This document shows positions 1 through 40,224 of a stretch of DNA of 40,224 nucleotides, in pieces. Positions within the stretch are counted from its first letter, which is position 1; every line of letters starts with the position of its first letter. Location of the stretch: positions 1-40,224 of the IMG/VR virus record IMGVR_UViG_3300032770_001053; one strand, written 5' to 3'. The notes below the pieces were generated by a model. The model saw only the letters and a list, made by a program, of their open reading frames with translations, ran no database searches and had not been told where the DNA came from. Source of the stretch: a virus. The position numbers and the translations under genes are program-made.

Positions 1-426
1 TCATCGGCGCCCCATCGTGCGCTTCATTACAGATGATTTTTCCGGCTGCTTCCGGAGACGCACGCGGTCGACAAATACAAGCAAATTAGACTGGACAGCC
101 TCAATAGCATCCCGCTGTCCGCTGTCCAGAACCTCATCAAGCATCTGGTGCCATTCGCTATTAGCGGCCCGCCGCGGCGCAGAAATGATCGTCTCACCCG
201 GCTGGAATACGCGCTGAACCTTCCATTCATCACTGGAAAGAGCGACAGCTATCTCTGGATGGCCAGCTTTCACAGCCAGAGTTTTTAGTGTTTCGATCAC
301 ATCCAGAGGCGGAGTTATGCCCTTCTCATAGTGCCGCAACATAGCCGTACTTCTCTTGATCGCACGCGCGAAGTCTTCCTGATTCATGCCTGAGAAGTCG
401 CGGATCTGGCGAACCAAATTTTCCAT
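1..426 (-). CDS. XRE-family phage repressor (c-like)
   Basis: A 141-residue leftward protein. Residues about 5-45 form a helix-turn-helix of the Cro/C1 type (MNQEDFARAIKRSTAMLRHYE region), followed by a charged helical C-terminal part. There is no visible S24 autoprotease domain, so LexA/RecA-style self-cleavage is unlikely. The ATG at 426 (minus strand) is chosen over a longer reading from 552 because the helix-turn-helix fold starts there, an AAGGG ribosome site sits about 10 bases upstream, and the longer form would overrun the divergent gene start at 480. Position and direction match the Mu c repressor, which shuts off the early operon. Codon use is less GC-biased than downstream genes, as is common for immunity genes. 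The repressor role is inferred from context. Confidence 0.85.
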   Translation of the reverse strand: MENLVRQIRDFSGMNQEDFARAIKRSTAMLRHYEKGITPPLDVIETLKTLAVKAGHPEIAVALSSDEWKVQRVFQPGETIISAPRRAANSEWHQMLDEVLDSGQRDAIEAVQSNLLVFVDRVRLRKQPEKSSVMKRTMGRR

Positions 427-440
427 AAAAATAACCCTTG

Positions 441-479
441 CCAAACCGCTAGCGTTCATGGTACCGTTCACGGTAGCGG
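441..479. promoter_or_regulatory. Divergent control region between repressor and Ner-like gene: putative operators
   Basis: Only 53 bases separate the divergent starts at 426 and 480. They contain a perfect 6-2-6 palindrome TACCGT-TC-ACGGTA at 462-475, a direct repeat CGTTCATGGTA (453-463) and CGTTCACGGTA (465-475) with 10 of 11 matches and a 12-base period, and a wider inverted pair CCGCTA (446-451) and TAGCGG (474-479). This is where Mu-type repressors and Ner bind. No -10/-35 pair stands out, so I cannot place the promoters. The palindrome ends only four bases before the 480 start codon, so the rightward message may have a very short leader. Confidence 0.65.
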
Positions 480-746
480 ATGTACGAAAACAACCTAACA
501 AACGAGCATACCATCCTGGCTGACCACTACAAGCGCTTGTGGTTGGAGGCAAATCGCGGGTCTTGCGTGCAGGTTGCTAAGAAACTTTGCGTGTCTCCTC
601 AGTTCGTGCGCATGGTCTACCACGGTAAGCGGCGGTCGCGGCGCGTCGAGAACGCACTGCGGCGGCTGCATGCTCCGGGGTTCGAAAGTAAGTCGTCGTC
701 ACCTAGAAAGAGTATCCGACGTAAGGCGAGATCCAGCAATGTCTGA
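480..746 (+). CDS. Small HTH protein, Ner/Cro-like
   Basis: An 88-residue basic protein. Residues about 28-65 look like a helix-turn-helix (QVAKKLCVSPQFVRMVYHGK) followed by an arginine-rich helix, and the C-terminus is Ser/Lys/Arg-rich. As the first rightward gene after the c-like repressor it sits where Mu Ner does, and Ner-type proteins repress both early and repressor promoters. The ATG at 480 directly abuts the operator-like palindrome and no good Shine-Dalgarno sequence precedes it. The stop overlaps the next start by 8 bases. DNA-binding is inferred from the motif; the Ner role comes from position only. Confidence 0.65.
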   Translation: MYENNLTNEHTILADHYKRLWLEANRGSCVQVAKKLCVSPQFVRMVYHGKRRSRRVENALRRLHAPGFESKSSSPRKSIRRKARSSNV

Positions 747-1185
747 AGATTATTCAATTTCGGACACGGCCGCAGTGAAACGTTCCTCCGGCTCGGATCA
801 CTATTGGGCCTGCATGGCGGAGCGCTTGGGCTTCGATATCGCCGTCAAGCGCGCGATGGCCAAGGACTTAGAGTGCTTCCAGTATAAGCGCGAGTACCTC
901 TGTCAGATGCTCTCTCACGAGCTGGGGCGCCCGATCTCCGTGCCGCAGATGGATGCGTTTCTCGCTGAGAGTAAATCGCATCGCCTGCCTGCCGCCATGA
1001 TTCCTGCCTGGGTGAAGGTTACTAAGTCGCGCCGCCTGCTCGAAATCCTATGTCAAGCCTGTGGTGTTGGTGTGGCGGATGAGACCGAGCGGCAGTTTGC
1101 GGAGCTAGGGAGAGCGGAAATCCGGCGAAGAAAAGCGGAGTCTGAGGTTTCCGAATTGAGGTCCGAGCTATGGGACAAAGCCTGA
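739..1185 (+). CDS. Putative phage regulatory protein, unknown
   Basis: A 148-residue protein starting at ATG 739, preceded by a weak AAGGCGAG ribosome site and overlapping the previous gene. The middle (about residues 38-100: Lys/Glu-rich helix, REYLCQMLSHELGRPISVPQ, then an AMIPAWVKVTKSRRLLEIL stretch) resembles small phage regulators that pair a helix-turn-helix with a helix checking colony-type or stage control, as in YmfL/CII-like proteins, but the match is weak. The C-terminus (about 115-148) is a charged coiled coil. It overlaps the transposase start by 16 bases, implying translational coupling. A role in early regulation is inferred from position. Confidence 0.55.
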   Translation: MSEDYSISDTAAVKRSSGSDHYWACMAERLGFDIAVKRAMAKDLECFQYKREYLCQMLSHELGRPISVPQMDAFLAESKSHRLPAAMIPAWVKVTKSRRLLEILCQACGVGVADETERQFAELGRAEIRRRKAESEVSELRSELWDKA

Positions 1186-3281
1186 CAAAACAGGAAGTTG
1201 CGGAAGCTACAGGCTATACCCCTCGATGGGTGGAGAAACACGCCGAAGAATTGCGCGGCGAGGACGGCCGATTCGACCTGGCGAAGCTGCCGCCGGAAGC
1301 ACAGGCGCGCTGGGCCGCGCAATCGAAAGTCGTCGAGATGGTGCCTTCCGGCCAGCTCGCGCTGTCGCTCACTGTGCCGTCCGCTCCGAACCTGAGCGAT
1401 GAGGATCGCGCGGAAGCCGAGAAGCGCTTCGCGGTGATCGAGCCGCTAGTGAAGCCCGACAAGTACGCGATGCTCTGGGTGCAACACCGGCAGAGTAAGG
1501 TGGCGATGGTTGAGTACCTGATGCAAGCGCACCAGGTGAAGCGGCGGACAATCTACCACTGGCTGAAGAAATTCAAGACGGGCGGTCTGCCGGCGCTCGT
1601 CACCAAGGACCGCGCAGATAAGGGCAGGCCGCGGGTGATGAATCGTGCGGCGCTGGAATTTCTGCTCGCGGCTGCGCTGCCACGCAAGGGCAGCTATGGC
1701 ACGCTGAGTGTGGCGGAGATCCATCGCGCCTATCAAGAGGAGCGCGCCTGGCGCGCGGCGCACGCATCGCGCCCGCTGGGTGAATTCGAAGTAAAGAAGT
1801 ATTCGCGGTATATAGACGGATCTGGCCGGCTGTCGTCCCAAGCCCAGTTGCCGGAGGCGTCACCTGAAACCTTCCGCGTCTGGTTCCACCGAATTCCTGA
1901 AATCGCGCGAGTGATGGCGCGCGATGGCGAGGAATGCTTCCATAACACCCAAGAAATCCTCTCTTTTCGCTCCCTCCAGGACATCCGGCCTCTGGACTAC
2001 GTGGTGATGGATCACCGGCGCCTCGACTTCTTTTGCCTGCTGCACGATAAGCAGGGCTGGAAGTTGGGGCGCCCGTGGCTCACCGCGGCGATCGATATGC
2101 GCACGCGCAAGTGGCTGGGCTGGGTGATCGTCGAGAACCCCAGCTCGGACTCGATCGCGGCCGTGCTCAAGAAGGTGTTTCTAGCCTACGGGCTGCCGGT
2201 GAGCCTGTACTGGGATAACGGCAAAGACTTCACCTGCGAATGGCTGGAAGGCAAGACGTCGCGCAGCCGCAAGTCCGAAAAAGTAGGCGAGATGACGACG
2301 GCCTGGCGCGGCGTGCTGGAGTCGCTGGGCGTGCGGGTGCATCACGCGATCGTGAAGCGCGCGCGCAGCAAGATCATCGAGCCAAACTTCGGCAACACTG
2401 CGAACTTCGACCGGACGCTGCCGTGGTGGTGTGGGCATAAACCTACGGCGCGGCCGGAACGCTTTGCGGCGCTGCTCGACCAGCATGAGAGCTGGCTGCG
2501 CGGTACCGCGGCTGCGCCGGCGTTTCCGACTATCGAGCAGGTGGCGGATCTCTACGATGAGTTCCTCGGGACGCTTAATGAGCGCGAGCACTCCGGCGAA
2601 GGGATGCGCAAGATCACGGCCACGGGCCAGGGTTGGATGTGTCCGAACGAAGCCTGGGAGCTGCTGATCGGCAAGGTCGAGCGGCGCGCCGTACCGCCCG
2701 AGGTGCTCCAGTTTTGCTTTGCGAAGCGGCGCGACTTACTGGTGCGCAACGGCGAACTGCGGGCGACGTTCGGCGGCCGGCTGTTTCATTACCGGATGGC
2801 CGACTCGGGCGTGGCTCTGATGGCCTATAACGGCCGCGAAGCGCAACTCGCCTACGATCCGCTCGACCTGGGCACGGCCGCGGTGTATATCGAGAACCGT
2901 TTCCTGGGCCTGGCTAACTGCGTAGAGTTGCGGCGCATGGGCGAGGACGCCTTCGTACAAGATGAGCGCGATCGCCGGGCAGCTCGTCGCGAAGTCAAGA
3001 AGTATATCGAAGCGGTTCATCATCAGATTCCAGTGCCGGATTACCGGGAGCGGGCCGATAGGCGCCGCGCGGTCCTGCCGGCACGGATTGAGCCGGAACG
3101 GGTATCTGGGGAGGTATCCGTTCCGGCTCAGATCGTCGAAGCGGCCGCGGCCGATGCCGCGGACAAACAGTTCTCTTTCGCGGCCGCGCCTACGGGCGCG
3201 GAGCTGATCCGCAAGGCGGATGAATCGGCTTACCGCGATGACGACAGTGAATTCCGGTTCTTCAAAACCGAGGGGGACTAA
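1170..3281 (+). CDS. A: Mu A-type DDE transposase
   Basis: A 703-residue protein, close to Mu A (663). It cuts the phage ends and joins them to target DNA during integration and replicative transposition. Residues 1-45 look like the small enhancer-binding helix-turn-helix (TKQEVAEATGYTPRWVEKH). Residues about 95-170 form the end-binding helices (VKRRTIYHWLKKFKTGG). The RNase H-like core holds the acidic triad: D281 (YVVMD), D349 (LYWDNGKDF) and E404 (KIIEPNFG). A beta-barrel region follows (about 500-600), then a charged C-terminal tail of the kind that contacts B. It is immediately followed by B (TAA then ATG). All three catalytic residues are present, so it is probably active. Confidence 0.96.
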   Translation: MGQSLTKQEVAEATGYTPRWVEKHAEELRGEDGRFDLAKLPPEAQARWAAQSKVVEMVPSGQLALSLTVPSAPNLSDEDRAEAEKRFAVIEPLVKPDKYAMLWVQHRQSKVAMVEYLMQAHQVKRRTIYHWLKKFKTGGLPALVTKDRADKGRPRVMNRAALEFLLAAALPRKGSYGTLSVAEIHRAYQEERAWRAAHASRPLGEFEVKKYSRYIDGSGRLSSQAQLPEASPETFRVWFHRIPEIARVMARDGEECFHNTQEILSFRSLQDIRPLDYVVMDHRRLDFFCLLHDKQGWKLGRPWLTAAIDMRTRKWLGWVIVENPSSDSIAAVLKKVFLAYGLPVSLYWDNGKDFTCEWLEGKTSRSRKSEKVGEMTTAWRGVLESLGVRVHHAIVKRARSKIIEPNFGNTANFDRTLPWWCGHKPTARPERFAALLDQHESWLRGTAAAPAFPTIEQVADLYDEFLGTLNEREHSGEGMRKITATGQGWMCPNEAWELLIGKVERRAVPPEVLQFCFAKRRDLLVRNGELRATFGGRLFHYRMADSGVALMAYNGREAQLAYDPLDLGTAAVYIENRFLGLANCVELRRMGEDAFVQDERDRRAARREVKKYIEAVHHQIPVPDYRERADRRRAVLPARIEPERVSGEVSVPAQIVEAAAADAADKQFSFAAAPTGAELIRKADESAYRDDDSEFRFFKTEGD

Positions 3282-4313
3282 ATGGTGTGCCAACTACCGC
3301 AAGCGGTCACAGACCAATTGCGGGACGAAGTGAACGAGTTTCTGAAGACGCGGCCGGACCTGGGGCCGGCGGACCTGGCGCAGTACACGACGATTGCGGA
3401 ATCGACGGTGCGGACGTGGCTGCGCGGCGGCATTCCGGGCGGCCTGGAAGTGATCGCCGAGATGCGCCGGGTACTCGACCAGGCGCGCGCGGGTGACATC
3501 CTGCGGCCGGGCGGCACCGAGGCCCGAGTGCTGAGCGAGCAGCCGGGGAAGCGCGTACGGAAAGTGGCGCGCGCCGGCGCGTTCTACGCGACGCAAACCG
3601 TGAAGCGGGTCTCCGAGGTGCTGGACTATTGCGCGGAGAATTGCGCGATCGGCGTGGTCACCGCGGATTTCGGCGTCGGCAAGACGGAAGCCATTAAGGC
3701 ATGGCGCCGCGAGACGGCCGGCAAGGTCGAGAGTGTGGTGTTCGAGTTCGACGAGTTCAGCTCGACGAACAAGGTGGATTTCGTGCGCGTGCTGGCGCGG
3801 CATTTCGGGCTACGCAGCGACGTGGGATCGCAGAACGGCGGCCTGGTGTTTCGCGAAGTGTGCGAATACTTGCGGCGCAACCCGTGCCTGCTGATCTTCG
3901 ACCAGTGCGAGACGGTGCGGCCGCGCGTGTGCCAGGTGATCCGGCAGATCCACGACCGCACGGCGGACGCCGGCGTGGGCGTGGTGATGCTGGCGGCGCC
4001 GATCCTGCTGGCGCGGCTGATGGCCGGCAAGATGGTCGACCTGGGCGCGCTGACGTCGCGCGTGGGAATCTGGGCGCCGCTGAGCGGCCTGACCCGGCCG
4101 GAGATGGCCGCGATCGTGAAGCAGGAAGGCTTCGCGGAGGTGGACGAGGCGGCCTTCGATCTGTGGGTGAAGGCTACGGCCGGGTCTATGCGGCGGCTGA
4201 TGCGCGCGATCGACCTGTTGAAGGCGCGGCACGCGGGCAAGCGGGTCACCGAGAAAACTATCGCCGGCGTGGCGGGTCATTTGTGGGGTCTGAATTTGGA
4301 AGCGGCGAGTTAG
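3282..4313 (+). CDS. B: Mu B-type AAA+ ATPase, target selection and immunity
   Basis: A 343-residue protein (Mu B is 312). The N-terminal helix-turn-helix (about residues 28-50, DLAQYTTIAESTVRTWLRGG) is typical of B. The Walker A motif is at about 127-136 (TADFGVGKTE; K134, T135) and the Walker B at 202-208 (CLLIFDQ; D207). B proteins form ATP-dependent filaments on target DNA, deliver it to A and stimulate strand transfer. The start directly follows the stop of A with an AGGGGGA ribosome site inside the end of A. Family assignment is firm; function follows from the family. Confidence 0.94.
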   Translation: MVCQLPQAVTDQLRDEVNEFLKTRPDLGPADLAQYTTIAESTVRTWLRGGIPGGLEVIAEMRRVLDQARAGDILRPGGTEARVLSEQPGKRVRKVARAGAFYATQTVKRVSEVLDYCAENCAIGVVTADFGVGKTEAIKAWRRETAGKVESVVFEFDEFSSTNKVDFVRVLARHFGLRSDVGSQNGGLVFREVCEYLRRNPCLLIFDQCETVRPRVCQVIRQIHDRTADAGVGVVMLAAPILLARLMAGKMVDLGALTSRVGIWAPLSGLTRPEMAAIVKQEGFAEVDEAAFDLWVKATAGSMRRLMRAIDLLKARHAGKRVTEKTIAGVAGHLWGLNLEAAS

Positions 4314-4322
4314 GGGAGTGCG

Positions 4323-4847
4323 ATGGGGAGACCGAAGAAAGCGACGAAGACGCTGGGATCGATCAACGAATGCGACGCGGCTATGTACCGGCTGCTGATG
4401 GCCACGATCGAGCGCAAGAAGCTGGAGTCGATGCGCGACCTGCAGGTGGCCGCGGCGCAGCGATTGTACGAGGCGGACATCAACGCGGCGGTGCGGGACG
4501 CGGCTGATCTGGAAGCGCAGCTCCAGCAGTATTACCTGACGCACTTGGCGGAAGTCGAGCGGGATGGCAAGAAGAGCCTGCAACTGACGTACGGCGTGAT
4601 GGGGCGGAGGCTGAGCCCGCCGGCGGTGCACCTGGCGAGCAAGTCCTGGACGTGGGCGGCGGTGCTGGCCAAGCTGCGGGAGGCGTTCGGCGATCGCTTC
4701 ATCCGGATGCGCGATCCGGAAGTGGACAAAGAGAAGGTGAAGGAGATTCTGCCGGCGGACCAGATGGCGGCGTACGGCATGAAGCTCCACCAGGACGAAA
4801 ACTTCTATGCCGAGCCTTCCATGCCGGCGACGCGGGAGGCGGTGTGA
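4323..4847 (+). CDS. gam: Gam-like host-nuclease inhibitor
   Basis: A 174-residue protein, the same length as Mu Gam. Residues about 10-75 form a long charged coiled coil, followed by a compact domain with the Gam pattern (RLSPPAVHLASKSWTWAAVL, then FGDRFIRMRDPEVDKEKVKE). Mu Gam is a Ku-like dimer that binds DNA ends and shields them from RecBCD and other exonucleases. A GGGGAG ribosome site lies just upstream of ATG 4323. Its place after B is as in Mu. The last codons overlap the GTG start of the next gene. Confidence 0.9.
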   Translation: MGRPKKATKTLGSINECDAAMYRLLMATIERKKLESMRDLQVAAAQRLYEADINAAVRDAADLEAQLQQYYLTHLAEVERDGKKSLQLTYGVMGRRLSPPAVHLASKSWTWAAVLAKLREAFGDRFIRMRDPEVDKEKVKEILPADQMAAYGMKLHQDENFYAEPSMPATREAV

Positions 4848-5278
4848 AGCAAGACGTCGATGACGTGTATGGACGCGCCGCCGAGGGCGCGCTGCCGCTG
4901 TTCGATGAGGGGCCGTTCAGCCACTCGCCGATAGATCCGGAGCCGGTAGAGAAGGTAGTCGCGGGGCTGATCTGGCAGCGGGATCGCGTGCGGCCGATCG
5001 CGATCCGTGAGATCACGGCGGCGACGGGGATGAGCGAGCGCGCGGTGAAGGAGACGGTCGAGCAATTGCGCACGGCGCATCGCTGCGCGATCGGGGCGGC
5101 GCGCCAGGAGCCGTTCGGGTACTTCTGGATCCGTTCGGCCGAGGACCGGGAGATCGCGGTACGGCCGTATCGCGAGCAGATTTTCACGATGTTGCGGACG
5201 CTGCGGGTGTTGGATTCACCGGCCGCGTTGCGCGAGTTTTTGGGGCAGTTGCGATTGGAAGTAGAAAGGGAGGTCTGA
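4844..5278 (+). CDS. Winged-helix-like phage protein
   Basis: A 144-residue protein starting at GTG 4844 (GTGA overlap with gam; GGAGG at 4835-4839). Residues about 35-85 read as a helix-turn-helix (IREITAATGMSERAVKETVEQLR) with a following beta-wing (QEPFGYFWI). The C-terminal helices (about 95-144) could mediate dimerisation. The fold suggests DNA-binding in the early/middle operon, perhaps a regulator or replication-accessory protein. I do not recognise a named family. Confidence 0.75.
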   Translation: MKQDVDDVYGRAAEGALPLFDEGPFSHSPIDPEPVEKVVAGLIWQRDRVRPIAIREITAATGMSERAVKETVEQLRTAHRCAIGAARQEPFGYFWIRSAEDREIAVRPYREQIFTMLRTLRVLDSPAALREFLGQLRLEVEREV

Positions 5279-5279
5279 A

Positions 5280-5690
5280 ATGAGTTGTGTACGGATCGTT
5301 GTAGTAGACGCGGAAGGTGACGCGCAAGCGCTGGCGGCCGCGATGGAGATGTTCGCGGCGCGGCTGGCTGGGACGAGAAAGGACGCGGCGGCGCCCGCTG
5401 ACGTGGCAGTGGCGCCGCGGGCGATCGTGGCGCCGGCAAATAAGAGGATGAAGCGGCGCGCGCTGGCTGCGCCGGTCCCCGCGGCGGCAGAGGAAGAGCC
5501 GGTAACGCTGGTCGATATGGTGCGCGCGGCGGTGCGCGAAAGCCCGCGGACGAACGCCGAAGTGCGCGATGCGGTTGGGCGCGCCGGCGGGAAGCGCGAC
5601 CAGGTGGACGGCGCGCTGTGGGCACTGCGCAAACGAAACGAGATCTACAAGGGCGAGGACCTGAAATGGCGGTTCGCTGCAGGCAAGTAG
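5280..5690 (+). CDS. Hypothetical protein with C-terminal winged-helix domain
   Basis: A 136-residue protein. A short beta/alpha N-terminus (about 1-35) is followed by an Ala/Pro/Lys linker (about 36-75) and a compact C-terminal domain (about 76-136: EPVTLVDMVRAAV, RTNAEVRDAVGRAG, VDGALWALRKRNEIY) that looks like a winged helix as used in anti-restriction or regulatory proteins. An AGGGAGG ribosome site precedes ATG 5280 within the end of the previous gene. Its 3' end overlaps the HNH gene by 25 bases. Function unknown. Confidence 0.75.
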   Translation: MSCVRIVVVDAEGDAQALAAAMEMFAARLAGTRKDAAAPADVAVAPRAIVAPANKRMKRRALAAPVPAAAEEEPVTLVDMVRAAVRESPRTNAEVRDAVGRAGGKRDQVDGALWALRKRNEIYKGEDLKWRFAAGK

Positions 5691-5986
5691 GATCGGCGCA
5701 CCCGCGGTTCATCCGCGGCACCTATCTGACCGAGAAGGGGTACGTGCGCATCTCGTCGGGAGCGGACCGCGGCAAGTATGAGCACCGCGCGGTGATGGAG
5801 CGGCTCATCGGCGGTCCGATTCCGGCGGGGATGACGGTCGAGCACATCGACCATCGGCGCGCGCACAACTGCTGGCAAAACCTGATGCTGCTGGATAAGC
5901 GGATCCACGATTTCATCTCGTGGGAAAACATCCGGCGGTTTCAGGAGCTGCAGGCCGCGCCTCCGGACTGGGTGGAGGCGGCGTGA
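5666..5986 (+). CDS. HNH endonuclease
   Basis: A 106-residue protein with an HNH/AP2-type nuclease fold: EHRAVMERLIGG (about 32-45), VEHIDHRRAHNCWQNLMLL (about 53-72) with the His-Asp-His...Asn-His-x(2)-NL pattern that binds the metal and activates water. Start ATG 5666 is chosen because a GAGG site lies 8 bases upstream; the gene overlaps the preceding one by 25 bases. Such nucleases in phages act as homing enzymes, packaging accessories or DNA-repair factors. Here it lies in the early region, far from the terminase, so a homing or mobile origin is possible. Confidence 0.83.
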   Translation: MAVRCRQVGSAHPRFIRGTYLTEKGYVRISSGADRGKYEHRAVMERLIGGPIPAGMTVEHIDHRRAHNCWQNLMLLDKRIHDFISWENIRRFQELQAAPPDWVEAA

Positions 5987-6468
5987 CGATTACGGCGGAA
6001 GAGATGGCGATCGCGCGCACGGCGGTGATGAAACTGCGCCGCGCACTGCCCATGCATCACGAGTTCGATGACCTGGTGAGCGCGGCGTACCTGGCGCTGG
6101 CGAAGGCGAAGGCGCGGGGCGTGCCGGAGCGATCGCTAGGCCGGGCCGTGCGGTTCGGGGTGATCGACCAGGTGCGCGCGCTGGATGGGTTCTGGCGGGC
6201 GCGCGAGCATAACTTCATCACGTTCTGCGAGTACAGGCCAGGCGATTCGCGGCAGATGGATGCAGGGCAAGAGCGCGCGGTGCTCTATCGGGAGCTGCGC
6301 GAGGCCGTTGGACGCCTGCCGCACCGGCAAGCGGAAGTGATCCAGCTACTGCTTGGCGGGATGAATACGGCGAGTATTGCGCGGGCGCGGGGCGTGACAC
6401 GCGGCGCGATCTTCCAGACGCGCGAGGCGGCGATCCGCAAGCTGCGGGTAGCGATGGGGGTGGCGTGA
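5983..6468 (+). CDS. Sigma-70-like RNA polymerase sigma factor
   Basis: A 161-residue protein from GTG 5983 (GTGA overlap, GGAGG at 5974-5978). Residues about 27-72 match sigma region 2 (EFDDLVSAAYLALAKAK and VRFGVIDQVRAL). Residues about 105-156 match region 4 (GRLPHRQAEVIQLLLGGMNT then the helix-turn-helix IARARGVTRGAIFQTREAAI). Regions 1 and 3 are absent, as in ECF-type factors. It sits between early and late genes, where Mu encodes the activator Mor. I infer that it directs host polymerase to middle or late phage promoters. No cognate promoter could be seen. Confidence 0.82.
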   Translation: MTITAEEMAIARTAVMKLRRALPMHHEFDDLVSAAYLALAKAKARGVPERSLGRAVRFGVIDQVRALDGFWRAREHNFITFCEYRPGDSRQMDAGQERAVLYRELREAVGRLPHRQAEVIQLLLGGMNTASIARARGVTRGAIFQTREAAIRKLRVAMGVA

Positions 6469-7091
6469 ACTGCGCGTGCGGATCGGCGGCGGCGGTGCGG
6501 GCAGGATACTGCCGGGCATGTTGGGCGCGGCAGATCGGGTACGCGCACCGCAAGTACAACTGGACGCCGGAACTGCGCGCGGAGCTGCAGGCTGCCTATC
6601 GCGGACTGCGGAAGCGCGAGCTGAGCGCGGCGCTCTCGAAACTGGAGCGCAAGACGGGCTGGCCGCGGCACGCCATGAAGAGTGAGGCGATCCGGATGGG
6701 GATCATCACGGGCGATCACCGTCGCGCGTGGACGGCCGAGGAAACCGAGTACCTGGCGGAGCGGCTGGGCGTGGTGAGTCTCAAACAGATTGCGCGGCGG
6801 CTGGGGCGATCGCACGGATCCGTGGAGTCGCGCGCGGAGAAGATGGGGCTGTCGCGGCGCGTGAAGGAAGGGTATTGCCTGGCGGACCTGTGCGCGCTGT
6901 TCGGGGAATCGTACAGCAAGGTGAAGCGCTGGCAGGAGCGCGGGCTGTTGGGGCGGGTGCATGCGGTGAGCGGTCTGCGGGTGGCTGAGGAGAACGTGCT
7001 GCAGTTCATCCGGGAGCATCACTGCGAATACGACTTGCGGCGGGTGGATCAGACCTTATTCAAGGCGATGGTTTTTGAGGAGGCGCGATGA
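6465..7091 (+). CDS. Zinc-finger/SANT-like DNA-binding protein
   Basis: A 208-residue protein from GTG 6465 (GTGA overlap with the sigma gene). The N-terminus has a Cys4 cluster (CACG... CRAC, residues about 3-19). Two Trp-rich SANT/Myb-like repeats follow (about 33-80, WTPELRAELQAAYRG; about 88-125, WTAEETEYLAERLG with the helix KQIARRLGRSHGSVESR). The C-terminal part (about 130-195, CLADLCALFGESYSKVKRWQ) resembles an excisionase or MerR-type winged helix. Three DNA-binding units in one protein suggest a transcription regulator that may work with the sigma factor. Partner and target are unknown. Confidence 0.78.
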   Translation: MNCACGSAAAVRAGYCRACWARQIGYAHRKYNWTPELRAELQAAYRGLRKRELSAALSKLERKTGWPRHAMKSEAIRMGIITGDHRRAWTAEETEYLAERLGVVSLKQIARRLGRSHGSVESRAEKMGLSRRVKEGYCLADLCALFGESYSKVKRWQERGLLGRVHAVSGLRVAEENVLQFIREHHCEYDLRRVDQTLFKAMVFEEAR

Positions 7092-7252
7092 AGGTTGAGC
7101 TGGTGAGTGGCGAGCGGGTCAGCATTGAGCTGACGGCGGAAACAGCGATTGAGCGCGCGTTTATCGAGGCGCTTGCCAAGCGCGCGGAGAAAGGGCAGAA
7201 CGTGCTTGTGGCGGGCGGCGAGCGCACGCTGCGCATCTCGGCGGACCGATGA
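7088..7252 (+). CDS. Small hypothetical protein
   Basis: A 54-residue protein (ATGA overlap with the previous stop). The sequence alternates beta strands (MKVELVSGERVSIELT) with a charged helix (IERAFIEALAKRAEKG) and a final strand (RTLRIS). A GAGGCGCG stretch before ATG 7088 offers a ribosome site. Accepted as real because it fills the gap in the overlapping chain of genes and keeps the coupling pattern. Function unknown. Confidence 0.7.
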   Translation: MKVELVSGERVSIELTAETAIERAFIEALAKRAEKGQNVLVAGGERTLRISADR

Positions 7253-7253
7253 T

Positions 7254-7676
7254 ATGGGGCCAGAGGCTGGCTTTAAAAATAGGCTGATGCGGGCGATCCA
7301 CGCGGAGGGGACGAAGCGCGGCCTTGACCACGATGGGCTTCGCCAGATCGCGCGCGACAGCTACGGCGTGAAGTCGATGGCGGAGCTGACCGGCGAGCAG
7401 CTCTTCGGGTGGTATCACGGCTGGACCGGGAAGGCGCTGCGGAGCCGCACGAAGGTGCGGCCGTGGGGCGGCGGAGAGGGTCAGATGGTGGCGGCCGAGC
7501 AGCTCATCGAACTGGCGCAGGAATTTGCCAAGCGCGGCTGGGGACCGCAGACGCAAGAGAACTTCATCCGGCGGCAACTGAAGGGCCGGGATACCATCCA
7601 TACCGTGCATGACTGGCGGCGAGTACTCCGGGGAGTAAGAGCGATGAACCGGAGGGACGCGGAGAAACACCAATGA
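7254..7676 (+). CDS. gemA: GemA-like regulatory protein (Mu gp16 family)
   Basis: A 140-residue protein. The N-terminal half has the GemA/DUF1018 pattern: RLMRAIHAEGTKRGLD, IARDSYGVKSMAELTGEQLF, then a basic GKALRSRTKV stretch. The C-terminal half (about 85-125, LIELAQEFAKRGWGPQTQEN and RRQLKGRD) is typical of the second GemA helical domain. Mu GemA modulates host gene expression and DNA topology during early lytic growth. Start ATG 7254 lies one base after the previous stop without its own strong ribosome site, so it is probably coupled. Confidence 0.8.
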   Translation: MGPEAGFKNRLMRAIHAEGTKRGLDHDGLRQIARDSYGVKSMAELTGEQLFGWYHGWTGKALRSRTKVRPWGGGEGQMVAAEQLIELAQEFAKRGWGPQTQENFIRRQLKGRDTIHTVHDWRRVLRGVRAMNRRDAEKHQ

Positions 7677-7864
7677 ATTACAAAGCGCTTGAGCGTCACG
7701 CGATGCGGTGTAAGTTGGATCGTAACTGCCCGCTATGTTTCGACTATCTGCTGGCATTAGTCGATCAAGAGCGGAGTAAAAGGCGGCACCTGGTGATCTG
7801 TAATCTGACCTGCGGCATCGTGATCTTAGCGGCGCTCTCGATGGCCGACTTACTTCTGAGATGA
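7673..7864 (+). CDS. Small Cys-rich single-TM protein
   Basis: A 63-residue protein (ATGA overlap). The N-terminus has a His-x(3)-Cys-x(6)-Cys-x(2)-Cys cluster (HAMRCKLDRNCPLC, about 9-22) that could bind zinc. Residues about 39-62 form one transmembrane helix (LVICNLTCGIVILAALSM). The Lys/Arg stretch before the helix predicts a cytoplasmic N-terminus. Function unknown; holin or signalling roles are possible but unsupported. Confidence 0.7.
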   Translation: MNYKALERHAMRCKLDRNCPLCFDYLLALVDQERSKRRHLVICNLTCGIVILAALSMADLLLR

Positions 7865-8229
7865 ATAAACAGTTCTATGCCTTGACGAAGCGCCAGGCGG
7901 CCGCGTTCCGGGAACGCTTCGGCGGAGTGCTCGACCTGAAGCGCGAGTACAAGGCGGCGGTGGCGTACATCGAAAATGTGCACGTCGGGCGGCCGTACAA
8001 GAACTTCGGCAGGTTCTTCTGGAACTGGTGCAGGCGGGCGGAGGACGCGGCGCTGCGCCCGGAGCGGCGGGTGCGGGCGGAGCGGCGGGTGCAGGCGGCG
8101 GAGATGGCGGCCACGGCGCCGGCGGAGGTGACGTTCACGCGTGAGCAGCTCACCCAGATGCTGGACGACGAGCTGGCGTCGATCCGGGAATTCGCGCGCA
8201 TCGAGCTGGAGCGGATCAAAAATGCTTGA
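7861..8229 (+). CDS. Hypothetical basic helical protein
   Basis: A 122-residue protein starting at ATG 7861 (ATGA overlap). The first 70 residues are basic and aromatic (RQAAAFRERFGG, NFGRFFWNWCRRAED); the middle is Arg/Ala-rich with a near repeat (PERRVRAERRVQ), and the end is an acidic coiled coil (DDELASIREFARIELERIKN). No named family recognised. Overlaps the next gene by 8 bases. Confidence 0.7.
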   Translation: MNKQFYALTKRQAAAFRERFGGVLDLKREYKAAVAYIENVHVGRPYKNFGRFFWNWCRRAEDAALRPERRVRAERRVQAAEMAATAPAEVTFTREQLTQMLDDELASIREFARIELERIKNA

Positions 8230-8569
8230 GCTGGTGCGCGTGATCGGCCATTATGCCTTCGGAATGAGTGCCGGGAAGGCCAAAACGAGGCGTTATGTGA
8301 ACCAACAGGGGCGCGGCCGCGAGATCGCGGCCGCCCGCTCCATGCGACAGGGAAAGCAGCATTCGCAATTTGTGCTGACGGCGCAGGATTCACTGAGTAC
8401 AACGCAAAAGGAAACCCTGGAGATGTTGACGGCGCGGGTGGACCAGGTACGGCCGCGGCCGGGGCTGGTCGCGCGGCGGCTGATGGCGCTGGATGCATGG
8501 CGGGCGCTGCGCGGCCTGGCGGAGTGGACGCCGGAGATGGTGGCGGCGGTGGAGGGAGTGATCCAGTGA
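8222..8569 (+). CDS. Hypothetical protein
   Basis: A 115-residue protein from ATG 8222, inside the end of the previous gene. The N-terminal part is basic (GKAKTRRYVNQQGRGREIAA), the C-terminal part helical (LVARRLMALDAWRALRGLAE). No signal peptide, TM segment or catalytic motif seen. Its stop overlaps the GTG start of the exported protein (GTGA), with a GGAGGGAG ribosome site for that gene inside its own end. Confidence 0.65.
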   Translation: MLELVRVIGHYAFGMSAGKAKTRRYVNQQGRGREIAAARSMRQGKQHSQFVLTAQDSLSTTQKETLEMLTARVDQVRPRPGLVARRLMALDAWRALRGLAEWTPEMVAAVEGVIQ

Positions 8570-9498
8570 AGCGGCTCGCGTTGCTCGCGGTGATGGGTTG
8601 TGGGTTGTGGGCGGTGGGTGCTTCCGCGCAGGCCATCGTAACCGACACGATCACTTACACGGGCGGCGGAGCGGCCAGCGGGACAATGCAGATTGCGGGC
8701 GCGGCCGGCTCCGTTACTGCGCCGATTTATAACGGCACCTTCTTCGTGTCTTTGGCGGTTGGTACTTACACGGTGAACTACTCACTGGCGAACGGAAGTC
8801 AGTGGACCGAGAGCTGGAATGTTTATCTGAGTGCCACGCCCTTGAATCGCACAAACGTCATCGTTCAGAGTTCGAGTACTCCGGCGAGCAGCTTGACTCT
8901 GGGCGGCGACGTTACGGGACCGATTGGGTCAAACTCACTCACGGCGCCGGAGTTTGCGCGGGTGTTGAGTGTCCAGGTTCCGGCGATGGATGCGGTTTGT
9001 GCTCTCGGCGGAGATAGTTCGATTTCCGGACTGACTTGCGACAACAGTGGCAACGCGACTTCGGCTACTCCGTTCACGACGACGGCGGCGATCGCGGCCG
9101 GATGGTGTGCGGCGGGACGCACGCTACGCATTGTGGCGCAGTTTGCGTACTGGTCATCGGCGAGCCCGAGCGCGTTCGATGGGATCGATTTGTACGCGGG
9201 GTCGACGCCGCTGAATATGTGGCGCGCGGGAGCGGGTCCGGCGGCGAGTCAGAGCGATATCGGATTCCCCGTCGAGTGGGACTTCGAGTGCGCCTCGACG
9301 ACGGCGGCGATGGTGAGTACGAAAGTCTTCGGACCGGGCGGCGTGGCGGCCGCGAATTACGTGAATACGGTCGCGCAGCCGGTGACGGTGGGGACCGGGC
9401 AGCTCACGCTGGAGATCGAGGTGTTCTTTTCGTCGGCGACGGCGGGAAATGCGATCCGGTTGATGAGCTTGAAGGTGGTAGAGGAGGGCACGGTTTGA
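8566..9498 (+). CDS. Sec-exported beta-rich protein, unknown
   Basis: A 310-residue protein starting at GTG 8566. Residues 1-21 are a clear signal peptide (KR, LALLAVMGCGLWAVGASA) with a likely cut A21|Q22. The mature protein is Ser/Thr/Gly-rich, beta-sheet in character, and its C-terminal 150 residues (from about PAMDAVCALGG) look like a jelly-roll phage tail/head fibre domain. A short motif LGGDVTGPIG is typical of fibre proteins. The signal peptide is encoded by four NNNTGGG heptamers. A phage protein with a Sec signal is odd: it may act in the periplasm, or on the cell surface as a superinfection or adhesion factor. Function not known. Confidence 0.8.
   Translation: MKRLALLAVMGCGLWAVGASAQAIVTDTITYTGGGAASGTMQIAGAAGSVTAPIYNGTFFVSLAVGTYTVNYSLANGSQWTESWNVYLSATPLNRTNVIVQSSSTPASSLTLGGDVTGPIGSNSLTAPEFARVLSVQVPAMDAVCALGGDSSISGLTCDNSGNATSATPFTTTAAIAAGWCAAGRTLRIVAQFAYWSSASPSAFDGIDLYAGSTPLNMWRAGAGPAASQSDIGFPVEWDFECASTTAAMVSTKVFGPGGVAAANYVNTVAQPVTVGTGQLTLEIEVFFSSATAGNAIRLMSLKVVEEGTV
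8591..8620 (+). repeat. NNNTGGG heptamer repeat cluster, four units
   Basis: Units TGATGGG, TTGTGGG, TTGTGGG, CGGTGGG at 8591-8618. Four GGG runs separated by four bases fit a G-quadruplex pattern. The repeat encodes the hydrophobic core of the signal peptide of the 8566 gene. Confidence 0.8.
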
Positions 9499-9803
9499 AC
9501 GGTTTGACGGGGGACTGGACGTGGCTGATCAAGGCGCTGGATTTGGGTCTCTCGGCGCTACTGATCCTGTTGATTTACCGGCTGACGGATAAGTGGGCCG
9601 GGCGCTTCCTGGAAGCGCAGACGAAGCAAGCGGAGGCGATGGGGGATCTGGCCGCGGCAGTGCGCAGCTCGATCGGGGATCAGCGCGAGATTCTGCTGGC
9701 GGTGCGGGTGTTGGCGACGAAGCAAGACGAGACACGCATGTGGATTCAGGAGCTAGCACAGGGCGCGGCACAGGGCAAGCTATTCGGGGGCGCAACGTCG
9801 TGA
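9495..9803 (+). CDS. Single-TM, coiled-coil protein (Mu gp25/DUF2730-like)
   Basis: A 102-residue protein from TTG 9495 (TTGA overlap; GGAGGG at 9483-9488, six bases upstream). Residues about 8-30 form a transmembrane helix (WLIKALDLGLSALLILLIY). The rest is a charged coiled coil (FLEAQTKQAEAMGDLAAAV). This layout and its position two genes before the two-TM pair and small terminase fit the DUF2730 protein of Mu-like phages, though it could also be an i-spanin-like protein. Position is firm, function inferred. Confidence 0.72.
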   Translation: MNGLTGDWTWLIKALDLGLSALLILLIYRLTDKWAGRFLEAQTKQAEAMGDLAAAVRSSIGDQREILLAVRVLATKQDETRMWIQELAQGAAQGKLFGGATS

Positions 9804-10141
9804 TGAACGAAGTGGAAGCGGCTCGCCACGCTACGGAGCGGGGCATGATCTTACGGACGCTGATGCAGGATTACGCGTCCGAAATGACTTCGGTGCGCAG
9901 CCTGGGCCTGGCGATGGACGCGATGGCGTATCCGCTGAGTCCTGAGGCGCTGGAGTTTCACTTGGTGTACTTGAGCCAGCAGGGCTACGTACAGATCTGG
10001 CGGGCGCGGGAGATGCCGGGGTACCGCATGGACCGGCCGGCGCGGGTGAGTCCATCGGCGGTGCTATTCGCGAAGCTGCTGGCGAAGGGCGTGCAGCTCG
10101 TGGACGGCAAAGTGGCGGCTGATCCGCAGGTGGCTTTCTAA
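9803..10141 (+). CDS. Winged-helix phage protein (Mu gp26/VpaChn25_0724-like)
   Basis: A 112-residue protein. The start could be ATG 9803 or GTG 9800 (both overlap the previous stop). Residues about 8-75 read as a winged helix: RGMILRTLMQDYASEMTSV, LSPEALEFHLVYLSQQGYVQ, and a wing REMPGYR, then a final helix. In Mu-like phages this family sits between DUF2730 and the terminase small subunit, exactly as here. Its biological role is not established. Confidence 0.72.
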   Translation: MNEVEAARHATERGMILRTLMQDYASEMTSVRSLGLAMDAMAYPLSPEALEFHLVYLSQQGYVQIWRAREMPGYRMDRPARVSPSAVLFAKLLAKGVQLVDGKVAADPQVAF

Positions 10142-10332
10142 TGTTCCGCGATCTGGCATACGCACTTACGGTGGCACGGATGATCGGCATAGTTGCGCCG
10201 TTCGGCGCCGTGGTTTGCTGCTTTCTGGCGATACTGCTGGCGATGCATGGCCGGCGCGGATGGGCGTGGTTTATGGCCGCGATGTCGCTGGGGCTGTGCG
10301 CGCTGGGCGCGTGGCTTACGGGGCGATTCTGA
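10141..10332 (+). CDS. Two-TM small membrane protein, holin candidate 1
   Basis: A 63-residue protein starting at ATG 10141 (TAATG overlap). Two transmembrane helices (about 12-35 and 43-60) flank a basic loop (MHGRRG). A CC pair sits in helix 1 (GAVVCCFLAILLAM). It resembles its downstream neighbour in layout and motifs, suggesting tandem duplication. The place before the terminase genes is where Mu keeps its lysis region. Holin activity is an inference from size, topology and context. Confidence 0.65.
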   Translation: MFRDLAYALTVARMIGIVAPFGAVVCCFLAILLAMHGRRGWAWFMAAMSLGLCALGAWLTGRF

Positions 10333-10532
10333 TGCTGCACGATTGGCTGTCGAACCCGTACGTGCTGGCGATCGTAGTGGGGGCGGGGGCGCCGCTCGCG
10401 GGGCTGGGGTGCTGCGCGCTCGCGGTCTTGTTTGCGGCGCGGCGCCGGCACCGGGAGGCATGGCTGTCCCTGGGCGCCGCGATGACCCTGCTACTGGCCG
10501 GCTTTTGGTTTGTGGGGAGGGTGCTCGGGTAG
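10332..10532 (+). CDS. Two-TM small membrane protein, holin/antiholin candidate 2
   Basis: A 66-residue protein from ATG 10332 (TGATG overlap). Helix 1 (about 11-33, VLAIVVGAGAPLAGLGCCAL) and helix 2 (about 44-62, LSLGAAMTLLLAGFWF) flank a basic loop RRRHRE. It shares with the 10141 product the AP...CC pattern, the Arg-rich loop and the GxW/GRxxG end. A pair of similar two-TM proteins is common for holin plus antiholin. Function inferred. Confidence 0.65.
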   Translation: MLHDWLSNPYVLAIVVGAGAPLAGLGCCALAVLFAARRRHREAWLSLGAAMTLLLAGFWFVGRVLG

Positions 10533-11042
10533 ATGCCACGCGTGGCTATCATTTCGCCGGAAGCGGAGCGCGTGATGCGCGCCGAGTTTCCGAAGCGGAC
10601 GCCGGTATCCATTATTGTGCGCCTGGTGGCGGCGGCCACGGGCGAGGCGATGGCGGCGCGCACGGTAGCGCGGCGCAGAGCGGAATGGGCGGCGGAGCAG
10701 TCGCGCCTGGCGGCGACGCGGGAGCAGATGAGCGCGCTGGTGGCCGCGATGAAAGAGAACGATCTGACCGCGGAGGAGATGCTGAAGGCGCTGGCATTTC
10801 AGGCGCTCCTGGAGCGGCCGGGCGAGATGGGCGCGGATCCAGTAGCGCTGCAGGAACTGCGGATTAAAGAGAAGGCCGTCGACCTGAAGGCGCGGCAGAT
10901 CGCGGTGGAAGAGCAAAAGCTGAGTCTGCTGCTGGAGCGCGAGCGGCGGCTGAAAGAGGCGGCGAAGGATGCCGAGAGCGGATCGCTTTCGCCAGATGAA
11001 GCGCTGCGGAAGATTCGAGAAATTTACGGGCTGGGGGAATAA
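10533..11042 (+). CDS. Terminase small subunit (DUF3486/Mu gp27-like)
   Basis: A 169-residue, almost fully helical protein. The N-terminus has a helix-turn-helix-like stretch (PVSIIVRLVAAATGEAMAARTV) and a second helical part rich in Glu/Arg (LRIKEKAVDLKARQIAVEEQ). The end LSPDEALRKIREIYGL is typical of Mu gp27 proteins. It lies two genes upstream of the large terminase. It should recognise phage DNA and load the large subunit. ATG 10533 directly follows the previous TAG with a GGGGAGG site upstream. Confidence 0.78.
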   Translation: MPRVAIISPEAERVMRAEFPKRTPVSIIVRLVAAATGEAMAARTVARRRAEWAAEQSRLAATREQMSALVAAMKENDLTAEEMLKALAFQALLERPGEMGADPVALQELRIKEKAVDLKARQIAVEEQKLSLLLERERRLKEAAKDAESGSLSPDEALRKIREIYGLGE

Positions 11043-11447
11043 ATGGAATACAAATGTCCGAATTGCGACGGTAAGGTTAGCACGGTAGGGTTCGCTTCGC
11101 GGCAGGTGTACTGGCCTACACCGAATGGCGCAGCTTTTCGTATTCCGGCGATCGACACCGATGAGATGGCCAGGTGCGTGGCTTGCGGCGCGGCGCTTCC
11201 CTGGACCGTGGGCGACATCCTGGCAGGCACACGCCTGCCTGTAATAGCAGGCTCGCCGCGCACCGAAGAGGTGCTCCTGCGGGTGCAGGAATACGCTCAC
11301 GACCTGAATGACGAGCTGATGATCCTGGTGAATGCGGAGCCGGGCGACGGCGAATACCAGCAGGCGGCGCGCCGCGCGGCCGAGCTGGTGCGGCTGCTGC
11401 AGGCCGTGGCGACGGAAGAGGCGAAGGAGTTGGGCAAAGCGGCGTAG
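11043..11447 (+). CDS. Zinc-ribbon protein between terminase subunits
   Basis: A 134-residue protein. Two CxxC knuckles, CPNCDGK (about 5-11) and CVACGAA (about 45-51), form a zinc ribbon. The C-terminal half (about 68-134) is a long helical hairpin (EEVLLRVQEYAHDLNDELM...). A zinc-binding protein in this spot could assist packaging or regulate. Starts right after the previous TAA. No named family recognised. Confidence 0.75.
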   Translation: MEYKCPNCDGKVSTVGFASRQVYWPTPNGAAFRIPAIDTDEMARCVACGAALPWTVGDILAGTRLPVIAGSPRTEEVLLRVQEYAHDLNDELMILVNAEPGDGEYQQAARRAAELVRLLQAVATEEAKELGKAA

Positions 11448-12845
11448 ATGGCGGCGCGAGTCAAACCCGTAGTGCCGCTGCTCGACTGGCAGCGGACTTG
11501 GATCGAGGATGAGTCGCGATTCAAGATCATCGCCGCGACTACGCAGGGCGGTAAGTCGTTTGCGACGTCGCTTGACTGGTCGCTGGCGCGGATGAAAAAG
11601 GAATCGGCGCCACTGGGGATCATGCTGAGCGCGAGCGAGCGCCAGTCGGGCGAGCTGATGGAAAAGGTCCGGATGCACACCGAGGCGTGGGGCGTGGCGA
11701 TCGACTCAAAAATGGAGAGCTTCGAAGGCGTGGAAGTCATGCAGCACGTCGCGCGGTTTCCGAACGGGAAGCGGCTGATCGCGCTGCCGGCGAATCCGGC
11801 GACGGCGCGCGGCTACTCGGGCGATGTCTTCCTGGACGAGTTCGCGCTGCACAAGGATGCGCGGGCGATCTGGGCGGCGCTGTTCGGCCGTATCACGCGC
11901 GGCTTCCGCCTGGCGGTGGCATCCACGATCCACGGGACGCAGAACAAGTTCTTCGAGCTGCTGAAGCTGGTGGGGCTGCACACGGGCGTCCGGCCGGGGA
12001 AGCAGCCAGTGCGGGCGAACGGCTGGAGCGGGCACTGGGTCGACATCTACATGTGCCGGGAGCAGGGGCTGAAGGTGGATATCGAAACCCTGCGCGCGGC
12101 GCTGGCGGATGAAGACGTTTTCCAGGAAGAGTACTGCAATGTGCCGATCGATTCCGCGCTGGACTTTATCCCGCTCAATCTGGTGATGGCATGCGAAAGC
12201 GAAGAGGCGGTGAGTGGATTCGATTTCAAGCCCAGAGCGGGGCTGTTTGCCGGCTGGGATATCGCGCGCAAGCGGGATCTGAGCGTGATCTGGATTCTGG
12301 AGCAGCGCGGGAATGTGCTGGTGACGGTGGGCGTGGTGAAGATGCCGCGGACGCGATTCGCGGAGCAGCGCGAGATGGGCGAGCGGATCGCGGCGTGCGT
12401 GGAGCGGATGGCGATCGACACGACGGGGATCGGCGCGCAGCTCGGCGAAGAGCTGGCGGATAAATTCCCGGAGAAGATCGAGCAGGTGAATTTTGCGGGG
12501 ACGTTCGAGTCGGGGAAAGACGATCGCGGCAAGCCGGTGAACGTGCGCATCAAAGAGCACCTGGCGGTTTCGATGAAGACGGCGATGGAGAACCAGGCCG
12601 TGTTGCTGCCGGACGACGAAAACGCCGTCGCGACGCGCCGGGCGTTCCAGAGCGTGAAGCGGATCGTGACACCCACGGGCATGCGGTTCGACAGCGCGCG
12701 TACGGATGCGGGGCACGCGGATGAGTTCTGGGCGGTAGCGCTAGCGCGCGCGGCTTCGGAGAGCGGGGCGAGTTACGTGCCGGCGGCGAGCGTGGGTCTG
12801 GTCGGGAAGCCGGTGATGGCTGGGGCATTCGGGAGGGTATTTTGA
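11448..12845 (+). CDS. Terminase large subunit (Mu gp28-like)
   Basis: A 465-residue packaging motor and nuclease. Walker A TTQGGKS is at about 31-37 (K36). Walker B DVFLDEF is at about 126-132 (D130, E131). The coupling motif is near STIHGTQN (about 159-166). The RNase H-like nuclease domain begins at AGWDIARKRDLSV (D271), with a second acidic site MAIDTTGIG (D324) and a third near DAGHADEFW (about 423-431). Length and motif order fit the Mu gp28/terminase family. In Mu-like phages it packages from inside the integrated genome by headful. Its stop overlaps the TTG start of a mini-gene. Confidence 0.94.
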   Translation: MAARVKPVVPLLDWQRTWIEDESRFKIIAATTQGGKSFATSLDWSLARMKKESAPLGIMLSASERQSGELMEKVRMHTEAWGVAIDSKMESFEGVEVMQHVARFPNGKRLIALPANPATARGYSGDVFLDEFALHKDARAIWAALFGRITRGFRLAVASTIHGTQNKFFELLKLVGLHTGVRPGKQPVRANGWSGHWVDIYMCREQGLKVDIETLRAALADEDVFQEEYCNVPIDSALDFIPLNLVMACESEEAVSGFDFKPRAGLFAGWDIARKRDLSVIWILEQRGNVLVTVGVVKMPRTRFAEQREMGERIAACVERMAIDTTGIGAQLGEELADKFPEKIEQVNFAGTFESGKDDRGKPVNVRIKEHLAVSMKTAMENQAVLLPDDENAVATRRAFQSVKRIVTPTGMRFDSARTDAGHADEFWAVALARAASESGASYVPAASVGLVGKPVMAGAFGRVF

Positions 12846-12952
12846 AGCGGGTGGTGGGTGTTGGGGCTTGGGTGATGGCTTGGCTCACCTACATTGCGGT
12901 TTGGTCGATCGCGGGGAAAGTGCTGGTTCACGCGGGGTGGCTGAAGTGGTGA
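12842..12952 (+). CDS. 36-residue hydrophobic mini-protein
   Basis: A TTG start at 12842 (TTGA overlap with the terminase, GGGAGGG site at 12831-12837) opens a 36-residue reading frame: KRVVGVGAWVMAWLTYIAVW then SIAGKVLVHAGWLKW. It is one long hydrophobic helix, like a small membrane peptide. Its 3' end overlaps the next GTG start (GTGA). The first 35 bases match the mini-ORF at 35775 (32 of 35 identical). Its short length and repeat origin mean it may be only a coupling bridge, but coupling and ribosome site argue for translation. Confidence 0.6.
   Translation: MKRVVGVGAWVMAWLTYIAVWSIAGKVLVHAGWLKW
12849..12879 (+). repeat. NNNTGGG heptamer repeat cluster
   Basis: Units TGGTGGG, TGTTGGG, GCTTGGG, TGATGGC at 12852-12879, preceded by GGG at 12849. 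Four G-runs within 24 bases fit a G-quadruplex pattern. It forms the 5' end of the 36-residue mini-gene. Confidence 0.8.
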
Positions 12953-13332
12953 ATCAGTACCTGGTCTACTCACAGTCGCGCGGCGAGCTGCAGGCGGGCG
13001 GCGTGGCTGGATGGTTCAGCCGCGGATACAGCGGGCACGGCGCGGGGATGAATAACCCCAAGGCGCAGGCGCTCTCCGATGTGGGGCCGATTCCGCAGGG
13101 ATGGTACACCATCGACGCGCCGATCGATCCGCCGTCGCACCTGGGGCCTTGTGCGATGCCTCTGATTCCGGACGCGATGAATGAGATGTTCGGGCGCAGC
13201 GGATTTTACATCCACGGCGACAACGCAGAGATGAACCACTCGGCGAGCGATGGGTGCATCATTCTGCCGCGGCCGGCGCGGGAGATGATCGCGGCGCGGG
13301 GGCCCGGGTTGCGGCTGCCGGTGACGAAGTAA
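12949..13332 (+). CDS. L,D-transpeptidase-like enzyme (DUF2778/Tlde1-like), candidate endolysin
   Basis: A 127-residue protein from GTG 12949 (GTGA overlap). It contains the signature of the YkuD/Tlde1-type fold: GFYIHGDNAEM (H89) followed by SASDGCIIL with catalytic Cys103 and a downstream Arg. Upstream, the run GHGAGMNNP, VGPIPQGWYTI fits DUF2778 proteins. This enzyme class acts on the peptidoglycan tetrapeptide stem; family members work as cross-linking enzymes or as toxins with carboxypeptidase or exchange activity. No signal peptide is seen. Placed between terminase and portal, it may be the endolysin of this phage. That role is inferred. Confidence 0.8.
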   Translation: MNQYLVYSQSRGELQAGGVAGWFSRGYSGHGAGMNNPKAQALSDVGPIPQGWYTIDAPIDPPSHLGPCAMPLIPDAMNEMFGRSGFYIHGDNAEMNHSASDGCIILPRPAREMIAARGPGLRLPVTK

Positions 13333-15575
13333 TGGCGCAGATCGAGACATTAGGCGGGCTGGGCGGGCTGCCGGAGCTGAGCGGAGCGAGCGCGCAGCTT
13401 GGCGGCGTCGGGACTCCGGCGCCGGCGGTGAACGGCGAGCTGGGCGCGACCGGCACGCCGATCTTCTCGGGCTTCCTGCGGGAATTAGGAGAATATAACC
13501 CTAATTTCTCGGCTGGTCCGTTTTCGGCTTTTTTGCTGTACGAGCAGATGCGGCGATCGGACGGCCAGGTGGCGGCGGTGCTGGATGCGTGCAAGCTGCC
13601 GATCCTGGGGGCGGAATGGACGATTGTGCCTCCGGAGGATGCGACGGACGCGGAGAAAGAGGCGGCCGAGTTTATCGAAGAGCAGCTCTTCGTGCGCTGC
13701 CGGTTTAAGCAGGCGCTGCGCAACGCGATGCTGATGCTGGATTTTGGCTGCGCGGTGCATGAAGACGTGTACGTGATGGATGGCGGCAAGGTCTGCCTGG
13801 CGGAGATGGCGCCGCGGCTGCCGCTGACGTTTTATCGCTGGATCACGGATGCCGAGTCGGACAAGCTGCAGGGTCTGGATCAGCTCGGGTACCGCGGCGG
13901 GAATTACGTCCACTGCACAATCCCGCTGAATAAGATGGCGCTGTTCACCTTCCAGATGGAAGGGCGCAACTACGCGGGCCGGGCGCTTACGCGCGCGATG
14001 TATCAGCACTGGTACATGAAGCAGGCGCTGTACACGATCGATGCGATCGCACTGGAGCGCAATGGGCTGGGCGTGCCGGTAGTGACGATGGGCGAGAAAG
14101 CCAAATTGGAAGACAAAAATGCGGCGCTGGCCTGGGTGACGTCGCTGGTGGCGCATGAAAAAGCAGGGATGGTGCTGCCTCCGGGATGGACCTTCAAGCT
14201 GGAGGGGATCACTGGCCAGGTGCGCGACTGCGAGAAGTCCATAACGCACCACAACATGATGATCGCGATGGTGGCGCTGGCGCAGTTTATCGTGATGGGG
14301 CAGTCGGGACGGTCGAGCGGGAATCGATCGCTCGGCGAGACCATGTCCGATTTCTTCTTTCTGGGGCAGCAGGCGACGGCGGACTACATCGGCGAGGTCT
14401 GGTCGAACACTACGATCAAGCGGCTGATGGAGTTTAATTTCGGGCCGGGTGTGCGGCCGCCGACGCTGGAGCCGCAGGATCTACTGGCTTCAAAGATCGA
14501 GACGCTGGGGACGGTGCTGGCGGGTCTGGCGGGCAAGCAGGCGCTGATCACGCCGGACGCGGATCTGGAGGCGTGGCTGAGAAAGAAGCTGGGAGCGCCG
14601 GAGGCTTTGCCGGACGTGGGCGGCGACGATCCGGAGGATGCGGGCGCGACGCAACAACAACAGAACACTCAACAGCGGCCGCAAAAGTACCAGCCAGTCG
14701 GCCCAGGCGAGCAGTTCGGGCGCGGCAAGCCGGTGCAGGAAGCCGGCGCCGCGCCCGCGGGGGGCAGGAAGGTGGCGGGGAGCGCGGTCGCGCGGCGAGC
14801 GCCGAAGACGGCGCGGCAGGCGCAAGCGGAGCAGCACCTGGCGCTCGATGAAATCGTTTCAGGTTTGGACAAGGGGCGAGACGACGCAGCAGCGGCCTTG
14901 CGGGCGGCGCGGCCGAGGGTACAGGCCGAAGTCGTACATAAGCTGGTGGACTCGAATGCGGCGAGCGCACATCGAGTCACGGTCGCGCCGGATGAGAAGC
15001 TGCGGGCGGAGATGCGCAAGGTTCTAGGGGGCGTGCACGAATTCGGGCGCGGGCAGGTGGAGCGGGAACGCGCGCGGCAGTTATCGGGCAAGCCGCCGGG
15101 GGACGCCGCAACGGTGCGTATGTCGGACCGGAGCGGCGATCCTCTCGGTTTGTATGCGGACGGGGTGGTGAGCGAGTTCACAAACAACGTCCAGCAGCGG
15201 GCCACAAATGTCGCGCTCGACTACTTGAAGAAGCCGGGCGACATGACCAAGGGCGAGATCATCCAGGCGATCGGCGATGATCTGGACGACCAGAGCGACG
15301 GCTGGATCGACAACCTGGCGAGCGAGGGCTCGAACGAAGCATTTGCGCAGGGGCGCGAGGCCGGCTACCAGCAGTACAAGGATGAGATCGCTTCGGTGGT
15401 TTATTCCGCGCTGCTGGATATCAACACCTGCGGCCAGTGCGCGGATGCGGACGGGCAAGAGGGCGACACGCCGGGCGATATTCCCGACGTGCCGAATCCG
15501 GATTGCGATGGCGGAGACAAGTGCCGGTGCGTGCATGTGTACGTGTTCGGCGACGAAGGAAAGGCGGCAGCGTGA
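13332..15575 (+). CDS. Portal protein fused to Mu F-type head morphogenesis protein
   Basis: A 747-residue protein starting at ATG 13332 (TAATG overlap). Residues about 45-430 match the Mu gp29/DUF935 portal: FLLYEQMRRSDGQVAAVLDA near the start and an all-helical core with GQSGRSSGNRSLGE. A Gln-rich and Ala/Arg-rich linker (about 435-510) follows. The C-terminal 240 residues match the Mu gpF/SPP1 gp7 minor head family, ending in the Cys cluster CGQC...CDGGDKCRC (C700, C703, C725, C731, C733). In Mu these are two genes; here they form one reading frame without a stop. It builds the packaging vertex. Confidence 0.9.
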   Translation: MAQIETLGGLGGLPELSGASAQLGGVGTPAPAVNGELGATGTPIFSGFLRELGEYNPNFSAGPFSAFLLYEQMRRSDGQVAAVLDACKLPILGAEWTIVPPEDATDAEKEAAEFIEEQLFVRCRFKQALRNAMLMLDFGCAVHEDVYVMDGGKVCLAEMAPRLPLTFYRWITDAESDKLQGLDQLGYRGGNYVHCTIPLNKMALFTFQMEGRNYAGRALTRAMYQHWYMKQALYTIDAIALERNGLGVPVVTMGEKAKLEDKNAALAWVTSLVAHEKAGMVLPPGWTFKLEGITGQVRDCEKSITHHNMMIAMVALAQFIVMGQSGRSSGNRSLGETMSDFFFLGQQATADYIGEVWSNTTIKRLMEFNFGPGVRPPTLEPQDLLASKIETLGTVLAGLAGKQALITPDADLEAWLRKKLGAPEALPDVGGDDPEDAGATQQQQNTQQRPQKYQPVGPGEQFGRGKPVQEAGAAPAGGRKVAGSAVARRAPKTARQAQAEQHLALDEIVSGLDKGRDDAAAALRAARPRVQAEVVHKLVDSNAASAHRVTVAPDEKLRAEMRKVLGGVHEFGRGQVERERARQLSGKPPGDAATVRMSDRSGDPLGLYADGVVSEFTNNVQQRATNVALDYLKKPGDMTKGEIIQAIGDDLDDQSDGWIDNLASEGSNEAFAQGREAGYQQYKDEIASVVYSALLDINTCGQCADADGQEGDTPGDIPDVPNPDCDGGDKCRCVHVYVFGDEGKAAA

Positions 15576-15778
15576 GCGACGAAACGCAAGAGACAACTGA
15601 GAAGGTGAGCGCGGCGGAAGCGAAGATCCGGGCGCGGATCGCGGAGGCTGTGGCGGCCGAGCGCGAGCGCATCGCGCAGTTCGTGGAGAGCTGGACGCCG
15701 GGCGCGCGGAACTCGCTGCGCGGCGGCCATCCGGGAGTGCCGCGGGCGATTGCGGGTGACATCCGGAGGACGGCGTGA
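15572..15778 (+). CDS. Small coiled-coil protein
   Basis: A 68-residue protein from GTG 15572 (GTGA overlap). Residues about 10-45 form a highly charged coiled coil (AEAKIRARIAEAVAAERERI), ending with a basic tail. Possibly a structural helper or internal head protein. No family recognised. Confidence 0.7.
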   Translation: MSDETQETTEKVSAAEAKIRARIAEAVAAERERIAQFVESWTPGARNSLRGGHPGVPRAIAGDIRRTA

Positions 15779-16251
15779 CGGTTCCGACGACGGTACGGGC
15801 CTCATTCACGCGGCCGGCGAATGCGACGCAGTACACGGCTGGCAATGTGGTCTCGACGCTGGCCGGCGCGCTGTTGCAGTTCCAGCTCATGGCGGGGAAC
15901 GGGCAGATTATGACGGCGCGGCTGGTGGACGGCGCGAATCAGGCGACGCCCGGCAGCTTCGAGCTGTATTTGTTTTCGGCGGCGCCGGCGGTGCGCGCGG
16001 ACAATGCGGCGCTAGCGCTATCGGCCGCGGAGGCGGCGACGCTGATCGGGGTGATTCCGTTTGTCGACACCCCGTATGCAACGAACGGGGGCGCGGGGGC
16101 GGCCGGGAATCTGACCTTTTGCGAACTGAGTAACCTGCCGTTCTCGATCGGGCCGGCGGGCGGCTTTGTGATCTATGGGCTGCTGGTGGTGCGCAACGCG
16201 TACACGCCGGTGAGTGCGGAGACGTTTGCCGTGCAGTTGGGGGTGATATGA
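15775..16251 (+). CDS. Beta-rich phage structural protein, unknown
   Basis: A 158-residue protein from GTG 15775 (CGGAGGA at 15763-15769). It is Ala/Gly/Thr-rich with alternating strands (FELYLFSAAPAV, GGFVIYGLLVVRN, AETFAVQLGVI) and no signal peptide. It looks like a capsid or fibre decoration protein. Its stop overlaps the signal-peptide gene (ATGA). Confidence 0.72.
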   Translation: MTVPTTVRASFTRPANATQYTAGNVVSTLAGALLQFQLMAGNGQIMTARLVDGANQATPGSFELYLFSAAPAVRADNAALALSAAEAATLIGVIPFVDTPYATNGGAGAAGNLTFCELSNLPFSIGPAGGFVIYGLLVVRNAYTPVSAETFAVQLGVI

Positions 16252-17282
16252 AGCGGTGGCTGGCGTCTGGCGCCTGGTGGCTGGCTCTGGCGGGGACGGC
16301 GATCGCGCAGATCGCGCCCAGCGGGCGGATGGCGGTGACGAGCACGAACCTGGACAATGGCAGTCTGGCGGCCTGGCTGGCGTCACTGGCAGTGGGCAGC
16401 GGGGCGAATACGGCGACGCTCGATAGTCTCACCGGTTTGACCAGCTCGCGCGACATCGAGTTTCCGGACGCCTCGGTGGTGTTGTTGGGGCAGACGTCAT
16501 GGGTCGCGACCATCACGAGCGGATCGACGCAGAATACGCTCACGGCCAATATTCCGGGTCCGTTTCCAACGACGCCGATCGGCGCGGCCGGCTACGTCGT
16601 GGGGTTCTTTCCCGTGGCGAGCTACAACAGCGGCGCGGTGACTCTGGCACTGAGCGTGGCGACGCCCAGCGGGACGCAGAACCTGAGTGCGATGCCGGTG
16701 ACGAAGTGCGGTACGGCGGCGCTGGTTGCGGGGGACATCCTGGCGAATGTGTTCGCGTGGGGAGTGATCGACGGATCCGGCAACCTGGAGATCCAGGATC
16801 CGCAGGCGGCGGGATGTCCTGCTCCACTGGCGCTCAATGGCGCGGGTTCCACGATACTCAGCGCGGCTTCCTCGGGCATCACTTCGACGACGTTCACCGG
16901 GATGGGCCTGACGATGCCGACCGTGCCGGCCGGGACGATGCTGCGCGGGACGTGCGATATCGCCTGGCGGGCGAGCAGCACTTCGTACACGGTGACCTTT
17001 GGCGTGGTGGCCAGCTCGGCGCCCACTTTCCTGGACGTCATCGCTACCATGTACGGGACTTCCTACGTGGCGCCCACGATCACCACGATCACGGGTACGA
17101 CGGCGACGGCGGTGCTGGGTGCGATCACGCCGGCGGCGACGAACACGCTGTACTGGGTACACCTGGTGCTGGAGATCAAATCCACGTCGGCGCAGATTGC
17201 GGTGTCGCCGCAGGTGGAAGTATCGAGCGCGAGCGAGACGGTGACGATCGGCGCCGGATCGTCCTGTGGGTGGCTGCCGTGA
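16248..17282 (+). CDS. Sec-exported beta-rich protein, fibre-like
   Basis: A 344-residue protein. Residues 1-20 (MKRWLASGAWWLALAGTAIA) are a signal peptide with a likely cut at A20|Q21. The mature part is Ser/Thr/Ala-rich. The C-terminal 150 residues (TMLRGTCDIAWRASSTSY, TLYWVHLVLEIKS) resemble a jelly-roll fibre domain like that in the 8566 product. It has few Cys (about four). The protein overlaps its neighbours by 4 bases on both sides, so it is part of the head operon. How an exported protein serves a phage assembled in the cytoplasm is unclear. Confidence 0.78.
   Translation: MKRWLASGAWWLALAGTAIAQIAPSGRMAVTSTNLDNGSLAAWLASLAVGSGANTATLDSLTGLTSSRDIEFPDASVVLLGQTSWVATITSGSTQNTLTANIPGPFPTTPIGAAGYVVGFFPVASYNSGAVTLALSVATPSGTQNLSAMPVTKCGTAALVAGDILANVFAWGVIDGSGNLEIQDPQAAGCPAPLALNGAGSTILSAASSGITSTTFTGMGLTMPTVPAGTMLRGTCDIAWRASSTSYTVTFGVVASSAPTFLDVIATMYGTSYVAPTITTITGTTATAVLGAITPAATNTLYWVHLVLEIKSTSAQIAVSPQVEVSSASETVTIGAGSSCGWLP
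16260..16290 (+). repeat. CTGG heptad repeat, diverged
   Basis: CTGG recurs at 16260, 16267, 16274 and 16281 with a strict 7-base period, then again at 16287. The base content differs from the NNNTGGG clusters, but the period and the position in a signal-peptide gene start are the same. Weakly supported as a relative. Confidence 0.45.
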
Positions 17283-18871
17283 AGAAGTTCCTGGTGCTTG
17301 CTGTTGCGCCGCTGGCTCTGCTGGCGCAGATGATCGCGACGCGCGGGACGGTGCGCACGTCCGGGTCTTTCAACACGCCGAGCCAGGCCAGCTTCCACGT
17401 CATTACGCCGGCGGTGACGAGCTTCAATGTGGCGTACGTCTCCGGCATGGCCTGCATCAGTAACTCGGGCACCGTCGTCGGAACGCCGTCCGGATCGCCG
17501 CCTACGTGCAGCAGCGGCTATCTGTCGATGGGTTACCAGGGCGGCGATCTCGTGAACGGCGTCGCGGTGTGGCCGCCGTGGGAAGTGGCCGGGGATGCGC
17601 CGGTGAACAATGCGTACCTGCTGATGTACGCGGGCGGGACGACGGGTGCAGCGTTCCAGACGCCCGGCAACTGGCTGCTGAAAAACCTGAATGCCGACGT
17701 CTCCGGATGCCCATCGTCCAGCCAGTCATGCCCGTGGGGATTCAATGCCGGCGTGCTGGTGGGTCAGAACTACTATCTAGTTCCGGGCGCGACCTGCGCA
17801 CCTTATTGCGAATTCACGATGGTGTCCACGGCGGGATCGGGTACGCCATCGACCTGGACTTACAGTTATCAGCCGCAAAGCGTGACGAGCTACAGCGGCG
17901 GCGTGACAGGCTTCTACGATGCGGGTCATGGATACGTCTGTTTCGTTCCGGCGCTTTACGGCGGGCACGTTTATTATGTTTGCCACAACGCGGCTCTGGA
18001 TTCGACAGGGCTGAGCGCGTCGGGCTGGTTCTCGCAGGATCTGACGGCGTGCAGCGGTTATCCGGGGACGGCGAACTACAACGGCTCGGCCTATGATGGC
18101 AACCGGTTTGTGTACACGGACCCGGCCACGGGGACGCCGTCGTCGACGATCCTGGGCATCATCGACACGTCCGCCAGCTTCGGCTGCGGGCAGTGGGCAA
18201 CGTTCGATTTGTCGAAGCTGGGGACGTCCGGGTATCCGCGGGTGACCGGCGGCGGCAACCCGGCGCAACTGGCGGGCGCGGACGGGCTCGTGGTGGGCCT
18301 GCAGGGCAGCACGGCGTCGGGGGCGGCTTGGCTGTATGTGGGAGGCTGGGCGCCGTACAAGGTAGGCACCACAGGCACGCTGGTGATGTCATCGACGATC
18401 GCGCGTGTGCAGGTGGGTACGTACAGCGGCGGGATGTTTTATGGCCAGGGCGCGGCGGGCGGCCCGCCGTCGATCAGCAGCTCGGGCGCGACGTGGGAGG
18501 TGTACGACGTAGGGGCGGCGGCGCAGAGCAACCCGGCATTTACCGCGGCCGGCTTCAATACTTCTCCGGGCGCGTACTACGCGTCGGGCACGCGGCAAGG
18601 ACAGCGGATGGTGGCGGCGTGGCAGCTCGGCTGGTTCAATCCGGCGACGCACATGGTGATCTTGAATGCGTCGGACGGGAAGTACGAGCTGGAGTTAGAT
18701 CCGACGAAGCACCTGTGGGACCCGACCGGATGGTATCTAGCCGGCGTGACGGATGCTTCGCTGGTGGCTAACGAGTACGGCGGTCCGGCCGTGCTGGGCG
18801 GCTGGGGCGGTACGACGATCTATCCGAGTACACCCACAGCCAACAATCTGCTGCAGGTGGGCGGACTATGA
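17279..18871 (+). CDS. Large Sec-exported Cys-rich beta protein
   Basis: A 530-residue protein from GTG 17279 (GTGA overlap). Residues 1-16 (KKFLVLAVAPLALLA) form a signal peptide, likely cut A16|Q17. About eleven Cys residues are scattered through the mature protein (GMACISN, SGCPSSSQSC, GATCAPYC, YVCFVP, YVCHNA), suggesting disulfides formed outside the cytoplasm. Repeated Gly/Tyr/Trp strand patterns (WLYVGGWAPY, GGMFYGQG, MVAAWQLGWF) suggest a beta-propeller or similar fold. No enzyme motif recognised. It is the largest member of the exported gene run in the head operon. Confidence 0.76.
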   Translation: MKKFLVLAVAPLALLAQMIATRGTVRTSGSFNTPSQASFHVITPAVTSFNVAYVSGMACISNSGTVVGTPSGSPPTCSSGYLSMGYQGGDLVNGVAVWPPWEVAGDAPVNNAYLLMYAGGTTGAAFQTPGNWLLKNLNADVSGCPSSSQSCPWGFNAGVLVGQNYYLVPGATCAPYCEFTMVSTAGSGTPSTWTYSYQPQSVTSYSGGVTGFYDAGHGYVCFVPALYGGHVYYVCHNAALDSTGLSASGWFSQDLTACSGYPGTANYNGSAYDGNRFVYTDPATGTPSSTILGIIDTSASFGCGQWATFDLSKLGTSGYPRVTGGGNPAQLAGADGLVVGLQGSTASGAAWLYVGGWAPYKVGTTGTLVMSSTIARVQVGTYSGGMFYGQGAAGGPPSISSSGATWEVYDVGAAAQSNPAFTAAGFNTSPGAYYASGTRQGQRMVAAWQLGWFNPATHMVILNASDGKYELELDPTKHLWDPTGWYLAGVTDASLVANEYGGPAVLGGWGGTTIYPSTPTANNLLQVGGL

Positions 18872-19233
18872 TGCGGCTCGCTCTGCTCGCGGTTCTTGGG
18901 TGCTGGGTGCTGGGTGCTCAGACTACGCTTCAGGTGGTTACTGGCACCGCGGGGACTACGTGCACTTTGGTTCAGCAGCCGGGGTCGACGATTCTGGCCA
19001 CGTTGACTTGCATTTCGAGCGATGGGCGCGCCGGGGTTCCGATGAAGATCGAGTCAGCCAGCTCGGCTGTAACGAAAGTGGCGCTGGGGGTTAATGAGGT
19101 GATGTGCCTCATCGGGGTGAATCCGACGATGGGGACGTTCGATTTTGGCATCGGGATCGCGCCGGCGAATGGCATGGTTTGGAATTGCACGGGCGGTCCG
19201 GGATCGATCCTGGTGGGGACGGCGCAATGGTGA
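18868..19233 (+). CDS. Small Sec-exported protein
   Basis: A 121-residue protein (ATGA overlap). Residues 1-17 (MMRLALLAVLGCWVLGA) form a signal peptide, likely cut A17|Q18, encoded by NNNTGGG heptamers. The mature part is beta-rich with four Cys (TTCTL, TLTCIS, VMCLIG, WNCTGG), possibly an Ig-like or small sandwich domain. Not recognised. It lies between the large exported protein and the papain-like enzyme. Confidence 0.75.
   Translation: MMRLALLAVLGCWVLGAQTTLQVVTGTAGTTCTLVQQPGSTILATLTCISSDGRAGVPMKIESASSAVTKVALGVNEVMCLIGVNPTMGTFDFGIGIAPANGMVWNCTGGPGSILVGTAQW
18894..18921 (+). repeat. NNNTGGG heptamer repeat cluster
   Basis: Units TCTTGGG, TGCTGGG, TGCTGGG, TGCTCAG at 18894-18921 encode the signal-peptide core of the 18868 gene. 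Confidence 0.78.
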
Positions 19234-19817
19234 ACCCGGTGATGCGCGGCGGCGACGTGCTGGTCTTTTCGTCGGGCGGATTTTTGAGCGGCTCGATCGA
19301 GGTTTGGACGCGGTCGATTCTCTCGCACTCGGCGATGGTGCTGGATTACGGGCTGCCGGTGGATGGCGCGCCGCAGAGCGAGATGCATCTGATCGAGTCG
19401 ACCATCCTGAACGGGCGCAGCGGGCCGCAGATTAATCCGGTGGCCGCGCGCCTGGCGGGTTATGACGGGCGCGTGTGGCTGCTGCGCCTGGCGGAGCGCT
19501 TCCGGACGTTCATCGACTGGACGTCGCTGTGGGACTTCGCAGCCACGCGGCTGCACGATCATTACGCGGTGATCGAGCTGGCGGAGTATGTGCTGCGGAA
19601 GCTGCCACTGGTATCGTACGTCCCGCAGCTTTATAGGCCGATCCCGCACGAGGAAGTTTGTTCGGAACTGGTGGCGGAGCTGCTGCGCGCGGGCGGCCTG
19701 CCGGGACTGCATCCGCCGCTGATGCCGCCGCAGGCGATCGCGGAGCTGCGGATTTATGAGAGCTGCTCGCAGTTGCTGGGCGAGCCGCTGGAGATCGAGG
19801 GGTTCAACACCGTATGA
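19227..19817 (+). CDS. Permuted papain-like cysteine hydrolase (YiiX/NlpC-P60 clan)
   Basis: A 196-residue protein. The start is ATG 19227, or GTG 19230 with a GTGA overlap. It has the circularly permuted papain order: GGDVLVFSSGG, then SHSAMV (H34), HLIEST (E57) and late VCSELVAELL (C145). Members of this clan cleave amide bonds in peptidoglycan or lipids. No signal peptide is visible. It sits just before the maturation protease, so it may ride in the virion and open the cell wall during entry. Family by motif; role inferred. Confidence 0.75.
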   Translation: MVNPVMRGGDVLVFSSGGFLSGSIEVWTRSILSHSAMVLDYGLPVDGAPQSEMHLIESTILNGRSGPQINPVAARLAGYDGRVWLLRLAERFRTFIDWTSLWDFAATRLHDHYAVIELAEYVLRKLPLVSYVPQLYRPIPHEEVCSELVAELLRAGGLPGLHPPLMPPQAIAELRIYESCSQLLGEPLEIEGFNTV

Positions 19818-21373
19818 ATTATCAATATCTGGTTTTGCGCGACATCTCGACGGACACGCGGAAGCACATGCCGGACGAGGATTTCGCCGGTAAGGGGCGC
19901 AGCTTTCCGATCGAGAAGCCGGAGGACGTGGACGCGGCGGTCCATTCGATCGGCCGGGCCGGCGATGACAATTACGACGCACCGACGCTGAAGGCGAACA
20001 TCAAGCGGATCGCGAAGCGCAAGGGTTTCGCGCTGCCGAAGGAATGGCAGGACGACGAGAAGGTGGCGGCCAGCGAGCAGGCGGACGCGTTCAAGGCCAG
20101 TGCGGAGGCTACCAAGGCCAGCGCGAAGGCTGCGAAGGAAGACACTGCGGAGATGCACACGGCCGCGGCGGCGGCGCATCGCGGGGCGGCGGATGCGCAC
20201 CGGAAGCTGGGCGGCACGCTGATGGTGAAGCATCACGACGAGATGGCCGGCTATCACGACGGCAAGGCCGAGGCGCTGTGCGATGGCGGCGGCGGCGTGA
20301 CGATGACGATGACCGAGCGCGGGCCGCGGTTTGCGGTGCTGATCGGGTCGCTGCGGGACGGCGCGAAGCGGATACCGATCGCGATCCTGGGGAGCTTCCA
20401 GAAGGGCGCGCAGAAATTCGCCATCACGCGCGCGACGCTGGCGGAGATCGTGCGGAATTTCCGCGCGCGCCAGGCGGACACGGTGATCGACTACGAGCAC
20501 GCCAGTGAGTTTCCGGAGGCAGCGGCCGGAGGGCCGATACCGGCGAGCGGCTGGCTGAAGGCGATCGACGACGCGCCGGACGATCACGGAATTTTGTGGG
20601 GCAAAGCGGAATTTACGCCGCGCGCGAGCGAGCTGATCAAGAACCGGGAATACAAATACCTGAGCCCGGTGATCGACTACGACGCGCGCGACAAAGTTAC
20701 AGGCAAGCCGCAGGGAGCGACGTTACTCAGCGTGGCGCTGACGAACCGGCCGTTCCTGGAGGCGATGCCAGCCATCGCGATGAGCGACTGGCGCAAGGGT
20801 TCTCGCGGCGACGCCGTGGGGAGAAAGGAAGTCATGAAGAAGGTGATTTTGGCGGACCGCGTCGCCGGGACAGTAAAACTGGTAGCCGACGACGGGACCG
20901 AGAGCGTGGTGGCCTGCGAAGGCATGCCAAAAGTTATCACGCTGTCGGACGTGAAGCGCGGCCAGGATGGCAGATACGATTTTGCCGGACTGCCGCAGGA
21001 AGGGGAGACGCTGGTGGCGTCGGACGTGGTGCGGGCGATGACCGTGGACCGCGAAGTCGAGGCTGCGGTGCAGGCGGGTAAGGTGACGCCGGCGCAGCGG
21101 CCACACTTCGAGAAGTTGGCGCTGAGCGACCTGGCCGGCTTCCGGGAAATCGTGAAGTCGATGCCGGTGCAAGTAAACTTGCGCGAAACCGGCGTGGGCG
21201 GCACAGGCGCGGAGCTGGACGAATTCGGACAGGCGAAGCGAGCGGTGGACGAGGCGATCGGGAAGCTGCGGGCGACCGATAAAACGCTGAGCTACGGACA
21301 AGCCTGGAAGATGATCGATCCGGCGCTGGTGCGGCGGTACAACGAGTCCGCCAAGAAGAGGGGGGCAGCGTAG
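19814..21373 (+). CDS. Prohead protease (Mu gpI-like) with scaffold C-terminus
   Basis: A 519-residue protein (ATGA overlap). Residues 1-75 have an RxFPI-type module (GKGRSFPIEKPEDVDAAVHS). Residues about 76-155 are an Ala/His-rich helical linker. Residues about 165-330 match the Mu-like I protease: TVIDYEHASE (H229), GWLKAIDDAP, EYKYLSPVIDY (S284) and LLSVALTNRPFL. H229 and S284 are the likely catalytic pair by conservation. Residues 341-519 are helical scaffold. It trims the scaffold in the prohead before DNA entry. A second start inside (20834) probably makes the scaffold alone. Confidence 0.9.
   Translation: MNYQYLVLRDISTDTRKHMPDEDFAGKGRSFPIEKPEDVDAAVHSIGRAGDDNYDAPTLKANIKRIAKRKGFALPKEWQDDEKVAASEQADAFKASAEATKASAKAAKEDTAEMHTAAAAAHRGAADAHRKLGGTLMVKHHDEMAGYHDGKAEALCDGGGGVTMTMTERGPRFAVLIGSLRDGAKRIPIAILGSFQKGAQKFAITRATLAEIVRNFRARQADTVIDYEHASEFPEAAAGGPIPASGWLKAIDDAPDDHGILWGKAEFTPRASELIKNREYKYLSPVIDYDARDKVTGKPQGATLLSVALTNRPFLEAMPAIAMSDWRKGSRGDAVGRKEVMKKVILADRVAGTVKLVADDGTESVVACEGMPKVITLSDVKRGQDGRYDFAGLPQEGETLVASDVVRAMTVDREVEAAVQAGKVTPAQRPHFEKLALSDLAGFREIVKSMPVQVNLRETGVGGTGAELDEFGQAKRAVDEAIGKLRATDKTLSYGQAWKMIDPALVRRYNESAKKRGAA
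20834..21373 (+). CDS. Nested in-frame scaffold protein (Mu gpZ-like)
   Basis: Inside the protease gene, an in-frame ATG at 20834 follows AAAGGAAG (20824-20831), a good ribosome site, and would give a 179-residue protein (MKKVILADRV...). Mu encodes its scaffold Z as the in-frame 3' part of the protease gene I in the same way. The sequence right before the start (about residues 325-340 of the long form) is a likely linker or cleavage area. Translation from this start is inferred, not shown. Confidence 0.65.
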   Translation: MKKVILADRVAGTVKLVADDGTESVVACEGMPKVITLSDVKRGQDGRYDFAGLPQEGETLVASDVVRAMTVDREVEAAVQAGKVTPAQRPHFEKLALSDLAGFREIVKSMPVQVNLRETGVGGTGAELDEFGQAKRAVDEAIGKLRATDKTLSYGQAWKMIDPALVRRYNESAKKRGAA

Positions 21374-21817
21374 ATGCAGACTCAGATTTACGACAAAACT
21401 TATACGGCGGACGCGACGCTGGCGGGTTCGACCGGACCGGCGGCCAGCTCGTCGAACCAGTATCTGGCCGTGGTGCAGGGCGCGGAAGATGGCGGCGTGA
21501 CGCTGCCGGGCGCGGCGAACGCGGCGCACTTCCTGGGCATCACCCAGACTTCGCAGACGGCCACGGGCGGCGCGATCTCGGTGCGCAAGCACGGTGTGAG
21601 CCTGGCCTGGTCGGGCGGCGCGATCGCGGCCGGCAACCACGTCGGGATTTACTCGGCGAACGGCGACGTGGTGGACGTCGAAGCATCGATCGACGCGGCG
21701 CCGGGAACAGCCAAGGTATGGCAAGTGATCGGCATCGCCGAGACGTCAACCACGGCGGCCGGGCAGTTGGTTGAGGTGTTCATCTGCCCGTTCGTAGTCA
21801 ACGTGGCGGTCAGCTAA
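21374..21817 (+). CDS. Capsid decoration protein (DUF2190-like)
   Basis: A 147-residue protein immediately after the protease (TAG then ATG). Beta-rich, with the DUF2190 pattern: a short N-terminal tail, YLAVVQGAEDGGVTLPG, HFLGITQTSQ, VRKHGVSLAWSGG, and a final VFICPFVVNVAV strand. DUF2190/Mu gp33-type proteins are capsid-stabilising decoration proteins placed between scaffold and major capsid genes, as here. Confidence 0.82.
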   Translation: MQTQIYDKTYTADATLAGSTGPAASSSNQYLAVVQGAEDGGVTLPGAANAAHFLGITQTSQTATGGAISVRKHGVSLAWSGGAIAAGNHVGIYSANGDVVDVEASIDAAPGTAKVWQVIGIAETSTTAAGQLVEVFICPFVVNVAVS

Positions 21818-21838
21818 GGGGAGGCGACGACGAACAAC

Positions 21839-22861
21839 ATGGCAAACCTAAACCTTGGAAACGGCAGAGTGGCGCTGAGCGATGTGGGAAGCAATTTCGA
21901 CATCTCGGCGCTGCACATCAACCAGGCGCTGACGACGATGAGCGTGGGCTACGAGAACGCGGAATTCGTCGCGGAGCAGGTGGCGCCCATCGTACCTACC
22001 GACAAGCTGTCGGATGAGTACTGGCAGTTCGGCTTCGAGAAGTTCAACGTGGTGAACGACGCTTATCAGCCGGGCACGTCACTGGGCGAAATCGGGTGGA
22101 GCGCGACGGCGTCCACCTTCAATTGCAAAGGGCACGGTGTGCGCGGCTGGTATCCGTCCGTAGCGCCGAGCGCGGCTGACGCGGTGATCGACCTGGACGT
22201 GGAGACGACCGAGGATGCCAGCCAGGCGGTGCTGCTCGTTCAGGAGATAAATCTGCTTAACGCCCTGCTGGGCAGCGGTATGCAGGTAACGGACGTATCG
22301 ACCTCGCCGAATGTCGGCAACTTACAGTACAGCCAATTCGACAACAACGACTTCGACCCTGTTACGTTCCTGGATAATTTGAAGGAAGTTATCGCTCGAT
22401 CAATCGGCAAGAAGCCAAACTCTCTGTTGCTAGGAAGAGAGGCATTTCGCGGCCTGCGCAATAACATCAACGTGACGAAGCGCGTGTCGACGGGCACGGT
22501 TGCGTTGGAAGTGGCGCCGAATAAAATTCCGAGCATCGGGAACCTCTCAGAATTGCTGGAGATCCCGAATATCATCGTGGCAGAGGCAATGTACAACACG
22601 GCGCTGCCGGGCGCGACGCCGAGCCTGAGCTACATCTGGAGCAACTACGCGATGCTGTTCTACAAAGAACCGCAGCCGGGGCGGCGGAAAGTTTCGCTGG
22701 CGTACACGTTCCGGTGGAACGCAGGATCGGCCGGGCAGTTCGTTCAGAAGTGGTATGACCAGGACAAAAAGCGGCAGTGCATCGATGTGCAGAAATTCTA
22801 TGCGCAGCAGATGATTGCCACGGGTGCCGGGATCATGCTGAAGAACACGACGCAGAGCTAG
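21839..22861 (+). CDS. Major capsid protein (Mu gpT-like position, HK97 fold)
   Basis: A 340-residue protein directly downstream of protease and decoration protein. The sequence has the expected HK97-type layout: N-arm, E-loop region (GYENAEFVAEQVAPIV), long spine helix near DNLKEVIARSIGKKPNSLLL, and A-domain near NIIVAEAMYNTALPG with SLAYTFRWNAG. The nearest ribosome site GGGGAGG (21818-21824) is about 14 bases from ATG 21839, longer than ideal. Codon use between about 22230 and 22600 is less GC-biased than its neighbours, possibly because of high expression or recombination. Confidence 0.9.
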   Translation: MANLNLGNGRVALSDVGSNFDISALHINQALTTMSVGYENAEFVAEQVAPIVPTDKLSDEYWQFGFEKFNVVNDAYQPGTSLGEIGWSATASTFNCKGHGVRGWYPSVAPSAADAVIDLDVETTEDASQAVLLVQEINLLNALLGSGMQVTDVSTSPNVGNLQYSQFDNNDFDPVTFLDNLKEVIARSIGKKPNSLLLGREAFRGLRNNINVTKRVSTGTVALEVAPNKIPSIGNLSELLEIPNIIVAEAMYNTALPGATPSLSYIWSNYAMLFYKEPQPGRRKVSLAYTFRWNAGSAGQFVQKWYDQDKKRQCIDVQKFYAQQMIATGAGIMLKNTTQS

Positions 22862-22874
22862 GGCGAGGGCTTCG

Positions 22875-23327
22875 ATGACGAGACAGATTAATGCGATTGT
22901 GAGTGTCGGGCTGCTGGCTTTGCTGGCAGCTCTTCTGCCTGCCTGTCTTAGCGGGCAGACGTTCACGTTCACGCCGGGGACGGCGAGCGGCAACATTACG
23001 GCAACCAATTCGAGTTGCACCAGCACAGCTTGTGTGCAGATCTCGGTGAGTGCGGAGACCAGCGCGGTGGCGTGGCAGATCTCCGGAACCTTTTCGGCGA
23101 CGATCACTTTCGAGGCGACGGTGGATGGATCGCACTGGGTATCCTGGGCGGTGATCGCGGATGGATCGAGCACTACGCAGCGATCGTACGCGACGACGCA
23201 GACGGCGGCGGGCATCTACCAGATGAACGTGGCTGGATTCTACGCGGTGCGGGCGCGGTGTTCGGCCTACACGTCCGGGACGGCCGCGGTGTTTGCGCGG
23301 CGCGGTACCGGGCCGGCGATGCCGTAG
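22875..23327 (+). CDS. Sec-exported small beta protein or lipoprotein
   Basis: A 150-residue protein. Residues 1-27 (TRQINAIVSVGLLALLAALL then PACLSG) form a signal peptide. It could be cut at G27|Q28, or be a lipoprotein with the lipobox LPAC (C24). The mature part (about 120 residues) is a beta sandwich with Ser/Thr-rich strands (QISVSAETSAVAWQISGTFS) and resembles small capsid or fibre accessory proteins. It sits just after the major capsid gene, an unusual place for an exported protein. Confidence 0.75.
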   Translation: MTRQINAIVSVGLLALLAALLPACLSGQTFTFTPGTASGNITATNSSCTSTACVQISVSAETSAVAWQISGTFSATITFEATVDGSHWVSWAVIADGSSTTQRSYATTQTAAGIYQMNVAGFYAVRARCSAYTSGTAAVFARRGTGPAMP

Positions 23328-23338
23328 GGGCCAGTCTT

Positions 23339-24217
23339 ATGCCTCCCATACTTACGTCGATCTCGCCAGCATCGGGCGCGCCAGGGACGGTGATCACCTT
23401 AACCGGCTCGGGGTTCGTGGCCGGATCGCAGGTGGGCTGTCCGGCGCTGGTGGCCACTACGTATGTGAGTGCGACGGAACTGACGGCAACGATTCCGGCG
23501 GATCTGACCGGTCCGCCGGGATCGCTGGCCGTGAGCGTGTATGTGGAGAATCCGGACTCGACCATCAGCGGCATCGTGATCTTCCAGGCGCTGATGCCGT
23601 ATCCGGAGACGCAGGCGCCGCCGGACAATTCGCAGAGCTGGACGACGATCGACGTGGTGTGCGGGGAGCTGCCAAACTTCAAGCGCGGCGGCAAGATTCC
23701 GGACTCGCAGATTCTGACTTGGATGCGCAGCTACTGCACCAAGATCATGGCGGTGTTTGTGCGGCGCGGGTTGAGTTTGAATCCGGCCGATTGGCAGCCG
23801 GCGAACTCGAATCCGGACCCGAGCGGGACTCCGGCGACGACGGGTCTGACGCCGCAAGGCTGGCTGGAGATGGTAAACCGCTACGGCGCGGCGGCGCGCC
23901 TGGCGCGGGCAGTGGGCGGCGAGTTTACGTCGGGTAAGTGGAACTTAGCCGAGTCACTGGCGGAAGACTACACCAAGGAAATGGAAGCGCTGGAAGCGGG
24001 TGAGATGGATAAGCTATTCAACCCGCAGGCGACGACGCTCGACACCACGCCGCAGTTTGTGTCGGGCGATATGACGGATGGGCAGGGCGACGCAACGAAC
24101 GCGTTTGCTCGCGAGAATGTGGACGGCGGTCCGCCTGTGCAGGGTAATCCAGCAGGGCCTCCGTCTGGCGGTGGACTGAGCGGCGGCGGGGCTGGTGCGC
24201 CTCCGTTCATAGCTTGA
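23339..24217 (+). CDS. Ig-like (IPT/TIG) domain fused to head-tail connector-like protein
   Basis: A 292-residue protein from ATG 23339. Residues 1-85 are an IPT/TIG Ig-like domain: PPILTSISPASGAPGTVITL, then GSGFVAGSQVGC and ATELTATIPADL. Residues about 95-225 are helical and match the place and size of the Mu gp36/DUF1320 connector (KIPDSQILTWMRSYC, WLEMVNRYGAAARLARAV). The tail (about 225-292) is a Gly/Pro-rich low-complexity stretch. An Ig-like domain on a connector would decorate the virion surface. The connector part is inferred from context. Confidence 0.75.
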   Translation: MPPILTSISPASGAPGTVITLTGSGFVAGSQVGCPALVATTYVSATELTATIPADLTGPPGSLAVSVYVENPDSTISGIVIFQALMPYPETQAPPDNSQSWTTIDVVCGELPNFKRGGKIPDSQILTWMRSYCTKIMAVFVRRGLSLNPADWQPANSNPDPSGTPATTGLTPQGWLEMVNRYGAAARLARAVGGEFTSGKWNLAESLAEDYTKEMEALEAGEMDKLFNPQATTLDTTPQFVSGDMTDGQGDATNAFARENVDGGPPVQGNPAGPPSGGGLSGGGAGAPPFIA

Positions 24218-24224
24218 GGGGAGA

Positions 24225-24431
24225 ATGAACATCATTACCGATATCGAAATCGCGCTGCAGTTGGCGCCGCAAGTGATCAGCTTGGTCCAGTCTTTGCAAA
24301 AGCTGCTCGGCGGCAATAAAGCATCCACGCAGACTGTGGCAATGGCCGCCGTGACTTCGCATCCGTCGATCACCGAAGGGACGAAGGCGGTGCTGACGAG
24401 CGTAGTCGACAACGCGCTCAAAGTGAGCTAA
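24225..24431 (+). CDS. Small helical protein
   Basis: A 68-residue protein with a GAGGGGAG ribosome site directly before ATG 24225. Sequence: two helices (DIEIALQLAPQVISLVQSLQ and a second one near ITEGTKAVLTSVVDNALKV). Uncharacterised; the spacing and ribosome site indicate that it is expressed. Confidence 0.7.
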   Translation: MNIITDIEIALQLAPQVISLVQSLQKLLGGNKASTQTVAMAAVTSHPSITEGTKAVLTSVVDNALKVS

Positions 24432-24441
24432 GGAGGACGAT

Positions 24442-25590
24442 TTGCTGACGTTTGTCAAAGTCGATTTCATTAAGGCGTTGCTGGGCAAGGTGAGCAACGA
24501 CAACAAGACTACGATCCTGGGCGTGCTGGCGGGCGCGCTGCTGGTGGCGCAGGTGAACTGGACGCTGCTATTGAAGGGCGACTCGACACAGATCGGGTAC
24601 GCGGCAGGGGCGCTGGTGACGGCGCTGCTCGGCTACTACACCAATAAGCCGGAGGGGAAGAAACTCGCTTCGCTCGCGGTTGTGGGTCTTGGGCTGTGGA
24701 TGCTGGGCGGCGGCGTAGCGGCCGCGCAGGTGACGCCGCCCCAGCCGATGTGCGCGACGGGGCCTTGCGCGCAGTATCCGATTTCGGATTTGTACATGAC
24801 GGCGGTCTATCCGGATCGCGCGACTTACCTGAAAGAGACCGGGCAGCAGGCGCCGCCGTTCAACGCAGCGCTGCCGATCAAAGAGTGGGTCGGGTCGGGG
24901 CTCGTGAACGTATTCGACGCGCAGTCGCCGTCGACGGGCTATGTGGTGCAGATCAACGTGCCGTCATCAGCGAACGCGGTGAACCTGCCGGGTGTGTACA
25001 CTTATCCGCCGACAGCTCCGCTGCAGCCGACTGTGGCACAGGAAGTGTCGCCGTACGGGGTACTGGGGACGGTGAATCCGAACACGTTGTGCATGCAGGC
25101 GGACGCGCAAAGCCTGGCGGCCGCGCTGACGCCGTTATACGGCAAGACAGTGACTGTGGTGGACGACTCGCCCACTGGATATGTGGGCATCAACTACGGT
25201 ACGGAGACGCGCCGCCAGTGGGGCCTGGTGGCGGGCACTACGGTAGTGGCGGCGTACGCGGAGTCGCTGCTGATCGCGGAGAACACGCCATACCAGGGCG
25301 AGCCTGGGCACTGGACACTGCAGGGCAATACGGCGGCCTGGGTACAGGATCAGCCGGTAACGACTCCGCCGGCGAATGCGGTGACGATTGCGCCGCCGAT
25401 GCGGGCGCTGGTGCCGGGCGAACAGATCGAGCAGGTAGTGGTGACAGTTCCTCCGCCGGTGTGGTACGTGGTGCGGACGGACCTGACGCCGGCGCCGCCG
25501 GCGCCTCCGCCGTGTACGCCGGCCGCGGCGATGCTGCATGGTCCCACGTTTCCTCCGGATCCGTGGGACGGCCGAGTGGGCGGATTCTGA
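24442..25590 (+). CDS. Holin-like N-terminus fused to exported domain
   Basis: A 382-residue protein from TTG 24442 with an AAGGAGGA ribosome site at 24431-24438. Residues 1-72 look like a complete small holin-type protein: one helix at TTILGVLAGALLVAQV and one at IGYAAGALVTALLGYY. Residues 73-96 then form a signal-like segment (KKLASLAVVGLGLWMLGGG then VAAAQ) encoded partly by NNNTGGG heptamers and ending A95|Q96. The remaining 285 residues are a Pro/Thr/Val-rich exported domain (RLGTV-type strands, five Cys). The layout suggests a fusion of two genes across a repeat cassette. Confidence 0.72.
   Translation: MLTFVKVDFIKALLGKVSNDNKTTILGVLAGALLVAQVNWTLLLKGDSTQIGYAAGALVTALLGYYTNKPEGKKLASLAVVGLGLWMLGGGVAAAQVTPPQPMCATGPCAQYPISDLYMTAVYPDRATYLKETGQQAPPFNAALPIKEWVGSGLVNVFDAQSPSTGYVVQINVPSSANAVNLPGVYTYPPTAPLQPTVAQEVSPYGVLGTVNPNTLCMQADAQSLAAALTPLYGKTVTVVDDSPTGYVGINYGTETRRQWGLVAGTTVVAAYAESLLIAENTPYQGEPGHWTLQGNTAAWVQDQPVTTPPANAVTIAPPMRALVPGEQIEQVVVTVPPPVWYVVRTDLTPAPPAPPPCTPAAAMLHGPTFPPDPWDGRVGGF
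24680..24707 (+). repeat. NNNTGGG heptamer repeat cluster
   Basis: Units TTGTGGG, TCTTGGG, CTGTGGA, TGCTGGG at 24680-24707, coding for the second hydrophobic segment of the 24442 product. The 22 bases upstream resemble the same part of the 8566 and 18868 genes. Confidence 0.72.
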
Positions 25591-25910
25591 TGTTTGTCGC
25601 GGCGGTGTTCATTCTGATGCAAGCGGCTGTGACAGGGCCACAGGTGAATACTGCCGCGCCGATCAACTGGGCGCGGCTGGTGTTGGAGCAGCAGCTCGGC
25701 GATGCGGGCATGGAGCGAGCGCGCGAGCGGGATGCGGCCTGGGAGCGCAAGGAACTGGCGGATCGTTGGGGAGCGTTCGCGGCGGCCATGAACGCTTGCG
25801 GCGAGAAGCTGGAGGCGGGGATTGCGGACCGCAAGAAGTGCGCGGCAGCGGTGAAGGCATTCGACCGGCTGACGCGGGACGAAGGATGGCCGAAGGGAGG
25901 GAAAAAGTGA
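25590..25910 (+). CDS. N-terminal TM/signal with helical C-terminus, spanin candidate
   Basis: A 106-residue protein from ATG 25590 (TGATG overlap). Residues 1-15 (MFVAAVFILMQAAVT) form a short hydrophobic N-terminus, followed by a long charged helix region (DAGMERARERDAAWERKELA), two Cys and a basic end. This topology fits an i-spanin (Rz-like) or a periplasmic helical protein, and it follows the holin-like 24442 gene. The assignment is tentative. Confidence 0.6.
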   Translation: MFVAAVFILMQAAVTGPQVNTAAPINWARLVLEQQLGDAGMERARERDAAWERKELADRWGAFAAAMNACGEKLEAGIADRKKCAAAVKAFDRLTRDEGWPKGGKK

Positions 25911-26080
25911 AGTGTAGAATCGAAGCCCTGAGTCGCGCGATTCGGGAGAAAGCAGAGGAGCTGGGGCTGGAGTTTGTGAGCGGTCCTGGCGTGACGCCGG
26001 AGGCTCCGCGGGCAAGCCTGGGCACAACCAATGGCCAGGCGCGCGGTGTGTATCTGTTCAGCGTGCGGGAGAAACGGTAA
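25907..26080 (+). CDS. Small hypothetical protein
   Basis: A 57-residue protein from GTG 25907 (GTGA overlap, GGGAGGG ribosome site nearby). Starts with a charged helix (KCRIEALSRAIREKAEELGL) and ends with a strand-like GVYLFSVREKR. Could be an o-spanin-sized partner, but no lipobox is seen. Unknown. Confidence 0.65.
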   Translation: MKCRIEALSRAIREKAEELGLEFVSGPGVTPEAPRASLGTTNGQARGVYLFSVREKR

Positions 26081-26084
26081 AGGC

Positions 26085-26621
26085 GTGTTTCGTTTTCGGT
26101 TGGAGATCGCCGGCCAGGTGCAGATGGACCGCGGGATTGCGCGGTTCGCGGACGGGATCAGCGACTATCGTCCCATCTGGCCGGTGATCGAAGACGATTT
26201 CTACGCGCAGGAAAAGGATCAGTTCAAATCGGAGGGCGCGGAAGGCGGCGCGGGATGGAAGGAACTCTCGCCGGCATATGCGGAGTGGAAGGAAGCGCAT
26301 TTTCCAGGCAAGCCGATTTTGCAGCGGAAGGGTGACCTGTATAACTCACTGACGAGCGGGAGCGATCCGAACGCGGTGAAGATCGAGGCGCGCAAGACAC
26401 TGACGCTGGGGTCGCGGGTGAGTTACGCGATCTATCATCAGCGGGGAACGAGTAAGATGCCGGCGCGGCCGGAGATCCAGTTACCGGAGGCTTTCAAGCG
26501 GATGGCGATGCATCACATGCAGACGTACCTGGTGCAGATGGCCAGCCGTATGGGTTTCCGATCGGGGATGGGGCCGCTCGAAGCGGCGCGGCGCGGGCCG
26601 GGCGGATGGGGGCGGCTGTAG
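26085..26621 (+). CDS. Mu gpG-like virion morphogenesis / tail completion protein
   Basis: A 178-residue protein from GTG 26085. The sequence follows the phage virion morphogenesis family: FRLEIAGQVQMDRGIARFAD, IWPVIEDDFYAQEKDQF, GWKELSPAYAEWKEAHFPGK, ILQRKGDLYNSLTSGS, and YAIYHQRGTSKMPARPEI. Mu gpG members complete head-tail joining. No good ribosome site except GGTAAAGG just before the start. A C-terminal Arg/Gly-rich tail extends beyond the usual length. Confidence 0.85.
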   Translation: MFRFRLEIAGQVQMDRGIARFADGISDYRPIWPVIEDDFYAQEKDQFKSEGAEGGAGWKELSPAYAEWKEAHFPGKPILQRKGDLYNSLTSGSDPNAVKIEARKTLTLGSRVSYAIYHQRGTSKMPARPEIQLPEAFKRMAMHHMQTYLVQMASRMGFRSGMGPLEAARRGPGGWGRL

Positions 26622-27077
26622 ATGCCGGCTCTATTCATCGCGCCGATCATCGCGGGTGTGCAGGCCATCCTGGCGAAGTATATGCCGGGGCTGCTGGCGG
26701 GGTCGGGCTTCGTGCCATTCACAGGGTACGCGAAGACGTTTGTGGGGCAGACGGTGAATCCCCCGGAGTGCTGGGTGATGCCGGTGCGCACGCCGATCGA
26801 CGATGAAGGCAACACGTACAAAGAGACGCACCTGGTCACTATCAAATTTTCAATTACGGGTTCGGAACCGGACGATCTGGACGATGCGGCGATGGCTTAT
26901 TGCGCGGCGATCCACAACGCGATCGAGGCGGCGCAGCCGGCGGACTGGGGAGCGGTGATCCCGCTGCACGCGCATGTGTTCGAGCACGATTACGGTCCGG
27001 TGTATCAGCGGGACGGAGTGACGGCCAAGTTTCCGGAAGTCCACTTAGAAGTGGAAGTGCAAGAGGTGATCGATTGA
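26622..27077 (+). CDS. Tail terminator/completion protein (DUF1834-like position)
   Basis: A 151-residue protein right after gpG. It has an alpha/beta layout ending HLEVEVQEVID. The central run THLVTIKFSITG then DDLDDAAMAYCAAIHNAIE fits tail terminator proteins, and its place between gpG and the tail-tube gene supports this. The TTG of the next small gene overlaps its stop (TTGA). Confidence 0.7.
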   Translation: MPALFIAPIIAGVQAILAKYMPGLLAGSGFVPFTGYAKTFVGQTVNPPECWVMPVRTPIDDEGNTYKETHLVTIKFSITGSEPDDLDDAAMAYCAAIHNAIEAAQPADWGAVIPLHAHVFEHDYGPVYQRDGVTAKFPEVHLEVEVQEVID

Positions 27078-27217
27078 AAAGCGCGCGGAAGTACAAGGTG
27101 ATCCTGCCGTTCGAAGTGGACGGGCGGGAATTCAAGTACGGGGAGATCGCGGAATTCGACATAGACACGGCGGCGGTGTATGCGACGTCACTGATCGCGG
27201 TGGAGGAGGGGAAGTAA
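27074..27217 (+). CDS. Small conserved phage protein
   Basis: A 47-residue protein from TTG 27074 (TTGA overlap, GAGGTGAT ribosome site at 27064-27071). Short beta-hairpin protein (YKVILPFEVDGREFKYGEIA) with an acidic C-terminus. Similar small genes occur before tail-tube genes in siphophages. Function unknown. Confidence 0.7.
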   Translation: MKSARKYKVILPFEVDGREFKYGEIAEFDIDTAAVYATSLIAVEEGK

Positions 27218-27218
27218 G

Positions 27219-28457
27219 ATGGCGGGCGTACTGAAGAACTATGACTTAACGCAGATCGTGCAGGGGCCTTGTGACCTGTGGCTGATTCCGAATGCGTATG
27301 CGCCGAGCGATTCCGCTCTGCGGCTGACGCTGGCGAGCGATCTTTCGCCGGATGCGACGGCGCAGCCGGGCTGCATTCATTTGGGCAGCGTGGCGAGCGC
27401 GGTGACGACGGGGCTGAAGCCGAAGGTGGCGAACATCGTGCTCGACCAGTACGACGCGCCGGTGGACGGCTACACGGAGATGCTGACGGCGACGATCGAG
27501 GCGGAGATGGCGCAGACGACGTCCGAGCTGCTGGGTATCTTCCTGGGCGTGGGGACTTACTCGCAGGTGGCGTCGACCAGCGACCAGATCACCTTCGGCG
27601 GCAACCTGGTGGTACCGACTTACTGCATCGCGGCGATCTCGCCGGCTAAGGAGAATCCGCTGGAAGCATGGGTCTCGATGCTCTACCAGTGCGTCTCGAC
27701 GGGCGGCTTCGAAGTGACGATGGGACGCAAGAAGCCGAGTTACTACAAGGTACAGTTCCAGGGGATCGAGTCACTGACGCGCACGCCAGGCCAGGCGATG
27801 GGGATCATCTACAAGACGCTGGCGAACGCCAGCGGCGGCACGGCCACGGCGCGGAACTATAACGCGTCGCAGATCTGGCAGTCGCAGGCGGACTTGTGGC
27901 TGATCTCGCCGGCGCCCACGGACACGGCTGAGGTGGTGACCCTGGACGCGACTTCTCTGACGCCATCGTCGAGCGTGCATGCGAACTCGATCGATTTCGG
28001 TTTGGCGACGGGGCCGCTGGTGATGAGCGTGAAGCCGAAGCTGAGCTGGTTTGCGGCGGACCAGTTCGATTCGCCGGTGGGGGCGTTTGTGGAGTCGCTC
28101 GAGGCCACCATCGAGGCGGAGCTGGAGCAGGCGGGGGCGCAGAATCTGGCGAGCGCGTTAGGTCTGGGCAATTACAACTTAAGCGCGGGCAACTACTCGG
28201 AGCTGACCTTCGGCGGGACGAATCAGCCGGCGGAGATTTGCGTGGCGGGGATCGGTGTGAATCGTTCGGACGCGACCAAGGCCAGCGTGGTGGGGCTGTA
28301 CAAGACGCTGGCGGACGGCGGCGTGACGCTGACGATGTCGCGCAAAAAGACGAACACGTACAAGGTGAAGTTTACGGGCCTGGCGGATCTGACGCGGACG
28401 GTGGGACGGCAGATTGGGTTCTTCTTCGAGATGACGGGCACGCCTGGAGCGTACTAA
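27219..28457 (+). CDS. Major tail tube protein with internal duplication
   Basis: A 412-residue protein, about twice the usual tube size. Two copies of a ~200-residue unit are visible: DLWLIP (D19) and DLWLIS (D225) lie 206 residues apart. Each copy then shows LKPKVANIVLDQYDAPVDGY / VKPKLSWFAADQFDSPVGAF, ATIEAEM / ATIEAEL, ITFGG / LTFGG, VTMGRKKPSYYKVQFQGIES / LTMSRKKTNTYKVKFTGLAD and LTRTPGQ / LTRTVGR. Each half should make one beta-barrel ring unit. Phage T5 tube protein pb6 has a comparable doubled domain and forms trimeric rings. The strong ribosome site GGAGGAGGGG precedes ATG 27219. Confidence 0.85.
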   Translation: MAGVLKNYDLTQIVQGPCDLWLIPNAYAPSDSALRLTLASDLSPDATAQPGCIHLGSVASAVTTGLKPKVANIVLDQYDAPVDGYTEMLTATIEAEMAQTTSELLGIFLGVGTYSQVASTSDQITFGGNLVVPTYCIAAISPAKENPLEAWVSMLYQCVSTGGFEVTMGRKKPSYYKVQFQGIESLTRTPGQAMGIIYKTLANASGGTATARNYNASQIWQSQADLWLISPAPTDTAEVVTLDATSLTPSSSVHANSIDFGLATGPLVMSVKPKLSWFAADQFDSPVGAFVESLEATIEAELEQAGAQNLASALGLGNYNLSAGNYSELTFGGTNQPAEICVAGIGVNRSDATKASVVGLYKTLADGGVTLTMSRKKTNTYKVKFTGLADLTRTVGRQIGFFFEMTGTPGAY

Positions 28458-28898
28458 ATGAACGCTAACGATTGGGTGAAGGCGGGGCAGGCAGCGGCGG
28501 ACGCGGATGCCGTGGATCTGGCGCTGCCATCGGGGATGGTGATCAAGGCGCGGCGCCCGGACCCGATGCAGCTTGCGGTGTGGGGTGTACTGCCGTTCGG
28601 CCTGGCGGCCACGGCTTCGGCGTCGACGGGGAACGGGTCCGGATCTCTTACGGTGAGTGAGGCGGCGACTTTGATGCGCACGGTGCTGGAGTACTGCTGC
28701 GTGTCGCCGCGGATCTCGCTGACGCCGGCCGGGGCTGACGAAATTCATCCGGCTAAGATTCCGAACCCGGACCTGATGTTCATCGTGGGCTGGGCCTTGC
28801 GGCGTCCGGAGCGTGCGCCGCTCGAATCCTTTCGTGGCGACGGACGAGATGCTAGCGGTAGCGCTAGTGGCGGAGCGGTTCGGGCAGAGGCCGAGTGA
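28458..28898 (+). CDS. Tail assembly chaperone (lambda gpG-like position)
   Basis: A 146-residue acidic protein. It follows the tail tube and precedes the tape measure, the fixed place of tail assembly chaperones. The first half carries a strand-rich part (VDLALPSGMVIKARRPDPM), the second half helices (AATLMRTVLEYCC, PDLMFIVGWALRRPERAPLE). Its last 30 codons overlap a second reading frame, the usual layout for a frameshifted longer product. Confidence 0.75.
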   Translation: MNANDWVKAGQAAADADAVDLALPSGMVIKARRPDPMQLAVWGVLPFGLAATASASTGNGSGSLTVSEAATLMRTVLEYCCVSPRISLTPAGADEIHPAKIPNPDLMFIVGWALRRPERAPLESFRGDGRDASGSASGGAVRAEAE

Positions 28899-29013
28899 TC
28901 TGATGGGGGTCCGGGACCGGGTGCTGGCGCTCGACTTCGATGCCGCGGCACTGGTAGTGCTGCGGGACGCCGAAGAGGATGCCGCGCGGCGCTCGCGATC
29001 CACTCTCGAATAA
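28813..29013 (+). CDS. Tail assembly chaperone extension (lambda gpT-like), overlapping frame
   Basis: The +1 frame (open from 28777 to 29013) encodes a typical gpT-like segment: DEMLAVALVAERFGQRPSDL then LALDFDAAALVVLRDAEED. A free start could be GTG 28813, GTG 28834 or ATG 28849, but no good ribosome site precedes any. The likelier route is a +1 or -2 ribosomal shift from the 28458 frame before its stop at 28898. The site TCC TTT C at 28827-28833 would let the Phe tRNA re-pair from TTT to TTC, giving LESF followed by VATDEML. Start coordinate is uncertain. Confidence 0.65.
   Translation: MRRSNPFVATDEMLAVALVAERFGQRPSDLMGVRDRVLALDFDAAALVVLRDAEEDAARRSRSTLE
28851..28868 (+). other. Stem-loop in the chaperone overlap
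   Basis: CTAGCG (28852-28857) and CGCTAG (28862-28867) form a 6-bp stem with loop GTAG, plus a closing G-T pair. It lies 18 bases after the putative shift site and just after ATG 28849, so it may affect frameshifting or initiation. Small, could be chance. Confidence 0.45.
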
Positions 29014-29022
29014 CAAAAACAC

Positions 29023-31476
29023 ATGCCTATCGATTCTGTAGCCAACCTGCTGTTCAATATCGGCGCCAACAGCGACGATGCGGAAGAGAACATCCAGCGG
29101 TTTCGTGCGTTGATGGGCACGGACCTGGACGCGATGGGCGAGCAGTTCTCGGACTGGGCCGATGAAGTGTTCGGGCATCTGGATTCGATGAAGGGCGCGC
29201 TGATCGGGGTGACTGCGGGAGTGGGCGCGCTGAGCGCGGCGGTGGCGGCGTTCGGGGTGGAGGCGGCGGACAAATTCAGCGAGACGGCGATCGCCATCGA
29301 TGACGCCAGCCGAAAGACGGGCATCTCCGTGGCGGAGATGAGCAAGTTGCACTTTGCGGCGAGCGAAATCGGGGTGAGTTTCGACACGCTGTCGACGGGG
29401 TTAGTGCGGCTGTCGCGGGCGATGTTCTCAGCGGGTGAGGATTCGAAGGAGACGCGGGACGCTTTCTCCAGGCTGGGGATCACCGAAAAGGACTTGAACG
29501 CCGGGCGGCAGAACATGCTGCCGCTGCTCGAAAAGCTGGCGGACCGCTACACGCATTTGAAGGACGGCGCGGAGAAGGCGGCCATCTCGCAGGAGTTGTT
29601 TTCGCGCGGCGGCTCGGAGCTGATCCGGTTTCTGAATCTGGGCTCGGCGGGGATTAAGGAGTTATCGGAGCGCGCCACGGAGCTGGGCCTGGTGATGTCG
29701 GATCAGGACGTGCGGGCGGCGCGCGAGCTGAAGGCCGGCGTGGAAGCGATGCACGCGCAGATGGAAGCCTTCGAAAAGCTGGTCGCCGAGAAAGCTATGC
29801 CGGTGATGACGGGCTTCTACGCGACGATCATCGGGCTGGGCAAGGCGCTGCACACGCTGGCGGACGTGGGCCAGGTGGGAGGTTGGGCGGAGTTCGGCGC
29901 GAATCTGGCGGCGGGGTTTAGCGAGGCGCGCGAGGAGATGGCGCGCACGATGGAGCTGGCGACGAAGGCGGGCGGCAGCGATCATCTGCTGGGCGCGCCG
30001 GGGTCACAGAAGGCCGCGAAGGAGGCGGCCGAGAGCTTTAAGGAAATCTCGACGCAACTGGGCGAGATGAAGATCAAGCTGGCGGAGATGGAAGGTCCGG
30101 GCGCCAAGCTGAACGCGGACCTGGAGCAGATGCAACAGAAGGCGGACGACGCCGCCAAGAAGTTGGTGGGGCTGCTCGAAGCGGGGAAGATCACGGCGGC
30201 GACGTGGAAGGACCAGACGAACGCGCTGTATGCGCTGCACGCGGCCATCGACCAGTGGGGCGCGGCGATGAAGGATCAGATCGCCCAGAAGGACCTGGAC
30301 GAGCTGCAGCGGTACCTGGACAAGATCAACACCGCGACGGAGAGCCTCGAAAGCAAGATCGCGGAGCAATCCACGGACAAAGGGTTCGCACACCAGGCGG
30401 CGATGTGGGACGCGCAGATGGACCAATTGCGCCGGCACATGGTCGAGGAAGGCACGTTCGTCGGGGAGAACGTGGACTTGTGGGTGAACCTGGTGAAGAG
30501 CGGTATGGACCGTATCGCGGCGGACCAGGACAGCGCGTACGCACACGAGATTGCGAAGCTGCAGGAACATCACGACCGGCTGATGGAGATGGAATTGACC
30601 CGCGAGCAGAAGCTGGCCGCGGACTATCAGAAGGACCTGCAGGAGTTCAGCCAGGCGGAAGAACAGAAGGCTCTGCTGGCGGCTTCGAACGATAAGGAAC
30701 GGGCAGCGATCGAGCAACGATATGCCGCGATCCGATCGCAGATCGCGGCGGCTTACCAGAAGGACCTGCAGGCGCTGCTGAATTCGCAGGGATGGCAGGG
30801 TGTGTTCGGCAACCACTTCGCGCAGATGATCAAGCACAACGAGCAGTTGATGCGCGAGTGGGCGACGTCGACGAATCAGTCGACCATGATGGTGAAGGTC
30901 GCGCTTGAGTCCATGAAAGAGATGGGCGGCCAGGCGTTCGACAAGATGGCCGAGGGGATGGGCGGCGGGATCGCAAACGCGCTGGTATACGGCAAGTCGA
31001 TCGGGCAGGCGATGCGCCAGGCAACGGCCGCGACGCTCGAATCGATCGCGGCGCAGTCGATGGTGCAGGCCATTTACTCGCTGGCGTTAGGCTTCAAGGA
31101 CATCGCTGAGCAGGACTATCCGGGCGCGGCGGCCGCGTTCGAAGCGGCGGCATTGTTCGGCGCGGTTGGCGTGGGCGCTGGAGTGGCTGGGCGGGCCGTG
31201 GCGGGGCCGGGCGGCGCGGGCGGCTCTGGCGGGGGCGGCGGCGGCGCGCGCGGCTCTGGCGGGGCAATTGGCGGCTCTGGCGGGGGCGGCGGCGGGACGG
31301 GCAGCAGTCCGCAGTCGTCGGCGAGCGTGGGCGGGGTGAGCGTGCATGTGTACGGGCATGTGATTGGCGCTAGCGGTATCGAGCAGTTGTGCTCGATGAT
31401 CAACGACGCCGTGCAAAACCGGGACGTGCGCATGGTGGCAACGCAGGTGCGCCAGACGACGCCGGCGACGTTCTGA
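29023..31476 (+). CDS. Tail tape measure protein
   Basis: An 817-residue protein with a hydrophobic stretch near residues 64-85 (GALIGVTAGVGALSAAVAAF), long coiled coils (about 100-600, such as LAEMEGPGAKLNADLEQMQQ), a second hydrophobic region (about 690-725), and a Gly-rich linker (about 728-765) before a final domain ending QTTPATF. Tape measures set tail length and go into the host membrane during DNA entry. By the usual 0.15 nm per residue the tail would be near 120 nm. No Shine-Dalgarno sequence precedes ATG 29023; the leader is A-rich. Confidence 0.92.
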   Translation: MPIDSVANLLFNIGANSDDAEENIQRFRALMGTDLDAMGEQFSDWADEVFGHLDSMKGALIGVTAGVGALSAAVAAFGVEAADKFSETAIAIDDASRKTGISVAEMSKLHFAASEIGVSFDTLSTGLVRLSRAMFSAGEDSKETRDAFSRLGITEKDLNAGRQNMLPLLEKLADRYTHLKDGAEKAAISQELFSRGGSELIRFLNLGSAGIKELSERATELGLVMSDQDVRAARELKAGVEAMHAQMEAFEKLVAEKAMPVMTGFYATIIGLGKALHTLADVGQVGGWAEFGANLAAGFSEAREEMARTMELATKAGGSDHLLGAPGSQKAAKEAAESFKEISTQLGEMKIKLAEMEGPGAKLNADLEQMQQKADDAAKKLVGLLEAGKITAATWKDQTNALYALHAAIDQWGAAMKDQIAQKDLDELQRYLDKINTATESLESKIAEQSTDKGFAHQAAMWDAQMDQLRRHMVEEGTFVGENVDLWVNLVKSGMDRIAADQDSAYAHEIAKLQEHHDRLMEMELTREQKLAADYQKDLQEFSQAEEQKALLAASNDKERAAIEQRYAAIRSQIAAAYQKDLQALLNSQGWQGVFGNHFAQMIKHNEQLMREWATSTNQSTMMVKVALESMKEMGGQAFDKMAEGMGGGIANALVYGKSIGQAMRQATAATLESIAAQSMVQAIYSLALGFKDIAEQDYPGAAAAFEAAALFGAVGVGAGVAGRAVAGPGGAGGSGGGGGGARGSGGAIGGSGGGGGGTGSSPQSSASVGGVSVHVYGHVIGASGIEQLCSMINDAVQNRDVRMVATQVRQTTPATF
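31221..31285 (+). repeat. Three copies of CGGCTCTGGCGGGG
   Basis: Copies at 31221-31234, 31251-31264 and 31272-31285 encode the Gly/Ser linker in the tape measure C-terminus. Likely a slippage-expanded flexible linker. Confidence 0.8.
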
Positions 31477-31477
31477 T

Positions 31478-31930
31478 ATGGGGATCACGCCTTGCCAGAT
31501 CGTCTACAACCCCGGCGGCGGGAATGTGACGCTAACTTTCCAGCGCGGGCCGCAGAACTTCCGCTGCCTTTACGACGGGCGGGTACACGACAATCTCTCG
31601 ACGGGCGGCATCCGGGAGCGCATAGTCGAGTTTCTGGACATCCTGATCGCGTTCGAAATGCAGAATCACCTGATTTCGGATGCGACGGATTATGCGGCCT
31701 GGGGCGGCTTCATGACGTTTGCGCTGGGCGGCGGCCAGTTCACGTTTTGCGTGAACACGACAATCGGATCGGCGGCCACCTACGACTGCGTCAGCGACGA
31801 CACGAAGTGGCAGCCGGTGCGGAACGGGCCGGGCAAGTATGCGGCGAGCTACCAGTTCCGGATGGTACCGGATACGACGTTTCCGAGCGGCGGTCCGGAG
31901 CAGGTAATGCAGCAATTCTACGGATTGTGA
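31478..31930 (+). CDS. Distal tail-like protein
   Basis: A 150-residue protein directly after the tape measure. Beta-rich (NVTLTFQRGPQNFRCLYDGR, FMTFALGGGQFTFCVNTT, YAASYQFRMVPDTTF). The location and length fit the first tail-tip protein (Dit-like or minor tail protein) of siphophages. Function inferred from position. Confidence 0.72.
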   Translation: MGITPCQIVYNPGGGNVTLTFQRGPQNFRCLYDGRVHDNLSTGGIRERIVEFLDILIAFEMQNHLISDATDYAAWGGFMTFALGGGQFTFCVNTTIGSAATYDCVSDDTKWQPVRNGPGKYAASYQFRMVPDTTFPSGGPEQVMQQFYGL

Positions 31931-31942
31931 AGGTGAGACAGC

Positions 31943-32098
31943 ATGGACGCGAGAACGGTTTTGATTCTGGGCCTGATCAGTGGCGGGTTGTGGGTTACGG
32001 AGAAGTCAGCGCACCTGGTGACGAAAGCGGCGCACCAGACGAAGGCCGCGGTGCACCACGTTCTGCACCGCGGGCATAAGAAGGCAGGCACAAAGTAG
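31943..32098 (+). CDS. Small TM protein with His/Lys-rich tail
   Basis: A 51-residue protein from ATG 31943 (AGGTGAG ribosome site 31931-31937). A short hydrophobic helix (VLILGLISGGLWVT) is followed by a His/Lys-rich tail (HQTKAAVHHVLHRGHKKAG). Too short for the usual length cut-off but well placed between tail genes, with its own ribosome site. Unknown; could be a small membrane or lysis helper. Confidence 0.65.
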   Translation: MDARTVLILGLISGGLWVTEKSAHLVTKAAHQTKAAVHHVLHRGHKKAGTK

Positions 32099-32250
32099 TG
32101 GAGCTGCTGAACAGTATGGTGCTGGATGCGGAGCGGGTGCTGATTGGCGCGACGGGGCTGATCCTGGGCGCGATCGTGTGCGCGGAGGTGGTGCTGCGGG
32201 CCTGGCGGCACTTTGTGCGGGCGATGCGGGAGACGGGCGAAGGCAAATGA
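32098..32250 (+). CDS. Small single-TM protein
   Basis: A 50-residue protein from GTG 32098, sharing one base with the previous stop. One transmembrane helix (RVLIGATGLILGAIVCAEVV) is flanked by charged ends (HFVRAMRETGEGK). The stop overlaps the next gene (ATGA). Forms a pair with the preceding small TM gene. Function unknown. Confidence 0.65.
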   Translation: MELLNSMVLDAERVLIGATGLILGAIVCAEVVLRAWRHFVRAMRETGEGK

Positions 32251-33596
32251 TCGAGGGGATCGCTTCGGATTGGGCGGCGGCGAATGCAAAGCTCGGCAAG
32301 ATGCCGATCTATGTGTTTTCGATCCTGCCGAACAACTCCGTGGTGAGCCCGAACCCGCAGGTGTGGTACGCGACACACGACCTGGCGACGCAGGGCATCA
32401 CAGGCACGCTGCCGGCTTACACGACGGGATTGAAGACGCCGGCGGGATCGACGCAAACGATCGATGTGGTGAACGGGACCTCGTCGATCGGCGAACTGCA
32501 GTGCGAGGTGCTCGATCCGACTGGCGCGGTGCTGACGTTCCTGGGAAACAACGTGCTCGAAGGCGCGACGTGCACGCTGCAGGTCGGGTATCCGGGGATC
32601 GCGTGGACCAGCTTTGTAACTCTGCACACTTACCAGATCTATAAGATTGTGCCGTCGAAGGACTACACCAGTTACTTGTTCATCTCGCGGGACTGGCAGG
32701 TGAACGCGAAGCTGATGGTGGTCTACAACCCGGTGAACGGGATGGAGATCTCGACGGACAATCCGTGGGTTGTCGAGGGGCCGGCACCGGAGATCATCCT
32801 GCAAATCTGGCTGTGGGCGCTGGGGCAGTCGCTTTCGACGGTGGATTACGCGGGGCTGTGGGCGTTGAACTCCGCGGCGGAGGGACTGTTTCCGGCGCGG
32901 CCATTCTGCTTTGTGATCACGGAGAGCTTCGAGGCGAAGCAGTGGCTGGAGACGGAGATCTACAAGCCGTGCGGGCTGTATCCGCTGGTGAACAACCTGG
33001 GACAGATCGGCGCGCAGCCGGCCAGGCCGCCGGCGGCGGGTCCCGCTCCGGGCTACACGTTCAATGAATCGAATGTGACGGTGCTGCCGGGATGGGATCG
33101 CCAGGCCATCATGAACGAAGTCGTGTACCAGGCGGACCAGGATAGCGGCGGCAGTTACGGCAGCTACCAGGTGTTCGTGCAGGGCAGCTCGGTGAGCGAG
33201 TTCGGATGCGCGGGGCAGTTGACGGTGAACAGCGCGGGGCTGCGGTCGTCGTACGGGGCGCAGTCGTTTTGCGAGGACATCGCAATGCGGCTGTTCAATC
33301 GCTTCGCGGGCGCGCCCGAGAATCTGAAGGGCGGCGCGCCGGTGCTCGACGTGGAAGCGTTTTTCATGACGCTGCCGGTGTGGGTTGGCGATTACGTGTA
33401 TCTGACCTATCCGCTGATGCCGAATCCGATGCAGGGCGTGCTGGGCGTGTCGGACCGGATCTATGAAGTGATCGACCGGACGCCGGATTATGCCGCGGGG
33501 AAGATGCGGTACAAGCTGCTGGACACGGGGCTGACGGGTTCGCCGGCGGCGCCGGTGGTGGGGACGGCCGTGGTGGGCACGGCAGCGTTGTTTTAG
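32247..33596 (+). CDS. Tail tip/hub protein
   Basis: A 449-residue protein from ATG 32247 (ATGA overlap). The sequence suggests a baseplate-hub-like protein: an N-terminal strand region, a beta-barrel (IGELQCEVLDPTGAVLTFLG, TLQVGYPGIAWTSFVTLHTY, then QIYKIVPSKDYTSY), an ALGQSL helical insert and a C-terminal domain with GDYVYLTYPLMPNP. Such proteins join the tape measure end to the fibres. No enzymatic motif recognised. Heptamer repeats follow its stop. Confidence 0.75.
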   Translation: MIEGIASDWAAANAKLGKMPIYVFSILPNNSVVSPNPQVWYATHDLATQGITGTLPAYTTGLKTPAGSTQTIDVVNGTSSIGELQCEVLDPTGAVLTFLGNNVLEGATCTLQVGYPGIAWTSFVTLHTYQIYKIVPSKDYTSYLFISRDWQVNAKLMVVYNPVNGMEISTDNPWVVEGPAPEIILQIWLWALGQSLSTVDYAGLWALNSAAEGLFPARPFCFVITESFEAKQWLETEIYKPCGLYPLVNNLGQIGAQPARPPAAGPAPGYTFNESNVTVLPGWDRQAIMNEVVYQADQDSGGSYGSYQVFVQGSSVSEFGCAGQLTVNSAGLRSSYGAQSFCEDIAMRLFNRFAGAPENLKGGAPVLDVEAFFMTLPVWVGDYVYLTYPLMPNPMQGVLGVSDRIYEVIDRTPDYAAGKMRYKLLDTGLTGSPAAPVVGTAVVGTAALF

Positions 33597-33597
33597 G

Positions 33598-33627
33598 TGA
33601 TGGGTGGTGGGTTATGGGTGATAGGGG
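33598..33627 (+). repeat. NNNTGGG heptamer repeat cluster
   Basis: Units TGATGGG, TGGTGGG, TTATGGG, TGATAGG at 33598-33625 lie between the hub gene stop (33596) and the MazG-like coding region. Four G-runs fit a G-quadruplex. Reading from ATG 33600 a 16-codon mini-ORF (MGGGLWVIGAALRWRK) ends at 33650; it is probably not a real gene. Confidence 0.75.
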
Positions 33628-33955
33628 CCGCGCTGAGGTGGCGAAAGTGACACAGGGAGACGCCGGGATTGCTTTAGCTGATCTGCTACCGCGGGTGGCC
33701 GTGTGGGCCGCCGCGACTTTTCGCGAAGAGACGGTGCAGAGCAAGCTAGAACACCTGCTCGAAGAGGTTCAGGAAATTCTCGCCGCGCCCGGTGATATCG
33801 AGGAGTATGCCGACGCGTTGATGCTGCTGTTTGATGCCGCGCGGCTCGCCGGTTTCGGGCTGGCGGAGCTTGTGTCGGCGATGGACGCGAAGTTTCAAGT
33901 TAATCAGCGGCGCGAGTGGCGAGGCTTCCGGCACGTCAAGGAGGCGCACGCGTGA
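33614..33955 (+). CDS. MazG-like nucleotide pyrophosphohydrolase
   Basis: A 113-residue protein. It matches the MazG-like all-alpha fold: RVAVWAAATF, LEHLLEEVQEILAAPG (the E-x-x-E metal ligands), and EEYADALMLLFDAAR (E and D ligands), with LVSAMDAKFQVNQRREW at the end. Such enzymes hydrolyse nucleoside triphosphates, and phage versions may clean up the nucleotide pool or counter alarmone signalling. ATG 33614 lies inside a heptamer cluster; a GTG at 33638 is an alternative. Its place among tail genes is unusual. Confidence 0.78.
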   Translation: MGDRGRAEVAKVTQGDAGIALADLLPRVAVWAAATFREETVQSKLEHLLEEVQEILAAPGDIEEYADALMLLFDAARLAGFGLAELVSAMDAKFQVNQRREWRGFRHVKEAHA

Positions 33956-34404
33956 GGGCACTGGACGTGTATCAGGGATCGGACGGCGAGGCGACGAAGG
34001 CTCTCTACGCCGATCTAGAGAAGTGCGGGCCGATCGGCGTGGTGGCGCTGAATCTGTTTCGCGCACAGAAGTGCTCGGCGCGGGCGAAGATGTATCGCGG
34101 GCATCGATTCAAAGATGCCGCGTACGAGCGCAAGAACTGGTCGATGGGGCTGCTGTGCGACGCGCTGATGGCGCACGCGGCCGAGTTGCGCATCCGCTGG
34201 GGATGGGAGATCGACCGCAGTGAGACGTTTGCGCCCTACGTGCTGTACGTCGAGCTGCCGCAGGGGCAGGTCAGCTTTCATGCGCGCGTGCGCGGCCGCG
34301 GTCCGGACTTCGCGGGGAAGTGGGACGGGGCGACGGGCGCGTCGTCGATCCGCATCGTGAGCTTTTGTGAGAGCGTGCTCGGGGGCGGCGTGCTCGCCTG
34401 GTGA
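33952..34404 (+). CDS. Conserved phage protein, unknown
   Basis: A 150-residue protein from GTG 33952 (GTGA overlap, AAGGAGG at 33938-33944). It contains a pattern I associate with many uncharacterised phage proteins: LNLFRAQKCSARAKMYRG, YERKNWSMGLLCDAL, WGWEID and YVLYVELPQGQVSFHARVRG. A WxW/His-rich core hints at a nucleotide or metal-binding enzyme. Its coupling to the MazG-like gene suggests a joint role. No named function. Confidence 0.75.
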   Translation: MRALDVYQGSDGEATKALYADLEKCGPIGVVALNLFRAQKCSARAKMYRGHRFKDAAYERKNWSMGLLCDALMAHAAELRIRWGWEIDRSETFAPYVLYVELPQGQVSFHARVRGRGPDFAGKWDGATGASSIRIVSFCESVLGGGVLAW

Positions 34405-34408
34405 AGCG

Positions 34409-34906
34409 ATGAACCTGACCTTATCCCAGCAGCCGGCATTCAGCCAGGTGGCGCAGAGTGCGCTCAACACCGGGGCGGTGTTGACGGCCGCGATCATGCA
34501 GGCGCTGAACGAGAACGCCAAGTTCGCTGTGGCGCGATCCGAGGAGTTTTACGGCTTCTATGTGAATGGGCAGACGGTGGTGTTGCCGGTGTCGCCGCTG
34601 GACGGCTATACGTACGCGCGGAATGAGCTGAGCTACCTGTGCTGTCCGTACTGGACGGGCGCGATGCTCACGGCACTAGAGGGCGGCGTGGCCGATGCCG
34701 GGATCGATTCGGACGGCGGCACTATTCCCCCTTATCGCGGCTATGCGAGCGGGCCGGGCTGCCTGACGCGCGTGCAGATGACCGTGAATCAATCGACGGG
34801 CGTCGTAGGCAGCACTATGACTTACGGCCTCAACATACTCGGTGAACCTGTCGCGGCAAATGATGGTGTCGTACTCGTGATGACGATCGCGCGGAGGCTG
34901 CGATGA
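34409..34906 (+). CDS. Tail-end protein paralog 1
   Basis: A 165-residue protein from ATG 34409. Shares with the 34903 and 36091 products the block LTAAIMQALNENAKFAVARS, EEFYGFYVNGQTVVLPVSPL, DGYTYARNELSYL and a closing IARRLR. It looks like a fibre-attached or tail-tip beta protein. Function unknown, but triplication near the fibre gene suggests host-range adaptation. Confidence 0.75.
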   Translation: MNLTLSQQPAFSQVAQSALNTGAVLTAAIMQALNENAKFAVARSEEFYGFYVNGQTVVLPVSPLDGYTYARNELSYLCCPYWTGAMLTALEGGVADAGIDSDGGTIPPYRGYASGPGCLTRVQMTVNQSTGVVGSTMTYGLNILGEPVAANDGVVLVMTIARRLR

Positions 34907-35778
34907 GCACGCTGCTGGGCCTGGCGGCGGTGCCGGCCGCGGTAGCGTTCACGGTCGGAACTCCGGAGACGACGCCGGCGCCGATGTATGTGACGATCGA
35001 GGCGTGGGACGCTCATGACGGGGTGTGGATCTCGCCGCCGATCGCGACGGTGACGCTGACGCCGGCCGCGGGGACGCCGTCGTCTTTGTTCTCGACCGGG
35101 ACGCCCAGCGGCGATACGTTTGACGTGTCAGTGAGCGCGTCGGAGCTGAGCACGCTGCTGGCGACGCCGGGCACTTACGGCGCGACGGTGACGGTGACCT
35201 GCTCGCCGATGGCGGCGGGCGACGACGGCGCGCCTGCGGGTGGCTGGACGTTCACGACGCTGGAGATTCCGGTATCGCTAACGATCAACCCACAGGTGGC
35301 TTCGGCGGCCGCGCCGATGACTCTGGAGGCGGAGCCGGGCTTCACGGAGATGCTGGACGCGTGGCTGGCGACGGGCATGCCGCTGACGACGGCGGTGGTG
35401 AAGGCGCTGAACGCGGCGATCAAGTTTGCGGCCGTGCGCACGGAGGTGTTCTACGGCTACTACGCGATCGGGGAGACCGTGCCTGTGCCGACATCCTTGA
35501 TCGACGGGTATAACTACTCGCGCGAGGAGCTGCGGTATGTCTGGTCGGTTTACTGGACCGCGAGTCCGGGGCCGGGATTTGTGGAGGGCAGCATCATCGC
35601 GCCGACGACAGGCGCCACGAGCGCGGCGGGGACGCTGCTGCAATTCGGCTATTACGTGGACCAGAACACGGGCGACATTTCGGGCAAGACGAGTTACTAC
35701 ACGCCGGGCAAGAGCCAGTCGGATACGACGGATGGGATTCTGATGGTCCACACGATCGCGAAGAGGCTGAGGACATGA
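34903..35778 (+). CDS. Tail-end protein paralog 2 with N-terminal extension
   Basis: A 291-residue protein (ATGA overlap). The N-terminal half (about 1-128) is a beta-rich domain (YVTIEAWDAHDGVWISPPIA). The C-terminal half matches the family of 34409 and 36091: LTTAVVKALNAAIKFAAVRT, EVFYGYYAIGETVPVPTSLI, DGYNYSREELRYVW and TIAKRLRT at the end. An extra Ig-like half distinguishes it from its paralogs. Confidence 0.75.
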   Translation: MSTLLGLAAVPAAVAFTVGTPETTPAPMYVTIEAWDAHDGVWISPPIATVTLTPAAGTPSSLFSTGTPSGDTFDVSVSASELSTLLATPGTYGATVTVTCSPMAAGDDGAPAGGWTFTTLEIPVSLTINPQVASAAAPMTLEAEPGFTEMLDAWLATGMPLTTAVVKALNAAIKFAAVRTEVFYGYYAIGETVPVPTSLIDGYNYSREELRYVWSVYWTASPGPGFVEGSIIAPTTGATSAAGTLLQFGYYVDQNTGDISGKTSYYTPGKSQSDTTDGILMVHTIAKRLRT

Positions 35779-35831
35779 AGAAGCGGGTGGTGGGTGTTGG
35801 GTGCTGGGTGATGGGGGTGCTGCAGGCTTGA
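35775..35831 (+). CDS. 18-residue hydrophobic mini-ORF made of heptamer repeats
   Basis: ATG 35775 (ATGA overlap with the preceding stop) opens an 18-codon frame, MKKRVVGVGCWVMGVLQA, ending at TGA 35829-35831, which overlaps the TTG start of the next gene (TTGA). It is almost entirely the NNNTGGG repeat. Its first part resembles the mini-gene at 12842. It may be translated as a coupling bridge. A functional peptide is not shown. Confidence 0.45.
   Translation: MKKRVVGVGCWVMGVLQA
35788..35817 (+). repeat. NNNTGGG heptamer repeat cluster
   Basis: Units TGGTGGG, TGTTGGG, TGCTGGG, TGATGGG at 35788-35815, then GG. GGG runs at 35792, 35799, 35806 and 35813 with four-base loops form a canonical G-quadruplex pattern. 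The 35 bases from 35780 match 12844-12878 at 32 positions. Confidence 0.83.
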
Positions 35832-36094
35832 CTGATCTACCGATCGAGGCTGCCCAACAGGCGAAGTGGGATCTGGGCCGGATAAAGTATGGTCCGGTGT
35901 TTGTCGGCAACCCGATTGAGCAGCTCGATGATGAACTGATCGACGCGCTGAACTATTGCGAAGAGGCCGCGCGGCGCGGGTATGCGATCGCGGAGATCGC
36001 CGATGACATCCGGATGATCTGCGAGCGCGTGCGCGCGCTTCCAGCACCCAGAACCCAACACCCAGCACCTGCGGCGCCGGAGGCGACGCTATGA
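35828..36094 (+). CDS. Small conserved phage protein, MazG-like helices
   Basis: An 88-residue protein from TTG 35828 (TTGA overlap). The sequence KYGPVFVGNPIEQLDDELID then ALNYCEEAARRGYAIAEIAD fits a short all-alpha phage protein (EL.DALNY pattern as in small nucleotide-pyrophosphohydrolase-like or dimer proteins). The C-terminal tail (LPAPRTQHPAPAAPE) is coded by reverse-oriented heptamers at 36047. A possible relative of the MazG-like gene 33614. Function uncertain. Confidence 0.68.
   Translation: MTDLPIEAAQQAKWDLGRIKYGPVFVGNPIEQLDDELIDALNYCEEAARRGYAIAEIADDIRMICERVRALPAPRTQHPAPAAPEATL
36047..36069 (-). repeat. NNNTGGG heptamer repeat cluster, inverted
   Basis: CCCAGAA, CCCAACA and CCCAGCA at 36047-36067 are the reverse complement of the heptamer cluster, about 230 bases from the plus-oriented cluster at 35788. 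The two could pair as an inverted repeat flanking the 35828 gene. Confidence 0.78.
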
Positions 36095-36618
36095 GCCTGA
36101 CTCTGACTGGCGGTCCTTTCGGATTCACGGAAGTGCCGGACGACGATCTGGACGCCGGCGAGGTATTGACGGCCGCGATCATGCAGGCCATCAATGGCGA
36201 TGTGAATTTTGCGGCGGTGGTGATCGAGGATTTCTGGGGTTTTTATCGCAATGGTGAAACGGTGCAGTTGCCGACTTCGACGGCGGATGGGTATAACTAT
36301 TCGCGCGAGGAGTTGCTGTACACCTGGGAAATCTACGACACGCATCCGGCGACGGGCGCTTGTAACGGGACGCAGACGCCGCCGGCGACAGGGCCGCAGT
36401 CAGCGGCAGGAACGATCCTGCAGATGGGTTTCAATGTGGCGCAGGCGACGGGCGCGGTGAGCTGCCAGGTGGCGTATTACGCGACAGGCGGATCGCAGTC
36501 GAACACGGGCGATGGCATCCTGCTGGTACACACGCTGGCGCGGCGGCTGAGCGGCCTGCAGACGCTCTACAGCTACATAGTCGGGACGCAGTTGGTGACG
36601 GATCTGGGCGCATTATGA
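36091..36618 (+). CDS. Tail-end protein paralog 3
   Basis: A 175-residue protein (ATGA overlap). Same family as 34409 and 34903: LTAAIMQAINGDVNFAAVVI, EDFWGFYRNGETVQLPTST, DGYNYSREELLYTW and LARRLSG. It has a 24-residue C-terminal extension. It lies directly before the giant fibre protein, with a 4-base overlap (ATGA), so it may form the fibre base. Confidence 0.75.
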   Translation: MSLTLTGGPFGFTEVPDDDLDAGEVLTAAIMQAINGDVNFAAVVIEDFWGFYRNGETVQLPTSTADGYNYSREELLYTWEIYDTHPATGACNGTQTPPATGPQSAAGTILQMGFNVAQATGAVSCQVAYYATGGSQSNTGDGILLVHTLARRLSGLQTLYSYIVGTQLVTDLGAL

Positions 36619-39600
36619 GTACGAGCGTCGTCGCAGTCCTGGGGAACTATCAGGCGGTACCTGTTCCGCCGGCTATCTACCGGCCGGGTGTGATCGGCGG
36701 GTTCGCTATGTATCCCCTGGATTACTCGACGGTGCAACCTTCGAACATGTCCGGCAGCGCGTTCGAGGTGATCAACGGCACGGGCGTGGGATTGACGGGC
36801 GGGTGCGCGGTCGTGGGGCCGAGCGGCAATCAGTGGCTCTACCAGTACATGCCGTGGCCGATCGGCAGCGCGGACGATGAATCGAGCGGGATGGCGCCGG
36901 GCTGGCCGGTGCCTCCGGCGCCGCCGAACAATGCGCAGAGCTGGCTTTGGCTGACGGTGACGGTGACGGACGGCACGCCGGCCTTTTCGTTTTACTGGAA
37001 TTCTTCCGCGACGGTACCGAACAATGCCGGCGACGCGCTGATCGGGTGGGTGGTGACGCGGGTGGATCCGGCGCGCAGTATTCAGGTGCTGGCGGCGTGG
37101 TCACAGAACATCGCCTGGGCGCAGCGCGCGCCGGGCGTGGGCGCGGTGACAATTCTGCCGACTGTGCCGCCGCCGCTGGGCGCGGGTCCGGGCACGTCGG
37201 GCATGGGGCCGCTCACGCTGGTGTTCAACGGGCCGCAGGGCGTGCTGAATCAACCTTACTCGGGATCGCTGGCGGCCTCGGGCGGCGACGATTCGGCGGG
37301 CTACACGTACTCGATTACAGTGTCGTCGCTGCCGCCAGGGCTGACGCTGAACGCGTCAACGGGCGCAATTACGGGCGCGCCCACGTCGATCGGCACATTC
37401 ACTTTCACGGCGGAAGTGGCGGACTCGGCGACGCCGCCGAACACGGAGACGGTAAGCTGCACGATCTACGTAGCGACGACGGGCGCGCTCACTCTGACCT
37501 TCGGTCCGGCGACGGCCATCTACGAAACGACGTACGCCGGCCAGGTGGCTGCGACGGGCGGCGCGAAGCCTTACACCTGGGCGCTGGCGACAGGGTCGAC
37601 GCTGCCGCTGGGGCTGACGCTGAACGCGTCGAGCGGCTGGATTACGGGCAATCCGAGCGTGGTGGGAACCTTCACTTTTTCGATCAAGGTGACGGATTCG
37701 CAGACGCCATCGGCGGACGTGGCGACGATCGCGTGCACGTTAGTGGTGAGCGCAGTGGGCGCGGCCGCGCCGGTGACCGAGGCGACGATCGGCACGCCGT
37801 ACGCGTACTACAGCCTGGACGTGAACGGCAATCCGGTGTGGCAGGCGATCACACCGGGGACGCCGCCGAGCAGCGATCCGCGATGGGGTCAGTCGCAAGC
37901 GATGTGGCTGGCGACGATGGTGCTGGCGTCGGCAATCCCATCGACGACGAGCGGCTACGCCGGCGGGACGATCGATGTCTACCTGACGCCGTGGGGCGCG
38001 CCTTCGCAGGTGACGGTGGCGAGCGACGGCGTGACGATGACGATCACGGCCGGGCCGAACTTCAACATTGCGCTGACGACGAATTACTGCATTCTGAGCA
38101 CCGGGTCGGGCGGCTTCCTGAACCAGATTAAGAGCTACACGTCGGCCACGGTGGCCGTGCTGGAGAACGCGGTAGCGGCGGGAGTGTACAGCTTTATTCC
38201 GGCCGAGTGCCGCACGCTGATGGACGCGGACACGGTGGTGATCGACGCGTTTAATGGCAACGCGGAGACCTTCCAGGTGGTATCGGAGATCGCCGGCAAT
38301 CCGCTGTCGTACGGCTATAACGGAGGCGCGGGGAGCTGGACGGCGCATCTGCAATTGCAGCGGACTGCAGGCGCGCATCCGGCACACAGCGGCGTGACAC
38401 AGCCGGCCACTTACAGCACGCCATACGCGATCGGGGCGAGCAACCCGTTTGTGATGGCGATCGGCGGCGGGGTGGACGCCGACGAATGGGCAGGGTCGCT
38501 GGAACCAGGCAAGACGCAGGCAGTGAGTCCGGAGTATTCGGTCGGGGATCCCTCGGCGTACATGGTGCTGCTGGTCGGTGAGACGGTCACCGGGCAGCAG
38601 AATCAATGGCCCACGTCGACGACGCCACATTCGGCGGTTCCGGTGGCAGTGGAGCAACAGCAGCCGCAGACACTGTCGGCGAAGGCGCTGGTGCCCACGG
38701 AGATTTCGGCGATTGTCCAGGACGTGGCTGGCAACCTGGGCGAGCTGCTCTATGATCCGAGCTTCGAGCAGCAGGGCGCCGGAACATCATCCGCGTGGGT
38801 CGGATCCACTGCCGGCGCGGGGTCTTTGTCGGAAGTGGTAAATGCGAGCGTGCTGGGACTGCCATTTCCGGGACCGCACAGTGGCGAGTATTGCTGGGAG
38901 CTATGGCCGTACGGCTCCGGACCAGGCATTTACGCAGGGCTGCTCGAAACGCTGCCATGCACGGGCGGTCAAACCTACAATTTCTCGGTGTATGTGGCGA
39001 GCGCGATAGCTACCGGCATGTGCGTGCTTTATGTGAACTGGTGGACGGGACCGAATGCCACGGGATCGCTGATCGGCCCCGGCAGTGTGTGGGGAGTGGT
39101 TAGCGGAATCAACACAACCACACCGTCGTGGCCCGCTGGCCCCGCGGCCGGGTCACTAGTGGCGCCACTTAACGCAGTGAGCTGCCAGGTGGGCGCCTAC
39201 AGCAACACGCCGGGGATCTATTGGCTGGACGACTGGTCGATGGTTGCGGCGCCGGCCACCACCGGACCGCTGTCAATCAATTCGGCTGGCGATATCCAGC
39301 TCAATGCGTTGGGAGTCACCAACGCTTACTTGGCGGCACAGGCGGTGCAGGCTAATAATATGGCGGCGGCATCGATCACCGCGGCGAATGCGGCCTTGGC
39401 TGAGGAGGCTGTAGAAGCGAAGAACGTGGCGAGCGTGTATGCCGACGATGTGGAGGCGGACAGCTCGGTGCTGGGATCACTGATCGCGGGGTCGGTGACG
39501 ATTACGCTGGACCTGACCACGGGCGGCTCAATTGTCAGCGCCCACGGCGCGTCGTATGTGGGGATCAATGCGCTGGGGCATGCGCTGGTGGCTTCCAATA

Positions 39601-40004
39601 CGTCGACGGGCGTCACGACGGTGCTGGACGACGGCTATGTCTACTCGTATGCCACTTACTACAGCGGGGCGACTACGACCAATGTGTCGGGATATTTCGG
39701 TGAAACGGTGATCGGCGCCGGGTCGCTGAGCGCGTTTGCGATGGAGTTGGCGGCTACGGCCGTGGAAGGCTCGACGGTGTACGAGTCGACGCTGGAGGCG
39801 GATGTGAACGGCGGGGCGGCTAACTTGTCACTGAGCTGGTCGGGAGGGGGATCGGCGTACGAGATTCTGCTGCAGGCGGGCTTGTTTGGGGCATACCTGC
39901 AGTTGCCGGCTTCGGCGGCGCCGCCGGGCGGGCCGGGAATTATTTATTTCGACGGAACGCACTACTGGGGATGGACTGGGTCGGCATACTCACAGTTGGA
40001 CTGA
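36615..40004 (+). CDS. Central tail fibre / adhesion protein with Ig-like repeats
   Basis: An 1129-residue protein, the largest in the window. Two putative He_PIG/Ig-like repeats at about 198-285 and 290-378 share LPPGLTLNASTGAITGAPTS / LPLGLTLNASSGWITGNPSV. A carbohydrate-binding-like module follows at about 710-885 (LLYDPSFEQQ, SGEYCWELWPYG). A helical repeat region (about 895-960, Ala/Glu/Asn) leads to a Gly/Ser-rich stalk and a C-terminal tip IIYFDGTHYWGWTGSAYSQL. The protein likely forms the host-binding fibre. The tip is repeated in the downstream gene. Confidence 0.85.
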   Translation: MSTSVVAVLGNYQAVPVPPAIYRPGVIGGFAMYPLDYSTVQPSNMSGSAFEVINGTGVGLTGGCAVVGPSGNQWLYQYMPWPIGSADDESSGMAPGWPVPPAPPNNAQSWLWLTVTVTDGTPAFSFYWNSSATVPNNAGDALIGWVVTRVDPARSIQVLAAWSQNIAWAQRAPGVGAVTILPTVPPPLGAGPGTSGMGPLTLVFNGPQGVLNQPYSGSLAASGGDDSAGYTYSITVSSLPPGLTLNASTGAITGAPTSIGTFTFTAEVADSATPPNTETVSCTIYVATTGALTLTFGPATAIYETTYAGQVAATGGAKPYTWALATGSTLPLGLTLNASSGWITGNPSVVGTFTFSIKVTDSQTPSADVATIACTLVVSAVGAAAPVTEATIGTPYAYYSLDVNGNPVWQAITPGTPPSSDPRWGQSQAMWLATMVLASAIPSTTSGYAGGTIDVYLTPWGAPSQVTVASDGVTMTITAGPNFNIALTTNYCILSTGSGGFLNQIKSYTSATVAVLENAVAAGVYSFIPAECRTLMDADTVVIDAFNGNAETFQVVSEIAGNPLSYGYNGGAGSWTAHLQLQRTAGAHPAHSGVTQPATYSTPYAIGASNPFVMAIGGGVDADEWAGSLEPGKTQAVSPEYSVGDPSAYMVLLVGETVTGQQNQWPTSTTPHSAVPVAVEQQQPQTLSAKALVPTEISAIVQDVAGNLGELLYDPSFEQQGAGTSSAWVGSTAGAGSLSEVVNASVLGLPFPGPHSGEYCWELWPYGSGPGIYAGLLETLPCTGGQTYNFSVYVASAIATGMCVLYVNWWTGPNATGSLIGPGSVWGVVSGINTTTPSWPAGPAAGSLVAPLNAVSCQVGAYSNTPGIYWLDDWSMVAAPATTGPLSINSAGDIQLNALGVTNAYLAAQAVQANNMAAASITAANAALAEEAVEAKNVASVYADDVEADSSVLGSLIAGSVTITLDLTTGGSIVSAHGASYVGINALGHALVASNTSTGVTTVLDDGYVYSYATYYSGATTTNVSGYFGETVIGAGSLSAFAMELAATAVEGSTVYESTLEADVNGGAANLSLSWSGGGSAYEILLQAGLFGAYLQLPASAAPPGGPGIIYFDGTHYWGWTGSAYSQLD

Positions 40005-40025
40005 GGGGAGAAATCAGGTGCCTAA
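39917..40025 (+). repeat. Direct repeat, copy 1 (fibre tip)
   Basis: Copy 1 spans 39917-40025 and covers the last 29 codons of the fibre gene, its stop and the next ribosome site. The core 39939-40003 is identical to 40141-40205; the next 19 bases match after a 3-base insertion; the preceding 22 bases differ at 2 positions. Confidence 0.9.
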
Positions 40026-40224
40026 TACGAGATCGAGAGTTGAGGTGGAAGCGGTCATCAAGAAGATGGCCGGCATCGTGGGCTTTGTTACGGGTCCACT
40101 GACGTTCGGGGCAAATCTGGCGCCGCCGGGCGCGCCGGGCATTATTTATTTCGACGGAACGCACTACTGGGGATGGACTGGGTCGGCATACTCACAGTTG
40201 GACTGGGAGAAATCAGGTGCCTAA
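40018..40224 (+). CDS. Short fibre-tip-repeat protein
   Basis: A 68-residue protein from GTG 40018 with a GAGGGGAG ribosome site at 40003-40010. The N-terminal half (about 1-34: PNTRSRVEVEAVIKKMAGIV) is unrelated to the fibre end. The C-terminal half repeats the fibre tip (GIIYFDGTHYWGWTGSAYSQ). It ends with stop TAA at the window edge. Either a real small tip protein or the first part of a longer repeat array. The truncated look suggests a duplicated fibre tip. Confidence 0.65.
   Translation: MPNTRSRVEVEAVIKKMAGIVGFVTGPLTFGANLAPPGAPGIIYFDGTHYWGWTGSAYSQLDWEKSGA
40119..40224 (+). repeat. Direct repeat, copy 2 (fibre tip)
   Basis: Copy 2, 202 bases downstream of copy 1. It ends with the same AAATCAGGTGCCTAA block that starts the next gene in copy 1, so a further repeat unit may follow outside the window. 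Confidence 0.9.

Follow-up and report, generated by a model that had tools for sequence, protein, structure and literature searches.

A stripped-down sigma-70 family protein and a GemA-linked triple-HTH protein in a transposable phage without detectable Mor/C

Mor/C has been taken to mark transposable phages, and in Mu and B3 the mor gene adjoins gemA. Mu Mor/C has the early-to-late switch role that is proposed for the proteins considered here, and it shares their GemA neighborhood, but it is homologous to neither of them. Leptospira transposable prophages without Mor/C have been reported, and the replacement was left open there (PMC8705779). Among phage-encoded sigma factors, control of late genes has been proposed or demonstrated for gp47 of phage 7-11 and gp36 of phiEco32, with eight late promoters served by the 7-11 protein (PMC8948821). 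In Bacillus, phage sigma factors of the sporulation type change host dormancy, and phage growth does not require one of them (PMC9429907).

The stretch of DNA analyzed here (the window) spans a complete 40,224-base IMG/VR record, classed as linear. Its genes lie on one strand with few gaps and include the set of a transposable (Mu-like) phage, i.e., a MuA-type transposase, a MuB ATPase, Gam, and GemA, with a run of small early genes between Gam and GemA (Table 1). Judged from its gene content and the profile searches described below, the window is a Mor/C-less transposable soil phage. Its host is probably a member of the Acidobacteriota (Bryobacterales), since the transposase relatives, besides six viral contigs and L008, sit in MAGs mostly titled Bryobacterales, Acidobacteriia, or Candidatus Sulfopaludibacter. 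The original prediction placed a sigma protein with regions 2 and 4 and a three-domain Zn/SANT-like protein between the early genes and GemA, and this arrangement is borne out. The sigma ORF runs from a GTG at 5983 to a TGA at 6468 and overlaps each neighbor by 4 nt (the HNH stop and the GTG of the triple-HTH gene), which places it inside the early operon upstream of GemA.

Table 1. Features of the window relevant to the early region and its surroundings.
Feature	Coordinates	Strand	Evidence and remarks
MuA-like transposase	1170..3281	+	phrog_310 1.6e-70; relatives 41-65% identical
MuB-like transposition ATPase	3282..4313	+	phrog_296 9.9e-30
Mu Gam-like end-protection protein	4323..4847	+	Pfam Phage_Mu_Gam 1.9e-20
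Early gene, winged-helix-like, phrog_2113, conserved in relatives	4844..5278	+	
HNH endonuclease gene directly 5' of the sigma gene	5618..5986	+	Pfam HNH_3 7e-7; true start may be 5744
Sigma-70 family protein, 161 aa, region 2, linker, and region 4, without region 3	5983..6468	+	TIGR02937, phrog_351/1740, AF2/Foldseek
Zinc-ribbon plus three HTH domains, 208 aa, GemA-linked candidate regulator	6465..7091	+	phrog_323 2e-12, conservation, AF2
GemA-like protein	7254..7676	+	phrog_286 6e-5; directly 3' of the triple-HTH gene in most relatives
Large terminase homologue; packaging/morphogenesis genes begin	11448..12845	+	As probe: 97 relatives

The best curated match of the sigma protein is NCBIfam TIGR02937 (sigma70-ECF; E = 1.4e-9), which aligns residues 20–158 with positions 20–165 of the 165-position profile; NCBIfam FliA_WhiG comes second (E = 8.8e-9), and the PHROG sigma family (phrog_351/1740) matches at 8e-9. 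Both curated scores fall under their cut-offs, with 37.8 bits (34–38) vs 42.9 for TIGR02937 (ECF) and 35.4 vs 189.6 bits for TIGR02479 (FliA/WhiG), region 3 being absent; the protein is thus a divergent superfamily member that belongs to no named subgroup. Region 2 is present, as the TIGR02937 alignment begins at profile position 20, though region 2.3 is shortened. The region 4 HTH of the sigma-70 family is also present and is the best conserved part of the protein (Pfam Sigma70_r4_2, 4.4e-5, under the cut-off in hmmscan and over it, at 26.0 bits, in the genome search). Long ORFs are common in all frames of this GC-rich window, but the profile hits leave chance as no concern for either the sigma or the triple-HTH ORF.

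Region 2 pairs with that of a Bryobacterales WhiG/FliA-type sigma (BLASTP, 5e-6). Regions 2 and 4 align with this protein, whereas region 3 and six residues around region 2.3 are missing. Likewise, FliA/WhiG-type sigmas such as that of L096 (12599-13363, Bryobacterales) resemble the window protein in the sequence of regions 2 and 4 and in the predicted fold; the window sigma, at 161 aa compared with 255 aa, has no region 3 and is about six residues short around region 2.3. ECF sigmas have the same two-domain sigma2-linker-sigma4 build, although the window protein scores below the TIGR02937 cut-off. The AF2 model consists of three helices, a low-confidence linker (residues 77–92), and four helices, i.e., a sigma2-linker-sigma4 arrangement, and was built on a two-row alignment including a WhiG-type sequence, which biases it towards a sigma fold. 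In Foldseek searches of the PDB, nearly all top matches of this model were WhiG, FliA, ECF, or primary sigmas, and in the viral library the named matches were mostly phage sigma factors. As judged from the profile matches and the predicted fold, 5983-6468 encodes a genuine but stripped-down bacterial-type sigma-70 family protein, in keeping with the original prediction.

The shortening of regions 2.2–2.3, together with the better conservation of region 4, raises the alternative of a protein that no longer initiates transcription and instead sequesters core polymerase or works via its region 4 HTH as a plain DNA-binding regulator. This seems very unlikely, given that regions 2 and 4 both align to the ECF superfamily profile and that the predicted sigma2 three-helix bundle is retained, albeit in a model whose alignment held the WhiG-type sequence.

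The original prediction saw no Mor/C-like activator and named a profile search beforehand as the check, and no homologue was found in the window with PF08765 or phrog_836. With PF08765, neither the window nor seven relatives yielded a hit. By itself, this profile failed to recover two proteins annotated as Mor, and the decision was therefore left to phrog_836, which is more sensitive. The latter matched 11 of the 12 transposable phages in the reference set, Mu and B3 among them, at E ≤ 2.3e-8; the window had no match, and the best value among the other 11 clade records was 7e-4. A third profile, derived from two Mor proteins of IMG/VR, was also negative in the clade, and profile-profile comparison of the triple-HTH alignment (A1) with the Mor profile returned a probability of 0.8%. 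A hidden Mor in the clade was rejected on these four grounds. The close relatives, with near-identical early gene order, have neither the window sigma nor Mor, so something else must do the job of Mor in this clade.

No homologue of the window sigma was detected in the relatives read, in viral contigs, or in 50,697 phage records, and 399 genomes of the Terriglobia class gave no match at 1e-6. Within its clade, as represented by these sequences, the gene is a singleton. The nearest relative, L008, contains an ECF-like sigma gene (contig positions 23025-23573, G007; L089 1117-1665) that matches TIGR02937 at 7.2e-12 with 39.9 bits, below the cut-off. This gene separates two late genes whose window counterparts abut, and BLASTP showed no relationship of its product to the window sigma. 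The presence of a different sigma as late-region cargo in the nearest relative suggests that sigma genes come and go in the clade as movable cargo. An apparent prophage sigma in L096 was read as a host gene, since it is a full-length host-type WhiG/FliA (275-aa frame) lying ~4 kb beyond the prophage triple-HTH gene.

Such a sporadic distribution also speaks for a host-directed role, in which the sigma would redirect host transcription, e.g., WhiG/FliA-type regulons, rather than serve phage promoters. Its closest named families, FliA and WhiG, the unrelated ECF-like cargo of L008, and the precedent of the Bacillus phage sporulation-type sigmas (PMC9429907) point the same way. Yet the gene is embedded in the early operon by its 4-nt overlaps rather than isolated, and host sigmas are only distantly similar, with nothing reaching 1e-6 in the class genomes; we regard a host-directed role as distinctly unlikely.

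The early regions of the relatives contain other regulators in place of the window sigma. L004 encodes a small protein with a zinc ribbon and a LuxR-type HTH (GerE, 3.4e-15) at 6761-7054, between Gam and the early gene corresponding to that at 4844 in the window. CxxC proteins that end in an HTH like sigma region 4 (LHF.EG...FF..vYRIE) form a family found at three positions: among early genes in L002 (6720-7400), before MuA in L098 (2965-3420), and before the terminase in L008 (9453-9935). Phage records contained no match to these proteins, and no Pfam family scored above its cut-off.

The second protein of the pair is the product of the gene at 6465-7091, for which the earlier description as Zn/SANT-like with three domains was essentially right. 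Its N-terminus carries a CxC...CxxC pattern, such cysteines being present in 7 of the 10 homologues compared, and the helices of the AF2 model (pLDDT 79) fit, in turn, homeodomain-like, SANT/Myb-like, and MerR-like winged-helix domains. A conserved EYDLRRVDQxWFK motif follows the winged helix. PHROG 323, 'D5-like transcriptional regulator', matches residues 21–133 (2e-12); the function of this family is by annotation only, and the C-terminal winged helix and the EYDLRRVDQ motif lie outside the match. A fold search of the PDB with the model yielded no match at E < 0.001.

Homologues of the triple-HTH protein are present in L002, L003, L004, L005, and L008 (alignment A1, 41–53% identity) and in L098, L099, L201, and L204-L206. 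The gene is near GemA in every relative with an intact region: it adjoins GemA in L002, L003, L004, L005, L008, L098, L099, and L201, is 0.3 kb away in L206, and occurs as two tandem copies in L098 and L201. In the window, it holds the slot that mor occupies beside gemA in Mu and B3. L006 and L007, the most distant of the relatives read, have neither a triple-HTH protein nor Mor in the stretches examined. Among chromosomal relatives of the protein in Acidobacteriota, six (L168, L169, L171, L176, L177, and L178) lie near a gene whose product weakly matches sigma region 4; in L168, L169, L171, and L176 the two genes are divergently oriented, a recurring sigma-like plus triple-HTH neighborhood.

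Conservation beside GemA across the clade makes the triple-HTH protein a better candidate for the common Mor substitute than the singleton sigma. We tentatively favor, at a little short of even chances, the reading that the triple-HTH protein is the functional substitute of Mor in the clade and that the window sigma is a lineage-specific extra. According to this model, the early operon would make two adjacent regulators, the sigma and the triple-HTH protein. The clade-wide GemA-linked triple-HTH protein would act as a DNA-binding activator, upon which host RNA polymerase would start middle and late transcription. The sigma would displace the host sigma on core polymerase at a few promoters, of phage late genes or of the host, and so reinforce the switch. 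Against this model, the searches turned up neither promoters nor binding sites for the two proteins, and L006 and L007 show no triple-HTH gene in the stretches examined. Furthermore, the triple-HTH protein may be a generic DNA-binding protein of mobile elements, because its relatives also lie outside Mu-like phages, with matches in 57 of the 399 class genomes, and MuA-type neighbors were present at only 1 of the 40 loci read. The window clade adds a second Mor-less group, after the Leptospira prophages, with a conserved and testable candidate.

The original prediction went further and proposed that the phage switches to middle or late genes by its own sigma, replacing Mor/C outright as gp47 does for the late genes of phage 7-11, the precedent for such a role (PMC8948821). 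Phage 7-11 and phiEco32 are unrelated to the window phage and have mapped promoters. The components of the proposal stand: the sigma fold is real, its gene occupies an early-operon place near GemA, Mor is absent, and a parallel exists in the phiRTG5 family described below. As the main switch, however, the sigma is called into question by being a singleton while all close relatives with the same gene order are likewise Mor-less and keep the triple-HTH gene. In addition, the six residues missing relative to the WhiG type lie around region 2.3, the seat of promoter melting residues, and no common promoter motif was found in the window, where the late genes are almost gapless. We therefore consider this proposal rather unlikely; the main switch may lie elsewhere, with the window sigma as an add-on.

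The upstream-of-late-gene search suggested with the original prediction had little power, the late genes being almost gapless, and gave no common motif. Two-block promoter motifs in the gaps of the window did not rise above shuffled sequence except for repeats of the heptamer GGGTGNT. Neither sigma-28-like or ECF consensus sites, for which there were few gaps to search, nor sigma-70 consensus promoters exceeded shuffled or chance expectation in the window, and no conserved blocks were detected in the clade upstream of TerS, GemA, or A or in the repressor divergence. With so few gaps, the lack of a shared motif is weak evidence. The GGGTGNT heptamers form tandem repeats at window positions 12847, 18889, 24682, 33597, 35783, and 36041, in gaps and at the starts of signal-peptide-like ORFs.

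A second case came from the reference set, in which the Fusobacterium phage phiRTG5 (OR492272) was the sole member without a phrog_836 match. Its annotated sigma factor (WPH65365.1, L214 10858-11463; TIGR02937, 7e-25) is encoded ~1.5 kb downstream of the GemA homologue. The gene is 79–96% conserved in eight IMG/VR contigs (L227-L234) with the same gene order. Upstream of TerS-TerL, eight aligned members of the family have TTTTCC or TTTCC followed, across a spacer, by AGGCACAATATAAG, which does not vary (TTTTCC-N20/21-AGGCACAATATAAG type). A single copy of AGGCACAATATAAG is present in phiRTG5 and in each of the eight contig stretches. This block is a promoter-like candidate, a lead and not proof. 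As in the window, a protein with sigma-70 regions 2 and 4 is thus encoded near GemA along with MuA/MuB homologues and no detectable Mor/C. Unlike that of the window, the phiRTG5 sigma is much closer to bacterial sigmas, lies downstream rather than upstream of GemA, and is conserved family-wide; the two proteins have only superfamily membership in common.

For sigma as the main switch in the window, this independently Mor-less family is a supporting parallel, with the sigma downstream of GemA in 9/9 members and an invariant promoter-like block before TerS-TerL. From these sequence data, replacement of Mor by a sigma is plausible in the phiRTG5 lineage, which offers a cultivable-host case where a sigma may take the place of Mor and a specific promoter candidate is at hand. 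It is doubtful that a phage-encoded sigma has replaced Mor/C at least twice, i.e., in the phiRTG5 family and in the window phage, there with the sigma and the triple-HTH protein as a pair.

Two further observations concern the window outside the early region. The gene after the terminase (12937-13332) ends in an L,D-transpeptidase-like HGDNAEMNHSASDGCI motif, recognized by eye only, and its product is a possible candidate for a lysis or wall enzyme. At the right end, in a region of tail-fiber-like ORFs, an 87-nt near-perfect direct repeat (98%) occupies 39917-40003 and 40119-40205, which could be a variable fiber end or an assembly artefact.

What the first reader, a model, noticed from the sequence alone, without database searches (positions are those of the whole stretch)
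8591..36069. Dispersed NNNTGGG heptamer repeats at gene starts throughout a phage genome
Clusters of three to four heptamers occur at 8591, 12852, 18894, 24680, 33598, 35788 and, inverted, at 36047, with a diverged CTGG version at 16260. Most coincide with the first codons of a gene or mini-gene, and four have four G-runs with mostly 3-5-base spacers, fitting a G-quadruplex. Heptanucleotide dispersed repeats are known in cyanobacteria (STRR) but I know of none described in a Mu-like phage. They could be mobile or slippage-driven gene-start cassettes, or regulatory RNA/DNA structures.
Basis: partly seen in the sequence, partly recalled or inferred. Interest (0 to 1): 0.82.

Follow-up and report, generated by a model that had tools for sequence, protein, structure and literature searches.

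The report
Seven-base repeat arrays in soil phages
A soil phage genome carries short runs of a seven-base DNA repeat at the starts of several genes, where they also spell secretion-signal-like peptides; its relatives and some soil Acidobacteria carry the same kind of seven-base runs with other sequences, so this looks like a shared, poorly described repeat habit and not a unique element.

Summary
Six strict 3x(NNNTGGG) arrays stand against about 0.02 expected, and 3 against 0.066 when the window's proteins are fixed and synonymous codons redrawn. Four in-phase TGG occur at period 7 five times on the + strand and never at periods 5, 6 or 8-12.

Relatives change the reading. Of 12 portal relatives, 8 carry such arrays: 99 in 189 kb, almost all at period 7, with 66 different unit sequences, 45 with an inverted partner nearby, over-represented in gene junctions, some inside terminase and protease genes. 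Five B3-like reference phages have none. Random Acidobacteriota DNA has them too, sharing unit sequences beyond chance. Only 16 of 99 could form a G-quadruplex, so G4 is not the common principle.

Best read as STRR/LSSR-type heptanucleotide repeats, close to Rehm's GGGNATC repeats, here in transposable phages with many unit sequences. Seven being coprime to three, a TGGGTGC array reads the same stop-free hydrophobic heptapeptide in every sense frame; in the window it forms the core of signal-peptide-like starts, where a homologue has an ordinary signal peptide. Other viruses show no general gene-start preference. Origin by slippage is inferred; host unproven.

The parts
8591..8618 (+). 4x NNNTGGG array; encodes MGCGLWAVG in the hydrophobic core of a predicted signal peptide (gene 8566-9498, VKRLALLAVMGCGLWAVGASAQA)
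   Evidence: homologue in L062 has an ordinary signal peptide without the array
8575..8590 (+). companion module CTCGCGTTGCTCGCGG directly before the array
12852..12872 (+). 3x NNNTGGG array at the start of a 36-aa TM-like ORF (12842-12952) at the 3' junction of the terminase gene
   Evidence: L062 has a 4x NNNTCAG array at the same junction
16257..16284 (+). 4x NNNCTGG array in the signal-peptide-like start of gene 16248-17282 (MKRWLASGAWWLALAGTAIAQ)
   Evidence: none in Markov sequence
18894..18914 (+). 3x NNNTGGG array in the signal-peptide-like start of gene 18868-19233 (MMRLALLAVLGCWVLGAQ)
18877..18892 (+). companion module CTCGCTCTGCTCGCGG
24679..24706 (+). degenerate array (four in-phase TGG, two strict TGGG) coding part of LAVVGLGLWMLGGGVAAAQ inside ORF 24442-25590; a signal-peptide-like or TM segment, no in-frame start just upstream
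24664..24679 (+). companion module CTCGCTTCGCTCGCGG
33598..33618 (+). 3x NNNTGGG array between the stop at 33596 and the next gene; mini-ORF from 33597, VMGGGLWVIGAALRWRK*
35788..35815 (+). 4x NNNTGGG array in an 18-codon signal-peptide-like mini-ORF (start 35775, MKKRVVGVGCWVMGVLQA*) whose stop overlaps TTG 35828 of the next ORF
36047..36067 (-). 3x NNNTGGG array, inverted partner of 35788; read antisense it codes the Pro-rich C-terminus LPAPRTQHPAPAAPEATL
   Evidence: (88% complementary arms)
11448..12845 (+). terminase large subunit; homologues in L064, L066, L067 contain heptamer arrays inside the gene
13254..15575 (+). Mu-type portal protein; used to find the phage relatives; its 3' junction carries arrays in L061, L064, L065, L067, L068, L069, L071
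1170..3281 (+). MuA-type transposase: the phage is a transposable (Mu/B3-like) phage

Best explanation
The runs are degenerate heptanucleotide tandem arrays of the STRR / long-simple-sequence-repeat kind that this group of Mu/B3-like transposable phages shares with Acidobacteriota-type soil bacteria. The unit length is 7; the sequence of the unit varies from array to array. They most likely arise and turn over by replication slippage with a 7-nt step and persist where a dense phage genome tolerates them: gene junctions, linkers, N- and C-termini. In the window the predominant unit is TGGGTNN. Because 7 and 3 are coprime, the sense strand of a TGGGTGC array reads one stop-free hydrophobic heptapeptide (GCWVLGA and rotations) in all three frames, so such an array can become the hydrophobic core of a signal peptide or TM segment. 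That is what is seen at 8591, 16260, 18894 and 12852, probably 24680, and as orphan mini-ORFs at 35775 and 33597. The antisense strand reads a Pro/Ser/Thr/Gln/His tail and is found at a C-terminus (36047). Shown: DNA-level excess, period 7, many units in relatives, junction bias, inverted pairs, the coding consequence. Inferred: slippage as origin, use as signal peptides, an Acidobacteriota host.
For: Excess over Markov and codon-matched nulls. Period 7 only. Generic detector (same 4-mer core at fixed period, at least 4 units): 93 arrays at period 7 in 8 more distant relatives, 6 in the 4 nearer ones, 3 in the window; other periods 0-13; Markov null about 0; five B3-like reference phages 0 in 189 kb. 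66 unit sequences in 99 arrays. 54 of 99 in the 12% of sequence called intergenic, many 3-30 nt before a start. 45 of 99 have an inverted partner within 350 nt, 8 a direct one. Same junctions, other units: TerL/portal TGGG in the window and TCAG in L062; portal/protease arrays in 7 of 12 relatives. Arrays at period 7 in unselected Acidobacteriota DNA, with 7 of 22 unit sequences identical to phage ones against 1.8 expected from letter shuffles. Signal peptide independent of the array: L062 homologue of gene 8566 starts MRRGLSILLWLATAQA; the n- and c-regions of the window's signal peptides lie outside the arrays.
Against: No wider signal-peptide preference: 12 sense against 18 antisense arrays near ATGARR in IMG/VR; G048 arrays are nearly all intergenic. 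Slippage alone does not obviously explain why units of so many sequences keep to 7, stay at 4-6 units, and recur at the same junctions. No array was seen to change length; no near-identical phage was found. No close prophage in the sampled Acidobacteriota; the one hit (G433) is 27% identical and without arrays. Signal peptides were called by a rough rule, not SignalP; genes in relatives and bacteria by a home-made codon-usage caller. Close relatives L009 and L063 have no 4-unit array.
Confidence: 0.66

Rival explanations
1. Protein-level only: the phage has several Trp/Gly/Val/Leu-rich signal peptides in a G-rich genome, and TGGG runs fall out of ordinary codons.
For: Given the protein, several TGGG are forced (M-G, W-G/A, V-G with GTG); GGGG 232 against CCCC 14 on the + strand.
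Against: Fixed-protein codon null gives 0.066 against 3; shuffled N-termini give 0-0.0004; a 7-nt period is not a codon multiple; arrays at 33598, 35788 and 36047 lie outside signal-peptide genes; relatives carry arrays in non-coding junctions.
Confidence: 0.08
2. G-quadruplex regulatory element at gene starts, like the GGGNATC repeats of Xanthomonas and Nostoc.
For: Four window arrays match the G4 motif; Rehm et al. 2015 found by CD spectroscopy evidence that such heptamers fold, and a preference for four units (PMC4692102).
Against: Only 16 of 99 arrays in relatives can form a G4; several sites in the window have only three G-runs; window G4 count 8 against 4.4 expected.
Confidence: 0.1
3. 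Gene-start cassette copied between genes by recombination: signal-peptide-coding starts (CTCGCNNNGCTCGCGG + array; AAGCGGGTGGTGGGTGTTGGG) duplicated onto unrelated genes.
For: Module at 8575, 18877 and 24664, each directly before an array; 12833-12878 and 35769-35814 83% identical over 46 nt.
Against: Only 14-46 nt shared; the module encodes LAxLAV, a common signal-peptide start; not found in 14 Acidobacteriota genomes, and 7 chance-like hits in IMG/VR; does not explain the many unit sequences in relatives.
Confidence: 0.22
4. Slippage-driven phase variation: gain or loss of a 7-nt unit shifts the frame and switches genes on and off or fuses the mini-ORFs to the next gene.
For: 7 is 1 modulo 3; at 35788 one more unit would put the 18-codon signal-peptide-like start in frame with the following ORF; 18894 has perfect neighbouring units.
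Against: Arrays are short (3-4 units) and mostly imperfect, so slippage should be slow; no length variants seen, because no near relatives are available.
Confidence: 0.12

Closest known systems
GGGNATC heptameric repeats of Xanthomonas and Nostoc (Rehm et al. 2015, PMC4692102)
   Same: 7-nt G-rich unit with variable positions, dispersed, preference for four units, mostly near genes, often inverted pairs
   Different: There mainly one unit type per genome and intergenic, in bacterial chromosomes; here in phages, many unit types in the group (mostly unable to form G4), and in the window inside gene starts
TAACTGA heptamer direct repeats of marine Beggiatoaceae (MacGregor 2015, PMC4679880)
   Same: Heptamer direct repeats just upstream of start codons; that paper also notes that a heptamer array translates into one repeating heptapeptide
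   Different: One fixed unit; forward strand carries stops in all frames; no phage, no signal-peptide use
STRR of cyanobacteria / long simple sequence repeats (Mrazek et al. 2007, known here only through PMC4679880, PMC4692102 and from memory)
   Same: Heptanucleotide tandem repeats; heptamers the commonest long unit class; polymerase slippage proposed
   Different: Described for bacterial chromosomes; no phage copies known to me
Rickettsia palindromic elements (from memory)
   Same: Short repeats, sometimes palindromic, inserted in frame in protein genes, as in TerL of L066 and L067
   Different: RPEs are sequence families of about 100-150 nt; here different short heptamer arrays

Membership tests
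STRR / heptanucleotide LSSR | Tandem array of 7-nt units beyond chance | tested here: met
STRR / heptanucleotide LSSR | Dispersed at many places in the genome | tested here: met
   eight sites in the window; up to 26 per contig in relatives
STRR / heptanucleotide LSSR | Copy number varies between close strains (slippage) | not testable with these tools
   no near-identical phage found
GGGNATC repeats (Rehm et al.) | Unit GGGNATC | tested here: not met
   window unit is TGGGTNN / GGGTNNT
GGGNATC repeats (Rehm et al.) | Four G-runs able to form a G4 | tested here: inconclusive
   four window arrays fit the motif; 16 of 99 in relatives; folding not measured
GGGNATC repeats (Rehm et al.) | Intergenic preference | tested here: inconclusive
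   relatives 54 of 99 in 12% intergenic DNA; window arrays mostly inside gene starts
REP / MITE / palindromic mobile element | One conserved sequence family with defined ends | tested here: not met
   66 unit sequences in 99 arrays
Signal-peptide-coding gene start | Positive n-region, hydrophobic core, small-residue cleavage region | tested here: met
   crude rule only for 8566 and 18868, by eye for 16248
Mu/B3-like transposable phage | MuA-type transposase, MuB-type AAA ATPase, Mu portal, Mu I protease | tested here: met

The most novel reading that the evidence does not exclude
These phages and their hosts share an active process with a fixed 7-nt step that builds short (4-6 unit) arrays of varying sequence, often as inverted pairs, at gene junctions. 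The step, not the sequence, is what is conserved, and arrays whose sense strand reads hydrophobic are recruited as secretion signals in any frame.
Probability: 0.2. Interest if true: 0.85.

Novelty: new variant of a known kind. Interest (0 to 1): 0.55.

Why it matters
Heptamers are reported to be the commonest long repeat unit in many bacterial genomes, for reasons unknown. A phage group in which arrays of 66 unit sequences keep to a period of 7 and recur at the same gene junctions gives a small, comparable system for asking why seven. It also shows a simple route from repeat to protein feature: an array whose unit length is coprime to the codon reads the same hydrophobic peptide in every frame and can become a signal-peptide core wherever it lands near a start.

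Tried and rejected
Protein-only origin (rejected). G4 as the common principle. General enrichment of sense arrays at ATGARR starts in viral contigs: 12 sense, 18 antisense, not supported. Signal-peptide use in Acidobacteriota genome G048: arrays nearly all intergenic. Genome-contig search for gene starts TGAAGCGG + array: 14 scattered hits in many phyla, no clear family. Companion module CTCGCNNNGCTCGCGG as a wider element: no hit in 14 genomes, chance-like hits in phages. Host by portal search in Acidobacteriota: nothing close. Concentration of unit variation at fixed positions: 10% of arrays at p<0.05, blurred by array ends, inconclusive. Rfam: no match in the window. Pfam on the secreted-type proteins: no match. 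The reverse-pattern control of the genome search is no control here, as the reversed pattern is almost the same repeat. The G048 and G295 stretches were chosen for their arrays, so only searches count as unselected.
Full report
Observation. 24680 has two strict units but four in-phase TGG, and 16257-16284 is four NNNCTGG units. Against order-2, -4 and -5 Markov sequence, 6 runs of three units face 0.005-0.02 expected. TGG four times in phase occurs five times on + at period 7 and never at 5, 6 or 8-12. The signal is therefore at DNA level.

Setting. The window is a 40-kb virus record of a transposable phage: MuA-type transposase, AAA ATPase, terminase, Mu portal, Mu I protease, major head protein. 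Relatives found by portal are 46-56% identical in the alignment. No near-identical phage was found, so variation at a site could not be studied.

What the arrays encode. At 8566, 16248 and 18868 the arrays lie in the hydrophobic core of signal-peptide-like starts (VKRLALLAVMGCGLWAVGASAQA, MKRWLASGAWWLALAGTAIAQ, MMRLALLAVLGCWVLGAQ), at 12842 in a TM-like start, at 24680 in a similar segment inside a longer ORF, and at 35775 and 33597 in mini-ORFs of 18 and 17 codons. A homologue of gene 8566 in L062 starts MRRGLSILLWLATAQA, an ordinary signal peptide without heptamers. So the signal peptide is not a by-product of the array; the window's version is built with it. The arithmetic behind this: a 7-nt unit steps through all three frames, so a TGGGTGC array reads the same heptapeptide G-C-W-V-L-G-A (rotated) in any sense frame, without stops and hydrophobic, while its antisense reads A-P-S-T-Q-H-P. 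MacGregor made a like remark for TAACTGA (PMC4679880). The antisense array at 36047 codes the C-terminus LPAPRTQHPAPAAPEATL. One more unit at 35788 would place the mini-ORF in frame with the next ORF; whether this ever happens is unknown.

Relatives change the picture. A detector that asks only for the same 4-mer at a fixed period, four times or more, found 3 arrays at period 7 in the window, 6 in the four nearer relatives and 93 in eight more distant ones; other periods gave 0-13 and Markov sequence about none; five B3-like reference phages (L225-L229) had none in 189 kb. The units differ: 66 distinct consensus heptamers among 99 arrays; 70 arrays have 4 units, 26 have 5, 3 have 6; 16 could form a G-quadruplex. 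Of the 99, 54 lie in the 12% of sequence called intergenic, many 3-30 nt before a start; 45 have an inverted partner within 350 nt, 8 a direct one. In L064, L066 and L067 arrays lie inside the terminase gene and in L067 inside the protease gene; in L066 and L067 the terminase reading frame continues through them, L064 is interrupted. The junction after TerL carries TGGG units in the window and TCAG units in L062; the portal/protease junction carries arrays in 7 of 12 relatives.

Bacteria. In a sample of 396 Acidobacteriota genomes, 55 have at least one TGGGTNN triple and a few have dozens. Unselected stretches (549 kb) contain arrays of several units at period 7, 18 of 34 with an inverted partner. 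Their consensus units match phage units exactly in 7 of 22 cases against 1.8 from letter shuffles. In G048 the TGGG arrays are nearly all intergenic. This suggests a shared pool and fits an Acidobacteriota host, but no close prophage was found, so the host is not shown. Similar runs also turn up in other phyla.

Mechanism. The most economical account is slippage with a 7-nt step, as proposed for heptanucleotide repeats (Mrazek, cited in PMC4679880 and PMC4692102), with survival where tolerated. Shown: excess, period, unit diversity, junction bias, inverted pairs, coding consequence. Inferred: slippage, export, host. Not explained: why units of so many sequences keep to 7 and to 4-6 copies, and why nearly half are paired as inverted repeats.

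Comparison. The closest described repeats are the GGGNATC heptamers of Xanthomonas and Nostoc (PMC4692102): dispersed, near genes, often in inverted pairs, four units preferred, G4-forming in vitro. The window's unit is different, and most arrays of the phage group cannot form a G4, so it works like that class in layout but is not a member of that unit family. TAACTGA repeats (PMC4679880) share the position just before starts.

Limits. The broader claim that gene-start arrays favour the sense strand failed in IMG/VR (12 against 18). The literature search covers open-licence papers only.

Noticed in passing
L064:6995-7185; L066:4729-5069; L067:3877-4340 and 7083-7470: Heptamer arrays, often as hairpins, inside the terminase and Mu I protease genes of relatives; in L067 the terminase frame continues through two of them.
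   Followed up: partly
window 8566, 16248, 17270, 18868, 22875: At least five genes of this phage start with signal-peptide-like N-termini, and relatives show the same habit; Pfam gives no match for their products.
   Followed up: partly
window, whole + strand: Strong strand asymmetry: GGGG 232 against CCCC 14, TGGG 293 against CCCA 38.
   Followed up: no
window 39917-40003 and 40119-40205: 87-bp direct repeat, 98% identical, at the end of the record, inside and just after the large last ORF.
   Followed up: no
L064, L068, and G048 stretches: A minority of arrays at period 8 besides the period-7 ones.
   Followed up: no
L097 (Acidobacteriota genome G038): An ORF starting MKRFRMGALALGSWVLGVGCWVLGLRR with five TGGG units, a possible second case of a signal-peptide-like start made from heptamers.
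   Followed up: partly
L271 (G433:C207): Distant Mu-like prophage (portal 27% identical) in an Acidobacteriota genome, without heptamer arrays.
   Followed up: no
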